Shown: positions 1 to 64,000 of the stretch, piece after piece
Position numbering within the stretch: position 1 is the stretch's first letter
How the letters are laid out: each line of letters starts with the position of its first letter
Source of the DNA: Paludibacteraceae bacterium
GTDB taxonomy: Bacteria; Bacteroidota; Bacteroidia; Bacteroidales; Paludibacteraceae
NCBI GenBank assembly: GCA_905233375.1
Contig: CAJOEJ010000006.1
Location: 1-64,000 of the forward strand
Direction of reading: 5' to 3'
DNA length: 64,000 nucleotides
Made by a program: the position numbers and the translations under genes
Notes under the pieces: model-generated
Told to the model about the DNA's origin: nothing
Database searches by the model: none
The model's input: the letters and a program-made list of their open reading frames with translations, nothing else

Positions 1-66
1 ACACGACCGCGATGTTCCACTAATTTCCAAAAATCATCAAAATTCATAAAAATAAAAATTCTTTTC

Positions 67-98
67 TTCCTCCTCTTCCTCGTGTAAAGGAGGAGGAA
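67..98 (-). terminator. Hairpin after the 133-585 gene
   Basis: A perfect 9-bp inverted repeat (TTCCTCCTC at 67-75, GAGGAGGAA at 90-98) with a 14-nt loop lies 35 nt past the stop of the minus-strand gene. Read on the minus strand it is followed by an A/U-rich stretch. It is probably an intrinsic terminator, although the U run is interrupted. Positions 1-66 hold nothing else that I recognise. Confidence 0.45.
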
Positions 99-132
99 CG
101 TTTCTTTTATAATTTTCTTTGGTTACTTTCTT

Positions 133-585
133 TTATCGCTTTTCTTTTTTTAGTACTTTGAACGTATAAGTGATGCTATCCGGCACACGTTTCGGGTGCT
201 GCAACCGCCACGACTTGCGCAGACCTTTCATCTCGTTTGTGAGCGCGGAAACCCTCGCCTTGAGCGCTTTTTGCTGCTCTGCTTTCGCCCGCCATTGAGC
301 GGCGATAGCATCGTTGTACCGTTCCTTCTGGTCAATGAACTCGAAGGTCTCATCTACCTGCAACAGGTATAACTTACGTTTGTGCTCAAACTCGGAGCCG
401 GTAACTTCTTGCTCCGCCATCAGTTGCTGCGCCAACTCGACTGCGTCCGGCTTGATCTCAGCTATCCGCTCCTTGCAAGCGTCGATGAGTTCGGAGAGGG
501 CACGTGTTTCCTCGATGGGGTCAACATGGTTCAATACTGCGTCATTAGCGTTAATAAACGCCTGTGTGAATTCCAATGTGTTCAT
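133..585 (-). CDS. Hypothetical protein, 150 aa, charged and helical
   Basis: I do not recognise the family. The protein is soluble, very rich in Lys, Glu, Gln and Ala, and probably mostly helical; residues 40-115 could form a coiled coil. It ends in a basic tail. No signal peptide or membrane segment is visible. It starts 57 nt after the stop of the HNH endonuclease gene on the same strand and probably shares its transcript. Small lysine-rich proteins next to a free-standing HNH endonuclease are typical of phage-derived or mobile segments, so I read it as part of a small accessory region. That reading rests on context only. Confidence 0.6.
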   Translation of the reverse strand: MNTLEFTQAFINANDAVLNHVDPIEETRALSELIDACKERIAEIKPDAVELAQQLMAEQEVTGSEFEHKRKLYLLQVDETFEFIDQKERYNDAIAAQWRAKAEQQKALKARVSALTNEMKGLRKSWRLQHPKRVPDSITYTFKVLKKEKR

Positions 586-642
586 ACTAATATGTTTTTA
601 GGGCGGGCAATCGGATTGCCCTGTAATACAAAGAAAGATTAA

Positions 643-1200
643 TTAACACTCGCAATGGTGGGTCATGTCGAACTCCATGCGGTCATGTGGGGTCTGGAAC
701 GTGTAATGCTTGAAGATGGATAGTAGTTCGTCCCGTGTCATCTTGCGAGGGTCTCGCCCGAGTGAACGTAGGATGCGGAGTATTTTCGCGCGCTTGCAGT
801 TTTCTTCCGGCGTGACCCATTGGAGGTTGTCAACTCGGTTGTCGGCAGTGATACCATTGAGGTGGTCAATGACCGGTTTGGAACCGGAACGCTCAAGCCC
901 TTCGGATGCAGGACCTATCCATGCTAACGCTACGGCAGTATGCACGAGGATGTAACCGTACCTCCGGTTCATCTTCAGATAGTGCTGTTTGCGCCTACCG
1001 TTGGCTCTGTTGCACGGATAGTTAGTGATGGTCGGTCTCAAGGGATAGAAGGACTGTCCATGCAGCGAGAACACGCGTCCGTCCTTAGACGCATACAGGT
1101 AGTGATTGTTTGTCCGCTCAACAGGAACAAGTCGGACTTCGGTTCCATCCGGAAGCACATCGCACTTTGGATGGATAGTAGAACGATATTTAGATACCAT
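643..1200 (-). CDS. HNH homing-type endonuclease
   Basis: About 185 aa. The N-terminal third (YLYASKDGRVFSLHG) resembles the NUMOD4-like region of phage homing endonucleases. An HNH core follows: KPVIDHLNGITADNRVDNLQ, then WVTPEENCKRAK, the usual His-Asn layout of the HNH_3 family. Such enzymes nick or cut DNA and often live in phages or as selfish genes. The frame is open upstream to 1269, but a -7 promoter element covers 1267-1274, so the ATG at 1198-1200 (MVSKYRS) is the better start. It probably forms an operon with the 133-585 gene. No intron or intein is visible around it, so it is a free-standing copy. Confidence 0.8.
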   Translation of the reverse strand: MVSKYRSTIHPKCDVLPDGTEVRLVPVERTNNHYLYASKDGRVFSLHGQSFYPLRPTITNYPCNRANGRRKQHYLKMNRRYGYILVHTAVALAWIGPASEGLERSGSKPVIDHLNGITADNRVDNLQWVTPEENCKRAKILRILRSLGRDPRKMTRDELLSIFKHYTFQTPHDRMEFDMTHHCEC

Positions 1201-1266
1201 AACACCGCCAGTCGGAGGGATTCGGTTTCCACACTGCGTGGAGTTGCCGTTTTCCGAAAGGCGGTG

Positions 1267-1297
1267 CAAAGGTACAGGCTTTTTTGTGCTCTCTAAA
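1267..1297 (-). promoter_or_regulatory. Bacteroidetes-type promoter for the HNH gene
   Basis: On the minus strand TACCTTTG (1267-1274) is a good -7 box. A TTT-containing -33 region lies 20 nt upstream but is imperfect (TTTA in place of TTTG). Transcription would start near 1261, leaving a leader of about 60 nt before the ATG at 1200. Confidence 0.5.
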
Positions 1298-1338
1298 GCA
1301 CAGATTGTGCCTATATTGTGCGCTGTGTGAGTAAGTTG

Positions 1339-1821
1339 TTACCTATGCCGGTTTAGGTTTGTTCCGAGCGAATGATCATCGACAATCCATCCGAATTCAG
1401 TGGTCAGATAGGTGCAGTTTTGTTTGAGATTATGACTGTCCCAATAGATGCGGAACTCCTCATCGTATTTCTTTCGTTCGGCGATATACTCTCGCACGGC
1501 GTTATAATCGCCTTTAGGTGGAAGAGGCGGCAGATAGGGCGTTTCGGCGGGCTTGTTTTCATCCTGTTTGGGTTCAGTAGCATAGATGTTGCAATGCTCA
1601 TTGTCATGGATGTCGATAAAATTACCGGCAACGTTAATGACGGGTGCCTGGGTGGGTGTTCTTTTGTCTTTCATTTCCAATTGTTTTTTGAGGGTTATTA
1701 CTTGTTGTTCCAACAGCCGTATATACTCCGCCTGTTCCATAGCGAGTTGCGCCCATCTGTCGCGGTCTCGACGGAGGGTTTGGAAAGGGTCGAAGTTACT
1801 ATGTTTATCCGGCGGTGGCAT
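1339..1821 (-). CDS. Hypothetical protein with N-terminal coiled coil, 160 aa
   Basis: Family not recognised. From the ATG at 1821 the protein reads MPPPDKHSNFDPFQTL, then a heptad-like helical stretch (RDRDRWAQLAMEQAEYIRLL and onward, residues about 18-50). A motif VINVAGNFIDIHDNEHCN follows, resembling the short beta repeats seen in Bacteroidales accessory proteins, and a proline-rich linker (PYLPPLPPKGD) leads to a C-terminal domain rich in aromatic residues. No export signal is seen. The frame stays open to 1881, but a strong promoter lies inside that extension (1841-1870), so 1821 is preferred. It has its own transcript, with the WYL regulator gene upstream on the same strand. Confidence 0.6.
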   Translation of the reverse strand: MPPPDKHSNFDPFQTLRRDRDRWAQLAMEQAEYIRLLEQQVITLKKQLEMKDKRTPTQAPVINVAGNFIDIHDNEHCNIYATEPKQDENKPAETPYLPPLPPKGDYNAVREYIAERKKYDEEFRIYWDSHNLKQNCTYLTTEFGWIVDDHSLGTNLNRHR

Positions 1822-1840
1822 CTTTTGCGGCTTTTTGCGG

Positions 1841-1870
1841 CAAAAGTACTGCATTAAAATGCCACGACAA
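1841..1870 (-). promoter_or_regulatory. Promoter of the 1339-1821 gene
   Basis: Minus strand: -33 TTG at 1868-1870, 19-nt spacer, -7 TACTTTTG at 1841-1848; the predicted start is about 15 nt before the ATG. Roughly 40 bp covering this promoter closely resembles the upstream WYL promoter at 3012-3050. Confidence 0.7.
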
Positions 1871-1934
1871 GTCACAAGCACAAAAAAATGCGAGAAATCT
1901 TATTTCCCGCCTTTGGATCATCCTGTCAACCAGT

Positions 1935-2855
1935 TCAATCCTCGTACAAGCTTTGCATTTTCTGAATATCATCTTTGAATGAATCCCTCAACGATTTTGG
2001 TGCCAGCACTTCGAGTTTGGGTCCGAACTTGCGCAATTCCATGATGAAATCGTATGTCGTTGCGAGCGTGTACGCAAAGACGGAATAGTCATCGTTTCTC
2101 TCCAGTTCCGTCTGGCTCTCATGTAGCGGCAGCGACCGCAGGAAATTGGCATCGTACGCATCCACTTTGACGCGTATCTTCTCCGCTTTCGTGATGCTGC
2201 GGTCTATACCGAACTGGTTCTTAAAGAAGGTAGCCGGTTTGAATCGGTGTGGCAGGTGGAAGGTTTTGTTGGTCTCGGTGATGTCTTTGACGCGATCCAG
2301 CGCATACACGCGCGGCTCTTTCTCTTCGGGATGGTCTTCGGGCTTGCCGACGAGGTACCACCGCTGTTTGAACACTTTGAGGCAATACGGCTCCAATAAG
2401 AACGAATGGGGTTTGTCGCGTTTGAAGCCTTGATACGACACCACTAACTGGCGGCTCTGCTTCATGGCGTTGATGATAGTGGTGAGGAACCTCATACCCT
2501 CGGGGATCTGCTCGAAGATAACTCGCTCCTGCATCCCTGCATCGAGGTTCGTGAGGTTATTGAGCGCAAAGGTGTTCACAATCCACCCTCGTACGCCCGC
2601 GCTGGATGATTTGGAGATCTCGCCGATGGAGTAGGTATTTGTCGAGCGGTTGCAGACGATCCCGATCCCGAATAACTCCTGTATCAAATCCCGATGCCGA
2701 TGGAAGTTGCGCTTGTCGTAATGTGACTCATGGTCGTAGTTGTACGCACTCTGCGCCCACCGCCGGTCCAACTCGTCCAGCGTTATCGGTCCTGCGGAGT
2801 AGATGGTATCAGCCAACCATATGACCCGTTGAAATAATTTATTCTGTGCTGCCAT
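1935..2855 (-). CDS. WYL-domain transcriptional regulator
   Basis: 306 aa, cytoplasmic. The N-terminal 80 residues look like a winged-helix DNA-binding region (ITLDELDRRWAQSAYNYD). The C-terminal half is a WYL domain: a Val/Ser-Tyr strand (LVVSYQGFKRDKPHSFLLEP), then YCLKVFKQRWYLVGK carrying the W-Y-L triad, then YALDRVKDI and a WCX-like tail ending LEVLAPKSLRDSF. WYL proteins sense ligands, often nucleic acids or nucleotides, and frequently control defence or stress genes. The frame is open to 3014, but promoters at 2901-2931 and 3012-3041 make the ATG at 2853-2855 (MAAQNKLF) the likely start. The shared promoter sequence suggests it may control itself and the 1339-1821 gene. Confidence 0.85.
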   Translation of the reverse strand: MAAQNKLFQRVIWLADTIYSAGPITLDELDRRWAQSAYNYDHESHYDKRNFHRHRDLIQELFGIGIVCNRSTNTYSIGEISKSSSAGVRGWIVNTFALNNLTNLDAGMQERVIFEQIPEGMRFLTTIINAMKQSRQLVVSYQGFKRDKPHSFLLEPYCLKVFKQRWYLVGKPEDHPEEKEPRVYALDRVKDITETNKTFHLPHRFKPATFFKNQFGIDRSITKAEKIRVKVDAYDANFLRSLPLHESQTELERNDDYSVFAYTLATTYDFIMELRKFGPKLEVLAPKSLRDSFKDDIQKMQSLYED

Positions 2856-2900
2856 GTTATTATTTCTACCTTTTTCCCGTCTTCGCGCATAAACTGCGTG

Positions 2901-2931
2901 CAAAGTTACTGCTTTTTTCTGAGATATGCAA
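2901..2931 (-). promoter_or_regulatory. Proximal promoter of the WYL regulator
   Basis: Minus strand: extended -33 TTGCATATCT (TTG at 2929-2931), 20-nt spacer, -7 TAACTTTG at 2901-2908. The start site falls about 40 nt before the ATG at 2855. Confidence 0.7.
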
Positions 2932-3011
2932 GATTTTGATAATTTTTTATCAAAATAATCGTGCGAACGCAGTGAGGAAGACATTTTTAGTGTTATTTTT
3001 GAAATTCGCTG

Positions 3012-3041
3012 CAAAAGTACTATATCAAAATGTCACTACAA
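3012..3041 (-). promoter_or_regulatory. Distal promoter of the WYL regulator
   Basis: Minus strand: TTG at 3039-3041, 19-nt spacer, TACTTTTG at 3012-3019. It would give a leader of about 150 nt with no convincing small gene in it. The sequence nearly repeats the promoter at 1841-1870. Confidence 0.6.
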
Positions 3042-3116
3042 GTCATATGCGGTAAAAAAATGCAAGGGTGTTTTTGTATAAAATTTCATTTTATTGGGCA
3101 AAAAACACCCGAAAGT

Positions 3117-3147
3117 TTGCATATATGCAATTTTTGTTGTACCTTTG
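3117..3147 (+). promoter_or_regulatory. Promoter of the C1 peptidase operon
   Basis: Extended -33 TTTGCATATATGC (TTG at 3117-3119), 20-nt spacer, -7 TACCTTTG at 3140-3147. The start site is near 3153, about 35 nt before the ATG at 3188. Confidence 0.75.
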
Positions 3148-3187
3148 CACGCAAAATGGTAAATATGCCCTGAAAGAAAGGATGAGT

Positions 3188-4399
3188 ATGAAAAAGATGA
3201 TAAGTCTGTTGGCGCTGATGGCGCTGACGGTGAGTATGCTGGCTCAGACGGACAGCACCGAAGTGAAGAAAGACAGTATCGAAGAGGGATTCCGCTTCAC
3301 CACCGTTGACAGTGTGGCGATTACGCCGGTGAAGGATCAGAACCGCAGCGGTACGTGCTGGGCGTTCTCCACCTTGGGATTCTTCGAATCCGAAGTGCTG
3401 CGCATCCAAGGCAAAGAGGTTGATTTCGCGGAGATGTTCGTTGTCAGCAAGACGATGCTCGACCGCGCTACCTACTGCGTGCGTCTGTACAACGAGCCGC
3501 GGTTCGCATCGGGCGGGAGCGCGTACGACGTGCTCTATTGTATGGGTCACTACGGTCTTGTGCCGCAAGCCGCCATGCCGGGTATCCGCTACGGGTGGAC
3601 TGACGGCGACACGCTGCCCGTACATACGGAGCTGGACAAAGTGGCTGCCGGCTATCTGAACGGCCTCAAAGGGCTGAAAAAACTCAGTCCCGTGTGGCGC
3701 GAAGGATTGCAGGCGGTCTATGACACCTATCTGGGCAAATGTCCCGAGACGTTCGAGTACGAAGGCAAGACCTACACCCCGCAGGAGTGGGTCAAGCGCC
3801 TCGGGCTGAACCCGGACGACTACGTCTCGCTGACCAGTTACACCCACCACCCGTTCTATGAGCGTTTCGCGTTGGAAGTGCCTGACAACTGGCGTATGGA
3901 CCAGATGTACAACCTGCCTATTGACGAACTGATGCGCGTCATCGACAATGCGATCTCCAAGGGCTACACGATGGCATGGGGTGCGGACGTGAGCGAGGTC
4001 GGATTCACCCGCAAAGGCATAGGCGTCATGCCCGATGCCGACAAGGGAGCGGATCTCACCGGCAGCGATATGGCGAAATGGGTCGGCATGTCGGCGGACA
4101 AGAAGAAAGAGGAGCTGACCAAGAAACCGTTGCCGGAGAAAGAGGTGACGCAGGAGATGCGGCAACAGGCGTACGACAACTGGGAGACGACCGACGACCA
4201 CGGCATGCAGATCTTCGGTACAGCGACCGACCAGAACGGCAAACGCTACTACATGGTCAAGAACAGTTGGGGCACGATGCGTTCGGACTACAAAGGTATA
4301 TGGTACATCAGCGAAGCGTTCATGCGCTACAAGACCAATGATATCCTCGTCCACAAGAACGCTATTCCGAAAGACCTGCGCAAAAAACTTGGTTTGTAA
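3188..4399 (+). CDS. Exported C1 family peptidase (bleomycin hydrolase / PepC type)
   Basis: 403 aa. The start MKKMISLLALMALTVSMLAQ is a signal peptide cleaved near Ala-Gln, so the enzyme should act in the periplasm; most PepC/bleomycin hydrolases are cytoplasmic. The papain-like site is complete: Gln and Cys in VKDQNRSGTCWAFS, His in TTDDHGMQIFG, Asn in MVKNSWGT. Spacing and the long insertion between Cys and His match the aminopeptidase C family, which trims peptides from the N-terminus. An AAAGG ribosome site lies 6 nt before the ATG at 3188; an ATG at 3182 is also in frame. It leads a run that continues with the YigZ-like gene 2 nt after its stop. Confidence 0.88.
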   Translation: MKKMISLLALMALTVSMLAQTDSTEVKKDSIEEGFRFTTVDSVAITPVKDQNRSGTCWAFSTLGFFESEVLRIQGKEVDFAEMFVVSKTMLDRATYCVRLYNEPRFASGGSAYDVLYCMGHYGLVPQAAMPGIRYGWTDGDTLPVHTELDKVAAGYLNGLKGLKKLSPVWREGLQAVYDTYLGKCPETFEYEGKTYTPQEWVKRLGLNPDDYVSLTSYTHHPFYERFALEVPDNWRMDQMYNLPIDELMRVIDNAISKGYTMAWGADVSEVGFTRKGIGVMPDADKGADLTGSDMAKWVGMSADKKKEELTKKPLPEKEVTQEMRQQAYDNWETTDDHGMQIFGTATDQNGKRYYMVKNSWGTMRSDYKGIWYISEAFMRYKTNDILVHKNAIPKDLRKKLGL

Positions 4400-4401
4400 T
4401 T

Positions 4402-4752
4402 TTGGCAGCGGAAGGGATATATAAGGATCGCGGGTCGAAGTTCCTGTCATTCGCGGAGCCTATCGCGAACGAGGACGAAGCCAAGGTGCGTATCACATGG
4501 TACAAGAAGAAGTACCATGACGCGCGGCATGTATGCTACGCCTATCGCCTGGGACCCAACTTATGGCGGACGAAGGATGACGGTGAGCCGCACGGTACTG
4601 CCGGCGCACCGATCCTGCGTTCCATCGACGCCCGCGGGCTGGATAACATACTTGTGGTTGTCGTGCGTTATTTCGGCGGCACGCTCCTCGGGACAGGCGG
4701 ACTGATGGTCGCTTATCGCGAAGCGTCCAAGGCTGCGCTGGAGAAGTATTAA
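4402..4752 (+). CDS. IMPACT / YigZ family protein, short form, TTG start
   Basis: 116 aa, cytoplasmic. The sequence holds the whole N-terminal IMPACT domain: GSKFLSFAEPI, YHDARHVCYAYRLG, DDGEPHGTAGAPIL and VVVRYFGGTLLGTGGLMVAY. Usual YigZ proteins are about 200 aa with a second UPF0029 domain; this one stops right after the first, so it is a natural short form or has lost its C-terminus. No ATG exists before the domain. A TTG at 4402, 2 nt after the peptidase stop, is the only reasonable start and implies translational coupling. The biochemical role is unknown; the eukaryotic relative IMPACT regulates a translation kinase. Confidence 0.8.
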   Translation: MAAEGIYKDRGSKFLSFAEPIANEDEAKVRITWYKKKYHDARHVCYAYRLGPNLWRTKDDGEPHGTAGAPILRSIDARGLDNILVVVVRYFGGTLLGTGGLMVAYREASKAALEKY

Positions 4753-4769
4753 TCGTCAAAATGTAAATT

Positions 4770-5801
4770 ATGCAAGATGAATTCAAGGACATACGGGCAT
4801 ATCGGGTAGGGTGGCTGCTCAATGTATGCGACTGGCTGATGGCTTTCCCGTTGCTTCAGGTATGGGCATGTCGCACGACCAAAGGTATCCGTCTGGACTA
4901 CCTCGGCGACCGCAAACAGATCGAATCGGACATACGGCACGGGGCGTTCTTTATGACTAACCACCGCGACATTATTCTGGATGCGTCATGGCTCTCCTAC
5001 CTGCTCCGCCGACGCTACTGGATACGTCCGTTCATCGGTATAGGCAACAACCTGTTTGCGAAGAGATGGATCGAGTTGCTGGTTCGTTTCAACCGCTGTT
5101 TCGTGGTCAAGCGCGGAGCCGGAGCGCATGCTCAGATAGCCAACTCGCGCCAGCTCTCGGCGTATATCCGTCATCTCCGCAGTCAGGGTGAGTCCATCTG
5201 GCTGGCTCAGCGCGAAGGACGCGCCAAGGACAGCAACGACATGACGCAGCCCGGTGTACTGCACATGCTGACAATCGATTTTGAGCAACAGAACCGACCG
5301 GTGGAAGAGTTCTTCGACTATGTGAAAGAACTGAATATCTGCCCTGTCAGCCTCTCCTATGAGTTTGATCCGTGTGACTACCTCAAAGCGCGCGAGATGC
5401 AGCTCCGTCGGGATAATCCCCGTTGGCACAAGACCAAACGCGATGACGTGGAGTCCATGAAAACAGGTATCCGCGGATACAAAGGGCATGTCGTTTACCG
5501 GCTCACTCCCAGCATCAACCACGATATCGACCGCATGCTGGAGAAATTCCCTTACTACCGCGGGCTGCCCGTCAAGGAGCAGATCAACCATCTGTGCTTC
5601 ATCATCGACCAGCATATCTTCCTTGGCTACGAGATTTTCGAGCGTGGCACGGATTTTGATAGGTATATAGAGAGCAGGCTGGCGAAGATAGATCTGCCCA
5701 ACAAGGACGAAGCCTTCCTGCGCGAGAAATTATACGAAATGTACAACAACCCGGTGATAAATCACCAAAAGAGTTTAAAGTTTAAAGAAAGCAAATTTTG
5801 A
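4770..5801 (+). CDS. PlsC-like acyltransferase
   Basis: 343 aa. Resembles Bacteroidetes 1-acyl-sn-glycerol-3-phosphate acyltransferases. The catalytic block reads FMTNHRDIILDASWL, a His followed by Asp with one residue more than the classic HX4D. The second motif is QREGRAKDSND (EGR in place of EGTRS), and PVSLSYEFDPCD fits block IV. A hydrophobic stretch at residues 14-34 could anchor it to the inner membrane. It probably transfers an acyl chain to a glycerolipid. The last residues (QKSLKFKESKF) are encoded by a GTTTAAA 7-nt repeat just before the stop, so the C-terminal tail is repeat-derived. coaD starts 5 nt after the stop. Confidence 0.8.
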   Translation: MQDEFKDIRAYRVGWLLNVCDWLMAFPLLQVWACRTTKGIRLDYLGDRKQIESDIRHGAFFMTNHRDIILDASWLSYLLRRRYWIRPFIGIGNNLFAKRWIELLVRFNRCFVVKRGAGAHAQIANSRQLSAYIRHLRSQGESIWLAQREGRAKDSNDMTQPGVLHMLTIDFEQQNRPVEEFFDYVKELNICPVSLSYEFDPCDYLKAREMQLRRDNPRWHKTKRDDVESMKTGIRGYKGHVVYRLTPSINHDIDRMLEKFPYYRGLPVKEQINHLCFIIDQHIFLGYEIFERGTDFDRYIESRLAKIDLPNKDEAFLREKLYEMYNNPVINHQKSLKFKESKF

Positions 5802-5806
5802 AAATT

Positions 5807-6259
5807 ATGAGTAAGAAAGCAATATTCCCGGGATCGTTTGACCCGTTTACCGTAGGGCACTATGACATTGTGAAGCGTGGTCTGGAGTTGTTTGACGAGA
5901 TCGTGATAGGTATTGGTCGTAACAGCACCAAAAAAGAGACTTTCCCCATCCGCGAGCGCGAAGAGGCGATCCGCAAGATCTTCGCCGACGAACCGCGGGT
6001 GAAAGTGGCTATCTACGACTGCCTGACTGTTGATTTCGCCAAATCTCAGGATGCGCAGTTCATCTTGCGCGGTATGCGCTGTATCGGTGATTTCGAGTAC
6101 GAGCGCAATATGGCGGAGGCGAACAAGCAGATAGGCGGCGTGGAGACCGTTATCCTCTATACCAGACCCGAGTACGCACATATTTCCTCTACATTAGTTC
6201 GTGATTTGTATGCATATGGAAAAGACGTTAGCGACTTTGTTCCTAATACTCTGCGTTAG
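5807..6259 (+). CDS. coaD: Pantetheine-phosphate adenylyltransferase
   Basis: 150 aa, the usual length. It transfers AMP from ATP to 4'-phosphopantetheine, the fourth step of CoA synthesis. The nucleotidyltransferase motif is PGSFDPFTVGHYDI (TxGH class), followed by FILRGMRCIGDFEYE and the signature HISSTLVRDLYAYG. The ATG at 5807 (MSKKAIFPG) is preferred over the in-frame TTG at 5798, which lies inside the previous gene. Its 3' end overlaps the S41 peptidase gene by 44 nt. coaE, the last step of the same pathway, is also in this window but far away (43840-44526). Confidence 0.95.
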   Translation: MSKKAIFPGSFDPFTVGHYDIVKRGLELFDEIVIGIGRNSTKKETFPIREREEAIRKIFADEPRVKVAIYDCLTVDFAKSQDAQFILRGMRCIGDFEYERNMAEANKQIGGVETVILYTRPEYAHISSTLVRDLYAYGKDVSDFVPNTLR

Positions 6260-7832
6260 TGTACACGCGCAGGATTATCAGGCAACGCGGCGGGCAGACG
6301 ACTGCATCGCCATCTTCAACGATGTGTTGCGGCAGGTCGATGTCAACTATGTGGATACGCTCAATTACGAAGACCTGACGGAAACGGCGATCGATGCGAT
6401 GCTGCGCCGGATAGACCCCTATACGGTTTATTATCCCAAGAAGAACGACCGTGACCTGCGTATGCTCACGACCGGCAAGTACGGCGGTATAGGCAGTATA
6501 ATCCAGCAACGGCCGTTGAAAACGGAAAACGGAAAACGGAAAACGAAGGTGTCCAAAGACAGTCTGGCTACGTACGCCGTGAACCCGTACGAAGGCAAGC
6601 CGGCGCAGCGTGCAGGCGTGCAGGCGGGGGACCGTATTCTGTCCGTCAACGGGGTCAGTACCAAAGGGCAGAGCGTGAGCGAGGTGAGCAATAACCTGCG
6701 CGGCGTGCCCGGTACTACCGTCGTGTTGGAACTGGAGCGCGAAGGAGTGGACAAACCTTTCACCGTCTCCATCGTCCGCGAAGACATCCATCTGGATGCC
6801 GTCAGCTATTATACCGTCTTCCAGGCGGACACGCTCTCCGAGCCGGTCGGGTATATCTCCTTCAGCGAGTTTACCGAAGGGTCGGCACAAGCGTTCAGCA
6901 ATGCCCTGGATGACCTCTACTATATGCGCGGGGCACGCAAACTCATCATGGACCTCCGCGGCAACGGAGGAGGTATCGTCGATGAGGCGCTGCAGATAGT
7001 GAACCTGTTCGTCGAAGAGGGGCAGACGGTGGTGGAGACCAAAGGCAAGACCGCCAACAGTTTCCGTACCTACAAGACGCGCAACACGCCGCGGTACAAA
7101 GACCTGCCGCTCATCGTCCTCGTCGATAAGAACTCCGCCTCCGCCAGCGAGATCGTCTCGGGCGCCTTGCAGGACTTGGGACGCGCCACGCTCATCGGGC
7201 AGCGTACGTACGGAAAAGGACTCGTGCAGAACGTGCGACCCGTGGTACAAGGCGGACACCTCAAAGTGACCACCAGCAAGTACTACCTGCCTTCAGGACG
7301 ATGCATTCAGGCGATCGATTATAGCGAGCGGCAGAAAGGACACGAACTCAAACGCGATACTGCCGGAGGCATTCTGCCGGATATCGTCCTCACCGACTCG
7401 GCGAAGGTGGATATCACCTATTCGCTCTATATCAACCACTATTTCTTCGACTACGCCACGCGCTTCCACCGCCTGCATGACAGCATAGCCGAGCCTGCGG
7501 TGTTTGAGGTGACGGATGAGATAATAGCGGATTTCTGCAATTACCTGGACGAACGCGGATTTGAATACGAGACGGAGACGAGCAAGTATTTCAACGACAT
7601 GATCAAGATGGCGAAGAACGAAGACCTTGATGCCACGGTCTTGGCGCAGCTGGAGGCGCTCAAACCGATCCTTACACCGGATTTCCGGGAAGCGATCAAC
7701 CGCAATATGGACGAGGTGAAGAGTCTCTTGGGGTCCGAGATCGTGCTGCGTTACTACTACCAGCGCGGGCAGGCGTCTTACAACCTCCGCTTCGACGACG
7801 AACTCAAACGTGCGTTGAAAGAATTCAAATAA
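6216..7832 (+). CDS. C-terminal processing peptidase, S41 family (CtpA/Tsp-like)
   Basis: 538 aa. Signal peptide MEKTLATLFLILCVSVHAQ, so periplasmic. After an N-terminal region (TVYYPKKNDRDLR) comes a PDZ domain (EGKPAQRAGVQAGDRILSVN, residues about 125-190), then the S41 core: KLIMDLRGNGGGIVDEA, the catalytic Ser in KNSASASEIVSGALQ and the Lys in RTYGKGLVQ. Such proteases clip or degrade periplasmic proteins from their C-termini. Between the first part and the PDZ domain is a repeat-encoded insert (PLKTENGKRKTKV) from four GAAAACG units at 6518-6545. The ATG lies inside the end of coaD, so translation is probably coupled. Confidence 0.92.
   Translation: MEKTLATLFLILCVSVHAQDYQATRRADDCIAIFNDVLRQVDVNYVDTLNYEDLTETAIDAMLRRIDPYTVYYPKKNDRDLRMLTTGKYGGIGSIIQQRPLKTENGKRKTKVSKDSLATYAVNPYEGKPAQRAGVQAGDRILSVNGVSTKGQSVSEVSNNLRGVPGTTVVLELEREGVDKPFTVSIVREDIHLDAVSYYTVFQADTLSEPVGYISFSEFTEGSAQAFSNALDDLYYMRGARKLIMDLRGNGGGIVDEALQIVNLFVEEGQTVVETKGKTANSFRTYKTRNTPRYKDLPLIVLVDKNSASASEIVSGALQDLGRATLIGQRTYGKGLVQNVRPVVQGGHLKVTTSKYYLPSGRCIQAIDYSERQKGHELKRDTAGGILPDIVLTDSAKVDITYSLYINHYFFDYATRFHRLHDSIAEPAVFEVTDEIIADFCNYLDERGFEYETETSKYFNDMIKMAKNEDLDATVLAQLEALKPILTPDFREAINRNMDEVKSLLGSEIVLRYYYQRGQASYNLRFDDELKRALKEFK
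6518..6545 (+). repeat. In-frame heptamer repeat (GAAAACG)x4 inside the S41 peptidase gene
   Basis: Four perfect 7-nt units encode about 9 residues of a Lys/Thr/Arg-rich linker just before the PDZ domain. The insert lies in a region that should tolerate extra residues. Confidence 0.85.
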
Positions 7833-7842
7833 ACTAAAGCAA

Positions 7843-7876
7843 TTCTCCTCCCTCGAGGGGAGGTCGGGAGGGGTTT
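7843..7876 (+). repeat. GC-rich palindromic repeat, intergenic copy 1
   Basis: Contains CTCCTCCCTCGAGGGGAGG followed by TCGGGAGGGGTT. Nearly identical copies lie at 12738-12770 (same orientation) and at 44233-44265 and 44993-45025 (opposite orientation, both inside genes). Confidence 0.85.
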
Positions 7877-7884
7877 CCACCAAT

Positions 7885-7913
7885 AAAAAAAATAGCGCAG
7901 CGCGCTATTTTTT
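7885..7913. terminator. Bidirectional terminator between the S41 peptidase and SDR genes
   Basis: AATAGCGC (7891-7898), loop AGC, GCGCTATT (7902-7909), flanked by an A run and a T run, gives a GC-cored hairpin with U tails on both strands. It serves the converging genes and overlaps the SDR stop codon (7912-7914). Confidence 0.85.
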
Positions 7914-8691
7914 ATTTCATATACTTCCTCAGTTTCTTCTGGGCAAGGAGCAGCATCCAGTTCGGCGTGTGCTTGAGCAGCGGGGTACTCAGCCAGTTGA
8001 TGAAACCCGGCGTGTCGGCTTTCTTGCCTTTGAACAACTTCTTGAGGGCGCGCTTCACCAGTTTCTCCGGCGGAATACTTACGGTGAGGGCAACGGCTAA
8101 TTTGCGCAACTTGGGTGCCAGTCCGAACAAACCCGTATCTACCGCACCCGGTGCCATCACCGTGATATGCACGTTATACGGTTTCAGTTCGTACCACAGC
8201 GATTTGGAGAAATTATAGATGAACGCTTTGGAGGCGTTGTAGGTCTGGATACCCGGCATCGCCATCCAGGCGGACATGCTACTCATATTTAATATATACC
8301 CGCGCCTGCGCGCGCACATGTCAGCAGCAAACAGACGGGTCATCTTGGCGACGGTCATTACATGCAGTTGCAGCATCAGTTCGATGCGCCGCAGATCCGT
8401 TTGGCAGTACTCGTTGAAAAAGAACACGCCGGCGTTGTTGATCAGAATATCGATCTCCAGTCCCTGTTCCTTGCACCATGCGTACAGGTTCTCTGCCGCA
8501 TCGCTCAGACTCAGGTCGGCATAATGAGCGACCGTCTTCACGCCGTACTGCGCCGCAAGTTCTGCAGCTACTTGCGCCAGCTCTTTCTCCTGGTTCGAGA
8601 CCAGCAGCAGGTCGCAATGATAGTCCCGCGCCAGTTGGGTCGCGTACTGCAAGCCTATACCGCTACTTGCCCCCGTTACTAATGCGAGCAT
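7912..8691 (-). CDS. SDR-family NAD(P)-dependent oxidoreductase
   Basis: 259 aa. Classic short-chain dehydrogenase: TGASSGIG cofactor loop at residues 6-13, ILINNAGVFFF, catalytic Ser in ILNMSSMSAW and Tyr/Lys in YNASK, then PGAVDTGLF. It reduces or oxidises a carbonyl/hydroxyl on an unknown substrate. Third gene of an apparent operon: the 5-alpha-reductase-like and Old-Yellow-Enzyme genes lie just upstream and the latter overlaps its start by 29 nt. In several gut Bacteroidetes a 5-alpha-reductase, an OYE-type 5-beta-reductase and a 3-beta-hydroxysteroid dehydrogenase of the SDR family form a bile-acid/steroid set. By that analogy it may be a hydroxysteroid dehydrogenase; the substrate is inferred only. 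Confidence 0.85.
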   Translation of the reverse strand: MLALVTGASSGIGLQYATQLARDYHCDLLLVSNQEKELAQVAAELAAQYGVKTVAHYADLSLSDAAENLYAWCKEQGLEIDILINNAGVFFFNEYCQTDLRRIELMLQLHVMTVAKMTRLFAADMCARRRGYILNMSSMSAWMAMPGIQTYNASKAFIYNFSKSLWYELKPYNVHITVMAPGAVDTGLFGLAPKLRKLAVALTVSIPPEKLVKRALKKLFKGKKADTPGFINWLSTPLLKHTPNWMLLLAQKKLRKYMK

Positions 8692-9955
8692 CTTCTTCCA
8701 GTTTGGCTATTTCTCGTTTGATACGAGGAGCGATGACTTCACCGTCCCGTTCCACGCATTCGTGACATTTCATATTGAGCGTGTACATACGTCCCACGCA
8801 GTAGTTGGAGCGTCCGCAGCCGGCATGGTAATGCGGGTTCTCCTGCACGTGCCGGACGAAATCCGGATCTTTGATGAGCACATGCGCTATCTGGAACAAC
8901 TCGAATCCTTCGTCCATGATCTGCTGGCAGTTGTCGCCGCTCTGCACGCCGCCGACGTAGATGAGCGTCGTTTGGGCTTGTCGGAGTTCGTCGGCAAGTT
9001 CTTTCTGGAAGATCTTCGCCTTCTCCATGAAATAGAGCTCTTTGAACGGTGAGGTCGGCAGCATGATCTGATGCACGCCGGGTATGTTCAGCGCCGCTTT
9101 GAGCCACCAGAACGACTTCATCGGCATGTAGTGCGCCAGGGTCTTGTAGGGCATTGCACCGCTCAGAATCGTCATCGGCGAACGGCTTACCGTACCGCCG
9201 GACAGGACGATTCCGTGTACCTTGTGCTTGATGATCTGTTTCGCTATCTGCAGACCCTCTTCGATGGTCACACCGTGCCAGCAGTCGTCCCACATGTTAG
9301 TCTTGACCACCACCACCATGTCGTCCTTGGCATGCGCCATGACGGCATCCAGCACCTCGTTCATGAACCGGCAACGGTTCTCGAACGAACCGCCGTACTC
9401 GTCATGCCGGTGGTTCGTGCGCGGCGAGAGGAACTGCGAGATGAGGTACGCATGACCCGCATGGATCTCCACACAGTCGAAACCGCACTCGCGTGCCCAG
9501 TCGACCGCTTCGCCGAACTTCTGCACCAAGTGCTTTATCTCCGCCACTTTGAGGCGGCGGTGGATGGTCGGCGAGTAGAGGTTGAACCACGTATCGGCGC
9601 TGACGGGCATGCAATGACACGTGTAGAAATGCGTCATGTTACCGCAGTGACCGAGCTGGATGCTCGCTTTGGCACCCTCCGCATGGATAGCGTCGGTCAT
9701 CTTTTTCATATCGGGGATGATCTCCGGACGCACGTAGAGTTGTCCGTCGAAGGACACGCCGCTCAGATCCACGGCACAATACGCTACGGTCGTCATTCCT
9801 ACTCCGCCGCGGGCTACGGACACATGGTAGTTCTGCAACTCCTGCGTAGGCTTGTTGGCACGAGCCATATTCTCAAAAGCCGCGCTGCGGATGATTCGAT
9901 TCCGCAGCGTGACAGGTCCCAATGTATAGGGGGTAAAAAGCTTGTTTTCTTTCAT
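8663..9955 (-). CDS. NADH:flavin oxidoreductase (Old Yellow Enzyme / BaiCD-like)
   Basis: 430 aa. TIM-barrel flavin enzyme: start TPYTLGPVTLRNRIIRSA, active-site region QLGHCGNMTHF, CVEIHAGHAYLISQFLSP with NHRHDEYGGSFENR, and TLIYVGGVQSG near the phosphate site. The C-terminal tail has four Cys (AGCGRSNYCVGRMYTLNMKC, then HEC), which suggests an iron-sulfur cluster. The large NAD-binding domain of full-length BaiCD/2,4-dienoyl-CoA reductases is absent, so this is the barrel-only form. It probably reduces an enone C=C bond. It starts 7 nt after the 5-alpha-reductase-like gene and overlaps the SDR gene. Confidence 0.88.
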   Translation of the reverse strand: MKENKLFTPYTLGPVTLRNRIIRSAAFENMARANKPTQELQNYHVSVARGGVGMTTVAYCAVDLSGVSFDGQLYVRPEIIPDMKKMTDAIHAEGAKASIQLGHCGNMTHFYTCHCMPVSADTWFNLYSPTIHRRLKVAEIKHLVQKFGEAVDWARECGFDCVEIHAGHAYLISQFLSPRTNHRHDEYGGSFENRCRFMNEVLDAVMAHAKDDMVVVVKTNMWDDCWHGVTIEEGLQIAKQIIKHKVHGIVLSGGTVSRSPMTILSGAMPYKTLAHYMPMKSFWWLKAALNIPGVHQIMLPTSPFKELYFMEKAKIFQKELADELRQAQTTLIYVGGVQSGDNCQQIMDEGFELFQIAHVLIKDPDFVRHVQENPHYHAGCGRSNYCVGRMYTLNMKCHECVERDGEVIAPRIKREIAKLEEDARISNGGK

Positions 9956-9962
9956 TCTAAAT

Positions 9963-10772
9963 CTAATAAATAAACGGAATGATTCGTTTCAGTTTCTTGC
10001 GGTCGAACTCATCAGGGAACTCTTCTTCGTACTTATGGTAGATAGCGTTGCTGCGCGGAACAAGGTTGCAGCAGCTGAACCAGAAGAACAGCAGTCCTGC
10101 CAGCGACCAGGTGAGAATGGCAAAACCGAGCCATTCGGTTATTTCGCCTAAATAATTGGCACTCGTCACAAAGCGGTACATACCTTTCTTGGGCAGGTAA
10201 TGCTTCGTATCGCCGGGTTTGCGCAGATGACGGATGACGTAGTCCGAGTGCATGTTGATGATCCATCCGATAAAGAAAATCACCGTTCCGATGATGAATT
10301 GCGGGCTGCTGATCCATGCACTGGTGTAGAGGTTCGGGTAATACTGAGGCGCCAGATGGAACAGCCAGTAGCCCTGGATATAACCGTTGATCAGGTTCCA
10401 CGCCACCGACAGAAACATGATGATCACCGGCATCTTGCTCTTGCCTTTGAGCAGGAACGGGAATACGAACGAGCGCTGGAAATAATGGAACTCGAACAGG
10501 AGGAAGAACAACCAGTACGGTGCCTGTTTGGTCACACCTCCGTAGAGCGGGAACGACTTGAAATAGAGGTACAGCATCACGAAGAACACCGGACACTCCA
10601 TCATCAGCCAGCCCACCTTGTTGTTGATCGCAGGACCCCATTTCTCCGAACGCATCTTACCATACCCCGCGTCCACAAAATAGAGGGACACAAAAACCAC
10701 CAGACCCACTAAGAACATGACGTATAGCAGGTCATAAAAGAAATCAATTGAATAAATGTTTTCTATCGGCAT
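9963..10772 (-). CDS. Steroid 5-alpha-reductase family membrane enzyme (DUF1295-like)
   Basis: 269 aa, with about six to seven hydrophobic helices. The C-terminal half carries the 3-oxo-5-alpha-steroid 4-dehydrogenase signature: GWIINMHSDYVIRHLRKPGD, MYRFVTSANYLGEITEWLGF, and the cytoplasmic end YHKYEEEFPDEFDRKKLKR, close to the family ending. It should use NADPH to reduce a steroid or lipid enone in the membrane. First gene of the 5AR-OYE-SDR operon, with its own promoter whose spacer is a perfect palindrome. Other members of the fold include isoprenylcysteine methyltransferases, but the NYLGE motif favours the reductase. Confidence 0.85.
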   Translation of the reverse strand: MPIENIYSIDFFYDLLYVMFLVGLVVFVSLYFVDAGYGKMRSEKWGPAINNKVGWLMMECPVFFVMLYLYFKSFPLYGGVTKQAPYWLFFLLFEFHYFQRSFVFPFLLKGKSKMPVIIMFLSVAWNLINGYIQGYWLFHLAPQYYPNLYTSAWISSPQFIIGTVIFFIGWIINMHSDYVIRHLRKPGDTKHYLPKKGMYRFVTSANYLGEITEWLGFAILTWSLAGLLFFWFSCCNLVPRSNAIYHKYEEEFPDEFDRKKLKRIIPFIY

Positions 10773-10831
10773 ATTGTTTGTTATTTTACGTGTTGGATGT
10801 TACATCTTGGGCGTAACGCTCAAAAAGCCTG

Positions 10832-10863
10832 CAAAGTTACGAATAATTATTCGTATAAACAAA
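10832..10863 (-). promoter_or_regulatory. Promoter with an 18-bp palindromic operator, reductase operon
   Basis: Minus strand: -33 TTTG at 10860-10863, 20-nt spacer, -7 TAACTTTG at 10832-10839. The perfect palindrome TACGAATAATTATTCGTA occupies 10838-10855, filling most of the spacer and touching the -7 box. A repressor bound here would block RNA polymerase. No obvious cognate regulator gene is adjacent. Confidence 0.75.
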
Positions 10864-10869
10864 AAAATC

Positions 10870-11799
10870 TTAATATTTGTCAACTTTTTCTTGCTTTTGG
10901 CACACAAATAGCCCTAAAATGATTACAACCATTCCGATCCACTTGGCTGCCGGCAAGTGTTCCCCGAAGAAGAGGAACATCCACAGCGCCGTGAAAGCGG
11001 GACGGATATTATTGAACGCATTCGCCTGCGTGACACCGATCTGACGCAAGGCATAGCAGAACAGGATGAACGCTATCACGCTCGCAAAAACAGTCAGGTA
11101 CCCCACGCACCAAAGCGCCGTAACAAATTGTCCATTGTCCATTGTCCATTGTCCATTGTCGAAGACTTGTGGTCCTTCCTTCACGAACCAGATCGGAAGG
11201 AAGAACATCAGGCTGACCAGTTGCGTATAGAATACGAACGAGAGCGCGCTATACCGCACGGGCGCTTTGCGCATCATGATCGAGTCGATGACGGCTGCCG
11301 AGACGGCTGCAAACGCTAACAGAAAGCCCCAATAACTGCCGATCGAATAGTCGGTGCTGCCTACCAGACTCAGCACGAACACTCCCAAAGAGGAGATGAT
11401 GATACCGATGATGTTGTTGCGTGTCACGCGTTCGCGCAGCAGTACCGCCGCGAAGACCGGACTCAGCAACGGGCTGGTGGAGAGCAGCGTTTCGGCGATA
11501 GTGGGGCTGTTGAGCGCATCGTACGTAAACGTCTCCAACAGGTAGTACAGAAAAGGCTGGCAGAAACCGGCGATCAGGAACAACGGTACGTCTTTCCACT
11601 CTAAGCGTTGCAGACAGAACAGCGAATGATTCCGGCGCACCAGACCCACGACGAGCATCAACAGCACCGCCGGAACGAACCGCATCACGATCATCGTGAA
11701 CGGAGGCAGAACGATCAGGGCATGCTTGATAGCAATACCGCTCACCGACCAGATGATCATCGAGACGATGAGGGCGATTATAGGAAGGGACTTCTTCAT
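10870..11799 (-). CDS. DMT-superfamily (EamA) permease
   Basis: 309 aa, about ten predicted helices in two EamA halves (MIIWSVSGIAIKHAL; LLALQ-like second half with VFASVIAFILFCYALRQIGV). It probably exports small metabolites; the substrate is unknown. The ATG at 11799 has GAGG 7 nt upstream and is preferred over the in-frame ATG at 11811. Between helices of the two halves the protein reads FDNGQWTMDNGQFV. This comes from a 33-nt TTGTCCA heptamer array (11128-11160), an insertion of 11 codons in a loop. It lies 19 nt after the acyltransferase gene. Confidence 0.85.
   Translation of the reverse strand: MKKSLPIIALIVSMIIWSVSGIAIKHALIVLPPFTMIVMRFVPAVLLMLVVGLVRRNHSLFCLQRLEWKDVPLFLIAGFCQPFLYYLLETFTYDALNSPTIAETLLSTSPLLSPVFAAVLLRERVTRNNIIGIIISSLGVFVLSLVGSTDYSIGSYWGFLLAFAAVSAAVIDSIMMRKAPVRYSALSFVFYTQLVSLMFFLPIWFVKEGPQVFDNGQWTMDNGQFVTALWCVGYLTVFASVIAFILFCYALRQIGVTQANAFNNIRPAFTALWMFLFFGEHLPAAKWIGMVVIILGLFVCQKQEKVDKY
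11128..11160 (-). repeat. In-frame heptamer repeat (TTGTCCA)x4.7 inside the DMT permease gene
   Basis: A perfect 7-nt tandem array of 33 nt, exactly 11 codons, encoding an Asp-Asn-Gly-Gln-Trp-Thr-Met type repeat in a loop. Confidence 0.9.
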
Positions 11800-11818
11800 T
11801 GTAAACCTCATGCGAGTA

Positions 11819-12703
11819 TTAGATCGAGCTCGGCCAGGTATTGTGTTCGATTCCCGCTAAACGACATATCGTTGCGTGTGTTTCATTCAACAAGCGTTCG
11901 GTCTCTGCCGCCCGGGGCTTGCTCGTGTCAGGGAAGATAGGCGCGCCGATGACTACCTGCACCAGAGGCTCCTCTTTAGGACCGAACAGGCGGTAGATAC
12001 CCGTTCTCGGACGGTAAGTGACCGCGAAAGGCAGGAGCGGTTTGTTGTATTTGTACGACATCGTGAACGCTCCTTTCTGGAACGGGCGCAAGGGCTTGTA
12101 CCAGTTCCACCGTTTGGCTTCCGGGAAGATATGGAACCAGTATCCTAATTCGTTGTACTGGTCAAACGCGGCGTTGAAGGCTTTCATGGCGCTCAGTCCC
12201 GCAGACGCTTCGGGAATGGGTATTCCACCCACAATACGCAGGAAAAACTGGTCTTTGGTCTTGAAGTTGGGCGCGAACATCGGGATACGCGTGTGGTACG
12301 AGGCATGGAAAGTGGTCAGCACGGACGCGCAGTCATGGCGGTAGCAGTGGTTGGCTACCGTGATCGCCCCACGGCTCATGTCAAACTGCTTGAGCCAGCG
12401 ACGCACGCTGCATGAACTGCGGTGCCAGCGCTTTTCGCCTTCGATGCGCCAGCGCAGTCCGTATTTGAAACGCAAGAGCCATCCTAACGGACGCAGAATG
12501 AACAGGTAGCCTAAGAACATGAACCGTTTGTTGCGGGGGGACTCGTCGAAATACGGATAGTTGGCATCCACTTCCTGAAAATCGCGGTCATACACAGGTT
12601 TGTACAAACCTACATAGGGATCATCCTCCGGATACTCCGTCGTCACCGGGGGAACATACGTCCCGGGACTGACTTTCAAATCGTTATATCGTTTGTTTTC
12701 CAT
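11819..12703 (-). CDS. Lysophospholipid acyltransferase family protein
   Basis: 294 aa. Catalytic motif VANHCYRHDCASV is a true HX4D; HIFPEAKRWNWYKPLRPFQK supplies the second block and KPLLPFAVTYRP the PlsC-like third block. A hydrophobic segment near residues 62-80 (FMFLGYLFILRPLGWLL) may anchor it. It probably acylates a lysophospholipid or related glycolipid. This is the second such enzyme in the window (the other is at 4770-5801), and the two differ in motif spacing. The first in-frame ATG is at 12701-12703; the 12704-12740 upstream tract is a TCTTCAA heptamer array. Confidence 0.8.
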   Translation of the reverse strand: MENKRYNDLKVSPGTYVPPVTTEYPEDDPYVGLYKPVYDRDFQEVDANYPYFDESPRNKRFMFLGYLFILRPLGWLLRFKYGLRWRIEGEKRWHRSSCSVRRWLKQFDMSRGAITVANHCYRHDCASVLTTFHASYHTRIPMFAPNFKTKDQFFLRIVGGIPIPEASAGLSAMKAFNAAFDQYNELGYWFHIFPEAKRWNWYKPLRPFQKGAFTMSYKYNKPLLPFAVTYRPRTGIYRLFGPKEEPLVQVVIGAPIFPDTSKPRAAETERLLNETHATICRLAGIEHNTWPSSI

Positions 12704-12770
12704 TATCAATTTTCAATCTTCAATCTTCAATCTCCAATTCTCCTCCCTTGAGGGGAGGTCGGGAGGGGTT
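12704..12770. repeat. Heptamer tract plus GC-rich palindrome between acyltransferase and HAD genes
   Basis: 12704-12737 is a degenerate TCTTCAA 7-nt array. 12738-12770 is a copy of the GC-rich palindrome (CTCCTCCCTTGAGGGGAGG, then TCGGGAGGGGTT) ending 1 nt before the HAD stop codon. Two different repeat families are joined end to end here. Confidence 0.85.
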
Positions 12771-12771
12771 C

Positions 12772-13377
12772 TCAACTCCCAATTAATAAAAACCTCGCTC
12801 CCACCGCCCGCGCACTCGCTCCGTCTTTCTCATCGCGGTCGCCGACGAAGAGGGTCGTCTTCGGGTCTGCCTGCAGCATCTCCATCACCCGCCGGGCACT
12901 CGCTTCCGAGGGTTTGAGTGCACCTAACTGCGGTGCGTCCACGATCAGGTCAAACTGCTTCGGGTCGATACCCAGGGCGTGCAGCTTGTCCGGCACGCAC
13001 CCGTAGTCGGAGTAGATCGCCAGGGTGAGACCTCTCGCTTTGCCTTCCGCTATCAGCGCTAATGCTTCCGGACGCGCAGGGTGGTACTTGGCGATGAGAC
13101 GCACCATCGTCGGCAGATAGACGTGGTGGTACCATTGGGCGGCAATACGCGGACCCCACCAGTGCCCCCGAGCCATGTTGGCAAAGAAGATATCGAAGAA
13201 CTCCTCACCCGTGGCGTACTGCACTTTGTGCATGTGTCTCCGCGCCAGGCGCTCGGACATCAGCAACGGCAGACACCACCACAGGCGCTGTACCATTCGT
13301 GCGGCTAACCCGCGTTTGTCGTACAGCGTGCCGTCCACATCAAACACGATCGTTTGTATGTCCTTACTTAGCTCCAT
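12772..13377 (-). CDS. HAD-superfamily hydrolase
   Basis: 201 aa, cytoplasmic. Motif I FDVDGTLYD (nucleophile and acid Asp), a helical cap region (LWWCLPLLMSERLARRH), motif II AIYSDYG, motif III Lys in GALKPSEASARRV, motif IV FVGDRDEKDGASA. Probably a phosphatase on a small phosphorylated metabolite; the substrate cannot be told. The ATG at 13377 has AAAGGG just upstream. It overlaps the end of the GH3 gene by 14 nt, so the two are co-transcribed and probably coupled. Confidence 0.85.
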   Translation of the reverse strand: MELSKDIQTIVFDVDGTLYDKRGLAARMVQRLWWCLPLLMSERLARRHMHKVQYATGEEFFDIFFANMARGHWWGPRIAAQWYHHVYLPTMVRLIAKYHPARPEALALIAEGKARGLTLAIYSDYGCVPDKLHALGIDPKQFDLIVDAPQLGALKPSEASARRVMEMLQADPKTTLFVGDRDEKDGASARAVGARFLLIGS

Positions 13378-15211
13378 TCCCTTTCTTCTTTCGTCCTGCG
13401 GCACGCTTACGGCGGCGTTCGTCGATCTTGTCTGCGCGGTCTATAATCGTATCGCCTAAGCGCTCGAAACCGGTCTCGATGCGTTGCAGCAGGTTAAAAC
13501 GGTTACGGCGTTTCTCGTCCTGCATGAGCAGGTTGAACTTGAATTGTCCGTCACGGAAACCGTCTTTGAGGCACGCCGCTTTGAATCGGGCATATGCGTT
13601 TGAAAGCAGGATGTGTGTCTCCGGATCGTGCAGACGGAACGACTGGCGTTTGGACTCGTATTCGAGGTTGATATGCTGCAGTTTCTCATCCACCACTTTG
13701 GTGAACTCTTCCGCCCGCTCCTGCGTCATCTTCTCGTCTTCGAACTCAAAGTAGAAATGGTACTTCGACTCGTCTATATCCGCGAAGCCGACGAAGAACT
13801 TGGTCTTGATACCGGTCTCTTCTTCCGCCTGGTGTACGGCTTCGATGAACTGCGGTTCGTACAGCTTCTCGCCGGTCATGGACACGATGCCGTTCACCTT
13901 GGATACCATATGCACGGTCGGGGTCTCACGGAACTTGCCGCCCACCTCCACCAGGTCGTTCATGTTATAGCGGAACAAGCCCGAGTAGGTCGTCACGTAT
14001 GCGCAGTAACGCTTGCCGTACTCCAACTCGTCTATCTGGCGGAAATGTTTGCGCGGGGCGTCCAGCTCGCTCTCCTCCACGAACTCGTAGTAATGGAACT
14101 GCGGGAACAACACCGACTCGTTCGTCTCGTCCAGCGAGAAACCGAAACGGCACTCCGTCGCGATATAACCTAATTCCTGATAATACGTCTTGTCCCAGTT
14201 GAACTGGTCCATATACTTGTCCATGTATATCTTGGTGTTGCCGCATTTCCATGTACTGAGGTACTGCAGCCACGGCCAGAAATCACGCGGGTACAGGTGT
14301 CCCGTCTCCTCCAGGATCTTGCGCAACTCGGCGGCGCGTTCCGGCTTAGGGGATATATAGGCGTCCAGCTCCGATCGGATCTCAAACGGGATCTCGAAGT
14401 TCTCGCTGATACCACCGGTCTCGATGTCGTGAATCATCTCCTCGGTGTTCTCGTTCATCACGCGCAGCAACTCGAGGATGGTGGAGGGGTTTGCCGTTGC
14501 CCACAGGGTCACGTCGCGGTGTTGCAGCGCCAGACGCATCAACGTGTAGTTGCGTGCGCCGTAGTCGGGGATCGACATGACGGCTGCAGGACCCGTATAG
14601 TGCTTCTTGATAATAGGCGGGATGTCGCGCACGAGCACGCCGCTCACGGCGCCGAACAGCGTGCCGTCAGGAGCGTAACCTTCGCACTCTTTGCCCACCG
14701 TCGTGAAGATATGTCCGCCGAAGATACGGCTGCGGTGCTTGACGAAGTTCCACGTCCATATATGGCTCATCTTGCCGTACACGTCCTTCAGGTACTTGTG
14801 CGTCATCGGGATCCATTTGGGTTCGCTCGTCGTACCAGAGGTCGTGGCGTACATATCCGGCTTGCCCGGAAACAGCACGTTCTCCTCGCCGTGCTTGTGA
14901 CGCTCCACGTAGGGACGCAGCGTCTCGAAACTGTTGTTCACCGGCACATACAGACGGTACAGGCGGAACAGGTCGTCCGCTGTCGTGGCGCTCAGAATGC
15001 GGTCAAAATGGTGCTCTCTTCCATACACTGTATCACGCGAAATAGTGAGTATGTCACGTAATGTTTTCTCCGCGGTGTGACGAGGCTTGCGGCTCCAGAA
15101 ACGAAGACGTAACGTCTGCCAGCCGCCGACCATCATCAGCATCGTGTTGATCAACCACGGATAAGGCAAAGCTCTGCCTTCCTTGTCCAAATAGGGTTTG
15201 TCTTTTTTCAT
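13364..15211 (-). CDS. GH3 auxin-responsive-promoter family protein (acyl-acid amido synthetase-like)
   Basis: 615 aa. An ANL-superfamily enzyme related to plant GH3 proteins. The ATP/AMP site reads YATTSGTTSEPKWIPMT, followed by GISENFEIPFEIRSELDAYI and the later adenylate motif YSGLFRYNMNDLVEVGG; SMTGEKLYEPQF marks the hinge. In plants GH3 joins jasmonate or auxin to amino acids; bacterial members are widespread in Bacteroidetes but their substrates are mostly unknown. The ATG at 15211 lies about 14 nt after the predicted transcription start. It heads a minus-strand run of GH3, HAD hydrolase, acyltransferase and permease. Confidence 0.85.
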   Translation of the reverse strand: MKKDKPYLDKEGRALPYPWLINTMLMMVGGWQTLRLRFWSRKPRHTAEKTLRDILTISRDTVYGREHHFDRILSATTADDLFRLYRLYVPVNNSFETLRPYVERHKHGEENVLFPGKPDMYATTSGTTSEPKWIPMTHKYLKDVYGKMSHIWTWNFVKHRSRIFGGHIFTTVGKECEGYAPDGTLFGAVSGVLVRDIPPIIKKHYTGPAAVMSIPDYGARNYTLMRLALQHRDVTLWATANPSTILELLRVMNENTEEMIHDIETGGISENFEIPFEIRSELDAYISPKPERAAELRKILEETGHLYPRDFWPWLQYLSTWKCGNTKIYMDKYMDQFNWDKTYYQELGYIATECRFGFSLDETNESVLFPQFHYYEFVEESELDAPRKHFRQIDELEYGKRYCAYVTTYSGLFRYNMNDLVEVGGKFRETPTVHMVSKVNGIVSMTGEKLYEPQFIEAVHQAEEETGIKTKFFVGFADIDESKYHFYFEFEDEKMTQERAEEFTKVVDEKLQHINLEYESKRQSFRLHDPETHILLSNAYARFKAACLKDGFRDGQFKFNLLMQDEKRRNRFNLLQRIETGFERLGDTIIDRADKIDERRRKRAAGRKKKGNGAK

Positions 15212-15229
15212 ATGCACACTTTTGCGCCG

Positions 15230-15261
15230 CAAAAGTACAAAAAAAAAATGACATACGCAAA
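15230..15261 (-). promoter_or_regulatory. Promoter of the GH3 operon
   Basis: Minus strand: extended -33 TTTGCGTATGTC (caaa at 15258-15261), 20-nt T-rich spacer, -7 TACTTTTG at 15230-15237. It is divergent from the response-regulator promoter, with less than 40 bp between the two -33 boxes. Confidence 0.8.
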
Positions 15262-15297
15262 CTTTTACATGTTTTTCTTAAAAAAAATACTTTTCTG

Positions 15298-15328
15298 TTG
15301 TATGTTTGAAAAAAAAGTTGTACCTTTG
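15298..15328 (+). promoter_or_regulatory. Promoter of the response regulator
   Basis: TTG at 15298-15300 (TTGTATGTTT), 20-nt spacer, -7 TACCTTTG at 15321-15328. The start site is about 18 nt before the ATG at 15351. Confidence 0.7.
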
Positions 15329-15350
15329 CACCCCAAAATGGCAACTTTGC

Positions 15351-16019
15351 ATGAGTACCAAAATACTTATCATAGACAGTGACGTCAGCCTGTCGGTCGT
15401 GCTGGGCGACTACCTCGTCAGCCGCGGGTATAAGACCCAGCGGGTCTCCGAGGGGCGGCAGGCGCTCGACCTGATCAGTGCGACCCATTTCGATGCGGTG
15501 CTCATGGAGCTCCAGGGGCTCGGCATGAACGGATTCGAACTGCTGCGTGAGATTCGGCATCGGGACGCATGGCTGCCGGTGATCGTACTCACCACCCGCA
15601 ATGACCGCGAAGACCAGATGAGAGCCTTCCAGCTCGGCTGCGACGACTACCAGATCAAACCCTTTACGATGGACCTCGTTATCTGCCGTATCGAAGCCAT
15701 CCTGCGGCGCGTTAGGCATGAGGAGAATAACAAGCAGAAACTCTTCACCCTCAACGGGCATGTCTTCGATTCGGTACATCAGACTTTTGACGGCAAACAT
15801 CTGTCCGGCAGAGAGAGCGACCTGCTTCTGATGCTCTGCCGCCATCAGGACGAGGTGGTGGACCGGCACGCTATCCTCGCTGCCTTGTGGAAAGAGGATA
15901 ATGCCTTCACATCACGCTCCCTGGGCGTGTTCATTAATCATCTGCGTGCCTTCCTCCGTCCCGCCGGATTCGAGATCCTCGCCCTCCGCCGCAAAGGATA
16001 CAAACTCATAGAAAAATAA
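15351..16019 (+). CDS. OmpR-family response regulator with Glu in place of the phospho-Asp
   Basis: 222 aa. Receiver domain (1-118): acidic pair in LIIDSDVSL (D9, D11), conserved Thr in VIVLTTRND and Lys103 in YQIKPF are kept. The expected phospho-acceptor Asp is Glu53 (AVLMELQGLGMNG). The C-terminal winged-helix domain ends with FINHLRAFLRP and LRRKGYKLIEK, the usual OmpR/PhoB ending. No histidine kinase gene is next to it. Asp-to-Glu at this position often mimics the phosphorylated state, so it may be constitutively active or phosphorylation-independent. It is divergent from the GH3 operon and followed 16 nt later by rpe. Confidence 0.88.
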   Translation: MSTKILIIDSDVSLSVVLGDYLVSRGYKTQRVSEGRQALDLISATHFDAVLMELQGLGMNGFELLREIRHRDAWLPVIVLTTRNDREDQMRAFQLGCDDYQIKPFTMDLVICRIEAILRRVRHEENNKQKLFTLNGHVFDSVHQTFDGKHLSGRESDLLLMLCRHQDEVVDRHAILAALWKEDNAFTSRSLGVFINHLRAFLRPAGFEILALRRKGYKLIEK

Positions 16020-16035
16020 TAATCACCAATAACCA

Positions 16036-16680
16036 ATGAAACTCATCTCTCCTTCTGTATTATCCGCTGACTTCGGACACTTGGCGTCCGATCTGGAAAT
16101 GATCAACCGCAGTGATGCCGACTGGCTGCATGTCGATGTGATGGACGGCGTTTTTGTGCCGAATATATCGTTCGGTTTTCCGCTCATGGAGCCCATGCGC
16201 CGCTACTGTACAAAGCCGCTCGATGTGCATTTGATGATCGTCCATCCCGAGAAATACGTGGAGCGCTTCTGCGACGCCGGAGCCTGGTCGGTCGGATTCC
16301 ACCTCGAGGCGGTAGAGGATCCCATACCCGTTCTGAACCTCATCAAAGCCAAAGGCGTGCGTACCTGCCTCACTATCAACCCCGACATAGACGTACAACG
16401 GCTCGTGCCCTATCTGGATCAGGTGGATATGATCCTGCTCATGTCTGTGTTTGCAGGCTTCGGAGGGCAGAAATTCATTCCCGAGACGATGGACAAGATC
16501 CGTTTCATCCGTGCCGAGATAGACCGCCGCGGACTGAATACGCTCATCGAGATCGACGGCGGGGTCAACACCCAAAACGCCGCTTCACTCTTCGAAGCTG
16601 GCGCTGACGTCCTCGTAGCGGGTAGTGCCGTCTTCGGTGCCCCCGATCCCGAACAAGCTATCCGCCAGATGAAAGCATGA
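16036..16680 (+). CDS. rpe: Ribulose-phosphate 3-epimerase
   Basis: 214 aa, full length. Interconverts ribulose-5-phosphate and xylulose-5-phosphate in the pentose phosphate pathway. TIM-barrel with metal/catalytic motifs SPSVLSADFGHLASD, WLHVDVMDGVFVPNISFG, LDVHLMIVHPE, MSVFAGFGGQKFIPE and IEIDGGVNTQNA; phosphate loop AGSAVFGAPDP. Starts 16 nt after the response regulator and probably shares its transcript. Confidence 0.95.
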   Translation: MKLISPSVLSADFGHLASDLEMINRSDADWLHVDVMDGVFVPNISFGFPLMEPMRRYCTKPLDVHLMIVHPEKYVERFCDAGAWSVGFHLEAVEDPIPVLNLIKAKGVRTCLTINPDIDVQRLVPYLDQVDMILLMSVFAGFGGQKFIPETMDKIRFIRAEIDRRGLNTLIEIDGGVNTQNAASLFEAGADVLVAGSAVFGAPDPEQAIRQMKA

Positions 16681-16731
16681 AGGTCAATTACCAATAACAA
16701 ATCACCAATTACAAATTACCAATAACCAATT
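16681..16731 (+). repeat. Heptamer repeat tract between rpe and comEC
   Basis: An array of degenerate 7-nt units of the CCAATAA / CCAATTA class fills the gap after rpe. The same class recurs at 24850-24893, 44305-44353 and 46600-46640. Confidence 0.8.
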
Positions 16732-18019
16732 GAAAGCGGGCTTTCAAAAATTCCCCATGCTCGTATTGCTGTTACTCATCGTGGCAGCAATACTGCTTTT
16801 TAACCGTTTCCGTCCGTTTGCGTACCAGCCGCAGGGCGAAGACACCTACGCCTTCGTCATTGCTTCTTCGCCGCGTCCCACAGCCAAGTGCGAGCGGTTC
16901 GAGACGCGCCTGTTGCCCCAAGGAACGGCGGTCTATCTCTACTTGCTCCGCGATAGCACACGGACGCTCCCTTCGTACGGCGATACCGTCTTCGCCAAGA
17001 CGCATATCGAGTGGTATCACACTATGGGTCGGGCATTCGCTTTCCGCTATACTATCCGCCCGTCACAAACGCATCAACCGCCGCTTCAAGTACGGCTCTA
17101 TAACCGCTTGTCATCAGCGGGGCTGCACGGCGACGAATTGGGACTTGTCGGAGCACTCACCTTGGGCTACAAAGAGGACCTGGACCCTGCCGTCCGGCAT
17201 TCTTTTCAGGCAGCCGGAGCCGCCCATGTGCTCGCCGTCAGCGGACTCCATACAGGTATCATATACGCCCTGCTCCTCGCCCTCCTGACCGCCTTCGGAC
17301 GGTTCAGACCTCTCCACGAAAACCGGATCCACCGGTGCGCCATCAGCCTTGTCCTCATCGCCGCCCTCTGCGCCTACGCCTGGCTCACCGGAATGACACC
17401 CTCCGTCGTGCGGGCGGTCGTTATGCTCTCCCTCGTCGAGATAGGACGCATGCTATACCGTAACAGCCTGTCTGTCAATACGATCGCTGCAGCTGCCGTA
17501 CTCATCCTCATCGCCCGTCCAACCGACCTGTGGAGCCTCTCGTTCCAACTCAGTTTTGCAGCTACTTTCGCCATCGTCCTCGTCGCCGGACAAGCCGAAC
17601 GATGGCTTCACCGCCTCGAATGGGAATACAGTTGGTTCGGTCGTCCGTTGTCATGGATAGCGGGCACGCTCATCATCTCGCTTGCCGCGCAGATAGGCAC
17701 ACTGCCCATTACCATGTATTACTTCGGTCAGGTGAGCACCTGTTTCCTGCTCGCCAACTTCATCGTCCTGCCGTTGGCTTTCTTCCTCGTCCCCTGCGGA
17801 CTTGTCTCAATCGCCTTGGGCGGCTCTTCGCTCGGCATCCTCTTCACCCATGTCACCCACGCTTTGGCGTGGCTCATGAACCACTCCGTCGCCTGGCTCG
17901 AATCGCTCCCTGCCGCTACCGTCCCCTGCCATCTCTCCGCCCCGATGATCCCCGTCTATTACCTGCTCGTCCTCTCCCTCTTTTTCCTCTTCCGTGCAGC
18001 TCGTCCGCCCCGCGTTTAG
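16730..18019 (+). CDS. ComEC/Rec2-type competence membrane protein, short form
   Basis: 429 aa, about ten membrane segments. The competence domain is clear: LGLVGALTLGYKEDLDP, AAGAAHVLAVSGLHTGIIY, LTGMTPSVVRAVVML, RPTDLWSLSFQLSFAAT, AQIGTLPITMYYFGQVS. The N-terminal part is a reduced OB-fold-like region and there is no C-terminal metallo-beta-lactamase domain, which many ComEC proteins carry. It should form a DNA-uptake channel in the inner membrane. The start is probably TTG at 16730, inside the end of a repeat array; an ATG at 16757 would begin at the first membrane helix. Confidence 0.85.
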   Translation: MKAGFQKFPMLVLLLLIVAAILLFNRFRPFAYQPQGEDTYAFVIASSPRPTAKCERFETRLLPQGTAVYLYLLRDSTRTLPSYGDTVFAKTHIEWYHTMGRAFAFRYTIRPSQTHQPPLQVRLYNRLSSAGLHGDELGLVGALTLGYKEDLDPAVRHSFQAAGAAHVLAVSGLHTGIIYALLLALLTAFGRFRPLHENRIHRCAISLVLIAALCAYAWLTGMTPSVVRAVVMLSLVEIGRMLYRNSLSVNTIAAAAVLILIARPTDLWSLSFQLSFAATFAIVLVAGQAERWLHRLEWEYSWFGRPLSWIAGTLIISLAAQIGTLPITMYYFGQVSTCFLLANFIVLPLAFFLVPCGLVSIALGGSSLGILFTHVTHALAWLMNHSVAWLESLPAATVPCHLSAPMIPVYYLLVLSLFFLFRAARPPRV

Positions 18020-18060
18020 TTTTCTTCCTTTCCTCCAATTACCACGCCCTCGCACACGCC

Positions 18061-20679
18061 TTATCGTTCGAAAAGACGTAGTAACTTCATCTTTGTCTTT
18101 CCGGCTTCGCCGGTGTAGGGATGCTCGCGCAAGGGCAGATTGAAATGCGTATGTCCTCGCAGGACGGTCTGCGGGTGAGTGAACTCGCGGAAACCCCATT
18201 CGCCGTGGTACGCACCCATTCCGGAGTGTCCTGTGCCGTTGAACGGTACTCCTTTGACCATCATGTGGATACACACCTCGTTGATGCACCCGCCGCCAAA
18301 CTGCTGTGTCTGCATGACGCGGTTCGCCCAACGCATATTGCGCGTGAAGAGGTACATCGCTAATGGGTGCTCGCGGTCGGCGATGACATCCATGAGCGCA
18401 TCGACCTCTGCATCTTTGAACGGCACGACAGGCAATAACGGGCAGAAGAGCTCGTGCTGCACAACAGGTTCGTCGATAGCCACGGGATAGATGATCGTCG
18501 GGGCATATTTGCGGTTTGTCTTGTCTCCCGTGCCGCCAAACACGATACGGTCGCGGTACTCGTCCGCCAGTTTGGCGCACTTGTCGTACGCGGCATCGGT
18601 GATCAGTTTCGGGTATTCGGGATTAAGTTCACCCTGTTGACCTATTTGCGCCATGAAAGCGGCTTTCAGTTCCGCGATAAACTGGTCTGCAACTTCTTCG
18701 GCAACGGCTATCTGGTTGATATTGATACATATCTGTCCGGCATTGAGCAGTTTGAAGAAAGCGATCTTGCGTGCTGCGTCTTTGAGGTCGGCATCTGCCC
18801 GTACGACACACCAGTTACCCGTCTCGCCGCCCAGTTCAAGTGCTACCGGCGTGAGGTTCCTGGCGGCTTCCGCTAACACATGTTTGCCTACCGCCGGACT
18901 ACCGGTATAGAAGATCTTGTCAAACCGTTGCGCCAGACACATGTCTGCTACGTCATGTCCGCCGTCAATAAGCGTGATATACTCCGGCGGGAAGACCTCC
19001 GCGAAGAATTTCTTGAGTGCCGCAGTACTGGCGGCTGACTTGGAGCTCGACTTGATGACGATCGTGTTTCCTCCGCACATCGCTGCGGCTACGACGCCTA
19101 TCGTCAGCAGGATGGGGAAGTTAAACGGACTAATGACGAGCGTCACGCCGTAAGGCATCTTATAGACTTTCGTGAAGATGCTGGGCCAGCACATCAGACC
19201 GCTGAAATGGATCTCCGGCCGGCTCCAACGGCGCAAACCCGATATCATCTCGTTCACCTCAACGATGATAGGTCCTATATCGCACAGATAGGCTTCCAGT
19301 TCACTTCTGCCGAGATCTTCGTGCAGTGCCCCGATCAACTCGTCCTGATGCGCCATCACGGCTTCTTTGAGGCGCTTGAGCTGTTTGATGCGCCATGCAA
19401 CGGGCAAGGTCTCGCCCGTGCGGAAGAAACGCCGTTGTGCCGCTACTATCTCACTGATCCGTTCATTCGTCCATTCGTTCACCCCTTCATCCTTTACCGT
19501 CACGACGTCCAGCACGGCTTTTATATCCGCGTTACTGAGCGTGACGGGGGCGGAGTAGTTGATGGAATCAGCAGCAATCATCGGAATCAGTTGTTCGTGG
19601 TCGCAAGCGCGTACCGGCGATGCAATCTTGTCCATTCCGCACGTTTCCAGCAATTCCCGCACGGCTTGCAGAAAATCCGGTACGCCGCAGTAACGCGCCA
19701 ATTCGGCGTATTTCTCCATACATTCCTCTTTCTGGAACTCCAGTACGGGCAAGAGCATCAGAGAGATAGCTTGTCCGTGCGAGAGATGGTACATGGCACC
19801 TATACTGTGTGCAAAAGCGTGTACGTATCCCGCCAGTTGGGTGTTGATGGCATTGCCTCCGTACATCGCCGCTTTCGCCATATTCAGCCGCGCCTCTTCC
19901 TTTGTATAGTGGACATTGTCCCTTTGTACATCCATCAGGATGGGGAGGTTTTCCAGAATGAGCTTGACCCCTTCAAAGGACATTTGTACATCGTCTTTCG
20001 AACATTGTACATCCGCCACGGCGCCTTCGATACAATGACTCAGCGCGTCGATACCGCACGCGGCAGTAACGGCTTTGGGAGCATGGATGGTCAGCTCGCT
20101 GTCGTGAACCACGTGCGTCACTTTCAGACCGATCAGGACGGTCGAACCCTTAGCGCCGTGGTCGTTGGTCACTACCGCACCTACGGTCAGTTCGGCTCCT
20201 GTTCCCGCGGTGGAGGGAACCATGATCAGCGGTAGCGTCTCGCCGGGCACGGGCAGGAACTTCAGCAACAGCGCTTTCACCGGCACATGCGGCATCTTGC
20301 AACCCGCGGCAATCATCTTGCAGCTGTCCATTACCGACCCGCCGCCCAGTGCGATAATTGCTTCTGATTTGGTCTCCAGTGCCAACTCGCGTCCCGCTTC
20401 AATGATGGCAATCGTCGGCTCGGAATGAATGTCGCAGAAGAGCGAAGCGTGTACTCCCGCCTCTTTCAACGACTCCAATATAGCCTCGTCATAACCCAGA
20501 CGGTGCAGCGTCTCGTCGGTCACTACGAGCACCTGCTTGTAGCCCGCTTTCTTGCACATCTCGCCGATAGCACGGCGTGCCCCTTGTCCGTCTGTCACTT
20601 CCGGTTCAGGTAGCGGAATAGCGTGTATCACTTTGCCCGGCAACCGGTGAATCTGTTTTCTGAATTGATATGTATCCAT
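18061..20679 (-). CDS. Fused iron-type alcohol dehydrogenase and aldehyde dehydrogenase (ADH-ALDH order)
   Basis: 872 aa. Residues 1 to about 395 are a group III Fe-ADH: ALGGGSVMDSCKMIAAG, VPSTAGTGAELTVGAVV, metal-binding GIDALSHCIEGA and YVHAFAHSIGAMYHLSHGQA. Residues about 415-872 are an ALDH3-like aldehyde dehydrogenase: ISPFNFPILLTIG, ALELGGE (E615), NAGQIC (C651) and GHSGMGAYHGEWGFREF. The order is the reverse of AdhE. The join (nt about 19457-19490) is repeat-like sequence encoding DEGVNEWTNERISE. Two heptamer inserts lie in the ADH part (19908-19938, 19981-20013). It probably interconverts an alcohol and its acid. The ATG overlaps the mutT stop by one base. Confidence 0.88.
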   Translation of the reverse strand: MDTYQFRKQIHRLPGKVIHAIPLPEPEVTDGQGARRAIGEMCKKAGYKQVLVVTDETLHRLGYDEAILESLKEAGVHASLFCDIHSEPTIAIIEAGRELALETKSEAIIALGGGSVMDSCKMIAAGCKMPHVPVKALLLKFLPVPGETLPLIMVPSTAGTGAELTVGAVVTNDHGAKGSTVLIGLKVTHVVHDSELTIHAPKAVTAACGIDALSHCIEGAVADVQCSKDDVQMSFEGVKLILENLPILMDVQRDNVHYTKEEARLNMAKAAMYGGNAINTQLAGYVHAFAHSIGAMYHLSHGQAISLMLLPVLEFQKEECMEKYAELARYCGVPDFLQAVRELLETCGMDKIASPVRACDHEQLIPMIAADSINYSAPVTLSNADIKAVLDVVTVKDEGVNEWTNERISEIVAAQRRFFRTGETLPVAWRIKQLKRLKEAVMAHQDELIGALHEDLGRSELEAYLCDIGPIIVEVNEMISGLRRWSRPEIHFSGLMCWPSIFTKVYKMPYGVTLVISPFNFPILLTIGVVAAAMCGGNTIVIKSSSKSAASTAALKKFFAEVFPPEYITLIDGGHDVADMCLAQRFDKIFYTGSPAVGKHVLAEAARNLTPVALELGGETGNWCVVRADADLKDAARKIAFFKLLNAGQICININQIAVAEEVADQFIAELKAAFMAQIGQQGELNPEYPKLITDAAYDKCAKLADEYRDRIVFGGTGDKTNRKYAPTIIYPVAIDEPVVQHELFCPLLPVVPFKDAEVDALMDVIADREHPLAMYLFTRNMRWANRVMQTQQFGGGCINEVCIHMMVKGVPFNGTGHSGMGAYHGEWGFREFTHPQTVLRGHTHFNLPLREHPYTGEAGKTKMKLLRLFER
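19457..19490 (-). repeat. Repeat-like linker at the ADH/ALDH junction
   Basis: CATTCGTC / CATTCGTT units in tandem encode the linker between the two enzyme domains. They resemble the short tandem repeats found between genes elsewhere in the window. Confidence 0.6.
19908..20013 (-). repeat. Two heptamer inserts in the Fe-ADH domain
   Basis: 19908-19938 and 19981-20013 contain WTTGTMC-class 7-nt units (ATTGTCC, TTTGTAC, ATTGTAC) read as MDVQRDNVHYTKEE and ADVQCSKDDVQMS. They lie on either side of a helix after the metal-binding motif, probably in loops. Confidence 0.75.
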
Positions 20680-21077
20680 TATTGTTTAAGTTCTTTTATT
20701 ATTTCGATGTCTGCAGGGAGCCATTGGACGGAGTCCAACTCGGCGGGTTTGAGCCATTTGGCGGCTTCGTGCTCGAGAAGGGTATATTGTCCCTTCAACC
20801 GGCATTTGAAGCAATGCATCGTCAGGTGGAACTGCGGGTAGTCATAGTCGATGGTACGAATCAATTTGCCCACCTCTATCTCCGCGTCCAGCTCTTCGCG
20901 GATCTCGCGCTTCAAGGCTTGTTGCGGGGGCTCTCCGGCTTCCATCTTGCCGCCCGGGAACTCCCACCAATTCTTCCATTCTCCGTATCCCCGTTGCGTG
21001 GCAAAGATCCGCCCCTGCTCGTCAAAAATAACCGCAGCCACCACCTCGATTCTTCTTGTAGGCATGTTTATTTCCAT
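20679..21077 (-). CDS. MutT-like NUDIX hydrolase (8-oxo-dGTP diphosphatase)
   Basis: 132 aa. NUDIX box GGKMEAGEPPQQALKREIRE then ELDAEI matches GX5EX7REUXEEXGU apart from the last Gly. VAAVIFDEQGRIFATQRGYG and WEFPGGK match MutT, which cleans 8-oxo-dGTP from the nucleotide pool. The ATG (21077) directly follows the TGA of the RAYT gene. A second ATG at 21065 (MPTRRIEV) is possible. Its stop TAA shares a base with the ATG of the ADH-ALDH gene, so all three are in one transcript. Confidence 0.88.
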   Translation of the reverse strand: MEINMPTRRIEVVAAVIFDEQGRIFATQRGYGEWKNWWEFPGGKMEAGEPPQQALKREIREELDAEIEVGKLIRTIDYDYPQFHLTMHCFKCRLKGQYTLLEHEAAKWLKPAELDSVQWLPADIEIIKELKQ

Positions 21078-22076
21078 TCAATCCTCCTCTTCATATGTTA
21101 TTTCCGAAGCACATATTTCTTCTGCCATTTTGTTCATTTCCACACAATCAGCCCGGCTGACATGTTTCTTGTTCGGGTCATATTCCCACGGACTCAAAAT
21201 GAGTACCTGCTTGTTCGCTACGGCATCAAACAGGCTGTCTTGTGGTTTGTAATAATCCCGAAATCCGTTATCGGCTATATAGATGAAGGGCAACTCTTCT
21301 TTCAATAAGACCTCCATTACTGCTTTCTCTTTCGGCGAAATGAATGGCGAGACCATCACCGTGCCCTGTCTGGCAGCCAGTACACAGCCGTTCATATAGT
21401 CGCGAAGCCGCTTGTTATCCCCATGCTCCGCTTCATCTACCATCGTGCGGCGCACATGAACGGGCATGTATTGTGCTTGCTGCAACAGTTCCGCATTCCC
21501 AACACCGGCATATGTCCTGCCTGCTATCTGTATGCCTTCCTGCACGCGGAAATATTCCGGCATGAGCTTTTTCGTTGCGAGACGCTGCGGGTTAATCCAT
21601 GTATAGTGGATCATTGTATCCAACTGGCCTTTTCTGGATAATGGTCGTATAAACGGCATTTCTGTGAATATCGAATCTCCGGGTCTATGTTCATTGTCCC
21701 GAATAGTATTCGGGGAAATAGACATAGAATATTCCCGCCCACACTTCTTCGCTCCTTGCCAAAAACCGCGTACAACCGTTTTGATTCCGGTGGGCATCGG
21801 ACGAATAACATGCCATATTGTATGTATATGATCCGGCATAAGGTCAAAACTAATCACACGAACCTCGGGATGTAGTGTTGGTACTTTCCATATACAATCC
21901 ACCACCGCATTTCCCAACTCCGTCCTGTCCACTCTCGCTTGTTTGGGATCATTTTCCGGAATAACGAGCTTTCCCAATAACGGCTCACGACTTGGCACGG
22001 TCAATGTCACATGGTAGATGCCGATGCCCTTCCATGCTGTTCCTTTTTCCTGCCATTGCCACTTGTCGTTTGCCAT
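21078..22076 (-). CDS. REP-associated tyrosine transposase (RAYT), IS200/Y1-like
   Basis: 332 aa. N-terminal GIYHVTLTVPSREPLLG starts the Y1 fold; the HUH motif is H83-I-H85 in FDLMPDHIHTIWHV. The C-terminal part (residues about 210-330; VMVSPFISPKEKAVMEVLL, EYDPNKKHVSRADC) is an accessory domain. RAYTs are single-copy domesticated transposases that nick palindromic REP sequences. Near residues 115-132 an insert (SPNTIRDNEHRPGDS) is encoded by a palindrome (21684-21728) that also occurs just outside the gene (22347-22379). No inverted ends or target duplication are visible, so it does not look like an IS. It is immediately preceded by a restriction-modification remnant. Confidence 0.78.
   Translation of the reverse strand: MANDKWQWQEKGTAWKGIGIYHVTLTVPSREPLLGKLVIPENDPKQARVDRTELGNAVVDCIWKVPTLHPEVRVISFDLMPDHIHTIWHVIRPMPTGIKTVVRGFWQGAKKCGREYSMSISPNTIRDNEHRPGDSIFTEMPFIRPLSRKGQLDTMIHYTWINPQRLATKKLMPEYFRVQEGIQIAGRTYAGVGNAELLQQAQYMPVHVRRTMVDEAEHGDNKRLRDYMNGCVLAARQGTVMVSPFISPKEKAVMEVLLKEELPFIYIADNGFRDYYKPQDSLFDAVANKQVLILSPWEYDPNKKHVSRADCVEMNKMAEEICASEITYEEED
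21684..21728. repeat. Palindrome inside the RAYT gene
   Basis: Outer arms TCTATGT (21684-21690) and ACATAGA (21722-21728) enclose CCCGAATA (21698-21705), G, TATTCGGG (21707-21714). The left half and core match the intergenic copy at 22347-22379. Confidence 0.85.
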
Positions 22077-22089
22077 GTTTCTTTGTGTT

Positions 22090-22347
22090 ATAATCCTTTT
22101 CGTCTATTGCGCCATCCAGCACCTCGTCAGGTTTGAACAAACCGCCGTTATAAGCAAAAATCTCGTATTTCTTGCCCTGCCAACCGGTGTCCATGTAACC
22201 GAAATACTTCCGGATACGTCCGTATAGCGGCACATACTCGTCAATCTCCTTCAGTTGCTCCCACTGCTCGAGGATCTGTACCATTGAGTTCGGCGGCAAC
22301 AGACCGCAATCCTCGCTTCTCTTCTTCGTTATCTTCGCTTTGGGAGT
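22090..22347 (-). pseudogene. Remnant of an Eco57I/PglX-like restriction-modification methylase
   Basis: An open stretch without a proper start reads EDCGLLPPNSMVQIL, YVPLYGRIRKYFGYMDTG and KKYEIFAYNGGLFKPDE. This matches a short internal piece of type IIG/Eco57I-like DNA methylase proteins, which are about 1000 aa. It begins after an in-frame TAG (22348-22350) and the similarity is lost at about 22095, just before the RAYT start. Both ends of the parent gene are missing, so this is a decayed fragment. The family call rests on remembered sequence resemblance. Confidence 0.5.
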
Positions 22348-22379
22348 CTATGTCTATTGTCCCCGAATAATATTCGGGG
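22347..22379. repeat. Intergenic copy of the RAYT palindrome
   Basis: TCTATGT (22347-22353), a spacer, then CCCCGAATA (22361-22369), A, TATTCGGGG (22371-22379), a perfect 9-bp hairpin with a single-base centre. The right outer arm is missing compared with the copy inside the RAYT gene. Confidence 0.85.
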
Positions 22380-22490
22380 TTTCCCTTCCATGGTCACAAG
22401 TGCTGACCCTTTTATTCTGCAATTGATATCCTATCCAAGACGAAGGCAAGTCGGGACTAAGACGAGAGCAACCCGACGGTCAATCGAACG

Positions 22491-22556
22491 CATGTCGAGA
22501 CAATCCCGTATCCTACCTTACCCTATATATACTTTGTATATATCCCGTGATTTTGA
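22491..22556 (-). repeat. 66-nt hairpin element, copy 1 (3' of GH28)
   Basis: Identical at 62 of 66 positions to 57488-57553 by direct alignment. Inner inverted repeat TATATATAC / GTATATAT; outer arms AATC(C/A)CG and CGTGATT. Ends 5 nt from the GH28 stop codon. Upstream, 22436-22490 holds related GTCGGGAC / CCCGAC sequence. Confidence 0.85.
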
Positions 22557-22561
22557 ATTCC

Positions 22562-24106
22562 TCAATTGATCTGGACGTTTTCAACCGTCGGGGCTAAGGA
22601 GAAGGCTTCGCCTTTCTCCGGCACGATGTTGACATGGTCGATCACGAGTCCGTCCGTCTGGCGGAAGAGTGCTCCTTCGGTCGCGCTGATGGCTATATTG
22701 CGCAGCGTCACATTCTGAATCTTCATCTCCGGCAGACCGTTGAAATAGATCGCGCGTTTGATGTTTGCACCTTTGACGTTCTCGATGACGATATTGCGGA
22801 AGGCAGGAGTCTCTTCGCTGACGGCAGGAGCCTCGGCGTTCATGCGTGCCGCCAGTTCCTCTTCGGTCTCTTCTCCGGCGCCTTTACCGCCATAGAAAAG
22901 GTCGAACAGAAGTCCTTCGTTGGGGATGTTGACCATATTGACCCCGTTGATGTAGATGTTCTCCACGACACCGCCTCGACCGCGTGTCGATTTGAAACGC
23001 AGACCGACATCCGTGCCGATATAGAGGTTGTTGCGCACTTCGACGTTCTTGATACCGCCGGACATCTCCGAGCCGCATACAAAACCGCCGTGTCCGTGGT
23101 AAACGACACAATCGTCCACTACGACGTTCTCCGTGGGGATACCTCTGTCGCGACCGGGTTTGTCTTTACCGGATTTCATACAGATGGCATCGTCGCCTAC
23201 ATCGAACGAGCAATGGGCAATCACCACGTTCTTGCAACTTTCCACATCGACGCCGTCTCCGTTCTGGCTGTACCAGGGGTTGCGTACGTTGACGTTATTG
23301 AGGATCAGGTTCTCGCAGCACATGGGGTGCAGATTCCACGCCGGGCTGTTTTCGAACGTCACTCCTTCGAGCAGGATGTTCTTGCATCCCACGAAATGGA
23401 GCAGTACCGGACGCAGGAACGATTTTACCACCTGCCAGAGGCTGTCATCGGTGATAACGGGAACGTTCTGGTCGAGGCAGTATGATTGTGCGAGCAGGGA
23501 TGCGCTATCCGGATACCATATATCGTTGGCTACGATACCGCCTTTCTCTTTGAGGTGCTTCTTCCACTGTCCCGGCGCCATCTTGGCTTTCTTGAGCGGT
23601 CTCCACCAGTCGCCGTTGCCGTTGAACGTGCCGTGTCCGGTGATAGCGATGTTCTCCGCGTTGAGCGCATTGAGGGGGCTGGTACAGCGTTTGGTCGGTA
23701 TGCCTTCGAACCACTCGTCGTAGATCTCATACAGATCAAGGTCGTGGCTGAAGACGATGAAGCTGTTCTTCTCCGTGTAGAGGCGCACGTTGGACCGGAG
23801 GGTGATAGGACCGGTTGTGTAGAGCCCTTCGGGGATGATGACCGTGCCTCCACCTGCTGCGGAGCACTCGTCAATGGCTTGTTGGATCGCTTCGGTGGCC
23901 AGAGCGACACCTGTGTTGTCCGCTCCGTAGTCGAGTACGTTGAACGTGCGTTTGGGGAATGCAGGAACGACCACTTCGGGCATCTTGAACGAAGCCGATT
24001 TGGTCAGCGCATTGATGTCGCGTTGCGTTGTCGTTTGGAACTGAGGCGCACCGTTACAAGCGCCCAAAATGGCTGCGATGAGCAGCAGGAAACTAATCTT
24101 TCTCAT
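22562..24106 (-). CDS. GH28 family glycoside hydrolase (polygalacturonase-like), lipoprotein
   Basis: 514 aa. Start MRKISFLLLIAAILGACNG is a lipoprotein signal with lipid-accepting Cys17, so it is membrane-anchored and perhaps surface-exposed. Right-handed beta-helix: FNVLDYGADNTGVALATEAI at the N-terminus, then the GH28 active-site motifs NGDGVD, GDDAICMKSG, HGHGGFVCGS and GLRFKSTRGRGG. It should cut galacturonan or rhamnogalacturonan side bonds in pectin. No SusC/SusD pair or other pectinase lies nearby, so it is an orphan and not part of a polysaccharide utilisation locus. Its ATG overlaps the end of truA by 14 nt. Confidence 0.9.
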   Translation of the reverse strand: MRKISFLLLIAAILGACNGAPQFQTTTQRDINALTKSASFKMPEVVVPAFPKRTFNVLDYGADNTGVALATEAIQQAIDECSAAGGGTVIIPEGLYTTGPITLRSNVRLYTEKNSFIVFSHDLDLYEIYDEWFEGIPTKRCTSPLNALNAENIAITGHGTFNGNGDWWRPLKKAKMAPGQWKKHLKEKGGIVANDIWYPDSASLLAQSYCLDQNVPVITDDSLWQVVKSFLRPVLLHFVGCKNILLEGVTFENSPAWNLHPMCCENLILNNVNVRNPWYSQNGDGVDVESCKNVVIAHCSFDVGDDAICMKSGKDKPGRDRGIPTENVVVDDCVVYHGHGGFVCGSEMSGGIKNVEVRNNLYIGTDVGLRFKSTRGRGGVVENIYINGVNMVNIPNEGLLFDLFYGGKGAGEETEEELAARMNAEAPAVSEETPAFRNIVIENVKGANIKRAIYFNGLPEMKIQNVTLRNIAISATEGALFRQTDGLVIDHVNIVPEKGEAFSLAPTVENVQIN

Positions 24107-24848
24107 GATAATATATGTTTTGAGGGTAAATTATTTCAACCAAAGCCAGACCTTGTGCGGGCGCCGAGTGTCCCGCCTTCTGTCTGTCGTGCGCGTCCAT
24201 GACGGCTTTCAGATCCTCTTCGGTCATCTTATGCCGTCCGATGTCGAACAGGGTGCCGACCACGGCTCTCACCATATTGCGCAGGAAGCGGTCGGCGGAG
24301 ATGACAAAATACGCTTCGTCTTCGTTCTCTTGTATCCACCGCGCCTCCTTGACCTCGCAGATGGTGGTCTTGACGTCCGTGTGTACGCGGCAGAACGATG
24401 CAAAATCATGCCGCCCTAACAACAACAAGCTTGCCTGATTCATGGCGGCAAAATCGAGAGATCCTCCGACTCTTGTCCGGAACAGGTTCGAGAAGGGATC
24501 CTTCCGGGTGGTGATACGGTAGTGGTAGGTGCGTTGTACGGCATCAAAGCGTGCGTGCGTGTCGTCCGTCACCCGCCGGATGTCCCGGATGGCAATGGAG
24601 GGCGGCAACAGGTTGTTCAGCCTTCCGACAAAATTAGCCGGCAGTTCGTTGTCGGAATCGAAATGCGCTACCATCTTCTGTGCGTGTACTCCTGCATCGG
24701 TCCTTCCGGCGAAGGTGAGCGGCACGGCTTCGCGCAGGATGGTAGCGAACGCCGTTTCCAGTTCCGCTTGTACCGTATTCCCGTTGGGCTGCGATTGTGA
24801 ACCGTGGAAATCCGTGCCGTTATATGCAAAAGTGATAAAATAGCGCAT
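24093..24848 (-). CDS. truA: tRNA pseudouridine(38-40) synthase
   Basis: 251 aa, full length. Isomerises uridines 38-40 in the tRNA anticodon arm. The catalytic Asp51 is in AGRTDAGVHAQ; other family blocks are YNGTDFHGSQSQPNGNTVQ, YHYRITTRKDPF, HDFASFCR and FLRNMVRAVVGTLFDIG. Starts at the only sensible ATG (24848). A heptamer repeat tract lies between it and the upstream flippase gene. Confidence 0.95.
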   Translation of the reverse strand: MRYFITFAYNGTDFHGSQSQPNGNTVQAELETAFATILREAVPLTFAGRTDAGVHAQKMVAHFDSDNELPANFVGRLNNLLPPSIAIRDIRRVTDDTHARFDAVQRTYHYRITTRKDPFSNLFRTRVGGSLDFAAMNQASLLLLGRHDFASFCRVHTDVKTTICEVKEARWIQENEDEAYFVISADRFLRNMVRAVVGTLFDIGRHKMTEEDLKAVMDAHDRQKAGHSAPAQGLALVEIIYPQNIYYHEKD

Positions 24849-24849
24849 T

Positions 24850-24893
24850 TTATATTGGTGAATGGTTATTGGTAATTGGTTATTGGTGATTTA
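24850..24893. repeat. Heptamer tract (TTATTGG class) between truA and the flippase
   Basis: 7-nt units TTATTGG, TAATTGG, TTATTGG in tandem. The tract runs over the stop codon of the flippase (24880-24882), so the stop lies within repeat sequence. Confidence 0.8.
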
Positions 24894-26397
24894 AGCGTTT
24901 GGTGATTTCGTTGTTTATCTCGGGGGACAGTTTCGCCCTATAGGCGATCCACGCACCGGTGCCGATGAAGACGAGCGAACGGACGATGCTGTCCAGCCAT
25001 ATGTTGAGTTGCGGCAGGTAGTGCTGCCACAAGCCGTTGAGGACAAACAGCGTGACGAGTAGCAGCAATACGCTCCACCACCTCCGTTCGGTCACATGAA
25101 TACGTGCCAGAGGAACGATCGCGATGATGACCAGCAGGTAATAGAGCCCGTAGGAAACGAGATTGCTCATCGCCGCTCCCTCCATGCCGAACCGCGGCAC
25201 GAGATAGTTGTTGAGGAGCAGGGCGCTGAGGGTGAGTACGACCGCAAAGAGCAGACTAAACGCATAATAGCGCGAGTAGTTCAATGCGGTGAAACAGATA
25301 GTGAACGTAGCCATGATCAATTGGCTTACGCCCAGAATAAGCACGACGTATTTCGCTTGTGCGAAGGTGGCGCCGTTGGGCAGAATGTGGAAGATGAGGT
25401 CTATATTCAGCCAGATCGCCAGCAGGATGAATCCTCCGATGAGCAGCATGTTGCGCGTCACCTGCCGGATGAGGAACGAGCACTCGAGGCGGTTCTTGTC
25501 CTTGATGGCACGTGCCAGTTGGGGCGAAGCGATGGCAGCGACCGAACGAACCGGCACGCTCACCATGACCGCCATATAGGTCGCAATGGCGAAGATACCG
25601 GTGCTGTCCAGACCCATCTTGGCTGTCACAAAGAAGGACGAGAGGGTCGGCGCCAGAACCGTCGTCAGGGCGGAGATGAGCATGAAGCCGGTATAGATGA
25701 GATAGCGCCGTACGAGGTCGGTATGTTCGCGCAAGTACGACAAATCGGGCTTGAGGCTGATTTTCTGCAGCGAGAAGGAAGAATCGTTCCCTTTTAGGGA
25801 AAAGAAATAACACAGGTTGATGAGTGCCGCGACGGCATAATTGAGACACAGACCGATGACGAGTCCGTCCAGCGAGAGGATACGGAACGCGTACAGCAGG
25901 TAGATGACCAATAGCCCGACACGTATCACCAGTTCGCGTACCGCCCGCGGCACGACGATGTGCATCAACACGTTGCAAGTCGATTCGAAAATAGTCTGGT
26001 AGAGCAGGAAGAACGCAATCGGCAGAACGAAATAGTAGTACTCGATAAAGAGCGGCGATTTGTCTCCGAACCACGCGCCCAACGGCACCCTGCACAGCCA
26101 GAAGACGAGTGCAAACAAAAGGAATCCGGCAAACGGTACCACCATTGCCCAGAAGAAGAAACCGTGGTCGGAACTCTTGTCGTTAAAATACGGATAGAAG
26201 CGGATGATACTACTGCCGGTACCCAATTGCGCCAACCCGACGAAGAGTGTCGCCGCATCGATGAGCACACGCGCTAACCCGATTTCCTCGGTCGTGAGGA
26301 AACGGGTCAGCACGAAGAAAGTAGTGACAATGCCTACGGCAATGCCTAAATAGGTCACTATCGTACCCCGGATCGATTGTTTGGCAATGACACCCAA
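24880..26397 (-). CDS. Oligosaccharide flippase family (MOP/Wzx-like) membrane protein
   Basis: 505 aa, 12-14 hydrophobic segments. Residues 1-40 (KQSIRGTIVTYLGIAVGIVT) and TEEIGLARVLIDAATLF match polysaccharide biosynthesis/flippase proteins. It would move a lipid-linked saccharide across the inner membrane. A second family member lies at 28921-30357, with no glycosyltransferases beside either. The role in capsule or lipid export is inferred from the family only. Confidence 0.85.
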   Translation of the reverse strand: MGVIAKQSIRGTIVTYLGIAVGIVTTFFVLTRFLTTEEIGLARVLIDAATLFVGLAQLGTGSSIIRFYPYFNDKSSDHGFFFWAMVVPFAGFLLFALVFWLCRVPLGAWFGDKSPLFIEYYYFVLPIAFFLLYQTIFESTCNVLMHIVVPRAVRELVIRVGLLVIYLLYAFRILSLDGLVIGLCLNYAVAALINLCYFFSLKGNDSSFSLQKISLKPDLSYLREHTDLVRRYLIYTGFMLISALTTVLAPTLSSFFVTAKMGLDSTGIFAIATYMAVMVSVPVRSVAAIASPQLARAIKDKNRLECSFLIRQVTRNMLLIGGFILLAIWLNIDLIFHILPNGATFAQAKYVVLILGVSQLIMATFTICFTALNYSRYYAFSLLFAVVLTLSALLLNNYLVPRFGMEGAAMSNLVSYGLYYLLVIIAIVPLARIHVTERRWWSVLLLLVTLFVLNGLWQHYLPQLNIWLDSIVRSLVFIGTGAWIAYRAKLSPEINNEITKRLNHQ

Positions 26398-26433
26398 GGT
26401 TAATTTACAATTTAGTGATTTACAATTGACAAT

Positions 26434-27678
26434 TTATTTGATATCCAGCAACTCCACGGTGAAGATGAGTGCAGCGTAGGGCGGAATGGATTGTCCTGCA
26501 CCGCGCTCGCCGTAACCGAGTTCGTAGGGGATATACAGTTTGTATTTCGAACCGACAGACATGAGCTGGAGTCCTTCCGTCCAGCCTTTGATGACACCGT
26601 TGAGCGGGAACTCAATCGGCTCGCCGCGTTCGTAACTGCTGTCGAAGACTTTGCCGTCGATGAGTGTTCCCTCGTAGTGTACTTTGACGGTTTGTTCAGC
26701 GGTCGGTTTCGGTCCCTTGCCCTCTACCAGTACTTCGTACTGCAAACCGCTCTCGGTCGTGTGTACGCCTTCACGCATTGCGTTCTCCGCCAGGAATTTC
26801 TCTCCGTCCTCCAAGGTGGAACCGTAGCGGTGACGGGCGAGCGTGGGTTCGAGATAAGCGCTTGCGGACGCCATGTCGAACTGACCGGTGAAGTTGTACA
26901 AGCCGTTGATGAAACCTTGCTTGATCAGGTCGTAGTTGGTCTCCAGACCATTGATGCCTAACAATCCGGTGGGCTCTTGCTCGCGGATGGTGGTACCTAT
27001 GTTCGATCCCATTGCTACGAGCTGCGGGTTACGGATCTTCAGCTTCATGGCTTTGTTCAGGTTGTCGATGAACTCCTGAGCCGCCTCTTCGGTGGTGTCG
27101 TTAGCCTGAAGGTAGTTCTTGATTTGTTCGCCCTGCATCATACCGAAGGCGTAGTTGAGGCTGTCGCCGAACGTGTTCAGCATGATTTTCTGTGCTTTCT
27201 TGGGGCACTTGCCGAGCACTTGTTTGCCGGTCTCGCTCTCCTGGCGTGTCTGATAGGCGTTGACGAAGAACTCCTCCGCCTCGTTCGCGGTCATGATACC
27301 GGTCTCGTCATAGAGTGCGTTGACGATACCCTGGAAATACACCGGTTCGTTGATGTTCCAGTTCTGGATTTCAGCAAGACCCTCTTTCTCAAACATCTTT
27401 ATGGATGAACCGAACTGACGGCCTCTCTGCTCGATGTCGTTGAGTTCCTCTTCCTGGTCGAGGTACCCTTTCTCCATGGCGTCAATGAACTCGGCGATAG
27501 CCTCGTCACTGGTGTCATTCGACATGTAGTACATTCTGACTTGCGAACCGTTGAGAAGTCCGAGCAGGTAGTTGATAGAATCGGACTCGTTGGTGAGTTG
27601 TACTTCTTGCGCTTTGTAACTGTTGCCGCAAGAGATCATTGCCATTGCGGCAAGTAAAAAAATACTGAATTTTTTCAT
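26434..27678 (-). CDS. FKBP-type peptidyl-prolyl isomerase lipoprotein
   Basis: 414 aa. Signal MKKFSIFLLAAMAMISCGNS with Cys17 marks a lipoprotein. Residues 25-300 are helical FKBP-N-like dimerisation/chaperone repeats (SINYLLGLLNGSQVRMYYM; SLNYAFGMMQGEQIKNYLQ, a duplicated unit). The C-terminal domain (about 320-414) is a full FKBP domain: [61 protein letters not shown]. It helps fold periplasmic or outer-membrane proteins. The frame is open to 27849, but the upstream part lies in the neighbouring FKBP gene, so ATG 27678 is right. Confidence 0.93.
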   Translation of the reverse strand: MKKFSIFLLAAMAMISCGNSYKAQEVQLTNESDSINYLLGLLNGSQVRMYYMSNDTSDEAIAEFIDAMEKGYLDQEEELNDIEQRGRQFGSSIKMFEKEGLAEIQNWNINEPVYFQGIVNALYDETGIMTANEAEEFFVNAYQTRQESETGKQVLGKCPKKAQKIMLNTFGDSLNYAFGMMQGEQIKNYLQANDTTEEAAQEFIDNLNKAMKLKIRNPQLVAMGSNIGTTIREQEPTGLLGINGLETNYDLIKQGFINGLYNFTGQFDMASASAYLEPTLARHRYGSTLEDGEKFLAENAMREGVHTTESGLQYEVLVEGKGPKPTAEQTVKVHYEGTLIDGKVFDSSYERGEPIEFPLNGVIKGWTEGLQLMSVGSKYKLYIPYELGYGERGAGQSIPPYAALIFTVELLDIK

Positions 27679-27698
27679 AATTTTAATTACATTATTTG

Positions 27699-28214
27699 TT
27701 ATTCGATTCCTAATAATTCGACGGTGAAGATGAGTGCTGCATAGGGCGGAATGGAAGCACCTGCTCCGCGTTCTCCGTACGCTAACTGATAGGGGATGAA
27801 GAACTTGTATTTCGACCCGACGGACATGAGCTGGAGTCCTTCCGTCCATCCTTTGATGACGCCGTTGAGGGGGAAAGAGATGGACTCGCCGCGCTTGTAA
27901 CTGCTGTCGAAGACGGTACCGTCGATGAGCGTTCCTTCGTAGTGTACCCGTACGGTGTCGGTGGCTTTGGGTTTCTGACCGAGGGTAGCCTCCAATACTT
28001 CGTATTGCAGACCGCTGGCGGTGGTCTTCACACCTTCGCGTTTGGCATTCTCCGCAAGGAATTTCTCGCCGGATTCTTTCGCCTCGGTGGAGGCGTTGAG
28101 TACAAAATCTACACCTGCTTTGAACTCCTCATAATTGAGTTCTTTCTCTCCGTACTGCATGAGGTACTGCGCTACGGAGGTTCCTAATTGAAATGATAAA
28201 CTGTTTGGATTCAT
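27699..28214 (-). CDS. FKBP-type peptidyl-prolyl isomerase, small soluble form
   Basis: 171 aa with no signal peptide ([20 protein letters not shown]), so it looks cytoplasmic. A short helical N-terminal region leads into an FKBP domain nearly identical to that of the lipoprotein 20 nt downstream ([59 protein letters not shown]). The pair looks like a tandem duplication in which one copy is exported and one stays inside. Confidence 0.9.
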
Positions 28215-28262
28215 AAATATATTTTTACTTAAAACTTTTAACTTTCCACTTAATAACTTCTT

Positions 28263-28883
28263 TCAACTTCTCAGAACAGCCGCATATCTTGACAGGTATT
28301 TCCCCAATATATCGAATTCTATATTGACGACAGTACCTGCTTCGATGTATTTGAAGTTGGTGTTCTCGTGGGTATAAGGGATGATACACACGGATACGTA
28401 CCCTTTGTCACCTTTGACGTCGGGTTCGCACACGGTCAGACTCACGCCGTTGATGCTGACCGAACCCTTGTCCACGCAGAAATATCCGCGTTCGATCATG
28501 TCGCGGTTGCTGTCATACTCAAAGCGGTAGTACCAACTGCCGTCGGTCTCTCTGGCTTCGATGCAGCGTGCCATCTGGTCCACGTGTCCCTGCACAATGT
28601 GTCCGTCCAGCCGCGTACCCATAATCATCGAGCGCTCCACGTTGACAAAGTCACCCTCCTGGAGCAGATCCAGATTAGTCAGACGCAGCGTCTCCTGCAT
28701 CGCTGTGACGGTATAGAGGTCGCCGTCGGTCTTCACTACCGTCAGACACACGCCGTTATGGGCGATCGATTGATCGATAGACAGCGCTTCGCCGAACGGG
28801 TTGCGCAACGTGAAATGTTTATTGGTTTGCTCGGTCTCGATACGAACGACCTGAGCCATGGTTTCTACAATTCCGGAAAACAT
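28263..28883 (-). CDS. ribE: Riboflavin synthase, alpha chain
   Basis: 206 aa, full length, with the usual two lumazine-binding repeats. Repeat 1 begins MFSGIVETMAQV and ends with SIAHNGVCLTVV; repeat 2 runs from LDGHIVQGHVDQMARC to SVSINGVSLTVCEP. It dismutates two 6,7-dimethyl-8-ribityllumazine molecules into riboflavin. No other rib genes are beside it. Confidence 0.95.
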   Translation of the reverse strand: MFSGIVETMAQVVRIETEQTNKHFTLRNPFGEALSIDQSIAHNGVCLTVVKTDGDLYTVTAMQETLRLTNLDLLQEGDFVNVERSMIMGTRLDGHIVQGHVDQMARCIEARETDGSWYYRFEYDSNRDMIERGYFCVDKGSVSINGVSLTVCEPDVKGDKGYVSVCIIPYTHENTNFKYIEAGTVVNIEFDILGKYLSRYAAVLRS

Positions 28884-28920
28884 AAAACTAATTTACAATT
28901 TACAATGTACAATGTACAAT

Positions 28921-30357
28921 TTATAATTTACGATGTATTAATTGACTTAACGGGAAGTCTTTTTTCGTCAGCACGTACAGGTATATACCGATGAGGAGGG
29001 TACCTGCCGCCATCAACAGCCACATATTTTGGATGTAATACAGCCTCAATGCGTAATAGACGGCTAACAATCCGATTGTCAGGACCGTATAAGCCCCGAT
29101 ACGCTTGAGGTCGTACGGGATAGGTGCTTTCTTCTGCCCGATGAAGAAGGAGAGCAGCATGATCACGAAATAGCAAACCATACTGCTGCCACAACTTGCC
29201 CAGTAGCCAATGAGCGGCACTCCCACGATTTGCAGTACTAAGGTGATTCCCAGACCGATCAGCGAGAAATACGCACCCCATTTCGTTTCATCCGTCAGTT
29301 TGTACCAGAAACTGAGGTTGAAATAGATGCCTTGGAACACGTACGTCCACAGAACGACCGGCACGATCTTCAACCCCTCCCAGTAGGCACTCGACACGAT
29401 GTAACGGAAGATGTCCAGATAGAAGATGACGCCCAACAGAATGAGGTACGAGAAGATGATATAGTACTTCATTGCGTCCGCGTAGGCTTCGACCGATTGC
29501 CGGTCTTTGTGCTTGGCGAAGACGAAGGGTTCGTAGGCGTAGCGGAACGCCTGGGTGAACATCATCATGACCATCGCCACCTTGAAGCACGCGCCGTAGA
29601 TACCCAGTTGCGCTTGTGCGTCTCCGCCCGTATAGAGATAGGGGAAGAGGATCCGGTCGAGCGTCTGGTTCATGATACCGGCGACACCCAACACCAACAG
29701 CGGAAGGGAGTAACGCAGCATATCGCGTAACACCTGCACGTCAAACCGACCGCCTTTGGGCAGCGTGAACGGCAACAGACACAGGGTCTGGATCGTGGTG
29801 GCGAGGATATTGCTCAGGAAGATGTAGAATACATCGTTCTTGCCGAGTACGACCAGGAACAGCAGGTTGAAACCGATATTGAGCAGCACGAACAGCAACT
29901 TGAGGCCCGCAAAAACGAGCGGTCGTTTCTGATACCGGAGGTAGGCGAAGGGGATGCAAGCAAAGGCATCGATGGCGACCGTAGCAAACATCATCTCCAC
30001 AAACTCCGCGTGATCGGGGTAGCCCAACAGGTTCGCAACGGGCTGGTGGAAAATGACGATGAGCAGGGTGAACAGCGCACTGCTGACGAGCAGGGTGCCA
30101 TATGCCGTCTTATAGACCGTTTTGGCGTTATAGTCCTCGCGGTTGGCGAAACGGAAGAACCCGGTCTCCATTCCGTATGTGAGCAGCACCAAGAGCAGGG
30201 CGGTCCACGCGTACAGGTTAGTGACGATACCGTAGTCGTCCGTCCGGGCAAGAACGTACGTGTACAGCGGTACCAGCAGGTAGTTCAAGAACTTGCCGAT
30301 AATACTGCTCAGACCATAGATGGCGGTGTCCTTCGCCAAGGATTTCATCTCAGACAT
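28921..30357 (-). CDS. Oligosaccharide flippase / lipopolysaccharide biosynthesis membrane protein
   Basis: 478 aa with about 14 hydrophobic helices. N-terminus LAKDTAIYGLSSIIGKFLNY and LVPLYTYVLARTDDYG are typical of Wzx-like exporters in the polysaccharide biosynthesis family. Possibly exports a lipid-linked glycan. The stop lies inside an ACAATKT heptamer tract (28886-28930). It starts 13 nt after the rsmI stop, with a TCTTCAA heptamer array in that gap. Confidence 0.85.
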   Translation of the reverse strand: MSEMKSLAKDTAIYGLSSIIGKFLNYLLVPLYTYVLARTDDYGIVTNLYAWTALLLVLLTYGMETGFFRFANREDYNAKTVYKTAYGTLLVSSALFTLLIVIFHQPVANLLGYPDHAEFVEMMFATVAIDAFACIPFAYLRYQKRPLVFAGLKLLFVLLNIGFNLLFLVVLGKNDVFYIFLSNILATTIQTLCLLPFTLPKGGRFDVQVLRDMLRYSLPLLVLGVAGIMNQTLDRILFPYLYTGGDAQAQLGIYGACFKVAMVMMMFTQAFRYAYEPFVFAKHKDRQSVEAYADAMKYYIIFSYLILLGVIFYLDIFRYIVSSAYWEGLKIVPVVLWTYVFQGIYFNLSFWYKLTDETKWGAYFSLIGLGITLVLQIVGVPLIGYWASCGSSMVCYFVIMLLSFFIGQKKAPIPYDLKRIGAYTVLTIGLLAVYYALRLYYIQNMWLLMAAGTLLIGIYLYVLTKKDFPLSQLIHRKL

Positions 30358-30370
30358 AAATCTTCAATCT

Positions 30371-31039
30371 TCAATCTTCAATTCCAGCCACGCAGAGCAC
30401 GATTTCGCCTTTGGGGGCTGTTTGTTTGAAATGACTAATCAGTTCCGCTAACGTGCCGCGAACCGTCTCTTCATGCACCTTGCTGATCTCGCGCGAGACG
30501 CTTGCCTTGCGCTCTTCGCCGCATACCTGCGCCAACTGCTCCAGGGTCTTGACCAGCCGGAACGGCGACTCATAGACGATGAAGGTCTGGTCGAGTGCCG
30601 CGAGGTATTGGAGGCGTGTCTGACGACCTTTCTTCTGCGGCAGGAACCCTTCGAAATAGAAGTGGTTGTTGGGCAGCCCGCTGTCCACGAGTGCCGGCAC
30701 AAAAGCCGTTGCACCGGGCAAGCATTGAACCTCCACATCCGCTTCGCTGGCGGCACGAACGAGGAAGAACCCCGGGTCACTGATAGCCGGCGTGCCCGCA
30801 TCGGAGATCAACGCGATGTTCGCACCCGCTTTGAGACGCTCCACGATATCCGCCGAGGTCTCATGTTCGTTGAACTTATGGTGGCTCTTGAGCGGCGTGT
30901 GGATGTCAAAATGTTGCAGCAACACACCGCTGGTTCGCGTGTCTTCCGCCAAAATCAGATCCACCGATTTCAGCACCTCAATAGCGCGAAACGTCATGTC
31001 TTGCAAATTGCCTACCGGTGTCGGAACGATGTATAACAT
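30371..31039 (-). CDS. rsmI: 16S rRNA (cytidine1402-2'-O)-methyltransferase
   Basis: 222 aa, full length for the short form. Tetrapyrrole-methylase fold: LYIVPTPVGNLQDMTFRAI, LILAEDTRTSGVLL, NIALISDAGTPAISDPGFFL, CLPGATAFVPALVDSGL, FYFEGFLP and KASVSREISKVHEETVRG. It methylates the ribose of C1402 in the ribosomal decoding centre. The ATG at 31039 is used; the in-frame TTG at 31045 is less likely. Confidence 0.95.
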   Translation of the reverse strand: MLYIVPTPVGNLQDMTFRAIEVLKSVDLILAEDTRTSGVLLQHFDIHTPLKSHHKFNEHETSADIVERLKAGANIALISDAGTPAISDPGFFLVRAASEADVEVQCLPGATAFVPALVDSGLPNNHFYFEGFLPQKKGRQTRLQYLAALDQTFIVYESPFRLVKTLEQLAQVCGEERKASVSREISKVHEETVRGTLAELISHFKQTAPKGEIVLCVAGIED

Positions 31040-31224
31040 AATCAATTTAGAATGGAGAATTCTGAATTTAGAAAGGGCTATTTAAGTTGAGTGCTAAATA
31101 TAAAGATTCGTACGGCTATTGAAGTTGGATACCAAACTCATAGAATCCGAACCAACTTAAAACGTTGCACATAAGTCAATAGGACGCTTTCTTAATTCTC
31201 AATTCATAATTCTTAATTCTTCAT

Positions 31225-31854
31225 TTATCCAAATCTTCTGTGCAGGGTCACGAGGAACTGCTGGTACGTACTGCTCTCGGTATCCCATTGGAAATGGGAA
31301 CTGATATAAGCGATGGCTTCGTCGAACGAACCCAATGCGTTCAGTTCGGTCAGCGTGCGTTGCATCAGCTCGGCATTCTGTCCGAACAACTCGCGCTGGT
31401 ACAGGAACCGGTCGCCGAGCGAGATAGCCTGACGGATATCGTCCACCGCCTTGCCGTATAGCGCCGCTTTGGGTGACGCCTTTTCTTCTACCGCCGGTGT
31501 TTCTTCCTTCGGCTCTTCTACAACGTGTTCAGGCACAGCAACGGGCTCGTCCTTCGTTTCCTCCTCTACGGTCTCGGGCACAACAACCGGTTCGTCCTCC
31601 ACCACCGGTTCTTCTTCTACAACCACGGGTTCCGGATCCTCAATGATCGGTTCGTCGATAACAGGGAGTTCCGGAGCTTGTTGGGGACGGTTACGAAGTT
31701 CTTCGATCTCTGCTTGCAGCGACGCAATCACGCTCTCGCGGGCGGAGTGCGCCTCCTCCAGGGCTGCGACACGTGCTTCCAGCGCCGCAATGCGGGCTTC
31801 GTATCCCGCAATGCGCGCCTCCAGACTCTCAAAATATTTGATTAATTCGTTCAT
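31225..31854 (-). CDS. Coiled-coil protein with Glu/Pro/Val-rich linker, function unknown
   Basis: 209 aa. Residues 1-50 are a near-perfect coiled coil (ARIAGYEARIAALEARVAAL). Residues 60-120 are a low-complexity acidic linker with EPVV and EEPV repeats. The C-terminal domain (about 125-209; DDIRQAISLGDRFLYQRELF, DEAIAYISSHFQWD) is folded and resembles small Bacteroidales proteins of unknown role. No export signal. The start at 31854 is preceded by a WTTGTMC heptamer tract, which rules out the longer frame open to 31998. The 31040-31224 gap downstream holds a TTCTTAA heptamer tract (31190-31220) and nothing else recognised. Confidence 0.75.
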   Translation of the reverse strand: MNELIKYFESLEARIAGYEARIAALEARVAALEEAHSARESVIASLQAEIEELRNRPQQAPELPVIDEPIIEDPEPVVVEEEPVVEDEPVVVPETVEEETKDEPVAVPEHVVEEPKEETPAVEEKASPKAALYGKAVDDIRQAISLGDRFLYQRELFGQNAELMQRTLTELNALGSFDEAIAYISSHFQWDTESSTYQQFLVTLHRRFG

Positions 31855-31886
31855 ACTTTGTACATTGTACTTTGTCCCTTTGTACA

Positions 31887-33428
31887 TTATTTCGTAGCAT
31901 CTTCCAGCTTCTTCATCATCGAGAACATGAAGATGGCAGCAACGGCGCAAACACCGATGAATACGCTCCAGACGAGCCATAACGGCAGGTTGCCCCACAG
32001 GAAGCCGCCGACGCTTACGAGGAAGTTACCGAGCGCAGTTGCCACGAACCAGCCGCCCATCATCATTCCTTTGTACTGCGGAGGTGCCACTTTGCTGACA
32101 AACGAGATACCCATCGGGCTGAGCAGTAACTCACCGAAAGTAAGGATCAGATACGTTCCGATCAGCACGTTCGCATTCACCATCAGCGGGTCTTCACCTG
32201 CTGCCAAGGCTGCCTCTTGTGCGTCCGGCGTCAACAGACCTACCGAGCAGAAAGCCATTACGGCATAAGCAGCCGCGGCTACCAACATGCCGTACGCGAT
32301 CTTGCGCGGCGCACTCGGTTCCTTGCCTTTCTTTGCCAGCGAACCGAAGATAGCCATACTAACCGGCGTCAACGCCACTACATAGAACGGATTGAACTGC
32401 TGGAAGATAGGAGCAGAGATACCCAACTCGGCAGGATGATGGAAATACTGATATCCTAACACCGCCAGAACGACTACGGTCACAGCGCCCCAGATCGATT
32501 TCGCTTTCGCCGAGCCTTCGCCGAAAATGCCGAACAGACCATACACGCCGATTGCTACCAGCACAAGGTTCCAGATGTTGAATGCCATCGTTTGCGCACC
32601 TGTCACTACCGGATTAACGAACTTATCTGCGAAATAGGTCAGCGTCAAACCGTTCTGGTGGAATGCCATCCAGAAGAAGATTACTACTGCAAACACCAGA
32701 CACAGCGCCACAATACGTTTCTTGGTCTGCTCGGGGCTCAGTTCTTCCACTTTCTGTCCGCTTGCTGCGGCTTGCTTTGCCGTGTTCTCCACATGCTTGA
32801 ACCAGGGACGGCAAGCATAGTAAATACCGATACTCAGAACCAGCGACGCACAAGCAACGGCAAATGCGAAGTGGTAGCTGTCGTTCACGCTCACGCCTAA
32901 TGACTCCTGTGCCCACGCCATGATCTTGACCGCTGCGGTCGGAGCGAACATCGCACCTACGTTAATCGCCATGTAGAACAGTGAGAAAGCAGCGTCGCGG
33001 CGGTCGGCGTATTGCGGATCGTCGTACAGATTTCCTACCATGACCTGCAAGTTACCCTTGAACAAGCCGGTACCGAAACTGATCAGTACCAGTGCACCGA
33101 TCATACCGGTCATCGCCAGCGCCGTACTGCCGTACTCTACGCCGCCCATCGGGATGGCGAGCAGTACGTAGCCCAGAAACATGATGATGATACCGATGGT
33201 CACGCACTTGCCATAACCGATCTTGTCGGCGATGATACCACCGATCAGCGGCAAGAAGTAAACGAATGCCAGGAACGTGGAGTAGATAGCACCTGCTGCA
33301 CCTGCTGACAGACCGAAATTAGCGCGCAAGAACAGCGCAAACACGGCTAACATCGTGTAGTAGCCGAAACGCTCGCCTGTATTCGCCAAGGCAAGCGCAA
33401 ATAATCCTTTTGGTTGATTCTTAAACAT
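31887..33428 (-). CDS. POT-family proton-dependent oligopeptide transporter
   Basis: 513 aa, about 14 membrane segments. The POT signature ANTGERFGYYTMLAVFALFL (ExxER-like) is at the start; IGGIIADKIGYGKCVTIGI and FSLFYMAINVGAMFAP (PTR2 motif FYxxINxG) follow; the C-terminal GELLLSPMGISFVSKVAPP is also typical. It imports di- and tripeptides with protons. No peptidase gene is adjacent on this strand. Confidence 0.92.
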   Translation of the reverse strand: MFKNQPKGLFALALANTGERFGYYTMLAVFALFLRANFGLSAGAAGAIYSTFLAFVYFLPLIGGIIADKIGYGKCVTIGIIIMFLGYVLLAIPMGGVEYGSTALAMTGMIGALVLISFGTGLFKGNLQVMVGNLYDDPQYADRRDAAFSLFYMAINVGAMFAPTAAVKIMAWAQESLGVSVNDSYHFAFAVACASLVLSIGIYYACRPWFKHVENTAKQAAASGQKVEELSPEQTKKRIVALCLVFAVVIFFWMAFHQNGLTLTYFADKFVNPVVTGAQTMAFNIWNLVLVAIGVYGLFGIFGEGSAKAKSIWGAVTVVVLAVLGYQYFHHPAELGISAPIFQQFNPFYVVALTPVSMAIFGSLAKKGKEPSAPRKIAYGMLVAAAAYAVMAFCSVGLLTPDAQEAALAAGEDPLMVNANVLIGTYLILTFGELLLSPMGISFVSKVAPPQYKGMMMGGWFVATALGNFLVSVGGFLWGNLPLWLVWSVFIGVCAVAAIFMFSMMKKLEDATK

Positions 33429-33442
33429 AAACTATAAAATTT

Positions 33443-34489
33443 TTAATTATCAATTATCTCTGTCCAATTATGAGTATCAGGACTCCGTCCGAACTGTATA
33501 TCCCGCAGCGCGTGGTACAGTTCGCTCAGTACCGGTCCCGGCTCGGTGCCCAAGGTATAGATGCGGTTGGTGTCCGGGTCGACCACCTTGTCAATCGGCG
33601 AGATGACACAGGCTGTACCGCAAGCAGCTGCTTCGCTCATCTCCGCCAATTCCTCCAGCCGTATATGCCGTCTGGTCACCTTGTACCCCCGTTCCCTCGC
33701 CAGCGTCATCAGGCTGTCGTTCGTGATACTCGGCAATATGGCACTGCTCCGCGGCGTCAGGTATTCAATAACCTCCTTCCCTTCAGGGAGGGGCGGGGTA
33801 GGCTTCTTAATGCCTATAAAATTCGCTGCGCTGCACTCGTCTATATACCGGTGGTACTTGGCGTCGAGGAACAAACAATCCATTCCTTGTGCGTGTGCCG
33901 GTTCGGTGGCGCGGAACGATGCCGCGTAGTTGCCGCCGACCTTGAACTGACCGGTGCCGAACGGCGCCGCACGATCGACATGACGGTTTACGACGAACGT
34001 CGTGCAGTGGAACTTGCCCGGATAATAGGGTCCGATAGGAGAGGGGATGACGATGAACTCAAAGTCCCTTCCCGGTCCTACACCCAGACGCGGGGTCGTA
34101 CCGATCAGCAACGGACGGAAATACAAGGTCGCACGTGTCTCGTACGGCGGTACAAAATCCATGTTCTTCGTCAGCGCCAGCCGGATCGCTTTGCCGAACA
34201 ACTCTTCCGGTACGGGCGTCATGTACAGCCCCTCTGCACTACGCGCCATGCGCCGTGCGTTCTCCCTCCAGCGGAAAAGACGTATCTTGCCGTCCACGCC
34301 GCGGAACGCTTTCAAACCCTCAAACGCCTCCTGCCCGTACTGCAGACAGGTCGCCGACACGTGCAAATGGATGTACTTGTCCTGCGTGGCGTACGGTTCT
34401 TCCCATACCCCGTTATGGCACGCCGCACGAACGATATAGTCCGGCTCCGTATAGTGAAATCCTAATTTACTCCAATCGATATTTTTCAT
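33443..34489 (-). CDS. ilvE: Branched-chain amino acid aminotransferase
   Basis: 348 aa, PLP fold type IV. It makes or breaks down Leu, Ile and Val by transamination with 2-oxoglutarate. Motifs: YGQEAFEGLKAFR, GGNYAASFRATEPAHAQG, catalytic Lys in LFLDAKYHRYIDECSAANF, and later AACGTACVISPIDKVVD. Within the region after the catalytic Lys a GC-rich palindrome (33771-33812) is read as KKPTPPLPEGKEV, so a conserved enzyme carries an in-frame repeat insert. The start at 34489 (MKNIDWSKLGF) is chosen because upstream codons derive from a TCTTCAA heptamer array. Confidence 0.94.
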   Translation of the reverse strand: MKNIDWSKLGFHYTEPDYIVRAACHNGVWEEPYATQDKYIHLHVSATCLQYGQEAFEGLKAFRGVDGKIRLFRWRENARRMARSAEGLYMTPVPEELFGKAIRLALTKNMDFVPPYETRATLYFRPLLIGTTPRLGVGPGRDFEFIVIPSPIGPYYPGKFHCTTFVVNRHVDRAAPFGTGQFKVGGNYAASFRATEPAHAQGMDCLFLDAKYHRYIDECSAANFIGIKKPTPPLPEGKEVIEYLTPRSSAILPSITNDSLMTLARERGYKVTRRHIRLEELAEMSEAAACGTACVISPIDKVVDPDTNRIYTLGTEPGPVLSELYHALRDIQFGRSPDTHNWTEIIDN

Positions 34490-34513
34490 CTTCCAATCTT
34501 CAATCTTCAATCT

Positions 34514-35044
34514 TCAATTATCAAACAGCGTGTCCAGCACGCTCACTTCTGTTTGCCACGGATGTTGGTCGGTCCATATCTGTCCGCTCCAATCCGTGGA
34601 ACGTTCTGCATGCTGCCCCGGCAGGACGGATGGTCTTTGTTTGTTCAGCAAGCTCACCAACGTCGCATTCAGTTCGTCATTCAAATCCAGCAACCATTTG
34701 TACTCTTTTTCGTAAAACGGTTTGAGGTAGTCCGCGAAATATAGGAAATAGGGCGTGTGCTGGTATGTACTGACGAGTGTGATCCAATGCTGGTGTTGCC
34801 AGCGGGTCTGATAGCTGATCTCTATATCCCGCGTCAACTGCTTGTGCTCCACTTTCTTCACCGGTACGGTCAGCCGGATCCAATCATCCTTTGTCCCTTG
34901 TACCTTGTCCCTTTGTACCTTAATGAGGCATCGGTTGCGGAACGTCTGTTTCTCAAACGTCTCCATCTGTTCGATCGTAGCCGGTTCGCTCATCAGCGCT
35001 TCCATATACGACCTCGGCGGCAGATATGCAGTGGGTAATACCAT
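34514..35044 (-). CDS. WbqC-like family protein
   Basis: 176 aa. VLPTAYLPPRSYMEALM, FRNRCLIKV, LTVPVKKVEHKQLTRDIEIS and HTPYFLYFADYLKPFYEKEY match the WbqC-like family, whose members sit in LPS or glycan gene sets but have no proven activity. An in-frame heptamer insert (nt 34890-34922) is read as KVQRDKVQGTKDD, in a spot where relatives normally run straight on. It lies between lepB and ilvE with 12 and 24 nt gaps. Confidence 0.8.
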   Translation of the reverse strand: MVLPTAYLPPRSYMEALMSEPATIEQMETFEKQTFRNRCLIKVQRDKVQGTKDDWIRLTVPVKKVEHKQLTRDIEISYQTRWQHQHWITLVSTYQHTPYFLYFADYLKPFYEKEYKWLLDLNDELNATLVSLLNKQRPSVLPGQHAERSTDWSGQIWTDQHPWQTEVSVLDTLFDN

Positions 35045-35056
35045 TTTTCTCTCTAT

Positions 35057-36475
35057 CTATCTTCCTGTTGCTTTGCGTCCGAGCCGATTCCAGCGAATCT
35101 TGTGGCGGTCCTTGTCTATACTCAGCCAGATGAACACCGGTCGTCCGACAATGTGGTCCTCCGGCACGAAACCCCAGTAGCGGCTGTCCGCCGAGTTGTG
35201 CCTGTTGTCGCCTTGCATCCAGTAGTAGTCCATCCCGAACTCGTACTCCTCACCAATGGTCATCGGTTTGAACTCGTACGCCTCCGCGATGCGCTTATAG
35301 ACAGGGTAGTTCTCCTCCGTGATCAGCAATCGGTCGCCTTTTCGGGGGATATAGATGGGTCCGTAGTTGTCCCTCGTCCATTCGTTCTGTCCCAGCGGAT
35401 AGACGCTGCCACCCAATGCATCGTTTTCAATCTGAACAGCCAACACATGCGGGTTGTGCTCCAACTCCTCTTTCATCGCCTTGGTCAGCGGAAAATGCCA
35501 CACGTCGCTTCGAACCTGCTGGCGGTCGGCTACGCTGATACCGATTTTCTCCAGGTACTTGGCGCTGAACAAGTGTCCGTCCGTCTGTACGAAATAGTTG
35601 AGTTGCACTCCTTCGCGTTCCGGCTCACGCTGCCATCCGTCCTTTGTCCTTTGTCCTTTGTCCCTTTGTCCTTTCGTCCATACGACATTGTCTATGATCC
35701 GCAAGCTGTCTCCCGGTTCGCCCACGCAGCGTTTGACGTAGTTCTCGCGGCGGTCCACAGGACGTACACGCAAGCGTTTGAGGTCGCCCGGTGTCACACC
35801 GTAGTACTTCAACACGCCCGGTCCCTGCGTCTCCATCAGGTAACGGATCGTGTAGTAGTCCGGCGATTCACACCCGACGATGACCGTATCGCCCGCAGGG
35901 AAATTGAACACCACGATATCCCCTTTCTGCGGACTCGTCCAGCCTTTGAGACGCTTGTAGTCCCAATGCGGGTGGTCGAAATAACTCTTTCCTCCGCCGA
36001 GCCATCCCGGCATCGTGTGCTGTACCAGCGGCATCGACAACGGGGTTTGCGGCACACGCGCACCGTACGCCATCTTGCTCACATACAGGAAATCACCGAC
36101 CCGCAGACTCTTCTCCAGACTCGAACTCGGAATCTGGTAGTTCTGGAAAATATACAGGTTGATGAAATACACCGCCACGAGCGCAAACACGATCGCGTCT
36201 ATCCATGAAAACAAGGTGTATAAAACCGCATTTCCTTTCTCCCCTCCATTAAGGGAGGGGTCGGGGGTAGGCTTATATTTTCTCCACCAGCTATAGTTGA
36301 TATACTTCGTCGTAAACGCGTCGATGATAAGCGGCAGGAGAACGAGCCAGCCCAGGCTCTTCCAGTCTCCCCATGCGACCCAAATAACGAATGCCACATA
36401 TACCGCACTCCAAATACCTGCGCGGATCCAACCGCCGCGCGTCACTTCTGCTAATCTATCTTGAAAACTTTTCAT
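35057..36475 (-). CDS. lepB: Signal peptidase I
   Basis: 472 aa, long as in Bacteroidetes. N-terminal membrane segments (IWSAVYVAFVIWVAWG; IDAIVFALVAVYFINLYIF), then the catalytic Ser in YQIPSSSLEKSLRVGDFLYV, the Lys in ENYVKRCVGEPGDSLRI, and the C-terminal box YWMQGDNRHNSADSRYWGFV. It cleaves signal peptides of exported proteins. Two repeat inserts are visible: KPTPDPSLNGGEKGN from the GC-rich palindrome (36239-36274), and KGQRDKGQRTKDGWQ from a TTTGTCC heptamer array (35641-35677), the latter between the catalytic Lys and the C-terminal box. ATG 36475 precedes the first membrane segment. Confidence 0.94.
   Translation of the reverse strand: MKSFQDRLAEVTRGGWIRAGIWSAVYVAFVIWVAWGDWKSLGWLVLLPLIIDAFTTKYINYSWWRKYKPTPDPSLNGGEKGNAVLYTLFSWIDAIVFALVAVYFINLYIFQNYQIPSSSLEKSLRVGDFLYVSKMAYGARVPQTPLSMPLVQHTMPGWLGGGKSYFDHPHWDYKRLKGWTSPQKGDIVVFNFPAGDTVIVGCESPDYYTIRYLMETQGPGVLKYYGVTPGDLKRLRVRPVDRRENYVKRCVGEPGDSLRIIDNVVWTKGQRDKGQRTKDGWQREPEREGVQLNYFVQTDGHLFSAKYLEKIGISVADRQQVRSDVWHFPLTKAMKEELEHNPHVLAVQIENDALGGSVYPLGQNEWTRDNYGPIYIPRKGDRLLITEENYPVYKRIAEAYEFKPMTIGEEYEFGMDYYWMQGDNRHNSADSRYWGFVPEDHIVGRPVFIWLSIDKDRHKIRWNRLGRKATGR
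35641..35677 (-). repeat. In-frame heptamer array (TTTGTCC) in lepB
   Basis: Five units of TTTGTCC or near variants in tandem, read on the minus strand as Lys-Gly-Gln-Arg-Asp repeats. Confidence 0.9.
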
Positions 36476-36510
36476 CTCTTGTTCTTGTCGGGATCGAGTC
36501 GAGGGCGAGC

Positions 36511-36573
36511 CAAGACAATGCCGCATCCCACATGACCCTATAATATATTTTATATATTATTCCGTGATTTTGA
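36511..36573 (-). repeat. 66-nt hairpin element, diverged copy 2 (3' of dapB)
   Basis: Shares CATCCCAC, ACCCTATA, the A/T-rich inverted core and the end CCGTGATTTTGA with the copies at 22491 and 57488. Ends 2 nt before the dapB stop codon. Related GTCGGGA sequence continues upstream to about 36486. Confidence 0.75.
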
Positions 36574-36575
36574 TA

Positions 36576-37319
36576 TTATTGTTTTAATTCTTCCGCTGCC
36601 AGTACCGCTCCTAACGCAAAACCCCTTCTTCCTTTTGCAATATGCGTAATAACGATCGTATCTTCTTCGCTGTCCCAAGTCACCACATGCGTCCCCGGCA
36701 CTTCACCCTCACGGATCGATTCAATGGGAATCCCTTCCCCCTCTCCTGTGGAGAGGGTCGGGGAGAGGTTCTCTATTTCTTCCGCTAATGTTTTTGCTGT
36801 ACCGCTGGGTTTGTCGAGTTTGTGAATATGGTGGGTCTCGGTGATAGAAGGCGTGTACTGAGGTTGGTTTTTCATCGCCGCGGCTAACTCTTTGTTGAGC
36901 TCGAAGAATATATTGACCCCTACGGAGAAGTTACTGCTCCAAACGAGCATCGTTTTGCCCGTCTTACTATCCACGATGATGGTTTTGTTAGCCTGACTTC
37001 TTAATTCATAATTCTTAATTCTTAATTCTTCCGGCTTCCACCCCGTCGTCCCGCAAACAACGGGCACGCCTTGCGCCCATGCGCGCAAAATATTGTCCTT
37101 TGCCGTCGCCGGCGTGGTGAACTCAATCGCCACGTCCGCACTACGAAACGCCTCACTGTCAAAATCAATAGAATGGGGATATTCCTTTGTACCTTGTACA
37201 TTGTCCCTTTGTACATTAAGTAGGGGCTCTATGATTCCGACAATCTCGTGTCCGCGTTCCAGGGCAATGGCTTCGACCATATGCCCCATTTTTCCATATC
37301 CGATAAGTGCTATTTTCAT
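36576..37319 (-). CDS. dapB: 4-hydroxy-tetrahydrodipicolinate reductase, with three repeat inserts
   Basis: 247 aa. Reduces the DapA product with NAD(P)H in lysine/DAP synthesis. Motifs: IALIGYGKMGHMVEA, AIEFTTPATAKDNI, VCGTTGW, SSNFSVGVNIFFELNK, TETHHIHKLDKPSGTA and the C-terminal RRGFALGAVLAAEEL. Three inserts interrupt it: LNVQRDNVQGTKEY (heptamers 37185-37216), ELRIKNYELRSQ (TTCTTAA heptamers 36997-37030) and NLSPTLSTGEGEG (GC-rich palindrome 36731-36772). All catalytic motifs survive between them. ATG 37319 is the start, about 75 nt after the predicted transcription start. Confidence 0.94.
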   Translation of the reverse strand: MKIALIGYGKMGHMVEAIALERGHEIVGIIEPLLNVQRDNVQGTKEYPHSIDFDSEAFRSADVAIEFTTPATAKDNILRAWAQGVPVVCGTTGWKPEELRIKNYELRSQANKTIIVDSKTGKTMLVWSSNFSVGVNIFFELNKELAAAMKNQPQYTPSITETHHIHKLDKPSGTAKTLAEEIENLSPTLSTGEGEGIPIESIREGEVPGTHVVTWDSEEDTIVITHIAKGRRGFALGAVLAAEELKQ

Positions 37320-37340
37320 ATTCTTTTTATTCAATTAGGC

Positions 37341-37382
37341 TCCCTCTGTAACTCGTATATTGGGATCCCTCTGTAACTCGTA
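37341..37382. repeat. 17-bp direct repeat in the dapB leader
   Basis: TCCCTCTGTAACTCGTA occurs at 37341-37357 and again at 37366-37382, 25 bp apart, between the dapB promoter and its ATG. Confidence 0.85.
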
Positions 37383-37399
37383 AGCGAAAAAATCGGGCG

Positions 37400-37430
37400 C
37401 AAAGGTACACAAAAAAATCCATATATGCAA
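37400..37430 (-). promoter_or_regulatory. Promoter of dapB and the genes after it
   Basis: Minus strand: extended -33 TTGCATATATG (caa at 37428-37430), 20-nt spacer, -7 TACCTTTG at 37400-37407. Confidence 0.78.
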
Positions 37431-37441
37431 GCATATATGTA

Positions 37442-37468
37442 AAAAGGAGCTCTTTTTGCGCTCCTTTT
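37442..37468 (-). terminator. Terminator of the serine protease operon
   Basis: AAAAGGAGC (37442-37450) and GCTCCTTTT (37460-37468) form a perfect 9-bp hairpin. On the minus strand it ends in a U run. It lies 30 nt past the protease stop and just before the dapB promoter. Confidence 0.85.
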
Positions 37469-37499
37469 CCCCATATTCCGTCAATTTTTCCACATCAAC

Positions 37500-38981
37500 C
37501 TACCACGCCACGCCAATATTTACACCTATTCCGTGTTGCAGGAACTGGTTGAATGTGGTCGAACCGAGCTTGGTCGTGGTGTAGGGAGTGCTGTTCAGTG
37601 CGGTCTCGGTCCAGAGCCAGTTCATATCATAGTGGAGTCCCGCTACGAAATGGCACGAGCCAGCCGGGATATACCAGTTCAGACCTATACGCGTGTCGGT
37701 CGTGATTGCATAACTGCCGCCGAAAGAGCCTGTGATGAGCGGACCCGCTTTTGCGCTTTGCGTCACGTTCGGCACCAGAATGTGTGTGCCTACGGCTATC
37801 GGCACTTGTCCGCCCAGATACACACCGAACAGCACACCTGCATAGAGCGGCTTAGCGCTGCCCGTCGGCGGGTCGAGCAGGAAAGAGGTGACCTCTAAAC
37901 CGGTCGGGACATAGCCTCCCCAATCGTGCCCGAACTGAATGCCGACCTGCTGGTTTTTGCCGAGGTAATTGTCATAAACGATCCGGAACTGGTTGTTGCA
38001 TTCCATATCGGTCACCACATGCGTGGACGATTTCTTGTAGTGCTTTGCACCTATGCCGTTATTGGCAGCCACAAGGCTGTCGCGTATGGCAAGCGTCATC
38101 AGCGCCTGGTCGAAAGGCAAATGCCAATCCGTCTCTTTGATCCGTTGCCGGATAGAGTCGGGTAGTTGCCGGAATACGTACAACCACTCTTCGCCGGAGA
38201 GGGAATGAAGTGGTTCCAGTTCGGCTCGTGCTTCTTTGGAAGGGCTTCCTAACGAAGCGATAAACGCCTGAACATCTTCTTTGCCGATTGCTAATCCTAC
38301 ACCTTCGCGGTAGAACGCTTTCCAGGTGTTGACACCCAAGATCTCGTATCTGCCGGCTTCGTTCTTGAGCAGTAAGGGCCCTCCGCTGCTACCGGGATCG
38401 ATGGAAGCGGTGTGCTGTATGATACGTGTAGCGTGCTCGCGGCTGTCCAGATCCACATGCGCATTGGAGATGATGCCGCGTGTCATCTGCCAGGACGGCT
38501 TGCCCGCCAACTCGGGAAAACCTGCCGCCACAATGGAAATGTCCTCTTCGATTGTTCCGTTATAGACAGGAAGAGCGATCATCTCGCTCCCGGCAGGCAG
38601 TTCGATGGCGGCGAGGTCGGTCGAACCAGCGTTCACTACCTTGCAATGCGGGTAACGGACGTTCTTCTCGTGCAGTTGGAAAACGAGGGTCGCCTGTTCG
38701 GCGTAGCCCACTACGTGCAGGTTCGTCAGCACGTATTTCTTTCCGTTCTGCTCGACCACGACGCCCGAACCGAAACTCTCTCCGCTCTTGTATCCGGTGA
38801 TAGCTCTTGATGCGCCCGTCATTCCTGCACGGGCTATATACAGGGCATAATCGCCCATGAACATCTTGTCGGCGTCCGACAGTTCCGGCTTGACCACGCA
38901 CACGCTGTGACGTAGTCCTTGTGCAAAGGTTATAGACGCCAGACAAAGCAATACGAAGGTTAAAATACAATACCGTTTCAT
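37500..38981 (-). CDS. Exported trypsin-like serine protease with C-terminal barrel-like domain
   Basis: 493 aa. Signal peptide MKRYCILTFVLLCLASITFAQ. The chymotrypsin-fold triad is visible: H89 in VLTNLHVVGY, Asp in GSTDLAAIEL, S199 in SIDPGSSGGPLLL. The region after about residue 320 is rich in Gly, Tyr and Thr, with alternating hydrophobic strands and a Trp end (GIGVNIGVAW), which suggests a small beta-barrel or beta-sandwich. It may be an outer-membrane protease. It is downstream of the 38994-39737 gene by 12 nt and shares its promoter. Confidence 0.83.
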   Translation of the reverse strand: MKRYCILTFVLLCLASITFAQGLRHSVCVVKPELSDADKMFMGDYALYIARAGMTGASRAITGYKSGESFGSGVVVEQNGKKYVLTNLHVVGYAEQATLVFQLHEKNVRYPHCKVVNAGSTDLAAIELPAGSEMIALPVYNGTIEEDISIVAAGFPELAGKPSWQMTRGIISNAHVDLDSREHATRIIQHTASIDPGSSGGPLLLKNEAGRYEILGVNTWKAFYREGVGLAIGKEDVQAFIASLGSPSKEARAELEPLHSLSGEEWLYVFRQLPDSIRQRIKETDWHLPFDQALMTLAIRDSLVAANNGIGAKHYKKSSTHVVTDMECNNQFRIVYDNYLGKNQQVGIQFGHDWGGYVPTGLEVTSFLLDPPTGSAKPLYAGVLFGVYLGGQVPIAVGTHILVPNVTQSAKAGPLITGSFGGSYAITTDTRIGLNWYIPAGSCHFVAGLHYDMNWLWTETALNSTPYTTTKLGSTTFNQFLQHGIGVNIGVAW

Positions 38982-38993
38982 AAGATGGTTCTG

Positions 38994-39737
38994 TTATTCG
39001 TCGTCACCTGCTACCCCGTTGGAGGTCGTGTCTGTTTCTGTTTGTATCTCAGGAAGGACGAATGCCGGCTCTCCGGCTTTCATGCCGCCTGCCATCTCGT
39101 CCAGGATATATTGCATGTCCGAGCCTTTGAGTTTGCCTTTTTTGATGGCTTCGGATATCTCCGGTTTCTCTTCAAAGAGTTTTGCCGCAACCTTCTTCAT
39201 GGCGTTAAAACTGCTGTTTACCATGACGAGTTCCGCCTGGTCCCATCCTTCGCGCATGAGGTAGAAAAGGGTCGGCGTGTCGGGTCCGTTGCCGCCGACG
39301 AACTTGATAAAATCCAAGTCGCCCGTTTTCTTGTTCATCTCGTAATTCATCTCGCATTGGAAGACAATGCCCCAAGCGCTGCCCATGACCGGGTTGCCCC
39401 ATTGGTGTTCGCTCTGCATCATCGACTTGCGGGCGTTGACGTAGTAGAGGACGTGCTGTTTGTCCGGAAAATCCTTGTGCCAGATTTTGATGCCGATGAT
39501 GTCTGCGGCTTCTATGTCCGTGTGTTTTTTCTCATCGGCGTATTTCTTGACGCCTAGTTTGCTCTTGCCGACACGCGGTAACTCAACCTCGACGAACTCT
39601 TCGTGGTGTCCGTCTTTGAAGAGGACCTCGCCCGGGTAATAATGGGGCGTCATTAAACTCATTTGGGCGATGAACTGTGCCCGTACTGCTATACAGGCAA
39701 AAAGGAATAGTGCAAATAGAATAATTCTCTTTTTCAT
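38994..39737 (-). CDS. Exported hypothetical protein, 247 aa
   Basis: Family not recognised. Signal peptide MKKRIILFALFLFACIAVRAQ. The mature part has a strand-rich N-terminal half (TPHYYPGEVLFKDGHHEEFV, EAADIIGIKIWHKDFPDKQH) and a helical C-terminal half with Lys/Glu-rich segments. There are no Cys after cleavage apart from FQCEMNY. It is the first gene of a two-gene transcript with the serine protease, so it could be a substrate, inhibitor or partner of it. That link is context only. Confidence 0.65.
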   Translation of the reverse strand: MKKRIILFALFLFACIAVRAQFIAQMSLMTPHYYPGEVLFKDGHHEEFVEVELPRVGKSKLGVKKYADEKKHTDIEAADIIGIKIWHKDFPDKQHVLYYVNARKSMMQSEHQWGNPVMGSAWGIVFQCEMNYEMNKKTGDLDFIKFVGGNGPDTPTLFYLMREGWDQAELVMVNSSFNAMKKVAAKLFEEKPEISEAIKKGKLKGSDMQYILDEMAGGMKAGEPAFVLPEIQTETDTTSNGVAGDDE

Positions 39738-39759
39738 ATATGAAGTTGTTTTTCGGGTG

Positions 39760-39790
39760 CAAAGGTACGAAAAATATTTGATATATGCAA
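39760..39790 (-). promoter_or_regulatory. Promoter of the exported protein / protease pair
   Basis: Minus strand: TTTGCATATAT (caa at 39788-39790), 20-nt spacer, -7 TACCTTTG at 39760-39767. Confidence 0.78.
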
Positions 39791-39918
39791 ATTTTTGTGC
39801 GTTTTTTTTGTATGCAAGGTAAGAAATGCGTTGCGAACAGGTCCGATAAAATTAATAAACAGACTCTGAACAGTATAGTGACGTACCGTAGTGGTTAGGA
39901 CTTGGTTATGTTAATATC

Positions 39919-40011
39919 ATAAGAATATCATAAGAATAACTTATCAATAACATATGAATAGCATATGAATCACATAAGAATAACATAAGAATAACATAAG
40001 AATAACATAAG
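39919..40011. repeat. Tandem array of 11-nt units (AATAACATAAG class)
   Basis: The right half has near-perfect copies of an 11-nt unit (AATAACATAAG). The left half has degenerate versions (AATATCATAAG, AATAGCATATG). There are no spacers of CRISPR type. Between 39791 and 39918 I see nothing recognisable. Confidence 0.8.
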
Positions 40012-40027
40012 TTTTTTGGGTGAAATG

Positions 40028-40142
40028 TGGGTAAAAGATAGGGGGGAGGAAAGATAGGGGGGAGATGGGGAGGAGGATGTGAGAGAGATGGGAGGGAAGG
40101 GTGAGGACTGGAGGAAAAAAGGAAGATGTCGGGAGGTCCCGA
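40028..40142 (+). other. Purine-rich tract with many G runs (possible G-quadruplex)
   Basis: On the plus strand this stretch is almost all A and G, with G runs of six at 40041-40046 and 40057-40062, four at 40067-40070 and three at 40090-40092, 40094-40096 and 40099-40101. It lies in a 500-bp gap between two minus-strand transcription units and codes for nothing convincing. Confidence 0.7.
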
Positions 40143-40164
40143 CGCACAGACATAGAGAAAATGA

Positions 40165-40192
40165 AAGCACGAGACTTGCGGGTCTCGCGCTT
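40165..40192 (-). terminator. Terminator of the caspase operon
   Basis: AAGCACGAGAC (40165-40175) pairs with GTCTCGCGCTT (40182-40192) with one mismatch. On the minus strand it is followed by a U-rich stretch. It lies about 50 nt past the stop of the caspase-like gene. Confidence 0.7.
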
Positions 40193-40240
40193 GGAATGCT
40201 CGCAGGGTTGACTGCAATAACTAAACCATTTGGTATATGG

Positions 40241-41656
40241 TTATTTAAGTTTCATAGATTTCCAGGTGGAGGCAGCGGCCGGAGAGGTAGCAACTACCGG
40301 TGTTTGCGGTTTCTCGTTAATCAAAAACGCTTCCTTTTTAACATTTTGCTTGATGTAATATGCAAGCTCATCGTATGTTACATTACCTTCTGTCTCTTGC
40401 AATTTCTTAAGCAGATAATAGGTGAATAAACCATGACTTTTCTCTTCGTATGTCATAGCTGTCTCGTCTCCACTGGAGGCTGAGAAAACAACAGCATTTC
40501 CGTTCAAAGTCTCTTTTTTCGCTTCACGCGCAACACCACGCGCAGCTACCAACATACTTCCTTCTTTGTTCGCGCCAGTAAAACATGCATCCATAAAATA
40601 GGTAATATTAGCAGCCTTCGTATCTGCCAAAGTCTTGTACAATTTATTTAGACTATAACAAGTTGCTGTATTAGTTCCTTTTCCATCTACCGGAATAATG
40701 AAAGCATCACCCGTCTTCTCATCAGGAATACCGTGACCGCAATAATAAACGATGGCACGACTGTCATCAAAGTTATTCAAAGCATAACTTAACCAATCTA
40801 CGCCTCCTGAAATAATACCATAAGAGGCATTTGCGCAATATCTGATTTGTTTTTCCGGGATGCCCAAAGTCTTAATGCAGTACTCTTTGAATACTTCACC
40901 ATCATGAGCAGCAAAATTAACAGGATCTACAAACTGGTAATCTTCGTTAGCGATAATTAGTGCAAACGTATTACTTGCAACATTTTTTCCTTGCGGAATG
41001 TACGTATCAACATCAGATTTATTTACAGACTTTTTCTTAGATGAAGTAGCTGAATTGCCTGCATAATGAATCGGTGACGAAACAGTGGTATTTTCCAGTT
41101 TGGCTATAATCTGTTCGCTTTTTAAATTCATGTCAGTTTTGAATTTTTTCATTATGTCTTTAGTCGCTTCCACCATACATACACTGGCATCTTTTCCGTA
41201 ATAAAAGCCCATAACGCTTTTTACCTTGGTGGAATATTTATAGGTATCTACAACATCCCCATTAGCATTCAAAATATTAAAACCAAGCGTCATGTCAATT
41301 TTTGTAGAAGTAAACGGCATTCCGAATAAATTAAAAATAAATAACGTACCACCAGAAAGACCCGCTAATGCTAAGTTTTGTTTCAAGTGTATCTTTTCAC
41401 AATTTACTTCTATTGTACCCTGTTTTTGACCTGTTGAAGAAGCAATATTTTTGTTAATTTCATTTCTGACAATGTTTTTAACAAAATCAACATTGGCTCC
41501 TTGAATATCACCTCCCGAGAACCAATCAAATTCCATTTTGGGTAATTTCTGGGTGATAGACTCGTTAGATGGTTCCGACATATATGCTTTATATGTCGTA
41601 CAACTTGTTAAGATGCAGCCAATTAAAGCTACAATAATCACAAAATACTTTTTCAT
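40241..41656 (-). CDS. Caspase-like (C14/metacaspase) lipoprotein
   Basis: 471 aa. Start MKKYFVIIVALIGCILTSCT has a lipobox with Cys19, so the protein is exported and lipid-anchored. Residues 20-200 are a domain without a known match. Residues about 225-450 are a caspase p20-like domain: NTFALIIANEDYQFVDPVNF, ALNNFDDSRAIVYYCGHG (His308), ITYFMDACFTGA (Cys358), then VVFSASSGDETAMT and HGLFTYYLLKKLQ. The His/Cys pair is intact. It should cut after Arg/Lys or Asp in envelope proteins; the substrate is unknown. It is the last gene of an AT-rich three-gene operon whose other two products are also exported. Confidence 0.88.
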   Translation of the reverse strand: MKKYFVIIVALIGCILTSCTTYKAYMSEPSNESITQKLPKMEFDWFSGGDIQGANVDFVKNIVRNEINKNIASSTGQKQGTIEVNCEKIHLKQNLALAGLSGGTLFIFNLFGMPFTSTKIDMTLGFNILNANGDVVDTYKYSTKVKSVMGFYYGKDASVCMVEATKDIMKKFKTDMNLKSEQIIAKLENTTVSSPIHYAGNSATSSKKKSVNKSDVDTYIPQGKNVASNTFALIIANEDYQFVDPVNFAAHDGEVFKEYCIKTLGIPEKQIRYCANASYGIISGGVDWLSYALNNFDDSRAIVYYCGHGIPDEKTGDAFIIPVDGKGTNTATCYSLNKLYKTLADTKAANITYFMDACFTGANKEGSMLVAARGVAREAKKETLNGNAVVFSASSGDETAMTYEEKSHGLFTYYLLKKLQETEGNVTYDELAYYIKQNVKKEAFLINEKPQTPVVATSPAAASTWKSMKLK

Positions 41657-41662
41657 AATAAA

Positions 41663-42505
41663 TCATTTTTTTATTGTTAATACTATTTCTTCTACTTGCG
41701 CCGTAGTGTCATACACGCGCAAGCCATGAAGCCATTTCTGGAATTTCGCATTTTCTACTTCGGGCACAAATTCACCCTTATTATTTAGCGAAATATGGAA
41801 TTTTTTTTGTGAAAAGACAACGATTAAAGTATTATTCTCCACCGTCTTGGAAGTAGTCAAAATTGTCTCTTCTTCATACGGATACTCGGGGTCTTTCGTA
41901 CAAAGGAATATGTATTCCTTATTGCTTTTCACTTCGCGTGCATTGCCATCACTATCATCATACGGCATCATTACATACACCGTTTCTGTATCATCCTCTC
42001 TCAAAAATACAGCCACATAGCCACTCGCCGCCGATTTAAAGGAAACAGAGAAACGATCATTGTTTTTAAAAAGCGTACTTTCAATACCTTTATTTAGGGT
42101 TTTTACTTGTATCTCTACGGAAGACTGTTTCTGCTCACGCGCCTTACCACAAACTTCTGCGTGGATGATGGTCATTTCGTTGCGGTATTTGATACTTACT
42201 TCCGGCTCTTTCGTGTCACTAATCCATAAACCGCGCACTTCGTTTTCACTATACGAATTGAAACTAGTGCTAGATTTGCCATCGGTATTATGCATTGCGG
42301 TAGTACTCGTTTGAGAAACGATTGTTCCGAATTCATCTGCGATAGCTTTAAGGCGGGCTTGATTAATAGCTGTACGCTTTGCTTCTGCAATCGTTTGCGT
42401 TTCAGGCATGATATAATCAACCTCCCCGCAAACGGTTGCAGTTCGTTGGCTGTGTGCAAAATGAGCAATTACACCAAAGCAAAAAAGAACAAATAAACGT
42501 TTCAT
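41663..42505 (-). CDS. Exported LPP20/DUF4384-like protein
   Basis: 280 aa. Signal peptide MKRLFVLFCFGVIAHFAHSQ. The N-terminal half (EAKRTAINQARLKAIADEFG, then a Ser/Thr-rich strand region) resembles the LPP20/FlgT-N-like fold. The C-terminal half (FSVSFKSAASGYVAVFLRED and DTETVYVMMPYDDSDGNARE) resembles DUF4384, a periplasmic domain often found beside caspase-like proteins. Starts by sharing one base with the stop of the upstream gene and ends 6 nt before the caspase gene, so the three are translated together. Confidence 0.75.
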   Translation of the reverse strand: MKRLFVLFCFGVIAHFAHSQRTATVCGEVDYIMPETQTIAEAKRTAINQARLKAIADEFGTIVSQTSTTAMHNTDGKSSTSFNSYSENEVRGLWISDTKEPEVSIKYRNEMTIIHAEVCGKAREQKQSSVEIQVKTLNKGIESTLFKNNDRFSVSFKSAASGYVAVFLREDDTETVYVMMPYDDSDGNAREVKSNKEYIFLCTKDPEYPYEEETILTTSKTVENNTLIVVFSQKKFHISLNNKGEFVPEVENAKFQKWLHGLRVYDTTAQVEEIVLTIKK

Positions 42506-43176
42506 TAGAAGCCTAACAATTTATCTAATTGTTCATGCAGGTCTTCGCCTTTCTGTTCCAAGTCTTGACGGATAGCTTCTTTTGCCGCTTTTTTGGCCAT
42601 ATCACCATTATATGCGATACGAACCATTACTTCCTTGTTCTTATTTTTGAGCTCGCGATAGCACTCAACAACGGTAATAACACGACCTATGCTCTGTGCG
42701 ATAGTGTTTTTTGAGGCCATTACACTTTGTGTTACAGAGGTAGCTTCACCTGCTGACATTTGATTGTTACCTACGGTGTTTTCAACCAAAGCTGCTACCT
42801 CCGTCTGAATTTGACCTGCAAGATTGGTAATTGCTAAACTAGTTGCTGCCATCTTTGCTGCATCGTAGTTTTCGCCTATAGACTGTGCATTGGCCATGAT
42901 ATATTTGGGGAACTGATTTTCATCATACTCAAACTCCATTAAATAAGAGCGTTCCAATTGTTTTTCCATAGGAAGTGCACCAGGGCTAACTACCCAGCCT
43001 TCTTTTTTCAGACGCTTTGCCTCTTTTTGAGTTGTTTTGTCCACTTTGGCTTTCAGTTCTGATTTAGCCATTTTGCGGATTTCCTCACGCTCCTTGCGCA
43101 GTTCTTTTGCGTCCTGTGCCATTGCGGCACTACATGCAACGATTAAGGCCATTGCTACCATGATTAATTTTTTCAT
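42505..43176 (-). CDS. Exported LPP20-like protein
   Basis: 223 aa. Signal peptide MKKLIMVAMALIVACSAAMAQ. A charged helical region (residues 22-65) is followed by an LPP20-like domain: NYDAAKMAATSLAITNLAGQ, ITVVECYRELKNKNKEVMVR, IAYNGDMAKKAAKEAIRQDL. First gene of the caspase operon. The ATG at 43176 is preceded by a leader or separate RNA (see 43261-43441). Codon and base composition is visibly more AT-rich than that of the flanking housekeeping genes. Confidence 0.75.
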   Translation of the reverse strand: MKKLIMVAMALIVACSAAMAQDAKELRKEREEIRKMAKSELKAKVDKTTQKEAKRLKKEGWVVSPGALPMEKQLERSYLMEFEYDENQFPKYIMANAQSIGENYDAAKMAATSLAITNLAGQIQTEVAALVENTVGNNQMSAGEATSVTQSVMASKNTIAQSIGRVITVVECYRELKNKNKEVMVRIAYNGDMAKKAAKEAIRQDLEQKGEDLHEQLDKLLGF

Positions 43177-43234
43177 GTTGTTTGATGTTTTAGTTAGTAA
43201 TGATATTTTGTGTTTTACACATAAGTACACACAA

Positions 43235-43261
43235 AAAACGCGAATAACTGTTGTTATCCGC
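43235..43261 (-). terminator. Hairpin terminator or attenuator after the structured RNA
   Basis: GCGAATAAC (43240-43248) and GTTATCCGC (43253-43261) pair with one G-U. On the minus strand it ends in a run of six U. It lies 58 nt before the LPP20-like start codon, so it could end a separate RNA or attenuate the caspase operon. Confidence 0.75.
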
Positions 43262-43441
43262 TATTTGAGGCTGTAGGAAATGCCTAATCCATCAGATATG
43301 CAAACAGAAACTCGCGCCGTGTATATAACCGCCAATACACTATTAGAAAAAACCAATAGTGCAGGCGAGTTGTACACTCGTGAGCATCTACTTACTTGTT
43401 TTCTGAATGGATATTTTTGAAACTTCCTACATTTCAAATAG
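43261..43441 (-). ncRNA. Candidate structured RNA, rod-shaped, about 181 nt (6S-like?)
   Basis: Nested complementary segments fold the stretch into one long hairpin. CTATTTGA (43261-43268) pairs with TCAAATAG (43434-43441) and TGTAGGAA (43272-43279) with TTCCTACA (43424-43431). ATCCATCAGA (43287-43296) pairs with TCTGAATGGAT (43402-43412). CGCC (43330-43333) pairs with GGCG (43364-43367) and CACTATT (43338-43344) with AATAGTG (43355-43361). A promoter lies about 80 nt upstream and a terminator directly follows. Length and rod shape with a central bubble recall 6S RNA; identity is unproven. Two small hairpins (43451-43466, 43481-43496) precede it. Confidence 0.5.
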
Positions 43442-43522
43442 TCAGATTACAAGCGTGTAAACGCTTTTTCAATATGTCTGCGCAACGCTTTGCGCCATTA
43501 TTGCAAATAACCTTTGCGGGTG

Positions 43523-43554
43523 CAAAGGTACAAATAAATTTTGAATTATACAAA
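43523..43554 (-). promoter_or_regulatory. Promoter of the structured RNA and caspase operon
   Basis: Minus strand: TTTGTATAAT (caaa at 43551-43554), 20-nt spacer, -7 TACCTTTG at 43523-43530. The start is near 43517, about 340 nt before the first start codon. Confidence 0.75.
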
Positions 43555-43839
43555 TAAAATGACGAAAAAGTGACGAGAAAATAGATTTTGTATGATAATC
43601 CGCATGAAAAAGCGGAAAAAGAACGAAGAATAGCGGAGCTTTCGCTCCTTGTCAGGGACGTAATCTAACGCGGGTCTGACGCCCCGCGCACATAACAAAG
43701 AGATGAATAGGGATAGTTAGCAAAAAAACACCGTAGGTATACTCTAATAGTTAAAAAGGAGACTGCACATCGTGAAACGATGTAACAATAAAAGCTGATA
43801 ATGGCGGCAAGCATGCCGCCAAAATGCACGATGCTATAG
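43555..43839. other. Gene-free AT-rich stretch with several hairpins, 3' of coaE
   Basis: No protein is convincing here. Hairpins: around GGAGCTTTCGCTCC (near 43637), CGCGGG...CCCGCG (near 43670-43690), CATCGT-GAA-ACGATG (near 43767), and GGCGGCA (43803-43809) with TGCCGCC (43814-43820). The last lies 20 nt past the coaE stop and may end its transcript. The rest is unexplained; a second small RNA is possible. Confidence 0.4.
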
Positions 43840-44526
43840 TTATAATTGTGCGGAGAGATAGTTCAGGATTTGGTCAGCTAAGGATTCGATGGAAGCGAGG
43901 CCGTCGTTGTTAATTAGCAGGTCGCCTGTGTGCGGGTGTTGCGTGCGTATGCGGGCGCGAACCTTTTCTATATTGGCAGTGGTGTTGAGGTCGTGGAAGT
44001 CGCGGGCAATGACACGGGCTATACGGATTTCTTCGGGGGCGTCGATGACGATGATACGATCGCAGAGGGTATCGAAGCCGGACTCATAGAGGATGGCGGA
44101 TTCGAGGAATAAGACCGGCTCCGCCTGACAGACCGCTTTCAGGTGTGACCCAGACCGCTTTGCTGATAGACCGCTTCGCTGACAGATATCTTCTTTGACG
44201 GCGGGATGAATAATAGCATTGAGGGCGTCCAGAACCCCTCCCGACCTCCCCTCAAGGGAGGAGGAAAAGACACGTTGCGCGACATAGGAGGTGTTATAGA
44301 TTATAGATTGGTCATTGGTTATTGTTGATTGGTCATTGGTGGTTGCTGATTGGATGAACGCTTCTTCGCCGAGGAGGGCGATGATGGCGGCTCGGACATC
44401 GGGGTTTTCGACGATGATCCGTTTGGCTTCGCGGTCGCAATCATAGACCGTATAACTCCGTCTGGCGAGTTCCCGCGCAATGGTGGATTTGCCGCTTCCT
44501 ATGCCTCCTGTGATGCCGATTATCAT
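43840..44526 (-). CDS. coaE: Dephospho-CoA kinase with repeat inserts
   Basis: 228 aa against a usual 195-205. Phosphorylates dephospho-CoA, the last step of CoA synthesis. P-loop GITGGIGSGKST, then YDCDREAKRII, NAIIHPAVK, VLFLESAILYESGFD and VIVIDAPEE-type strand (IIVIDAPEEIRIARVIARD). The extra length is three repeat inserts: ATTNDQSTITNDQS (heptamers 44305-44353), FSSSLEGRSGGVLD (GC-rich palindrome 44233-44265) and CQRSGLSAKRSGSHL (tandem CAGACCGCTTT units, 44128-44185). The motifs lie between them, so the enzyme is probably active. Confidence 0.93.
   Translation of the reverse strand: MIIGITGGIGSGKSTIARELARRSYTVYDCDREAKRIIVENPDVRAAIIALLGEEAFIQSATTNDQSTITNDQSIIYNTSYVAQRVFSSSLEGRSGGVLDALNAIIHPAVKEDICQRSGLSAKRSGSHLKAVCQAEPVLFLESAILYESGFDTLCDRIIVIDAPEEIRIARVIARDFHDLNTTANIEKVRARIRTQHPHTGDLLINNDGLASIESLADQILNYLSAQL
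44128..44185 (-). repeat. CAGACCGCTTT tandem units in coaE
   Basis: Four spaced copies of CAGACCGCTT(T/C) with GCTGA tails, read in frame as Ser-Gly-Leu-Ser-Ala-Lys-Arg-Ser-Gly. A class distinct from the heptamers. Confidence 0.75.
44233..44265 (-). repeat. GC-rich palindrome inside coaE
   Basis: Read on the minus strand as SSLEGRSGGV. The same DNA at 44993-45025 is read in another frame as NPSPPLRGGREGF in the MBOAT gene. Confidence 0.9.
44305..44353 (-). repeat. Heptamer tract (TCATTGG / TTATTGT class) in coaE
   Basis: 7-nt units such as TCATTGG and TTATTGT in tandem, read as TNDQSTITNDQS. Confidence 0.85.
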
Positions 44527-44601
44527 AGTTGATAGATGAAAGTTTAAAGTTTAAAGAAGTCGTTTAGTTGATAGTTTATAGTTGATAGTTAAAAAGGATC
44601 A

Positions 44602-46602
44602 TTAGAACTGGAAATAGATGAAGGGTTGCATCTCGGCGGAGACGAACTGATAGATGACGATGATCGCTATACACACGGCTGTCACCATGAGCCATAAAGG
44701 CATCGCGCTAAAGGCAAGGCGGTATCTGCGTTTCCAATTAGTCGGCAGCCAGTGAATGACCATGCCGGCAATGAACATCGCCACGACCCATCGGTACTCC
44801 CAAAGGAAATCCGGGATGATGGCATTGCTCCACGCTCCACCGATCTGGTTCACCATATTCTTCGCGGTCTCCCATGCCACTTCGTTCGCCGTGGCGGGAT
44901 CGAGGTTGCTGCTGGAACGGAAGAACAGACGCGTGAAAGTGATGAAGGTGAAGGTCTGGAGAATCGCCCAAGCTTGGGAAAGCTTATTTGGGAACCCCTC
45001 CCGACCTCCCCTCAAGGGAGGAGAAGGATTGGTCTTTTGGTCTTTTGTCAAGAGCCAGTAGATATAGCGGATGGCGGTACCGAACCATATGACCGCAGCC
45101 CAGACGGCGAACAGACGCCAGACGGGCAGGTGATACGTATAATCGAGTGCGCAAAGTCCCATCGTGAGTGCCGTCATGGAGGCAAAGCGCACATGCCAGT
45201 TCATCCTGCGCCATATTTTCTCCACGATCATTCCGATGCCGTTGATTCCGCCCCATATGATGAAGTTCCAACTGGCACCGTGCCATAAACCGCCCAAGAC
45301 CTGCGTGATGAAGGAGTTTAAATTTGCGTAAAGCAATTTAAGACCGCCTACTCCCAACCTCTCCCTAAAGGGAGCGGAGTTCACTATGGCTACCACTATC
45401 ATGAAGACCGCAAAAGGTATCAGTATCCATAGCCACCAGCCGGTGAGGGCGGCAGAGACGAGGGCGATCAGCGATAGCCAGAAATACGTTCCGAATCCGA
45501 TTTTCCTGTTTCCGCCCAGCGGGATATACAGGTAGGTCTTGAGCCATCGTCCGAGGGACATATGCCACCTCCGCCAGAACTCCTGCGGGCTTTGGGACTT
45601 GTAGGGGCTGTTGAAGTTCATCGGCAGGTAGAAGCCCATGAGCATGGCGACGCCGATAGCGATGTCCGTATAACCGGAGAAGTCGGCGTAGACCTGCAGG
45701 GAGTAGGCGAAGAGCGCAAACAGGTTCTCGAAACCCGAGAAGAGCAGCGGGTTGTTGAACACGCGGTCGATGAGATTCACCGCCAGGTAGTCCGACATGA
45801 TGATTTTCTTCGCCAAGCCGTTCAGTATCCAGAACACCGCCACGCCGAACCACCTTCGGCTCAGATGGTAGGGTTTGTATAACTGCGGAATGAACTCCTC
45901 CGCGCGCACGATAGGACCGGCGACCAACTGCGGGAAGAACGAGACGTAGAAGCCGAAGTCCAATATGTTCCTGACCGGCTGGATGCGTCCCCGGTACACG
46001 TCCGCCGTATAAGAGATGACCTGAAAAATGAAGAACGAGATACCCACCGGCAGCACGATCGTATCGACGCTGAACCGTCCTGCGTCGGCAAAACCGTTTC
46101 CTATGTACGCGAAGATATCGAATACGCGGAAACCGGTACCAAACAGGTCGTTGATCAGGTTCGTGAAGAAATAGGCGTACTTGAAATAGGCGAGCAGACC
46201 GAGGTCGATGATCACGGACAGTGCCAATAGGAGAGTGGGGATTGGTGATTGGTGATTGGAGATTTGTGATTTTTTGATCTGCTGTGCGATGAGCCAATCC
46301 GAGAGCGTGACGAAAGCCAGGATGAGCAGGAACAAACCGCTGGTCTTGTAGTAGAAGAACCAACTGACGAAGAGGAGATAGAGGTTACGCAAATGTAATT
46401 TGCGATTGGTTATTGGTGATTTATGGATGCCCTTCTCGGCGGAGGCCGCTCCTCCCGTTTGTCGGGAGGACGCTCCGGGGAATTCCAGAATCAAGGTATA
46501 TAACGCGAAGACCAAAGCAAAGAACGCCCAGAAATAGAACTGGGTGAAGAGCAACGGGCTGTTCTCGTCAAATGCCAATATGTGGTGAAGGAAGGAGGTC
46601 AT
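44602..46602 (-). CDS. MBOAT family O-acyltransferase (AlgI-like)
   Basis: 666 aa, about ten or more membrane helices. AlgI/MBOAT motifs: LPVGISFFIFQVISYTADVY, FPQLVAGPIVRAEEFIPQL, DFSGYTDIAIGVAMLMGF, FWRRWHMSLGRWLKTYLYIP and the catalytic His in GGLWHGASWNFIIWGG. It transfers acyl groups, usually acetyl, across the membrane onto an envelope glycan. At least four repeat inserts lie in loops: HKSPITNRKLH (near 46404-46423), SQISNHQSPIPT (46240-46272), NPSPPLRGGREGF (44993-45025) and RERLGVGGLKLL (45346-45375). The partner SGNH protein gene is 24 nt upstream. Confidence 0.9.
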   Translation of the reverse strand: MTSFLHHILAFDENSPLLFTQFYFWAFFALVFALYTLILEFPGASSRQTGGAASAEKGIHKSPITNRKLHLRNLYLLFVSWFFYYKTSGLFLLILAFVTLSDWLIAQQIKKSQISNHQSPIPTLLLALSVIIDLGLLAYFKYAYFFTNLINDLFGTGFRVFDIFAYIGNGFADAGRFSVDTIVLPVGISFFIFQVISYTADVYRGRIQPVRNILDFGFYVSFFPQLVAGPIVRAEEFIPQLYKPYHLSRRWFGVAVFWILNGLAKKIIMSDYLAVNLIDRVFNNPLLFSGFENLFALFAYSLQVYADFSGYTDIAIGVAMLMGFYLPMNFNSPYKSQSPQEFWRRWHMSLGRWLKTYLYIPLGGNRKIGFGTYFWLSLIALVSAALTGWWLWILIPFAVFMIVVAIVNSAPFRERLGVGGLKLLYANLNSFITQVLGGLWHGASWNFIIWGGINGIGMIVEKIWRRMNWHVRFASMTALTMGLCALDYTYHLPVWRLFAVWAAVIWFGTAIRYIYWLLTKDQKTNPSPPLRGGREGFPNKLSQAWAILQTFTFITFTRLFFRSSSNLDPATANEVAWETAKNMVNQIGGAWSNAIIPDFLWEYRWVVAMFIAGMVIHWLPTNWKRRYRLAFSAMPLWLMVTAVCIAIIVIYQFVSAEMQPFIYFQF
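44993..45025 (-). repeat. GC-rich palindrome inside the MBOAT gene
   Basis: Nearly identical to the copies at 7843, 12738 and 44233, here in a cytoplasmic or periplasmic loop of the MBOAT protein and in a different reading frame from coaE. Confidence 0.9.
46240..46272 (-). repeat. Heptamer tract (GATTGGT) inside the MBOAT gene
   Basis: GATTGGT, GATTGGT, GATTGGA, GATTTGT in tandem, read as SQISNHQSPI. Another shorter tract of the same class is at 46404-46423. Confidence 0.88.
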
Positions 46603-46690
46603 TGGTTATTGGTCATTGGTTATTGGTTATTGGTTATTGGGCATTTGTACCTCATCCTTTGTACTTTGTACTTTGTCACTTTGTACTTTA
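46600..46690. repeat. Compound heptamer tract between MBOAT and SGNH genes
   Basis: TTATTGG / TCATTGG units run from 46600 to 46640, followed by WTTGTMC-class units (TTTGTAC and relatives) to about 46690. The SGNH stop codon (46627-46629) lies inside the array, so its last 20 residues (SKVQSDKVQSTKDEVQMPNN) are repeat-encoded. Confidence 0.9.
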
Positions 46691-48012
46691 CTCATTCCTT
46701 CCATGAGCCAGTTGGCGACGGCATCACCGGCTTTGCGGGCACCGGAGCGGAAGAAATGCACTCCGTCTTCTCCGGCAAGTCCGTTTTCCTTCCAGCGCAG
46801 CATACTGCCGGCTCCTCCCATCCACCGGTAGAGGCTGAAATAGGCTATTCCCTCTTCCTGCGCCATCTTGCGCAGCAGTTTGTCCATATAGGGCACCATC
46901 GGGTAGGTCTGCCACTCGCCGTCCACCATGCGTATCATATCGCTCGGACCGATGAAGAGTATCGATGCGCCGGGTGCGCAGGCACGCAGGCGGTGAATCT
47001 GGTCCCGATAGCCCGATATGAACCCTCTGATGGTCTCGGGACGCTCGTTGGTCGGTATGGCGTTGCCGCCGAACTGCATGATAATGAGCCGCACGTTTTC
47101 CTGACGGTAGAAAGTCGCCAGTTGGGTGGAGTCCATTTTGGTGAACACCATGCCCAGGCATCCGCGCATGGGGATGTTATCGACGATGACACCTGTTGTC
47201 GTCTGCTGCGAGAGCCCATAGACGGCGCCCTTGCCGCTGAGACGGACGGTATCGCCGGAAAGAGAGCAGGTGATGGTACTGTCCGCGAAGATGCGCCATG
47301 TGTCATAGCGCGCCGACGGTATCTGCGGTCTGCATACCGCCGTCACCTCTTCGCTGCCGCTCACCAGGCTGTCCGCCATGACCGCCACCTGTCCCATCAT
47401 GCCGTACAAGCCGTCCTGCCGCTGGTCGCGCTTGAGTCCATAGACCAGATAGCGCCTGGGTCCCTGTTTGGGCGAAACGGGTCTGCCGTTCAGGTAGATC
47501 TCCTGCCGTACGGTGCGTGACGGAATGGTCTGCGCCAGCGGTAACAAACCCGCCCCGGAACCGCCGTAGCGGCTTTGGAACAACTCGCGTATCTGCTGGG
47601 TCATGCGGTCTTCTTCGATCTGGCTGTCGCCGTAATGCACTATGCGCACGATCCGTTCGCTGCTCTCCGCCAAGGCGGCATAGAAAGTACGGAGGAACAC
47701 CCGCGTGTCGGTCGTGGAGTCGATGACCAAGTTCGGCACTTCTATCGGTTTGACAGGAGCAGCCTCTTCCCGTCCCTCCCCTGAAGGGAAGGGAGATACG
47801 GTGTCTGCCGGCGCTATCGAGTCCACAAGAATCGGTTCGTCTTCTTCAAAAGATAGGTCGGGGGCAGGCTCATTGAGTTCCAGCACCTCCGCGAGCGCAG
47901 GCCAGCGCAAGGTGCGGTCACCTACCGGCACTTCGTGCGGCAGTACAAGGCATAAGACCGCCAGACAAGCCAGCACACAAGCGATGAATATGAGAACCCG
48001 ATATGGACGCAC
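46627..48012 (-). CDS. SGNH/GDSL hydrolase-like protein, partner of MBOAT
   Basis: 461 aa, GTG start at 48012. N-terminal membrane anchor RVLIFIACVLACLAVLCLVL. The SGNH blocks are visible: RIVHYGDSQIEEDRM (Ser), MQFGGNAIP (Gly/Asn), and DGVHFFRSG (Asp/His). Such proteins complete or reverse O-acetylation of glycans with an MBOAT partner, as in PatA/PatB or AlgI/AlgX-like pairs. A linker insert SPFPSGEGREEAA comes from a GC-rich palindrome relative (47767-47797). The stop is inside a repeat array, so the C-terminus is repeat-encoded. Confidence 0.8.
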   Translation of the reverse strand: MRPYRVLIFIACVLACLAVLCLVLPHEVPVGDRTLRWPALAEVLELNEPAPDLSFEEDEPILVDSIAPADTVSPFPSGEGREEAAPVKPIEVPNLVIDSTTDTRVFLRTFYAALAESSERIVRIVHYGDSQIEEDRMTQQIRELFQSRYGGSGAGLLPLAQTIPSRTVRQEIYLNGRPVSPKQGPRRYLVYGLKRDQRQDGLYGMMGQVAVMADSLVSGSEEVTAVCRPQIPSARYDTWRIFADSTITCSLSGDTVRLSGKGAVYGLSQQTTTGVIVDNIPMRGCLGMVFTKMDSTQLATFYRQENVRLIIMQFGGNAIPTNERPETIRGFISGYRDQIHRLRACAPGASILFIGPSDMIRMVDGEWQTYPMVPYMDKLLRKMAQEEGIAYFSLYRWMGGAGSMLRWKENGLAGEDGVHFFRSGARKAGDAVANWLMEGMSKVQSDKVQSTKDEVQMPNNQ

Positions 48013-48074
48013 CTGATTGATTTACAATTTACAATGTACAATGTACAAAGGATTATAGAAGCATGATATTTTTT

Positions 48075-49526
48075 CTATTTCTTCCATAACGCGCGGCTGA
48101 AGAGCAGCAGGATGGTGAAAATCTCCAGACGTCCGATGAGCATGACGAAGGTCGCTACCCATTTGGCGGCAGCCGGGAACGAGGCATAGCAACCGCTCGA
48201 ACCCCACTGACCGATGGATACGCCGACGTTACCGATCATGGAAACGGCGACACCGATCGATTCGTCAAAACCGATGCCGCATGCGCAGAAACAGAGCGAA
48301 GCGAGTACGATGATCGCCGCGTAGAAAAACATGAACGCCACCACGTTACTGGTCGTCTGTTCGCGGAGCGTGTGACCGTTGAATCGAACCGGAATGACGG
48401 CATTGGGGTGAATACGCCGTTTGATCTCCGCATTCGCCGACTTGGCGAAGATAGCCAGACGCACCCATTTCATTCCTCCGGAAGTCGAACCCGATGCGCC
48501 GCCGGTGAACATGAGGAAGAACACCACCATCCATAATACAGGAGGCCATACCATATAATCGGACGCCACAAAACCGGTACTGGTGATGGTGGCTACCGCG
48601 GTGAAGAATCCTTTGCGTATGCTGTCCAACTGTCCGGATGTGAACCAGAGCAATCCGCCCGCCAGGATGAGTCCAGCTACCACACAGGCACTGACGTACC
48701 AGCGTGTCTCTTCATCCTGAACCATCCGTTGCGGCTTGCCACGGAACAGGTAGATGAGCTGGGTGAAATTGATACCCGACAGCAGCATGAACAGCATGAT
48801 GATCCATTGGATCGCCGGGCTGAAACCGATGACACTGTCGTTATGCGTCGCAAAACCGCCGGTTGAGATCGTTGCCATCGAATGGCATACGGCATCGAAA
48901 CGTCCCATTCCGAAAAGCCATAAGAGCACTCCTTCTCCCACGGTGAGCCCTATATAGGTCAGCCACATGTGCTTCGCCGTGTCGGCGATACGCGGGCTGA
49001 GTTTCTCGTAACTGACACCTGTCACCTCGGCGCTGTAGAGCTGCATGCCGCCCAAGCCGAACATCGGCAATATGGCGACACTGAGGACGATGATACCCAT
49101 ACCGCCTATCCACTGGCTCAATGCGCGCCATAAGAGGATCGAATGGGTCTGCGCCGTGACGTCGGTGAAGACGGTGGAGCCGGTGGTGGTGAATCCCGCC
49201 ATCGTCTCGTACCAGGCGTCGGTGAGCGAAGGGAGGGCGCCGCTCAGCCAGTACGGCAACATGCCGAAGACCGAATAGACCACCCATACCGCCGCCACGA
49301 TGACGTATCCTTCCCGTTCGCCGACACGCTTCTCCGCTTTGCGCCCGGCAAGCATCATCCACCAGCTGGTCAGCCATGCGATGGCGGACGAAGCGACCCA
49401 TGCGCCCAGATCCGGCTCGTCGTACCACCACGCGGTGACGGTAGGAATGAGCATGAACAGCGCCTCGAGCGTCGTGAGGACACCCATCGTCTTGAATACC
49501 AAACGCCAGTTGAACAATCGTGTCAT
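48075..49526 (-). CDS. trkH: Trk/Ktr potassium uptake membrane subunit
   Basis: 483 aa, about ten to twelve membrane segments with four pore loops: TTTGSTVFTDVT, ATISTGGFATHNDSV, TSTGFVASDYMVW and NVGVSIGQWG, each with the filter Gly. It forms the K+ channel-like pore of the inner membrane. Its ATG overlaps the stop of the trkA gene (ATGA), so the two are translationally coupled. Confidence 0.93.
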   Translation of the reverse strand: MTRLFNWRLVFKTMGVLTTLEALFMLIPTVTAWWYDEPDLGAWVASSAIAWLTSWWMMLAGRKAEKRVGEREGYVIVAAVWVVYSVFGMLPYWLSGALPSLTDAWYETMAGFTTTGSTVFTDVTAQTHSILLWRALSQWIGGMGIIVLSVAILPMFGLGGMQLYSAEVTGVSYEKLSPRIADTAKHMWLTYIGLTVGEGVLLWLFGMGRFDAVCHSMATISTGGFATHNDSVIGFSPAIQWIIMLFMLLSGINFTQLIYLFRGKPQRMVQDEETRWYVSACVVAGLILAGGLLWFTSGQLDSIRKGFFTAVATITSTGFVASDYMVWPPVLWMVVFFLMFTGGASGSTSGGMKWVRLAIFAKSANAEIKRRIHPNAVIPVRFNGHTLREQTTSNVVAFMFFYAAIIVLASLCFCACGIGFDESIGVAVSMIGNVGVSIGQWGSSGCYASFPAAAKWVATFVMLIGRLEIFTILLLFSRALWKK

Positions 49527-50857
49527 TTGAAGAACCGCTCTAAGTTACGTATTACATGACTCTTGCAGAATACCACCACGAGGTCACCTGCAATGATCTG
49601 CGTGTCGCCGTTCACCAATATACCTTCTCCTGCCCGGACGATACCGCCTATGTTGGCTTCGTCCGGCAGATCCATGTCTCTCACTTTGTGGCGGGTGATG
49701 GTACTGCCTTCTTTGGCGAAGAACTCCACTATCTCGGCATCGGCGCTCGTCAGGTTGTGTACGCCGCGAACGGACGCGTCCAGCAGCATCTGGTAGATAT
49801 AGGATGCGGTGATGGTCTTTTTGTTGAGTACGGTACCGATATCCAATCCTTCCGCCATCGGGATATAATCGAGGTTCTCCACCTCGGCGATGGTCTTGCG
49901 GACACCGAACCGTTTGGCGGCAAGGCAGGCGAAGATGTTGGCTTCACTGCTGTCCGTGACGGCAACGAATGCGTCCGCGTCCTGGATGCCTTCCTCTTTG
50001 AGCACGCTCATGTCGCTTCCGTCATCGTTGATGATGAGGGCGTCCGGCACTTTCTCGCTCAGGATATTGCACAACTCGCGGTCCCGCTCGATGATCTTGA
50101 TATCCATCTCGTCCGCCAGCTCCGTTGCCGCTTTGCGGGCGATACGTCCGCCGCCGAAGAAGATGACGTTTTTGATCTCCCGTTTGTTCTTGCCCAGCTC
50201 TTCCCGCATGAACTCCATGTTCTCTTTGGGACACATGCAGTACACCATGTCGCCTTCGAGCACCGTATCTTGTCCGCGCGGGATGATGGTCTCTTGGTCG
50301 CGCTTGATGGCGACGATGCGGTATTTGCCGTGGTTATAGACACCGGAGGCGAAGGTTCGTCCGAGTATTTTCGCCGTGCTGCGCACTTTGATGATACACA
50401 GCTCCAGTGCGCCCTGGCATAGATGCAGATGGTAACGCATCCAGTTGGTTCGCAGGCTCTCTTCGATCTCGTTCGCCGCCAGCACCTCCGGATAGATGAG
50501 GTGGTTCAGACCCATCTGCTCGAAGAATTTCTTGTTCTCCGGCAGCAGGTACTCGTAGTTGTCGATACGCGCCAGGGTACGCTTGGCGCCCAGGGAGTTG
50601 GCAATGAGGCATGCCGTCATATTCTCCGTCTCATGGGGCGTAACGGAGATGAACAGGTCACACCCGTTCACCCCTGCATCCCGCAGGTCGCGGATAGAGG
50701 TGGGGTTGCCCACTTTGGTCAGCATGTCGTAGTTGGCGCTCAGGTCACCCAAACGCTCCGGTTGCTCGTCCAGGAGGCTGATTTCCATATCTTCCCGGCT
50801 CAGCAGTTTGGCGAGGTGGGTTCCTACTTCTCCAGCGCCTGCAATAACGATTCGCAT
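49523..50857 (-). CDS. trkA: Trk potassium uptake regulatory subunit TrkA
   Basis: 444 aa, full-length TrkA with two RCK (NAD-binding plus C) halves. First half: MRIVIAGAGEVGTHLAKLLS and LTKVGNPTSIRDLRDAGV. Second half: NVIFFGGGRIARKAATELAD and ALIINDDGSDMSVLKEEG. It binds NAD(H) and gates TrkH. Its start overlaps the dxs 3' end by 34 nt. Confidence 0.95.
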   Translation of the reverse strand: MRIVIAGAGEVGTHLAKLLSREDMEISLLDEQPERLGDLSANYDMLTKVGNPTSIRDLRDAGVNGCDLFISVTPHETENMTACLIANSLGAKRTLARIDNYEYLLPENKKFFEQMGLNHLIYPEVLAANEIEESLRTNWMRYHLHLCQGALELCIIKVRSTAKILGRTFASGVYNHGKYRIVAIKRDQETIIPRGQDTVLEGDMVYCMCPKENMEFMREELGKNKREIKNVIFFGGGRIARKAATELADEMDIKIIERDRELCNILSEKVPDALIINDDGSDMSVLKEEGIQDADAFVAVTDSSEANIFACLAAKRFGVRKTIAEVENLDYIPMAEGLDIGTVLNKKTITASYIYQMLLDASVRGVHNLTSADAEIVEFFAKEGSTITRHKVRDMDLPDEANIGGIVRAGEGILVNGDTQIIAGDLVVVFCKSHVIRNLERFFK

Positions 50858-52767
50858 AATCCTTCTTTATCGAGTTTTAACAGATGATATAATTCTTTTG
50901 TGCTTCCATGCTCGACGAACCGGTCGTTCACGCCCAGCCGGATGACACGCGGCGTGTATCCGTGATCCGCCATCCATTCGAGTACGGCGCTGCCCAATCC
51001 TCCGGCTGTCATGCCGTCTTCGGCGGTGATGATGGTACGGAAATGCTGACCCGCTTCGTGCAGGATGGTTTCGTCCATCGGCTTCAACCAACGCATGTCG
51101 TAATGAGCAATGCCGCCTTTGTACATTGTACTTTGTCCCTTTGTCACTTCCTCAATGGCTTCGCTCATGGTGTTGCCGATGGCTCCGATGGTCAGGACGG
51201 CGATGTCTTTGCCGTCACGCAGCTTCACGCCTTTGCCGTATTCGACCTGTGTACTTTCCTCTTGTGCATCCGGTGTGCGTCCCCGCGGGTAGCGGATGGC
51301 AACGGGTCCTTCGATCGTTCCGGCTAAGGTCATCATCTGCCGCAAGTCTTCGGCGGTACGCGGGGCGCAGATCTGCATGTTTGGTATCGGTCGCAGGTAC
51401 GCGAGGTCGAGTAACCCGTGATGCGTGGCGCCGTCGTTGCCCACAATACCCGCGCGGTCAATACACAAGACCACATGCAGGTTCTGCAGTGCCACATCGT
51501 GGACGATATTGTCGTATGCCCGTTGCAGGAAGGTGGAGTAGATATTGCAGTAGGGCATCATGCCGGCTTTGGCGAGTCCGGCGCTGAAAGTAACGGCGTG
51601 CCCTTCGGCGATACCGACATCGAACACGCGGTCAGGCAGCTCTTTCTGCATGATGCTCATGGAGCAACCCGAGGGCATCGCCGGAGTGATACCCACTATT
51701 TTCTCATTCCCCTTCGCCAACTCTAACAGCTTCTCTCCGAACACCTCCTGCCATAACGGCGGTATATCCTTTGTACGTTGTACATCGTCACTTTGTACAT
51801 CAACGGAACGAAGTCCCGTCTCCACGTCAAACTCTCCCGGAGCATGCCAAACGGTCTGGTCGTTCTCCGCCGGGGCGTATCCTTTGCCTTTCTTCGTGAT
51901 GATATGCAGCACTTTGGGACCGCGGTGGTTCTTGATCTCGCTCAATATACGTACCAATCCTTCCACATCGTGTCCGTCGGTAGGACCGAAATAGCGGATG
52001 TTGAGACCCGTGAAGATATTGCTCGGCTGCTTGCTCAGTACGGCTTTGAGGCTGTTGTTGCGCCGGAGGATAGCACGTCTCTTGCGCTCGTCCACCAGGT
52101 GCATTTTCGCTGCCAGCTGATACAGCCGCCATCTCCATTTGTTGTACGTCTGGCTGGTCGTCAGGTCCACGAGGTACTGCGTGAAACCGCCCTTGAGCGG
52201 GTCGATCGCCATGTGGTTGTCGTTGAGCACGATGAGCAGGTTGTTCTTGTCCATCGAGGTGTTGTTCAACCCCTCGAATGCGAGTCCGCCGGTCATCGCT
52301 CCGTCGCCGATAATGGCTACTACATTCCGTTGGACGTGGTCCTTTGTCCTTTGTCCTTTGTCCCTTTGTACATTTGCAATCTCGATTCCCAGCGCCGCTG
52401 AAATCGAGTTGCTGGCGTGTCCGGCGATGAACGCATCGTACTCGCTCTCCGCCGGATTGGTGAACGGACTCAGCCCTTTGAACTGACGGTTCGTATGGAA
52501 ACGGTCACGACGACCTGTGAGGATCTTGTGCGCGTATGCCTGATGTCCCACATCCCATACCAGCTGGTCGTTCGGCGTGTCGAATACATAGTGCAAAGCC
52601 ACCGTCAGTTCGATCGCTCCTAACGACGAACCTAAATGCCCGGGGTTCTTGCTCAGCGCCTCGATGATGAACTGGCGCAACTCCGCACAGACGGATGGCA
52701 GTTCCTCCACCTTCAACTTCTTCAAGTCCGCCGGCGAGTCAATATGATTTATATAGTTATAATCCAT
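50824..52767 (-). CDS. dxs: 1-deoxy-D-xylulose-5-phosphate synthase with three heptamer inserts
   Basis: 647 aa. Condenses pyruvate and glyceraldehyde-3-phosphate in the first MEP-pathway step. ThDP motif VVAIIGDGAMTGGLAFEGLN with NDNHMAID; transketolase regions GHLGSSLGAIELTVALHYVF, VGHQAYAHKILTGRRD and PSGCSMSIMQKELPDRVFDV, and C-terminal VIRLGVNDRFVEHGS. Inserts: NVQRDKGQRTKDHVQRN (52333-52378) just before the ThDP motif, SVDVQSDDVQRTKDIPP (51768-51800) and TKGQSTMYKGGIAH (51113-51150). ATG at 52767 is the start. Confidence 0.95.
   Translation of the reverse strand: MDYNYINHIDSPADLKKLKVEELPSVCAELRQFIIEALSKNPGHLGSSLGAIELTVALHYVFDTPNDQLVWDVGHQAYAHKILTGRRDRFHTNRQFKGLSPFTNPAESEYDAFIAGHASNSISAALGIEIANVQRDKGQRTKDHVQRNVVAIIGDGAMTGGLAFEGLNNTSMDKNNLLIVLNDNHMAIDPLKGGFTQYLVDLTTSQTYNKWRWRLYQLAAKMHLVDERKRRAILRRNNSLKAVLSKQPSNIFTGLNIRYFGPTDGHDVEGLVRILSEIKNHRGPKVLHIITKKGKGYAPAENDQTVWHAPGEFDVETGLRSVDVQSDDVQRTKDIPPLWQEVFGEKLLELAKGNEKIVGITPAMPSGCSMSIMQKELPDRVFDVGIAEGHAVTFSAGLAKAGMMPYCNIYSTFLQRAYDNIVHDVALQNLHVVLCIDRAGIVGNDGATHHGLLDLAYLRPIPNMQICAPRTAEDLRQMMTLAGTIEGPVAIRYPRGRTPDAQEESTQVEYGKGVKLRDGKDIAVLTIGAIGNTMSEAIEEVTKGQSTMYKGGIAHYDMRWLKPMDETILHEAGQHFRTIITAEDGMTAGGLGSAVLEWMADHGYTPRVIRLGVNDRFVEHGSTKELYHLLKLDKEGLCESLLQALEK
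51113..51150 (-). repeat. Heptamer tract in dxs, C-terminal
   Basis: TTTGTAC, ATTGTAC, TTTGTCC and TTTGTCA units, read in frame as TKGQSTMYKGG. Confidence 0.88.
51768..51800 (-). repeat. Heptamer tract in dxs, middle
   Basis: TTTGTAC, GTTGTAC, ATCGTCA, TTTGTAC units between the two large domains, read as DVQSDDVQRTKD. Confidence 0.88.
52333..52378 (-). repeat. Heptamer tract in dxs, before the ThDP motif
   Basis: TTTGTCC repeated three times, then TTTGTAC; read as NVQRDKGQRTKDH. Confidence 0.88.
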
Positions 52768-52792
52768 CAAAGTTATTTACGATTTGACGATT

Positions 52793-52837
52793 TCTTAATT
52801 CTTAATTCAAAATTCTTAATTCTTAATTCTCAATTAC
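52793..52837. repeat. TTCTTAA heptamer array at the end of the NadR-like gene
   Basis: Units TTCTTAA, TTCTTAA, TTCAAAA, TTCTTAA, TTCTTAA run from the intergenic gap into the stop codon of the kinase gene (52830-52832). Confidence 0.85.
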
Positions 52838-53315
52838 CTTCGTGTTCCACCAGGTAGTACGGTATTCCCAATGCCTCTATCTCCGTTCGGTACCGCTCGA
52901 ACAGCCTCTTGCGCTGCCCGTCCGATCCGTTATAGCGTGCGCCGTCCTGGATCCAGGGCAAGTCCGGGCTGGTCAGCAGATAGACATCCATCGGGTAACG
53001 TCGTATTGCTTCCTCCAGCCATTCCGGCACCTGACCGAACGCCTCATCGAACCATACTTTGGTGATGATCAGTTCGGTGTCGAAGAACAAGACCGTTTCC
53101 CTTCGTGCATGCTCCTGCTCCAGACACTGCATCTGTTCTGTCTGATACCGGGCTATCCCGCATAACTCATCCCACGTGATATCCGTACTGCCCTTGGCTT
53201 CGACATACGTCCGCGCGTACTCCGGGATGTACAGACCCTCATACCGTTTCGCCAGATAACGTGCCAGCGTACTTTTACCGCTTGCTTCCGGTCCGATGAT
53301 ACCAACTCTGAACAT
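52830..53315 (-). CDS. NadR-type nicotinamide riboside kinase / AAA ATPase
   Basis: 161 aa. P-loop GIIGPEASGKSTLARYLAK, then YIPEYARTYVEAKG, FFDTELIITKVWFDEAFG and DVYLLTSPDLPWIQDGAR, the kinase domain of NadR, which phosphorylates nicotinamide riboside to NMN. The adenylyltransferase domain of bifunctional NadR is absent. The frame is open far upstream only because of the opposite-strand feoB gene; the promoter at 53347-53378 sets the start at ATG 53315. Confidence 0.85.
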   Translation of the reverse strand: MFRVGIIGPEASGKSTLARYLAKRYEGLYIPEYARTYVEAKGSTDITWDELCGIARYQTEQMQCLEQEHARRETVLFFDTELIITKVWFDEAFGQVPEWLEEAIRRYPMDVYLLTSPDLPWIQDGARYNGSDGQRKRLFERYRTEIEALGIPYYLVEHEGN

Positions 53316-53346
53316 CCCTTTTTCGCTCTTTTCACCTTTGCGGCTG

Positions 53347-53378
53347 CAAAGGTACGCATTTTTCCGCATATATGCAAA
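53347..53378 (-). promoter_or_regulatory. Promoter of the kinase-dxs-trk transcript
   Basis: Minus strand: TTTGCATATATGC (caaa at 53375-53378), 20-nt spacer, -7 TACCTTTG at 53347-53354. It is divergent from the feoB promoter. Confidence 0.8.
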
Positions 53379-53460
53379 TAAAAAACAAAAAAAGTTTGTA
53401 AACACCCTCAATTGCATGCAAAGAAAGACGCTGTTCGCTAAAAATCCCCATAAATAGGTA

Positions 53461-53491
53461 TTGCGTATGTCCAAAAAAAGCAGTACTTTTG
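53461..53491 (+). promoter_or_regulatory. Promoter of feoB, abutting the start codon
   Basis: TTGCGTATGTC (TTG at 53461-53463), 20-nt spacer, -7 TACTTTTG at 53484-53491. The GTG start of feoB is at 53496, where the transcript should begin. The 31-bp promoter nearly repeats the tRNA-Ala promoter at 55566-55597. Confidence 0.8.
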
Positions 53492-53495
53492 CAGC

Positions 53496-55163
53496 GTGAA
53501 AAAAATTGCGGTTATAGGATTGCCCAAAAGCGGCAAATCGTCCCTCTGTCAGGCATTGCAGGAGCGTGCGGAACGGAGCGGCGCGGATATGCAGTTCGTG
53601 GAGGTGCATCATCCGGACGAGTTGCATGCGCATGCATATGAAGTGGTATTGCAGGTGGTGGATGCCACGCGGCTGGAGGAGTCGCTGTTGCTCACGCCGC
53701 ATATTATCGACGAGCATGAGAAAATCGTCCTTGCCATCGGTCGGTATGACCTGCTGCTGGAAACGGACCACTCGCTGAATATGCCCCTGTTGGAGCAGCT
53801 CATTGGTGTGCCTGCCTGCCGTCTGTCGGTGCGCAAGAACTACGGGCTGGAGAACTGCCTGTCGGTCGTACAGGAGGTCGCGGCGCGTCCGGCATCCAAG
53901 GCGCATCCTATCTACCACCTGCGTGACCAGGGCGACGAGGACACCTACCGCGCCTATGTACACGGCGTGCTGACGCAGACACTCAAGCACGCGGCGAACG
54001 ACCAGAACCAGACGGCGCTTGAGCGTATCGACAAAGTGCTGACCAATCCGTGGCTCGGATTCCCGATCATGATAGCCATTCTCTATACGGTGTTCTGGTG
54101 TACGTTTGCGTTGGGTGCCATCCCGCAGGAGTGGATCGCTTCCGGTGTCGATTGGCTCGTCGGTGTCTGTCATGCGCATATGGCGGAGGGATGGTTCAGC
54201 GGCTTGCTCATCGACGGTGTGCTGCAAGGGGTCGGAGCCGTGCTGGCATTCCTGCCCAACATCATCATCTTGTTCTTTTTCATCTCTCTGATGGAGGACA
54301 GCGGTTATATGGCGCGTGAGGCGTACCTGATGGATACAATCATGCACCGTGTGGGATTGCACGGACGCAGTTTCATCCCGATGCTGATGGGGTTCGGGTG
54401 CAACGTGCCGGCTATCATGGCGGCGAAAGATATCCAGAACCCCAAGGATCGTGTGCTGACGATGCTCATGGTACCGTTTATGTCCTGCTCGGCACGCCTG
54501 CCGGTATATATGCTCTTCGTGGATACGTTCTTCGAGCGGCACAAGGCGCTGGTCATGATCTCGCTGTATGCCATCGGTATCACCTTGTCTATTCTCTTTG
54601 CCATTATCATGAAGCGTACGCGCTGGTTCCGCCAGCCCGACGGCGATACGGTCAACGAGTTGCCGGAGTTCCGTCTCCCGCGTGCCCGTAACACGCTCGC
54701 GCATATTTGGGAGCGCGTCGCGGATTATTTGCAGAAGATATGTACGGTCATCTTGTGGGCGTCCATCATCATCTGGGCGTTGGAGTATTTCCCGGGTCAG
54801 GATCTGAATGACCTTGAGCACTCGTATCTGGCTGCCATCGGTCAGTTCGTCTCGCCGCTCATGGAGCCCCTGGGCTTCGATTGGAAGATGTCGGTGTGTC
54901 TGCTGACGGGTCTTCCGGCGAAAGAGGCGATCGTGTCCACGATGGCGATTCTCTACGGCGGGGACATCTCGGCGGCAGGATTCACGCCGCTCACGGCGTT
55001 CTCCTTCATGCTCTTTGTGCTGCTGTATTTCCCCTGCGTGGCAACAGTAGCAACCCTTCGCCGCGAAGCCGGACGGGGATGGGCTTGGTTCACGGTCGTG
55101 CACAGTTTGTTGCTTGCATGGCTCATTTCGTTTATCGTATATCAAATAGGTAGTTTGTTATGA
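53496..55163 (+). CDS. feoB: FeoB-like iron transporter with a degenerate G domain
   Basis: 555 aa against about 700-830 for usual FeoB. The membrane part is intact: gate and pore motifs GFGCNVPAIMAA, MVPFMSCSARLPVYML, LTGLPAKEAIVSTMAILYGG, about eight to ten helices. The N-terminal G domain (1-140) keeps the P-loop GLPKSGKSSL and the strand VVLQVVDATRLEESLLL. It lacks switch I (G2) and the DxPG G3 box entirely; the G4 NxxD box is IGRYD without the Asn; the G5 SAR is LSVRK. GTP hydrolysis is probably lost or changed. No FeoA is fused or adjacent. GTG start; the next gene overlaps by 4 nt. Confidence 0.88.
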   Translation: MKKIAVIGLPKSGKSSLCQALQERAERSGADMQFVEVHHPDELHAHAYEVVLQVVDATRLEESLLLTPHIIDEHEKIVLAIGRYDLLLETDHSLNMPLLEQLIGVPACRLSVRKNYGLENCLSVVQEVAARPASKAHPIYHLRDQGDEDTYRAYVHGVLTQTLKHAANDQNQTALERIDKVLTNPWLGFPIMIAILYTVFWCTFALGAIPQEWIASGVDWLVGVCHAHMAEGWFSGLLIDGVLQGVGAVLAFLPNIIILFFFISLMEDSGYMAREAYLMDTIMHRVGLHGRSFIPMLMGFGCNVPAIMAAKDIQNPKDRVLTMLMVPFMSCSARLPVYMLFVDTFFERHKALVMISLYAIGITLSILFAIIMKRTRWFRQPDGDTVNELPEFRLPRARNTLAHIWERVADYLQKICTVILWASIIIWALEYFPGQDLNDLEHSYLAAIGQFVSPLMEPLGFDWKMSVCLLTGLPAKEAIVSTMAILYGGDISAAGFTPLTAFSFMLFVLLYFPCVATVATLRREAGRGWAWFTVVHSLLLAWLISFIVYQIGSLL

Positions 55164-55534
55164 AAAAAGTAGTTTATTGTGCCCTTGCGGCTGCGAAAAA
55201 GTATCTGTGTCTGTTTTTATTGGCTTTGATGCCGATGGTGGCGCTTCAAGCCAAGACGAACAAAGTAACGGTCGTGCTCTCATGCGACCTGCATTGTCAG
55301 GGTTGCTGCGACAAGATCATGAAAAATATCGCCTTTGAGAAAGGGGTCAAAGACATCCGGTGCGACCTGAAAACGAAAACGGTCACCTTGACCTATGACG
55401 CTGACAAGACGAACCTGCCGGTCCTGCTCCAGGCGTTTGACAAAATAGGCAAGCCGGCAACGGTCAAAGAGGAGCCGAAAGACGAGGAAAAGAAGGCGGT
55501 AGATGCACAAACGGGGGCTTCCACGCCGCAATAA
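55160..55534 (+). CDS. HMA-domain protein, exported
   Basis: 124 aa. Residues 14-31 are a hydrophobic signal or anchor (YLCLFLLALMPMVALQA). The heavy-metal-associated fold follows, with metal site CDLHCQGCCDKIM (CxxC within a Cys-rich loop) and TVTLTYDADKTNLPVLLQAF. The C-terminus is Lys/Glu/Pro-rich. It probably binds a soft metal in the periplasm. It overlaps the feoB stop (ATGA), so it may work with that transporter in metal handling; the metal is unknown. Confidence 0.82.
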   Translation: MKKVVYCALAAAKKYLCLFLLALMPMVALQAKTNKVTVVLSCDLHCQGCCDKIMKNIAFEKGVKDIRCDLKTKTVTLTYDADKTNLPVLLQAFDKIGKPATVKEEPKDEEKKAVDAQTGASTPQ

Positions 55535-55565
55535 CGCTAAAAATGCAAAAAAAAATGCGCAATTA

Positions 55566-55597
55566 TTTGCGTATGTCAAAAAAAAGCAGTACTTTTG
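55566..55597 (+). promoter_or_regulatory. Promoter of tRNA-Ala
   Basis: TTTGCGTATGTC (TTTG at 55566-55569), 20-nt spacer, -7 TACTTTTG at 55590-55597. About 120 nt of leader follow, with hairpins (TCGGTCG / CGACCGA near 55619-55656; GCGGC / GCCGC near 55683). Confidence 0.8.
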
Positions 55598-55722
55598 CGC
55601 TCGCTTTTGAAAATCCTCGGTCGGAATGCTAACGAAGTGATATTTCGACCGAAGAGCGTAGCACAACACGTAGCGTCATCGAGCGGCAGAGCCGCGAGTC
55701 ACGCGAGTGTTGATGCAAGCGA

Positions 55723-55796
55723 GGGGTATTAGCTCATCTGGCTAGAGCGCAACACTGGCAGTGTTGAGGTGAGCGGTTCGAGTCCGCTATACTCCA
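55723..55796 (+). tRNA. tRNA-Ala (anticodon GGC)
   Basis: 74 nt. Acceptor stem GGGGTAT / ATACTCC with the G3-U70 wobble pair that identifies alanine tRNAs. D arm AGCTCATCTGGCTAGAGC; anticodon stem CAACA / TGTTG with loop CTGGCAG (anticodon GGC); T arm GCGGTTCGAGTCCGC. Discriminator A at 55796; CCA is not encoded. Confidence 0.96.
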
Positions 55797-55797
55797 C

Positions 55798-55830
55798 AAA
55801 AACCGGCATTCGTAATGAGTGCCGGTTTTT
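55798..55830. terminator. Terminator after tRNA-Ala
   Basis: AAAAACCGGCA (55798-55808) and TGCCGGTTTTT (55820-55830) form a perfect 11-bp hairpin with a U tail; it can also serve the converging 55865-56917 gene. Confidence 0.92.
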
Positions 55831-55864
55831 GTTTTGTGCTTGTCGGGCAGGAGCGTGTCTTTGT

Positions 55865-56917
55865 TTAATCGGGAATCGTGATACCCTGCTCGCGCAGATA
55901 GGCTACGAGGTCATCGTAGGCACTCTCTTCGTGGAAACGTTCTTTGATCCGGTCTAACAGATCGGGGTAGTCCTTGGCTTCGAACAGCTTCATTACCGCC
56001 TTCGCGTCAATATTCCGAACGCGTCCTTCGGTCAGGTGCTCCATCATCATATCCTCTTCGGGAAGGGATTGCCAGTAAATCTCCATCTTGTCCCGCTCGA
56101 TGATCATATGGGCGTGGTAGTTGTGCCCGTCCTTGTTGAACGAACACAGCTCGTCGTCCACGGGGTCGTGTCCCAGAATGGCTACCATATCCTCCACTAC
56201 CTCCGTCATGATAATCAGATACGGAGACATCGACTCCATCATCACATCGCCGTCTGTCGCATTGCATATCTTCTGCGCCAGAGGGGCATTGTACAGCAAT
56301 AGACGGTTGAACGAGAACGAACGGCTGAAGAGTTGTTCGGTTAGCAGATAGAGATACTCATCATCGGTAAGAACCACCATCTTCCCGCTTTTGTACTTCG
56401 CCATCTCGTCGGTACGCTTCGAATATTCCCACGTGCGGAACAGGTAGGCATGAACCGGATGGTCAAAATCCAGATCGCTCAACACAAAGTCATTTAAGGA
56501 AGCCCGTCCCCACAGCAACTCATCCAACTCGTCGTTAGCGCCTTCAAAGAAAGACAAATCCTGACCTTCGTCAATATCGTCAACGGATTGAATGGGCGAT
56601 TCCGGATCGTCGTTGTTCCATACCTCTACTATCAGTTCCTTGATCCGATGGATTTCCTCCTCCGAATACGCAATTAGCGACGTATAATACGGTTCGGGTG
56701 TGAAATCCTCACTCTCCATCATCGATGGATAGCCGGAAGCGACATAATAGGTCGTTTTGGGATGTTCCGCCAGATACTTGCGGGCTTGTTCCTCGCATTC
56801 TTTCTTGCGCTCACGAATATACTTCGCGGTTCCGTACTTGTCGCCTTTTGCCTCCAACTCGGCTACGACATCATAACCTTGGGTGTAAACTACACCTCCG
56901 CCGATTGCTGTTCTCAT
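55865..56917 (-). CDS. Acidic hypothetical protein, 350 aa
   Basis: Family not recognised. Strongly acidic (runs such as NDDPESPIQSVDDIDEGQDL) with aromatic-rich helical segments (DFDHPVHAYLFRTWEYSKRT, ESMSPYLIIMTEVVEDMVAI). Residues near 265-285 (DGHNYHAHMIIERDKMEIYW) look like a small alpha-beta domain. No signal peptide, Cys cluster or known catalytic motif. It lies 3' of the SprT-like gene with a 50-nt gap and may share its transcript. Phage-like acidic proteins and DNA mimics have similar composition, but I cannot assign a role. Confidence 0.65.
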   Translation of the reverse strand: MRTAIGGGVVYTQGYDVVAELEAKGDKYGTAKYIRERKKECEEQARKYLAEHPKTTYYVASGYPSMMESEDFTPEPYYTSLIAYSEEEIHRIKELIVEVWNNDDPESPIQSVDDIDEGQDLSFFEGANDELDELLWGRASLNDFVLSDLDFDHPVHAYLFRTWEYSKRTDEMAKYKSGKMVVLTDDEYLYLLTEQLFSRSFSFNRLLLYNAPLAQKICNATDGDVMMESMSPYLIIMTEVVEDMVAILGHDPVDDELCSFNKDGHNYHAHMIIERDKMEIYWQSLPEEDMMMEHLTEGRVRNIDAKAVMKLFEAKDYPDLLDRIKERFHEESAYDDLVAYLREQGITIPD

Positions 56918-56968
56918 GCTTTTTCAGATTGATATGTTATATTGTTTGTATTTCTTTTGTCTCCATCC

Positions 56969-57418
56969 TTAGTGGTCAATAATAGCCAGGATGAGTGTCT
57001 CCCACCATTTCGGGGTGAGTTTCTTGTTGATGTATTCGTACGACGGGTGTACCTCTATGTGGATGCCATAGTCCCGTTTTAGTCTCCGGCAATGTCTTCG
57101 GAAAGCAGGTCCGTGCCCCAATACGCCGTCCAGCCGCTTGCCTTCAACCGTACGAACGTACATGTGGATCATCTCATGTACCAGAACCGATTTGAGGAGT
57201 TCTTCCGTCCATCGGACAGCCTTGCCGATCCGGATGATGCTGTACATGTTGCCTTTTCCGTCCTGTTGCGGCGCGTAACTGGCGCAATCCGGATTATTCT
57301 TGCCCGGGATATAGAACCGGCACGCTCCCAACTGCCCGCCGAAATAGAGCGCATTGTACTCCCGGAACTTCTGCTTGAGAAGATCCTTGCTGATTTCAAT
57401 ATAGCCGGTATTGCGCAT
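56969..57418 (-). CDS. SprT-like zinc metalloprotease domain protein
   Basis: 149 aa. HEMIH at residues 81-85 (VLVHEMIHMYVRT) with a third His in GHGPAFRRHCRRL; FREYNALYFGGQL at the N-terminus is also typical of SprT-like domains. Such proteins bind zinc; the eukaryotic relative Spartan cuts DNA-protein crosslinks, while bacterial roles are unclear. The zinc ribbon of larger SprT proteins is absent. The ATG at 57418 is preferred; 57457 is in frame but poor. Confidence 0.85.
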   Translation of the reverse strand: MRNTGYIEISKDLLKQKFREYNALYFGGQLGACRFYIPGKNNPDCASYAPQQDGKGNMYSIIRIGKAVRWTEELLKSVLVHEMIHMYVRTVEGKRLDGVLGHGPAFRRHCRRLKRDYGIHIEVHPSYEYINKKLTPKWWETLILAIIDH

Positions 57419-57445
57419 GGTGTTTTGCGAATTTTTTTGACATAT

Positions 57446-57489
57446 TTCCCCATGCATTCCCCATGCATTACCTGTGCATTACCTGTGCA
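57446..57489. repeat. Perfect 4 x 11-nt tandem array
   Basis: TTCCCCATGCA twice, then TTACCTGTGCA twice, exactly 44 nt. It joins the 66-nt hairpin element at 57488. Confidence 0.95.
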
Positions 57490-57553
57490 TGTCGAGAGAA
57501 TCACGTATCCCACCTTACCCTATATATACTATGTATATATCCCGTGATTTTGA
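57488..57553 (-). repeat. 66-nt hairpin element, copy 3 (3' of sprA)
   Basis: Identical at 62 of 66 positions to 22491-22556. Outer arms AATCACG and CGTGATT are perfect here; inner arms TATATATAC / GTATATATC. Ends 8 nt before the sprA stop. Confidence 0.88.
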
Positions 57554-57561
57554 CAAACCGC

Positions 57562-60500
57562 TTACCGTGTCAGCATGAGTTTGATGTTGATGCCGACGTT
57601 GTCCGCCTTGACCGGATAGGACGACGAGATGAGCGGAGTGGTGCCTTGGTGGTCATAGAAGAGCTGGAGGTTGATCTTCTGGCTGAGCACGTAGTCCGCC
57701 GAGATCTTGATGGCAAGCACTTTGTTGCCGGACGAAGCCTGCGTGATACCTTCCTCCACCTTGCGGAGAAGCATCTTCACATCCTTGTAGGACACATCCA
57801 CCTGCAACTTGAGGTCGTTGCTCACTTTCTTCTGCGCACCGTCTTTGTTCTTCGTGATGAAATTGAGGTTCTTGATCGTGTATCCGCCTCCGATGACGAA
57901 CTCGTTGGTATGTCCTTCGGTCAGCTGGACGGATGTGATATTGAGTGCGAGGTTCCGTTGCTTGCGGAACTCGGCTTTGACGCTCAGGCTGTTTTTCATC
58001 GTCATGTTGAGTCCGATGAGCGGGCTGAAGGCTTCGGTGAGCGTCACGCTGCTGATGTCGTACGCGGAGGAGGGCGTCGGCGCATCGTTGGTGACGTCAC
58101 GGACGAAACCGACCTGTTTGTTGTTACCGTCGGCTCCGATCCATGTCGAGTAGCTGCTGAACGCGCCGATAGCGTATTTGCAAGTGTAGGCGTGTGTCAG
58201 GGTCACCGATTTGAAGTGGTCGCGCATCCACGGCAGTTTGCCCAGCCCGTCGTACGTGACAGACCAGTTGGGCAGCATGCGTAAGATGCTGACGAAAGGC
58301 GTGAGGCTGACCTTGTTGGCGTCCTGTCCCGTGTAGGCGGAGAGGAACGCAGGGACGAGCACATCGGCGGAGTTGTTGTTGACACGGCCGTGCTTGTTCG
58401 GGTCGTACTTGGTGCCCGCAGGTATGTTCGCCATGAAGCCGGACGAAGGCAGCGTGATGCCGGTGTACTGGTCTTGGACGCGTCCCACAAGCGTCTCGCG
58501 GTTGGCAAGGAACGCATCGTACGCGCTGTTGCTGAAATTCTCCTCCTGCGCTCCGATGCGGCTGAACATCGTTCCGATAGCAACTTGCGTGATGTTGAAC
58601 GAACCGGTTATGTTCTCCTGCATCTGGTCATAGGAATAGATGATCGAGGACGATTGCGCCATGTAACGTTTGCCGTTAAGCTGGATCTTGAGTCCGGGCA
58701 GCGGTTCGAGGGTCAGTTTGATATCGAGGTCGGAAGTGTGTGCGCGTGCGGCAGGTTGGACGATACTGGTGTCTCCCGAGAGCCATCCGTTCTGCTGTGC
58801 CCGCTCGAGCATGTTATTGGGTATGAAACCGAAGGCGAAATCGTATCCCGGCGCATAAGCTCCGTTGACCTTGCGCTGTCCCATGAAGCCCGCTTCGGGC
58901 AGGAAGCCCGGAATGGTCATGGAGTTCGTCTCACGGTAGGTGACCTGCAGCTTGCGGAACATCGTTCCGACATAGGCGAACATGTCTCCTGCGATTTGCT
59001 TGGGTGTGCGCTCGTTCGGGTCGCGCGTCGTGACGGTGACGGTGGCATTGGCGCAATCGGTCTTCGGGGTCAAGGTGACCTTGGTGTTGCCCGACGGCTT
59101 GAATTGAACGGGGATGCTCTTGCCCGTCGAGTCCGCCACCACGACGGTCAGCACCTCGCTGTTGAGACGGTGGGTGATCTCGACCGCTTCGCCTTTCTTG
59201 AGGCTGACGGTCTGGGTGTAGTTCTTGGGCTTGAAATTCTTGCGGGCGTTGCGACCGGTGTACCGCTGCGTCATGTTCTTCCAGTACTTGGACTTGCCGT
59301 ACCATGTCTCGAAATTGATGCCTCCGTCCACCTGCCATGTCTGCACGGAGCTGACGGTGTTACCGCGGTCCACACCGGAAGTGGTGGAGGCAGTGCGTGT
59401 CCAGTTGTAGTTGGCGTTATAGGAACCGTTGGCGGTGATGGCGTCTAATCCCGGAATGCGGTTGAGAGGCACGTTCCAGCTGGCGGTGAAGACCTGCTGG
59501 TAGGTGTACGGCGAACCGAACTTGGCGAGAGAACGCTGGATTGTGTCGCGCCATGCCTCGTAGTGGTCGTGGTTGAAGTCCGCATCGAAATACTGCCCTT
59601 TGAGAATCTCCGGCGTGTACTTGCCTTCGTCGATGATGGCGTTCATACCCGATTGGAAGGAGAACTTCATGTTCTTCGTCAGGTCGAACTTGATATCAAC
59701 GTTACGGTCCCATGTAAAATCCTTGCTGAAAGTCAGATCCATGGCGTCGGCGGACGAACCCGCCAGATCGCGCATCTTCATATGGCTGAAGGTACGGTGC
59801 ATGTTGGTGCTGAACGACCATGATTGCGGCAGGTAGTAGATGTTCGCCTCTTTGAGGAGTTTCACTTTCTGCACTTTCTCTAACTTGGCAAACGGTTCCC
59901 ACGGCTTGGGATTGAAGCTGTAGGCGTACTGGAACGAACCTCTGGCATCGGTGGAGTAGTTCGTTTCCATCTCCGGCGAGTGCTCGCTTTGCTTGTTGTA
60001 GGAAGCGGAGATGGAGAAGTTAGCCGGGTCGTAGAACATATCCTTCTTCTTCGAGTGGATATTGACCTTGAAGTTGCTCACGGAGAACGATGTCGCCTCG
60101 CGTACGGTGTTCGACATCTGCTTGATGCTGTCTTTCTGCTCCTTGCTGTCATATGCACTGAGCGTCTCGCTCAACTTGACGTCCGTGTCAAGCGGGTCGT
60201 AGTTGGGGCTGGTGGTCTCGTTGCTGTAGGAGACGTACAGCGGCATCTGTATCTTCGCCTGCTCCGGGAAGAGACGTCCGGCTTCCAATGCGGCGCTGAC
60301 AGAGAGCTGGTAGAAGTTCTCCATGTTGCGGTCGAGCACGTTGGACTCGATGGATCCGTATCCGGCTGTCTCTAATCGTCCGGCTACGTTGACCTGGGCG
60401 ATGTCGCTGATAGCGAGGGCGGCATTTGCCATGGCGGCTATACCGCCTTGCTCGTTGAACTGGCTCAGACGCAGCTCGTTGACCCATATCTCTCCGCTCG

Positions 60501-63500
60501 CATCGTGCTGACCGTTGTTGCGCACACCGATCATGATGGTCGATACCTCTTCGAGGGTCGGGTTACCCAGGACGGTGATCTTGTTCTGCGGCTTGTCGGA
60601 TGCATCATCGTAGATGACGTACGGGATAGTGTTGCCCACGCCGCTGTTACCCGCACGTTTGGCTCGGTTGCGTGCCAGCTTGGCGTCGGTGAGCACACGG
60701 AGCGGGAAGTCGAACATGTTCTCCGTCGGCCATACTTTCTCGCGGTCGGCGGCGGAGTTGTTGTTATAGATACCCGCATCGGTCAGATGCAGAGGGATCT
60801 CGTATTCGTAGTAGTTGTTGCGCAGGTCGGTACCGAGACGGATGAAGCAGGACAGGTCGCCGTCCTTCAGTTCGGGGTCAATGGCGCTCAGCTGCTCTGC
60901 GTGAACGAACATCTGCAGGTTCTTGTACTGGCGCATGTCGTAGCCGGTGTTCTTGTACATCGCTCGGGCATCATGCGGGCTGAGGTTCATCACACGGAGC
61001 ACCATCGCCTGTTCGTTCTGGGCGATGAGTTGTGCCTGTCCGGGGTCTGTCTGCCGGCTCACACCCGGAGGCAATACGTAGTTGACCGGAGTGCGGGTGC
61101 TGTTTTCCTCTATGTTAACCGTCTGAACATCAATGGATGCCGATGTGTTGACGGCGGTGCCTACCGGCGCGAGGTCGCGTGTGTACTGGCGCCATTCGCC
61201 GCGTACCAGATCCATCGTGGCGAAACGCAGATGCGTCTCTTTCTCGCAGCCCGTGAGGTACATGCGGACAAAACGGATGGATTTCCAGTTACGGATGGAA
61301 CCGATTCGCTGCACGCTCGCGCTGTCCCCTTTGAGAGGGATCTTGAACTGGTACCACGTCACATCCTGGCTCTCGCCGTTACGCAACTGGACGCGGCTCA
61401 CTTTCTTCTCGGTGATATGCTGCCGTCCCACCTCCATCATGTCGGGACGCAGGAGCACCTTGTACTGGTAGTATTTCTCGTACTCGTTGAGCGTGTTGTC
61501 CAGGTTGATGTCCTCCACATCGGGGGTAAGGGTCGATGCAGTACCGTAGCTCTCCGTCTGTTGCTCCGCCGCAGGTGAGTTGCCTTCTGTTCCGTTGAAA
61601 TGCTTGTAGCGGTCGAGAATGGACACCTGCTCCTCGTCGAAGTCGGATCCTCTGTAATAATGGAAATTGTCACCCGCAGGGTCGTTCCGTGGCGAGAAGC
61701 GCTCGTCCGCCCAGCGGTTCCATACGTCGGCGCTGACACGGCTCTGGAGATCCGTGAGGTATTGTTTGTAGGCAGGCCAGTTCTTCTCCTGCTCGCTGTT
61801 CAAACCGTTCAGACCGACATCCTGCATCGCCCGTGATCCGGTCTCGTTGCTGAATGCGACAACGGTACTGGTGGTCTTGGGCACGTATCCCCATATGGTC
61901 GAATCGACACGTCCTGCATCGGAAGGGGATACCGGCATACCGTGCTCGAACGCTTTCTTGCCGTCGCGGAGGATGTCTTCGCTGATGTCACCGAGGTTGA
62001 TGTACAACTCGCCGTTGTAGCCGTCCGGGTTCGTCAGCGCCGGATCCATGAGCCAGAACTGGATGTATTCGATATTGGCTTTCTCGAAGTCCGTATTGTC
62101 CAGACGGCGCATGATACCGCCCCAGCGTTTATTCGGCGTCAGGAGCTTGCCGTCCGTGCCTATCTCGCTCGCATTGATGTTGTACTGACCGCGTTCGTCC
62201 GGGTAGAAAGCCAGGTTGAGGATGGCTAATTTCGTGTCCACGTTGCTCGCTTCCTGACGATTGGGGTATATCTCGTCCTGATAGACGATACGGGTACGGT
62301 GGTCGCTGAGGGCAACGAGGTCGTTCTTGATATGTGCGGGCGTGTTCGTTTGCGGATAGCCGAAGATGGGATCCACGGTGAACCACGCCAGCTGCGCACG
62401 GTTCTTGTTATAGGTGATCTGGTTGATGTCCTTCGATTCGTCAAAGACGGTAGGCGTGGAAGCAAGGAACCAGTAACTCGGGTAGTGGATGTCGATATTG
62501 GTGGTAGTCGCCTCGAAATCATCGATATACGCCGTTCCGACAGCACCCACGTCACGGGTGTGTCCGGGGATAAGATGCGCGAACTCGGCGTTGATCTGGA
62601 ACGTGGACGGCGCCGTAGCGGTTATCCAGGGAATCTTGTCGATGGCGTTGGTGAGCCATTGCATCTCGGTCTTCCAGCTGCCGTTGACACCCCATATGGT
62701 GTTCGCCAGTGGCTCTGAACCCGTGTTGACTTTCGTCGTCAGGGGGCGTTCGCGCAGGTGCATGATGGTACCGCCGAGGACAAGATCCTTGGTGAACTCG
62801 TACTCCAAATGCGCGCCGAAGAGCGATTTGCGCTGCATGGAGAACGTGCTTTGGTTCTCCAGACGCACATCCACGTTCGTTCCGGATTCGAGAATGGAGG
62901 TGTTGAGGATAGTCACCGTTCCCATCGTGTAATCGACCGTATAATCGACGTTCTCGATCAGGGTGGCACCTCCCGCGGTGACGGTGACAGAACCGCGCGG
63001 CACGTTCATCGCACCAAGACGTATCTCGCTGCTGTTCGTGCCTTTGTACTTACCGGTCAGGTGGAACTTGTTCTTCTCGCTGATTTCCTGCGCAATGACC
63101 AGCGTGGAGTCGTACAACTCAGGGAAACAGTATTTGGCTGTCAGCTTCGGGTCGTTGCCCAGCATGGCTGCCAGATGGCTGCCGAACGGTTCCAGCACGG
63201 GGAAGATGATCTTGCCGCCGGACGAATAAACGGTCATTCCTTCGATGAAGTCGAATCTGCCGTCGGGACTTGCGTTGTGCTTCTGGTCGAGGCGGTCGAG
63301 ATTCATCACGCGCAGCAACTGTTTGCCGCTGATGGAACCTTCGTTGAGGTACTGCACATCCGTTCCGACGGAGTCGTTGCGGTAGGTGATATACAGTTCG
63401 AATTTGTCCTGGTTGAGGCTGGTGGCGCCGAGGGCGTAGATGTTTTTCATCATAAGATCCCACGTGCCTCTCTCCTTGCGCATCGGCGCATTGGCGCTGC

Positions 63501-64000
63501 TCTTCAACATCTTGAGTGCCAGCGCGTTCGGCGTGCGTAGCTCTTCGTTACCGTCCGTGGAGAACTCACCGACCTGATACACTTTGCCGTTGTAGGTGTA
63601 TTCGTACGCAACCGCTAATACCTCGTCCTGGTTCAACGCCGATTTGAGGGAGATGTAACCCAGGGCGCTATTGAGCGTATATTCGCTGCTGGTGAGCAAG
63701 CGGGCGGATTCCACTTTCTCAAAGTCCCTTCCGCCTTCCATGCCGTTGAGCCCTTCGAGCACGGTGCTCGTCTGCTGCAGGTCTCGGAACGAGGTGGAGC
63801 GTATCGTGGAGTACAGGTCGTTGGCGCTGTTGTCCGGTGCCAGATCGGGCGCACTGGTCCATGATTCGTTCTGCAGGTGGGCGGTGTTCTCTCCCAAGTC
63901 GGCGAACGCCACAATGTTACGCGCCTGATCGTAGTTGCCGCGTTTGTTCGTGATCCATACCTCAATCTTGCTGATCGTAGCACCGCTCGCTACGTACGGT
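57562..64000 (-). CDS. sprA: SprA, type IX secretion outer-membrane translocon (partial, 5' end outside)
   Basis: At least 2145 aa in the window; the reading frame stays open through base 64000 (…ISKIEVWITNKRGNYDQARN), so several hundred N-terminal residues are missing. SprA forms the giant 36-strand beta-barrel that exports T9SS proteins and gliding adhesins. Visible features: GRFDFIEGMTVYSSGGKIIF, ERPLTTKVNTGSEPLANTIW, DDFEATTTNIDIHYPSYWFL, AFKPWEPFAKLEKVQKVKLL-type SprA mid region and the outer-membrane end DNVGINIKLMLTR. The apparent start at 63912 is a GTG inside the gene and is not the real start. Confidence 0.95.
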   Translation of the reverse strand, partial: PYVASGATISKIEVWITNKRGNYDQARNIVAFADLGENTAHLQNESWTSAPDLAPDNSANDLYSTIRSTSFRDLQQTSTVLEGLNGMEGGRDFEKVESARLLTSSEYTLNSALGYISLKSALNQDEVLAVAYEYTYNGKVYQVGEFSTDGNEELRTPNALALKMLKSSANAPMRKERGTWDLMMKNIYALGATSLNQDKFELYITYRNDSVGTDVQYLNEGSISGKQLLRVMNLDRLDQKHNASPDGRFDFIEGMTVYSSGGKIIFPVLEPFGSHLAAMLGNDPKLTAKYCFPELYDSTLVIAQEISEKNKFHLTGKYKGTNSSEIRLGAMNVPRGSVTVTAGGATLIENVDYTVDYTMGTVTILNTSILESGTNVDVRLENQSTFSMQRKSLFGAHLEYEFTKDLVLGGTIMHLRERPLTTKVNTGSEPLANTIWGVNGSWKTEMQWLTNAIDKIPWITATAPSTFQINAEFAHLIPGHTRDVGAVGTAYIDDFEATTTNIDIHYPSYWFLASTPTVFDESKDINQITYNKNRAQLAWFTVDPIFGYPQTNTPAHIKNDLVALSDHRTRIVYQDEIYPNRQEASNVDTKLAILNLAFYPDERGQYNINASEIGTDGKLLTPNKRWGGIMRRLDNTDFEKANIEYIQFWLMDPALTNPDGYNGELYINLGDISEDILRDGKKAFEHGMPVSPSDAGRVDSTIWGYVPKTTSTVVAFSNETGSRAMQDVGLNGLNSEQEKNWPAYKQYLTDLQSRVSADVWNRWADERFSPRNDPAGDNFHYYRGSDFDEEQVSILDRYKHFNGTEGNSPAAEQQTESYGTASTLTPDVEDINLDNTLNEYEKYYQYKVLLRPDMMEVGRQHITEKKVSRVQLRNGESQDVTWYQFKIPLKGDSASVQRIGSIRNWKSIRFVRMYLTGCEKETHLRFATMDLVRGEWRQYTRDLAPVGTAVNTSASIDVQTVNIEENSTRTPVNYVLPPGVSRQTDPGQAQLIAQNEQAMVLRVMNLSPHDARAMYKNTGYDMRQYKNLQMFVHAEQLSAIDPELKDGDLSCFIRLGTDLRNNYYEYEIPLHLTDAGIYNNNSAADREKVWPTENMFDFPLRVLTDAKLARNRAKRAGNSGVGNTIPYVIYDDASDKPQNKITVLGNPTLEEVSTIMIGVRNNGQHDASGEIWVNELRLSQFNEQGGIAAMANAALAISDIAQVNVAGRLETAGYGSIESNVLDRNMENFYQLSVSAALEAGRLFPEQAKIQMPLYVSYSNETTSPNYDPLDTDVKLSETLSAYDSKEQKDSIKQMSNTVREATSFSVSNFKVNIHSKKKDMFYDPANFSISASYNKQSEHSPEMETNYSTDARGSFQYAYSFNPKPWEPFAKLEKVQKVKLLKEANIYYLPQSWSFSTNMHRTFSHMKMRDLAGSSADAMDLTFSKDFTWDRNVDIKFDLTKNMKFSFQSGMNAIIDEGKYTPEILKGQYFDADFNHDHYEAWRDTIQRSLAKFGSPYTYQQVFTASWNVPLNRIPGLDAITANGSYNANYNWTRTASTTSGVDRGNTVSSVQTWQVDGGINFETWYGKSKYWKNMTQRYTGRNARKNFKPKNYTQTVSLKKGEAVEITHRLNSEVLTVVVADSTGKSIPVQFKPSGNTKVTLTPKTDCANATVTVTTRDPNERTPKQIAGDMFAYVGTMFRKLQVTYRETNSMTIPGFLPEAGFMGQRKVNGAYAPGYDFAFGFIPNNMLERAQQNGWLSGDTSIVQPAARAHTSDLDIKLTLEPLPGLKIQLNGKRYMAQSSSIIYSYDQMQENITGSFNITQVAIGTMFSRIGAQEENFSNSAYDAFLANRETLVGRVQDQYTGITLPSSGFMANIPAGTKYDPNKHGRVNNNSADVLVPAFLSAYTGQDANKVSLTPFVSILRMLPNWSVTYDGLGKLPWMRDHFKSVTLTHAYTCKYAIGAFSSYSTWIGADGNNKQVGFVRDVTNDAPTPSSAYDISSVTLTEAFSPLIGLNMTMKNSLSVKAEFRKQRNLALNITSVQLTEGHTNEFVIGGGYTIKNLNFITKNKDGAQKKVSNDLKLQVDVSYKDVKMLLRKVEEGITQASSGNKVLAIKISADYVLSQKINLQLFYDHQGTTPLISSSYPVKADNVGINIKLMLTR

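Follow-up and report, generated by a model that had tools for sequence, protein, structure and literature searches.

How do tandem repeats with a unit of seven nucleotides come to lie in frame within housekeeping genes, and how do they spread? The question was raised by a stretch of 64,000 nt from a Paludibacteraceae bacterium (GCA_905233375.1, contig CAJOEJ010000006.1, positions 1–64,000 of the forward strand), which is called the window in the following. It was analyzed together with further parts of its own genome (G000), a MAG that is 83.6% complete, and with related loci that come from Bacteroidales MAGs of gut and rumen. The loci were classed by dxs identity, i.e., 66 loci with at least 77% identity (1.27 Mb) were assigned to the genus, one of rumen bacteria, and 14 loci with at most 72% (292 kb) formed the outgroup, the widest outgroup set compared. 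The gene models of the window stem from an in-house, simple codon-usage gene caller.

Period-7 repeats in the window, the genome and the genus

Perfect runs, defined as at least 12 matches at a given shift, were counted by period. The window contained 14 runs of period 7 and four of period 11, and none with periods of 3–6, 8–10, 12 or 13. A further 400 kb of G000 yielded 33 runs of period 7, six of period 8, four of period 11 and none at the other periods up to 13, and the genus loci yielded 197, 19, 10 and 23 runs of periods 7, 8, 9 and 11, respectively. Order-2 Markov copies were devoid of perfect runs, and in the outgroup loci six runs of period 7 were found next to five of period 11 and seven of period 15. 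With a mismatch-tolerant finder 111 arrays were detected in 464 kb of G000, versus a single one in 358 kb of Markov sequence. The data thus show a period-7 excess, and the original prediction that heptamers are the commonest short tandem repeats of the window was confirmed by the counts, which upheld the excess over 464 kb of G000; the repeat coordinates given were also correct. A TAACTGA-type repeat was considered and rejected, because the unit is different here (one AACTGAN array among the 111 of the G000 sample).

Location of the repeats in the window

The mismatch-tolerant finder revealed 22 arrays in the window, nine wholly gene-internal, eight overlapping a gene end and five intergenic. 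In five sampled genomes 351 arrays of many unit classes were distributed over gene interiors (143), gene edges (105) and intergenic regions (103). It had been proposed that all listed arrays lie inside genes, and this had to be corrected, because only nine of the 22 do so entirely; the repeats at eight of the proposed places (12704, 16681, 24850, 31190, 34491, 44540s, 46600 and 52793) lie between genes or at their edges. Each of the nine named genes contains an internal array or a composite, i.e., a 33-nt stretch of units of 7, 7, 7 and 8 nt with short ends, which comprises 11 codons and is open in all six frames.

The following features lie on the plus strand unless indicated otherwise. Arrays within genes include GAAAACG (6518..6547) in a gene for a ctpA-like S41 peptidase (6210-7832, +), which is a variable site in a 30-sequence alignment, ATTGTCC (11127..11162) in an EamA/DMT transporter gene (10870-11799, -), TTTGTCC/TTGTACC (34887..34913) in a WbqC-family gene (34514-35005, -), and TTTGTCC (35636..35666) in lepB (35057-36475, -), which is read as KGQRDKGQRTKD. 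A TTCTTAA array (36998..37030) in dapB (36576-37319, -) is read as EELRIKNYELR, ATTGGTN (44306..44353) in coaE (43840-44526, -) as QSATTNDQSTITNDQ, and ATTGGTG (46233..46266) in an MBOAT gene (44602-46602, -) as SQISNHQSP. A TTTGTAC array (46655..46676) is located near the C-terminus of a GDSL-lipase-like gene (46627-47976, -), and coaE also harbors a GACCGCTTCGCT-type dispersed repeat of a non-heptamer family (44169..44180).

Composite copies were found in dapB (37186..37216), a second repeat in this gene, and three times in dxs (50824-52767, -), at site 4 (51118..51149), site 2 (51770..51800) and site 1 (52343..52373, also a TTTGTCC array). A diverged copy, read by eye, is present in an Fe-ADH/ALDH fusion gene (19901..19931; gene 18061-20679, -). 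One copy (31857..31887) lies at the 5′ end of gene 31225-31887 (-) and touches the 3′ end of 31887-33428 (-), and an intergenic composite/array on the minus strand (48020..48052) separates 46627-47976 (-) from the TrkH gene (48075-49526, -).

Further arrays lie between genes, i.e., TCTTCAA (12702..12738) between 11819-12703 (-) and 12772-13377 (-), ACCAATN (16686..16731) between 16036-16680 (+) and 16757-18019 (+), and AGTTTAA together with TAGTTNA (44534..44592) between the coaE and MBOAT genes. A spacer and the end of a gene are covered by ATTGGTN (24853..24891; gene 24880-26397, -), AATTTAC/AATGTAC (28890..28937; 28921-30348, -), AATCTTC (30355..30382; 30371-31039, -) and TTCAATC (34492..34524; the WbqC-family gene). 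One TTCTTAA array (31201..31225) is situated directly downstream of 31225-31887 (-), another one (52792..52835) upstream of dxs, adjoining a NadR-like region, and an ATTGGTN array (46597..46645) extends across the spacer between the MBOAT and GDSL-lipase-like genes. At gathering thresholds a tRNA was the only structured RNA found in the window.

Dispersal of the composite

A comparison of 28 copies revealed that conservation drops sharply on either side of the 33 nt. With at most five edits in a 31-nt core, 31 copies were found in 464 kb of G000, three in 400 kb of G035 and one in 395 kb of G003, and none in 400 kb of G014 and 280 kb of G007. A whole-genome search with at most two mismatches yielded 113 copies in G000 and none for a reversed control. 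At this stringency the composite was matched in 29 of 61 genomes, including G000, which had the most copies of all. The composite is dispersed as one unit, which the original prediction did not contain, and the same repeat families occupy unrelated sites. As there are 113 near-copies in G000, of which three lie in dxs, local slippage alone is insufficient for the spread, which supports the proposal that a process beyond slippage is involved. Array units of different loci were at most one mismatch apart in a fraction of 0.09–0.25 of the pairs, versus 0.018 for random heptamers. Units were more similar within than between genomes in four of five species; in G007 the similarity was equal, which counts against the explanation that we favor.

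A specific transposase, e.g., a REP-associated Y1 enzyme or a MITE helper, might mobilize the repeats as small non-autonomous elements. The copy number, the sharp composite edges and the several families indeed recall REPINs and MITEs, and Y1 matches above the cut-off were present in 12 of 41 genus genomes. However, G000, the richest in the composite, yielded only one partial match of 32 positions to the Y1 transposase family (PF01797), below the cut-off and at 83.6% completeness. In addition, target-site duplications were not consistently present when the indels of eight close pairs and the length-change examples were read by eye (the close-pair alignments hold misaligned stretches, e.g., L033/L042 at 8.4–9.9 kb, and were used solely for reading examples). 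By these two criteria, the Y1 match and the duplications read by eye, a specific transposase is unlikely. A fixed target motif was also not seen in the indels read by eye. A reverse transcriptase (PF00078) had no match in the 83.6% complete G000, and neither of the two enzyme families sought was retained as the engine.

Alternatively, the arrays could have grown in place from chance seeds by local polymerase slippage only, with the shared units reflecting a shared sequence bias. Array lengths were compared using anchors (of 228 arrays, 49 were not anchored on both sides), and outside genes 18 of 29 array-to-array changes were multiples of 7, in line with the proposed slippage in 7-nt steps; the pairs have species in common and were read both ways, so that these and the following length-change counts are not independent. 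Higher-order periods of 14 and 21 nt among the perfect runs point in the same direction, and the accessible text of PMC4692102 reports a hypothesis in which the excess of heptamers in bacteria is tied to the stretch of DNA that the polymerase holds. In genes only two of 13 array-to-array changes were multiples of 7, and thus whole-unit slippage is not the main pattern seen there. That slippage acted alone is quite improbable, as the composite, in which the unit order is fixed and one unit has 8 nt, occurs 113 times in G000, other repeat families are present at the same sites, and units of different loci match far more often than random heptamers.

Different inserts at the same enzyme sites

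The repeats within genes are genuine in-frame inserts, and in dxs, dapB, lepB, coaE, MBOAT and other genes they were found at a few recurring sites and differed by species. Orthologue sets were kept for six of 11 window genes, leaving out contig-edge runoffs and lengths outside 0.7–1.4 times the query. DMT orthologues were matched in 36 of 41 genomes, and in three fetched loci the match contained an in-frame stop. The dxs gene has four internal variable sites, which contained 114 long inserts across 63 genomes. A period of 7 was found in 42 of them, 87 recurred at three or more non-orthologous places, and 91 had either property. Site 1 was long in 45 of the 63 genomes, with 41 distinct sequences. 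A separate table of dxs pairs lacks the pair L041/L083. An alignment of 48 of the 80 dxs loci included nine outgroup proteins, all of which lacked the inserted residues, although one of them, L084, has its own array at site 3; relatives were shorter or different at the insert sites, in agreement with the proposed in-frame gain in this lineage. In a structure model of dxs of moderate quality (mean pLDDT 71) the sites are at helix ends and in coil, and the insert sites of the enzymes are likely to be loops. Some non-heptamer inserts looked hairpin-like by eye.

Across six genes 553 genus inserts were collected, of which 75 had period 7, seven period 8 and 18 period 9, while period 7 was absent from 1110 controls. 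Recurrence was determined for the inserts of varying length with 9 nt of flank on each side and for control segments of 42 nt. At least five non-orthologous places were reached by 172 of the 553 inserts versus 21 of the 1110 controls; an earlier test against the five sampled genomes, with at least three places, had given 133 and 11, respectively. Different species carry different inserts at the same enzyme sites, and the heptamers are one class within a broader group of dispersed repeats using the same protein sites, an aspect absent from the original prediction.

Ordinary loop-length drift in low-complexity sequence, without any mobile component, would fit the 319 of 553 inserts that were neither period-7 nor recurrent at three places, and also the length variation of the outgroup at some of the same sites (5–30 residues at dxs site 1). 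The three-place threshold was passed by 110 of the 1110 controls and by 14 of 64 outgroup inserts. The unclassed inserts and the passing controls indicate that some of the variation at these sites is ordinary or has decayed too far for classification. As a general explanation drift is very unlikely, however, in view of the recurrence at five or more places, the 113 composite copies in G000, and TrkA, for which no such variable insert site was found at the same loci.

Frame, stop codons and orientation

When close relatives were compared, all 58 of the in-gene length changes of arrays examined were multiples of 3, versus 5 of 50 outside genes. The actual sequence departs from the pure array at all 25 codons that would otherwise be stops, versus 253 of 1283 other codons; in the TTCTTAA array of dapB, one unit breaks the pattern at the point at which an unbroken array would give TAA. 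The encoded peptide was more hydrophilic than that of the opposite strand in 80 of 100 testable arrays. The orientation of the composite was one-sided in the sampled genes: in three genomes 21 gene copies were antisense and none sense, with one additional antisense copy at an edge, versus six sense and four antisense copies in co-directional spacers (genes versus spacers, Fisher p 0.0003). The restriction to multiples of 3 and the one-sided orientation seem to reflect translation plus selection, and the inserts appear to be translated and kept in the proteins. A regulatory role of the arrays, as binding sites or phase-variation switches operated by 7-nt slippage, is hardly credible, although heptamer length changes are common outside genes and, in the accessible text of PMC4679880, most TAACTGA repeats of a marine Beggiatoaceae genome lie just upstream of start codons, because the arrays are spread over many unrelated housekeeping genes and none of the 58 in-gene differences between species (MAG consensus sequences) shifts the frame, for which reason in-gene phase variation was rejected.

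Divergence beside differing inserts

Codon divergence was determined at conserved positions, leaving out site pairs with only tiny differences. Next to sites with differing inserts it was 0.37 within 10 codons, 0.29 at 11–20 codons and 0.18–0.23 beyond, and at sites with the same insert 0.22 within 10 codons and 0.17–0.20 further out. Between close relatives, the extra divergence is confined to codons beside differing inserts and is lost gradually within about 20 codons, a pattern that speaks for swapping by short-tract recombination. Part of the repeat transfer thus looks like short-tract recombination, a component missing from the original prediction. Among 16 tract queries no clear donor was found; the best long matches were about 70–92% identical, and the best short match had 98% identity over 57 of 207 nt.

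Discussion

It is probable that in-frame 7-nt arrays and short dispersed repeats share recurring enzyme sites and are spread by copying, slippage and short-tract swapping under purifying selection. Repeats would be copied to new sites in genes and spacers, and the primary copying step may be ectopic, by microhomology-primed template switching or by a mobilizing enzyme. Slippage would resize the arrays, short-tract homologous recombination would swap inserts between genomes, and purifying selection would keep only frame-neutral, stop-free and hydrophilic versions. The original interpretation was sound in part, namely for the in-frame gain, the period-7 excess and the spread beyond slippage, and not for the location of all arrays in genes. 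It is tempting to speculate about a cassette economy for protein loops, which we regard as possible, if rather doubtful: a copying activity would scatter micro-elements such as the composite, slippage would resize them, and species would trade them by micro-recombination, the tracts being about 20 codons long. If so, housekeeping enzymes would acquire and exchange new surface segments at a much higher rate than that at which their cores evolve.

The repeats are likely to be copied, resized and swapped between genomes, and would in this way continue to supply new protein segments, the origin of which is usually argued from single old events. Many related genomes show apparent stages at the same enzyme sites, namely short sites and fresh copies, together with resized arrays and swapped segments. 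As these are visible across genomes, the rate, the role of recombination and the filter imposed by selection (frame, stops, hydrophilicity and orientation) become countable. Caution is advised with trees, alignments and annotation of these MAGs, which contain mobile segments within core genes.

A literature search, with subscription papers mostly outside its reach, yielded no report of in-frame heptamer inserts in the genus. STRR are short heptamer arrays of cyanobacteria. The repeats described here resemble them, the TAACTGA repeats of Beggiatoaceae and the GGGAATC arrays of Xanthomonas in having 7-nt units at many loci and in the excess of tandem 7-nt units over other periods. The accessible text of PMC4679880 describes two Cyanothece strains that differ by indels mostly in steps of 7 nt, and 25 predicted proteins of a Beggiatoaceae genome that contain or overlap TAACTGA repeats, about half of them at the stop codon; that of PMC4692102 describes a strong heptamer excess in Xanthomonas and Nostoc. 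In contrast to such arrays, which the accessible descriptions place chiefly in intergenic regions, 143 of 351 arrays were internal here, with 105 at edges and 103 intergenic, and many unit classes were present without dominance of TAACTGA. Unlike phase-variable simple repeats, the in-gene changes between species were never frame-shifting (0 of 58).

The small dispersed repeats of Nostoc are very small mobile repeats, and the Nostoc genome also carries heptamer arrays. The small dispersed repeats are mentioned in the accessible part of PMC3116915, which also treats REP/REPIN sequences with RAYT transposases, likewise very short dispersed repeats of high copy number. REP sequences are described there as extragenic palindromes near a RAYT gene, whereas composite copies occur within genes, and G000 is without an above-cut-off Y1 match (83.6% complete MAG).

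Rickettsia palindromic elements comprise, according to the accessible text of PMC10969869 (citing Ogata 2000 and 2002), several dispersed families of about 150 bp in frame in unrelated protein-coding genes. By this description, the in-frame insertion into protein-coding genes and the several families at unrelated loci are shared features. As far as that account extends, the differences are that the composite has only 33 nt and the arrays mostly about 20–100 nt, that many inserts are tandem heptamers and a single genome holds more than 100 composite copies, and that here one and the same site is occupied by different families depending on the species.

Period-7 Repeats and Their Distribution

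The window corresponds to contig C6 in a MAG of 2.23 Mb (47 contigs, 83.6% complete), and a search with its dxs gene matched 80 loci in named genomes, the titles of which denote Bacteroidales or Paludibacteraceae MAGs, many of them from the rumen or other gut. Loci with a dxs at least 77% identical (n = 66) were classified as genus, and those with a dxs at most 72% identical (n = 14) as outgroup. Genes were predicted with our own codon-usage caller.

Perfect runs, i.e., at least 12 matches at a given shift, were counted for periods 3–13. The window contained 14 runs with period 7, four with period 11, and none with any other period. Period-7 runs numbered 33 in 400 kb of this genome vs. at most six at any other period, and in the 66 genus loci 197 vs. 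at most 23 at other periods within this range, confirming the original prediction that period-7 repeats dominate. The 14 outgroup loci had six period-7 runs, and Markov copies had none. Longer periods were also raised in the genus loci (14, 100 runs; 15, 38; 21, 67; 22, 22), as is expected for combined 7- and 8-nt units. A triplet pattern of the unit ATTGGTN occurred 186 times in the window's genome vs. seven times for the reversed control; among the other genomes of the genus 23 of 36 had it, and all 24 genomes representing other families of the order lacked it. The unit spectra of the arrays, which were detected with a mismatch-tolerant finder, varied by species and partly overlapped, the leading units being AATNACC, AATCACC, and AAAGTAC in the window's genome (G000), AAAAATT and AAATGGT in the sampled genome G035, and AATCACC and AACCCGT in the sampled genome G003.

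It had also been claimed that the arrays lie in genes. This held for 9 of the 22 arrays in the window, which are wholly within predicted genes, but not for the other 13, of which eight run across a gene end and five are intergenic. Among 351 arrays in five sampled genomes (280–464 kb each), 143 were internal, 105 were at gene edges, and 103 were intergenic. Genes cover 91% of the G000 sequence, yet only 35 of the 111 arrays there were internal; this strong depletion is what would be expected if an array arriving in a gene usually does harm.

Several further repeats were observed in the window. An 11-nt tandem repeat, AATAACATAAG (nine copies), adjoins a 16-nt AAAGATAGGGGGGAGG repeat at 39913–40064, and both are unlike the heptamer arrays. 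Two copies of a 25-nt direct repeat lie directly upstream of dapB (37334–37382). The hairpin-like repeat CCCTTGAGGGGAGG has copies at 12745–12758 and 33779–33791, one intergenic and one within a branched-chain aminotransferase gene. Dispersed TTTGCATATATGCAAAAAAAG..GTACCTTTGC stretches, which are probably conserved Bacteroidales promoters, occur at 39749–39809 and at many places in the loci L195–L254. A NadR-like domain (52838–53306, minus strand) was missed by the gene caller; its frame (52830–55145, minus strand) overlaps a predicted gene on the opposite strand (53496–55163, plus strand).

Inserts at Recurring Protein Sites

A dxs protein alignment comprising the window and 48 loci out of the 80, nine of them outgroup sequences, revealed four sites at which most genus species differ. 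The inserted residues are absent from these nine sequences, one of which (L084) has an array of its own at site 3. Several sites each in dapB (28 sequences) and lepB (30 sequences) and one in ctpA (30 sequences) vary likewise. At the DNA level, the content of such a site changes with the species, from a heptamer array to a hairpin-like repeat (e.g., CTCTCCCCGACCCTCTCC) or a GACCGGCTTCGCCTGACAGA repeat. These sequence comparisons show the in-gene arrays to be inserts, and the original prediction of in-frame inserts was borne out, as relatives differ at the same sites of dxs, dapB, lepB, and ctpA.

Across six syntenic genes in about 60 genus species, 18 internal sites were found whose length varied by six residues or more, none of them in TrkA. 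Period 7 was detected in 75 of 553 genus inserts vs. 0 of 1110 control segments; the counts for the other periods in the genus inserts were 0 (period 5), 2 (period 6), 7 (period 8), 18 (period 9), and 1 (period 10). Recurrence at five or more non-orthologous places was found for 172 genus inserts and 21 controls, and at three or more places for 228 and 110, respectively. Three of 64 outgroup inserts were period-7, 14 recurred at three places, and three at five. In dxs considered by itself, 91 of the 114 genus inserts were period-7 or recurrent at three places, and 17 of the 18 sites hold at least one such insert. An AlphaFold2 model of dxs (moderate, mean pLDDT 71) placed the four sites at helix ends and in coil, and the alignment with E. 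coli DXS (2o1s) had gaps at sites 1, 2, and 4.

One in-frame stop each was observed within the matched stretch of the DMT transporter orthologues of L175, L180, and L185; in some species this gene may be undergoing decay, or an insert may introduce a stop.

A Dispersed 33-nt Composite

A composite of heptamer-like units with the 31-nt core TTTGTACATTGTACATTGTCCCTTTGTACAT had 31 copies in the 464-kb sample of G000 (at most five edits). A closely related pattern gave 113 matches in the whole MAG (at most two mismatches) and its reversed control none, and 0 to 23 matches were found in each of 60 further same-genus genomes, a subset of a larger group. The composite disperses as a whole element. 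The stretch conserved among 28 ungapped copies comprised 33 nt, i.e., two C ahead of the core, with a conservation of 0.89–0.93 within and 0.64–0.68 just outside; this equals 11 codons, and all six frames are open. Core positions 8, 15, 21, and 30 are free or nearly so in the G000 copies, with neighbors conserved at 0.86–1.00. They resemble the free seventh base of the ATTGGTN arrays and are unexplained by plain slippage.

In the window dxs holds three copies and dapB one; a further copy is located at the start of the gene at 31225–31887, and a decayed copy in an ADH/ALDH fusion gene. Some sites have gained fewer than 33 nt compared with the shortest relative, and replacement of native residues is therefore possible. 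The fusion (18061–20679, minus strand; 872 residues) has an iron-type alcohol dehydrogenase part (about residues 42–330) followed by an aldehyde dehydrogenase part (about 404–839), which is the opposite of the AdhE domain order.

Probable Selection on the Repeats as Translated Protein

Between close relatives (18 species pairs, each read in both directions and some with species in common, the counts thus not being independent), all 58 length changes in genes were multiples of 3, as is also expected where the gene is intact in both species, and 5 of 50 were so outside genes. Array-to-array changes were multiples of 7 in 18 of 29 cases outside genes and in 2 of 13 within genes. All 25 codons at which a pure array would give a stop deviate, which an open frame guarantees, as do 253 of 1283 other codons; the arrays persist with variants, e.g., TAT or TAC replacing TAA in dapB. 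All 21 composites within genes of three sampled genomes were antisense to the gene vs. six sense and four antisense in co-directional spacers (p = 0.0003). Because both strands of the composite are open, this bias suggests selection against the hydrophobic reading. The encoded peptide was that of the more hydrophilic strand in 80 of 100 internal arrays with an opposite-strand open frame. We infer that the in-gene repeats are probably under selection as translated protein.

Probable Exchange and Copying of Inserts

Outside the sites, the dxs genes of loci L033 and L042 share 97.2% identity (1350 nt compared). Their site 3 is nevertheless occupied by different inserts, a composite-like heptamer insert in one locus and a GACCGGCTTCGCCTG repeat in the other, flanked by a sharp-edged patch of raised divergence of about 15 codons on each side. 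Comparison of 16 pairs at the five genes with sites yielded 138 same and 81 different sites. At conserved columns, codon divergence fell from 0.37 in the first 10 codons next to differing sites to 0.29 at 11–20 and 0.18–0.23 beyond, and next to same sites it was 0.22 within 10 codons and 0.17–0.20 further away (background 0.20). The divergence fades with distance inside the differing class, which counters the objection that more distant pairs supply the differing sites; we interpret it as short homologous recombination tracts carrying the insert. With 16 tract queries no clear donor was found, the best long matches having about 70–92% identity and the best short match being a 57-nt piece of 207 nt at 98%.

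The preferred idea is that primary copying could occur by ectopic template switching, with short stretches of homology between repeats acting as primers. A dedicated enzyme may drive the copying instead. One Y1 enzyme above the cut-off was found in G035, none above it in G000 (an 83.6% complete MAG), and no reverse transcriptase match in either genome. No consistent target-site duplication was present in the cases inspected.

Comparison With Known Systems

In-frame repeats in bacterial genes are represented by the Rickettsia palindromic elements (PMC10969869), heptamer arrays lie mainly between genes in Beggiatoaceae, cyanobacteria, and Xanthomonas (PMC4679880, PMC4692102), and REPINs serve as the model of a very small dispersed element (PMC3116915). 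The present case unites features of Rickettsia palindromic elements, heptamer arrays, and REPINs and corresponds fully to none. It is unusual in scale, with the same protein sites being refilled throughout a genus.
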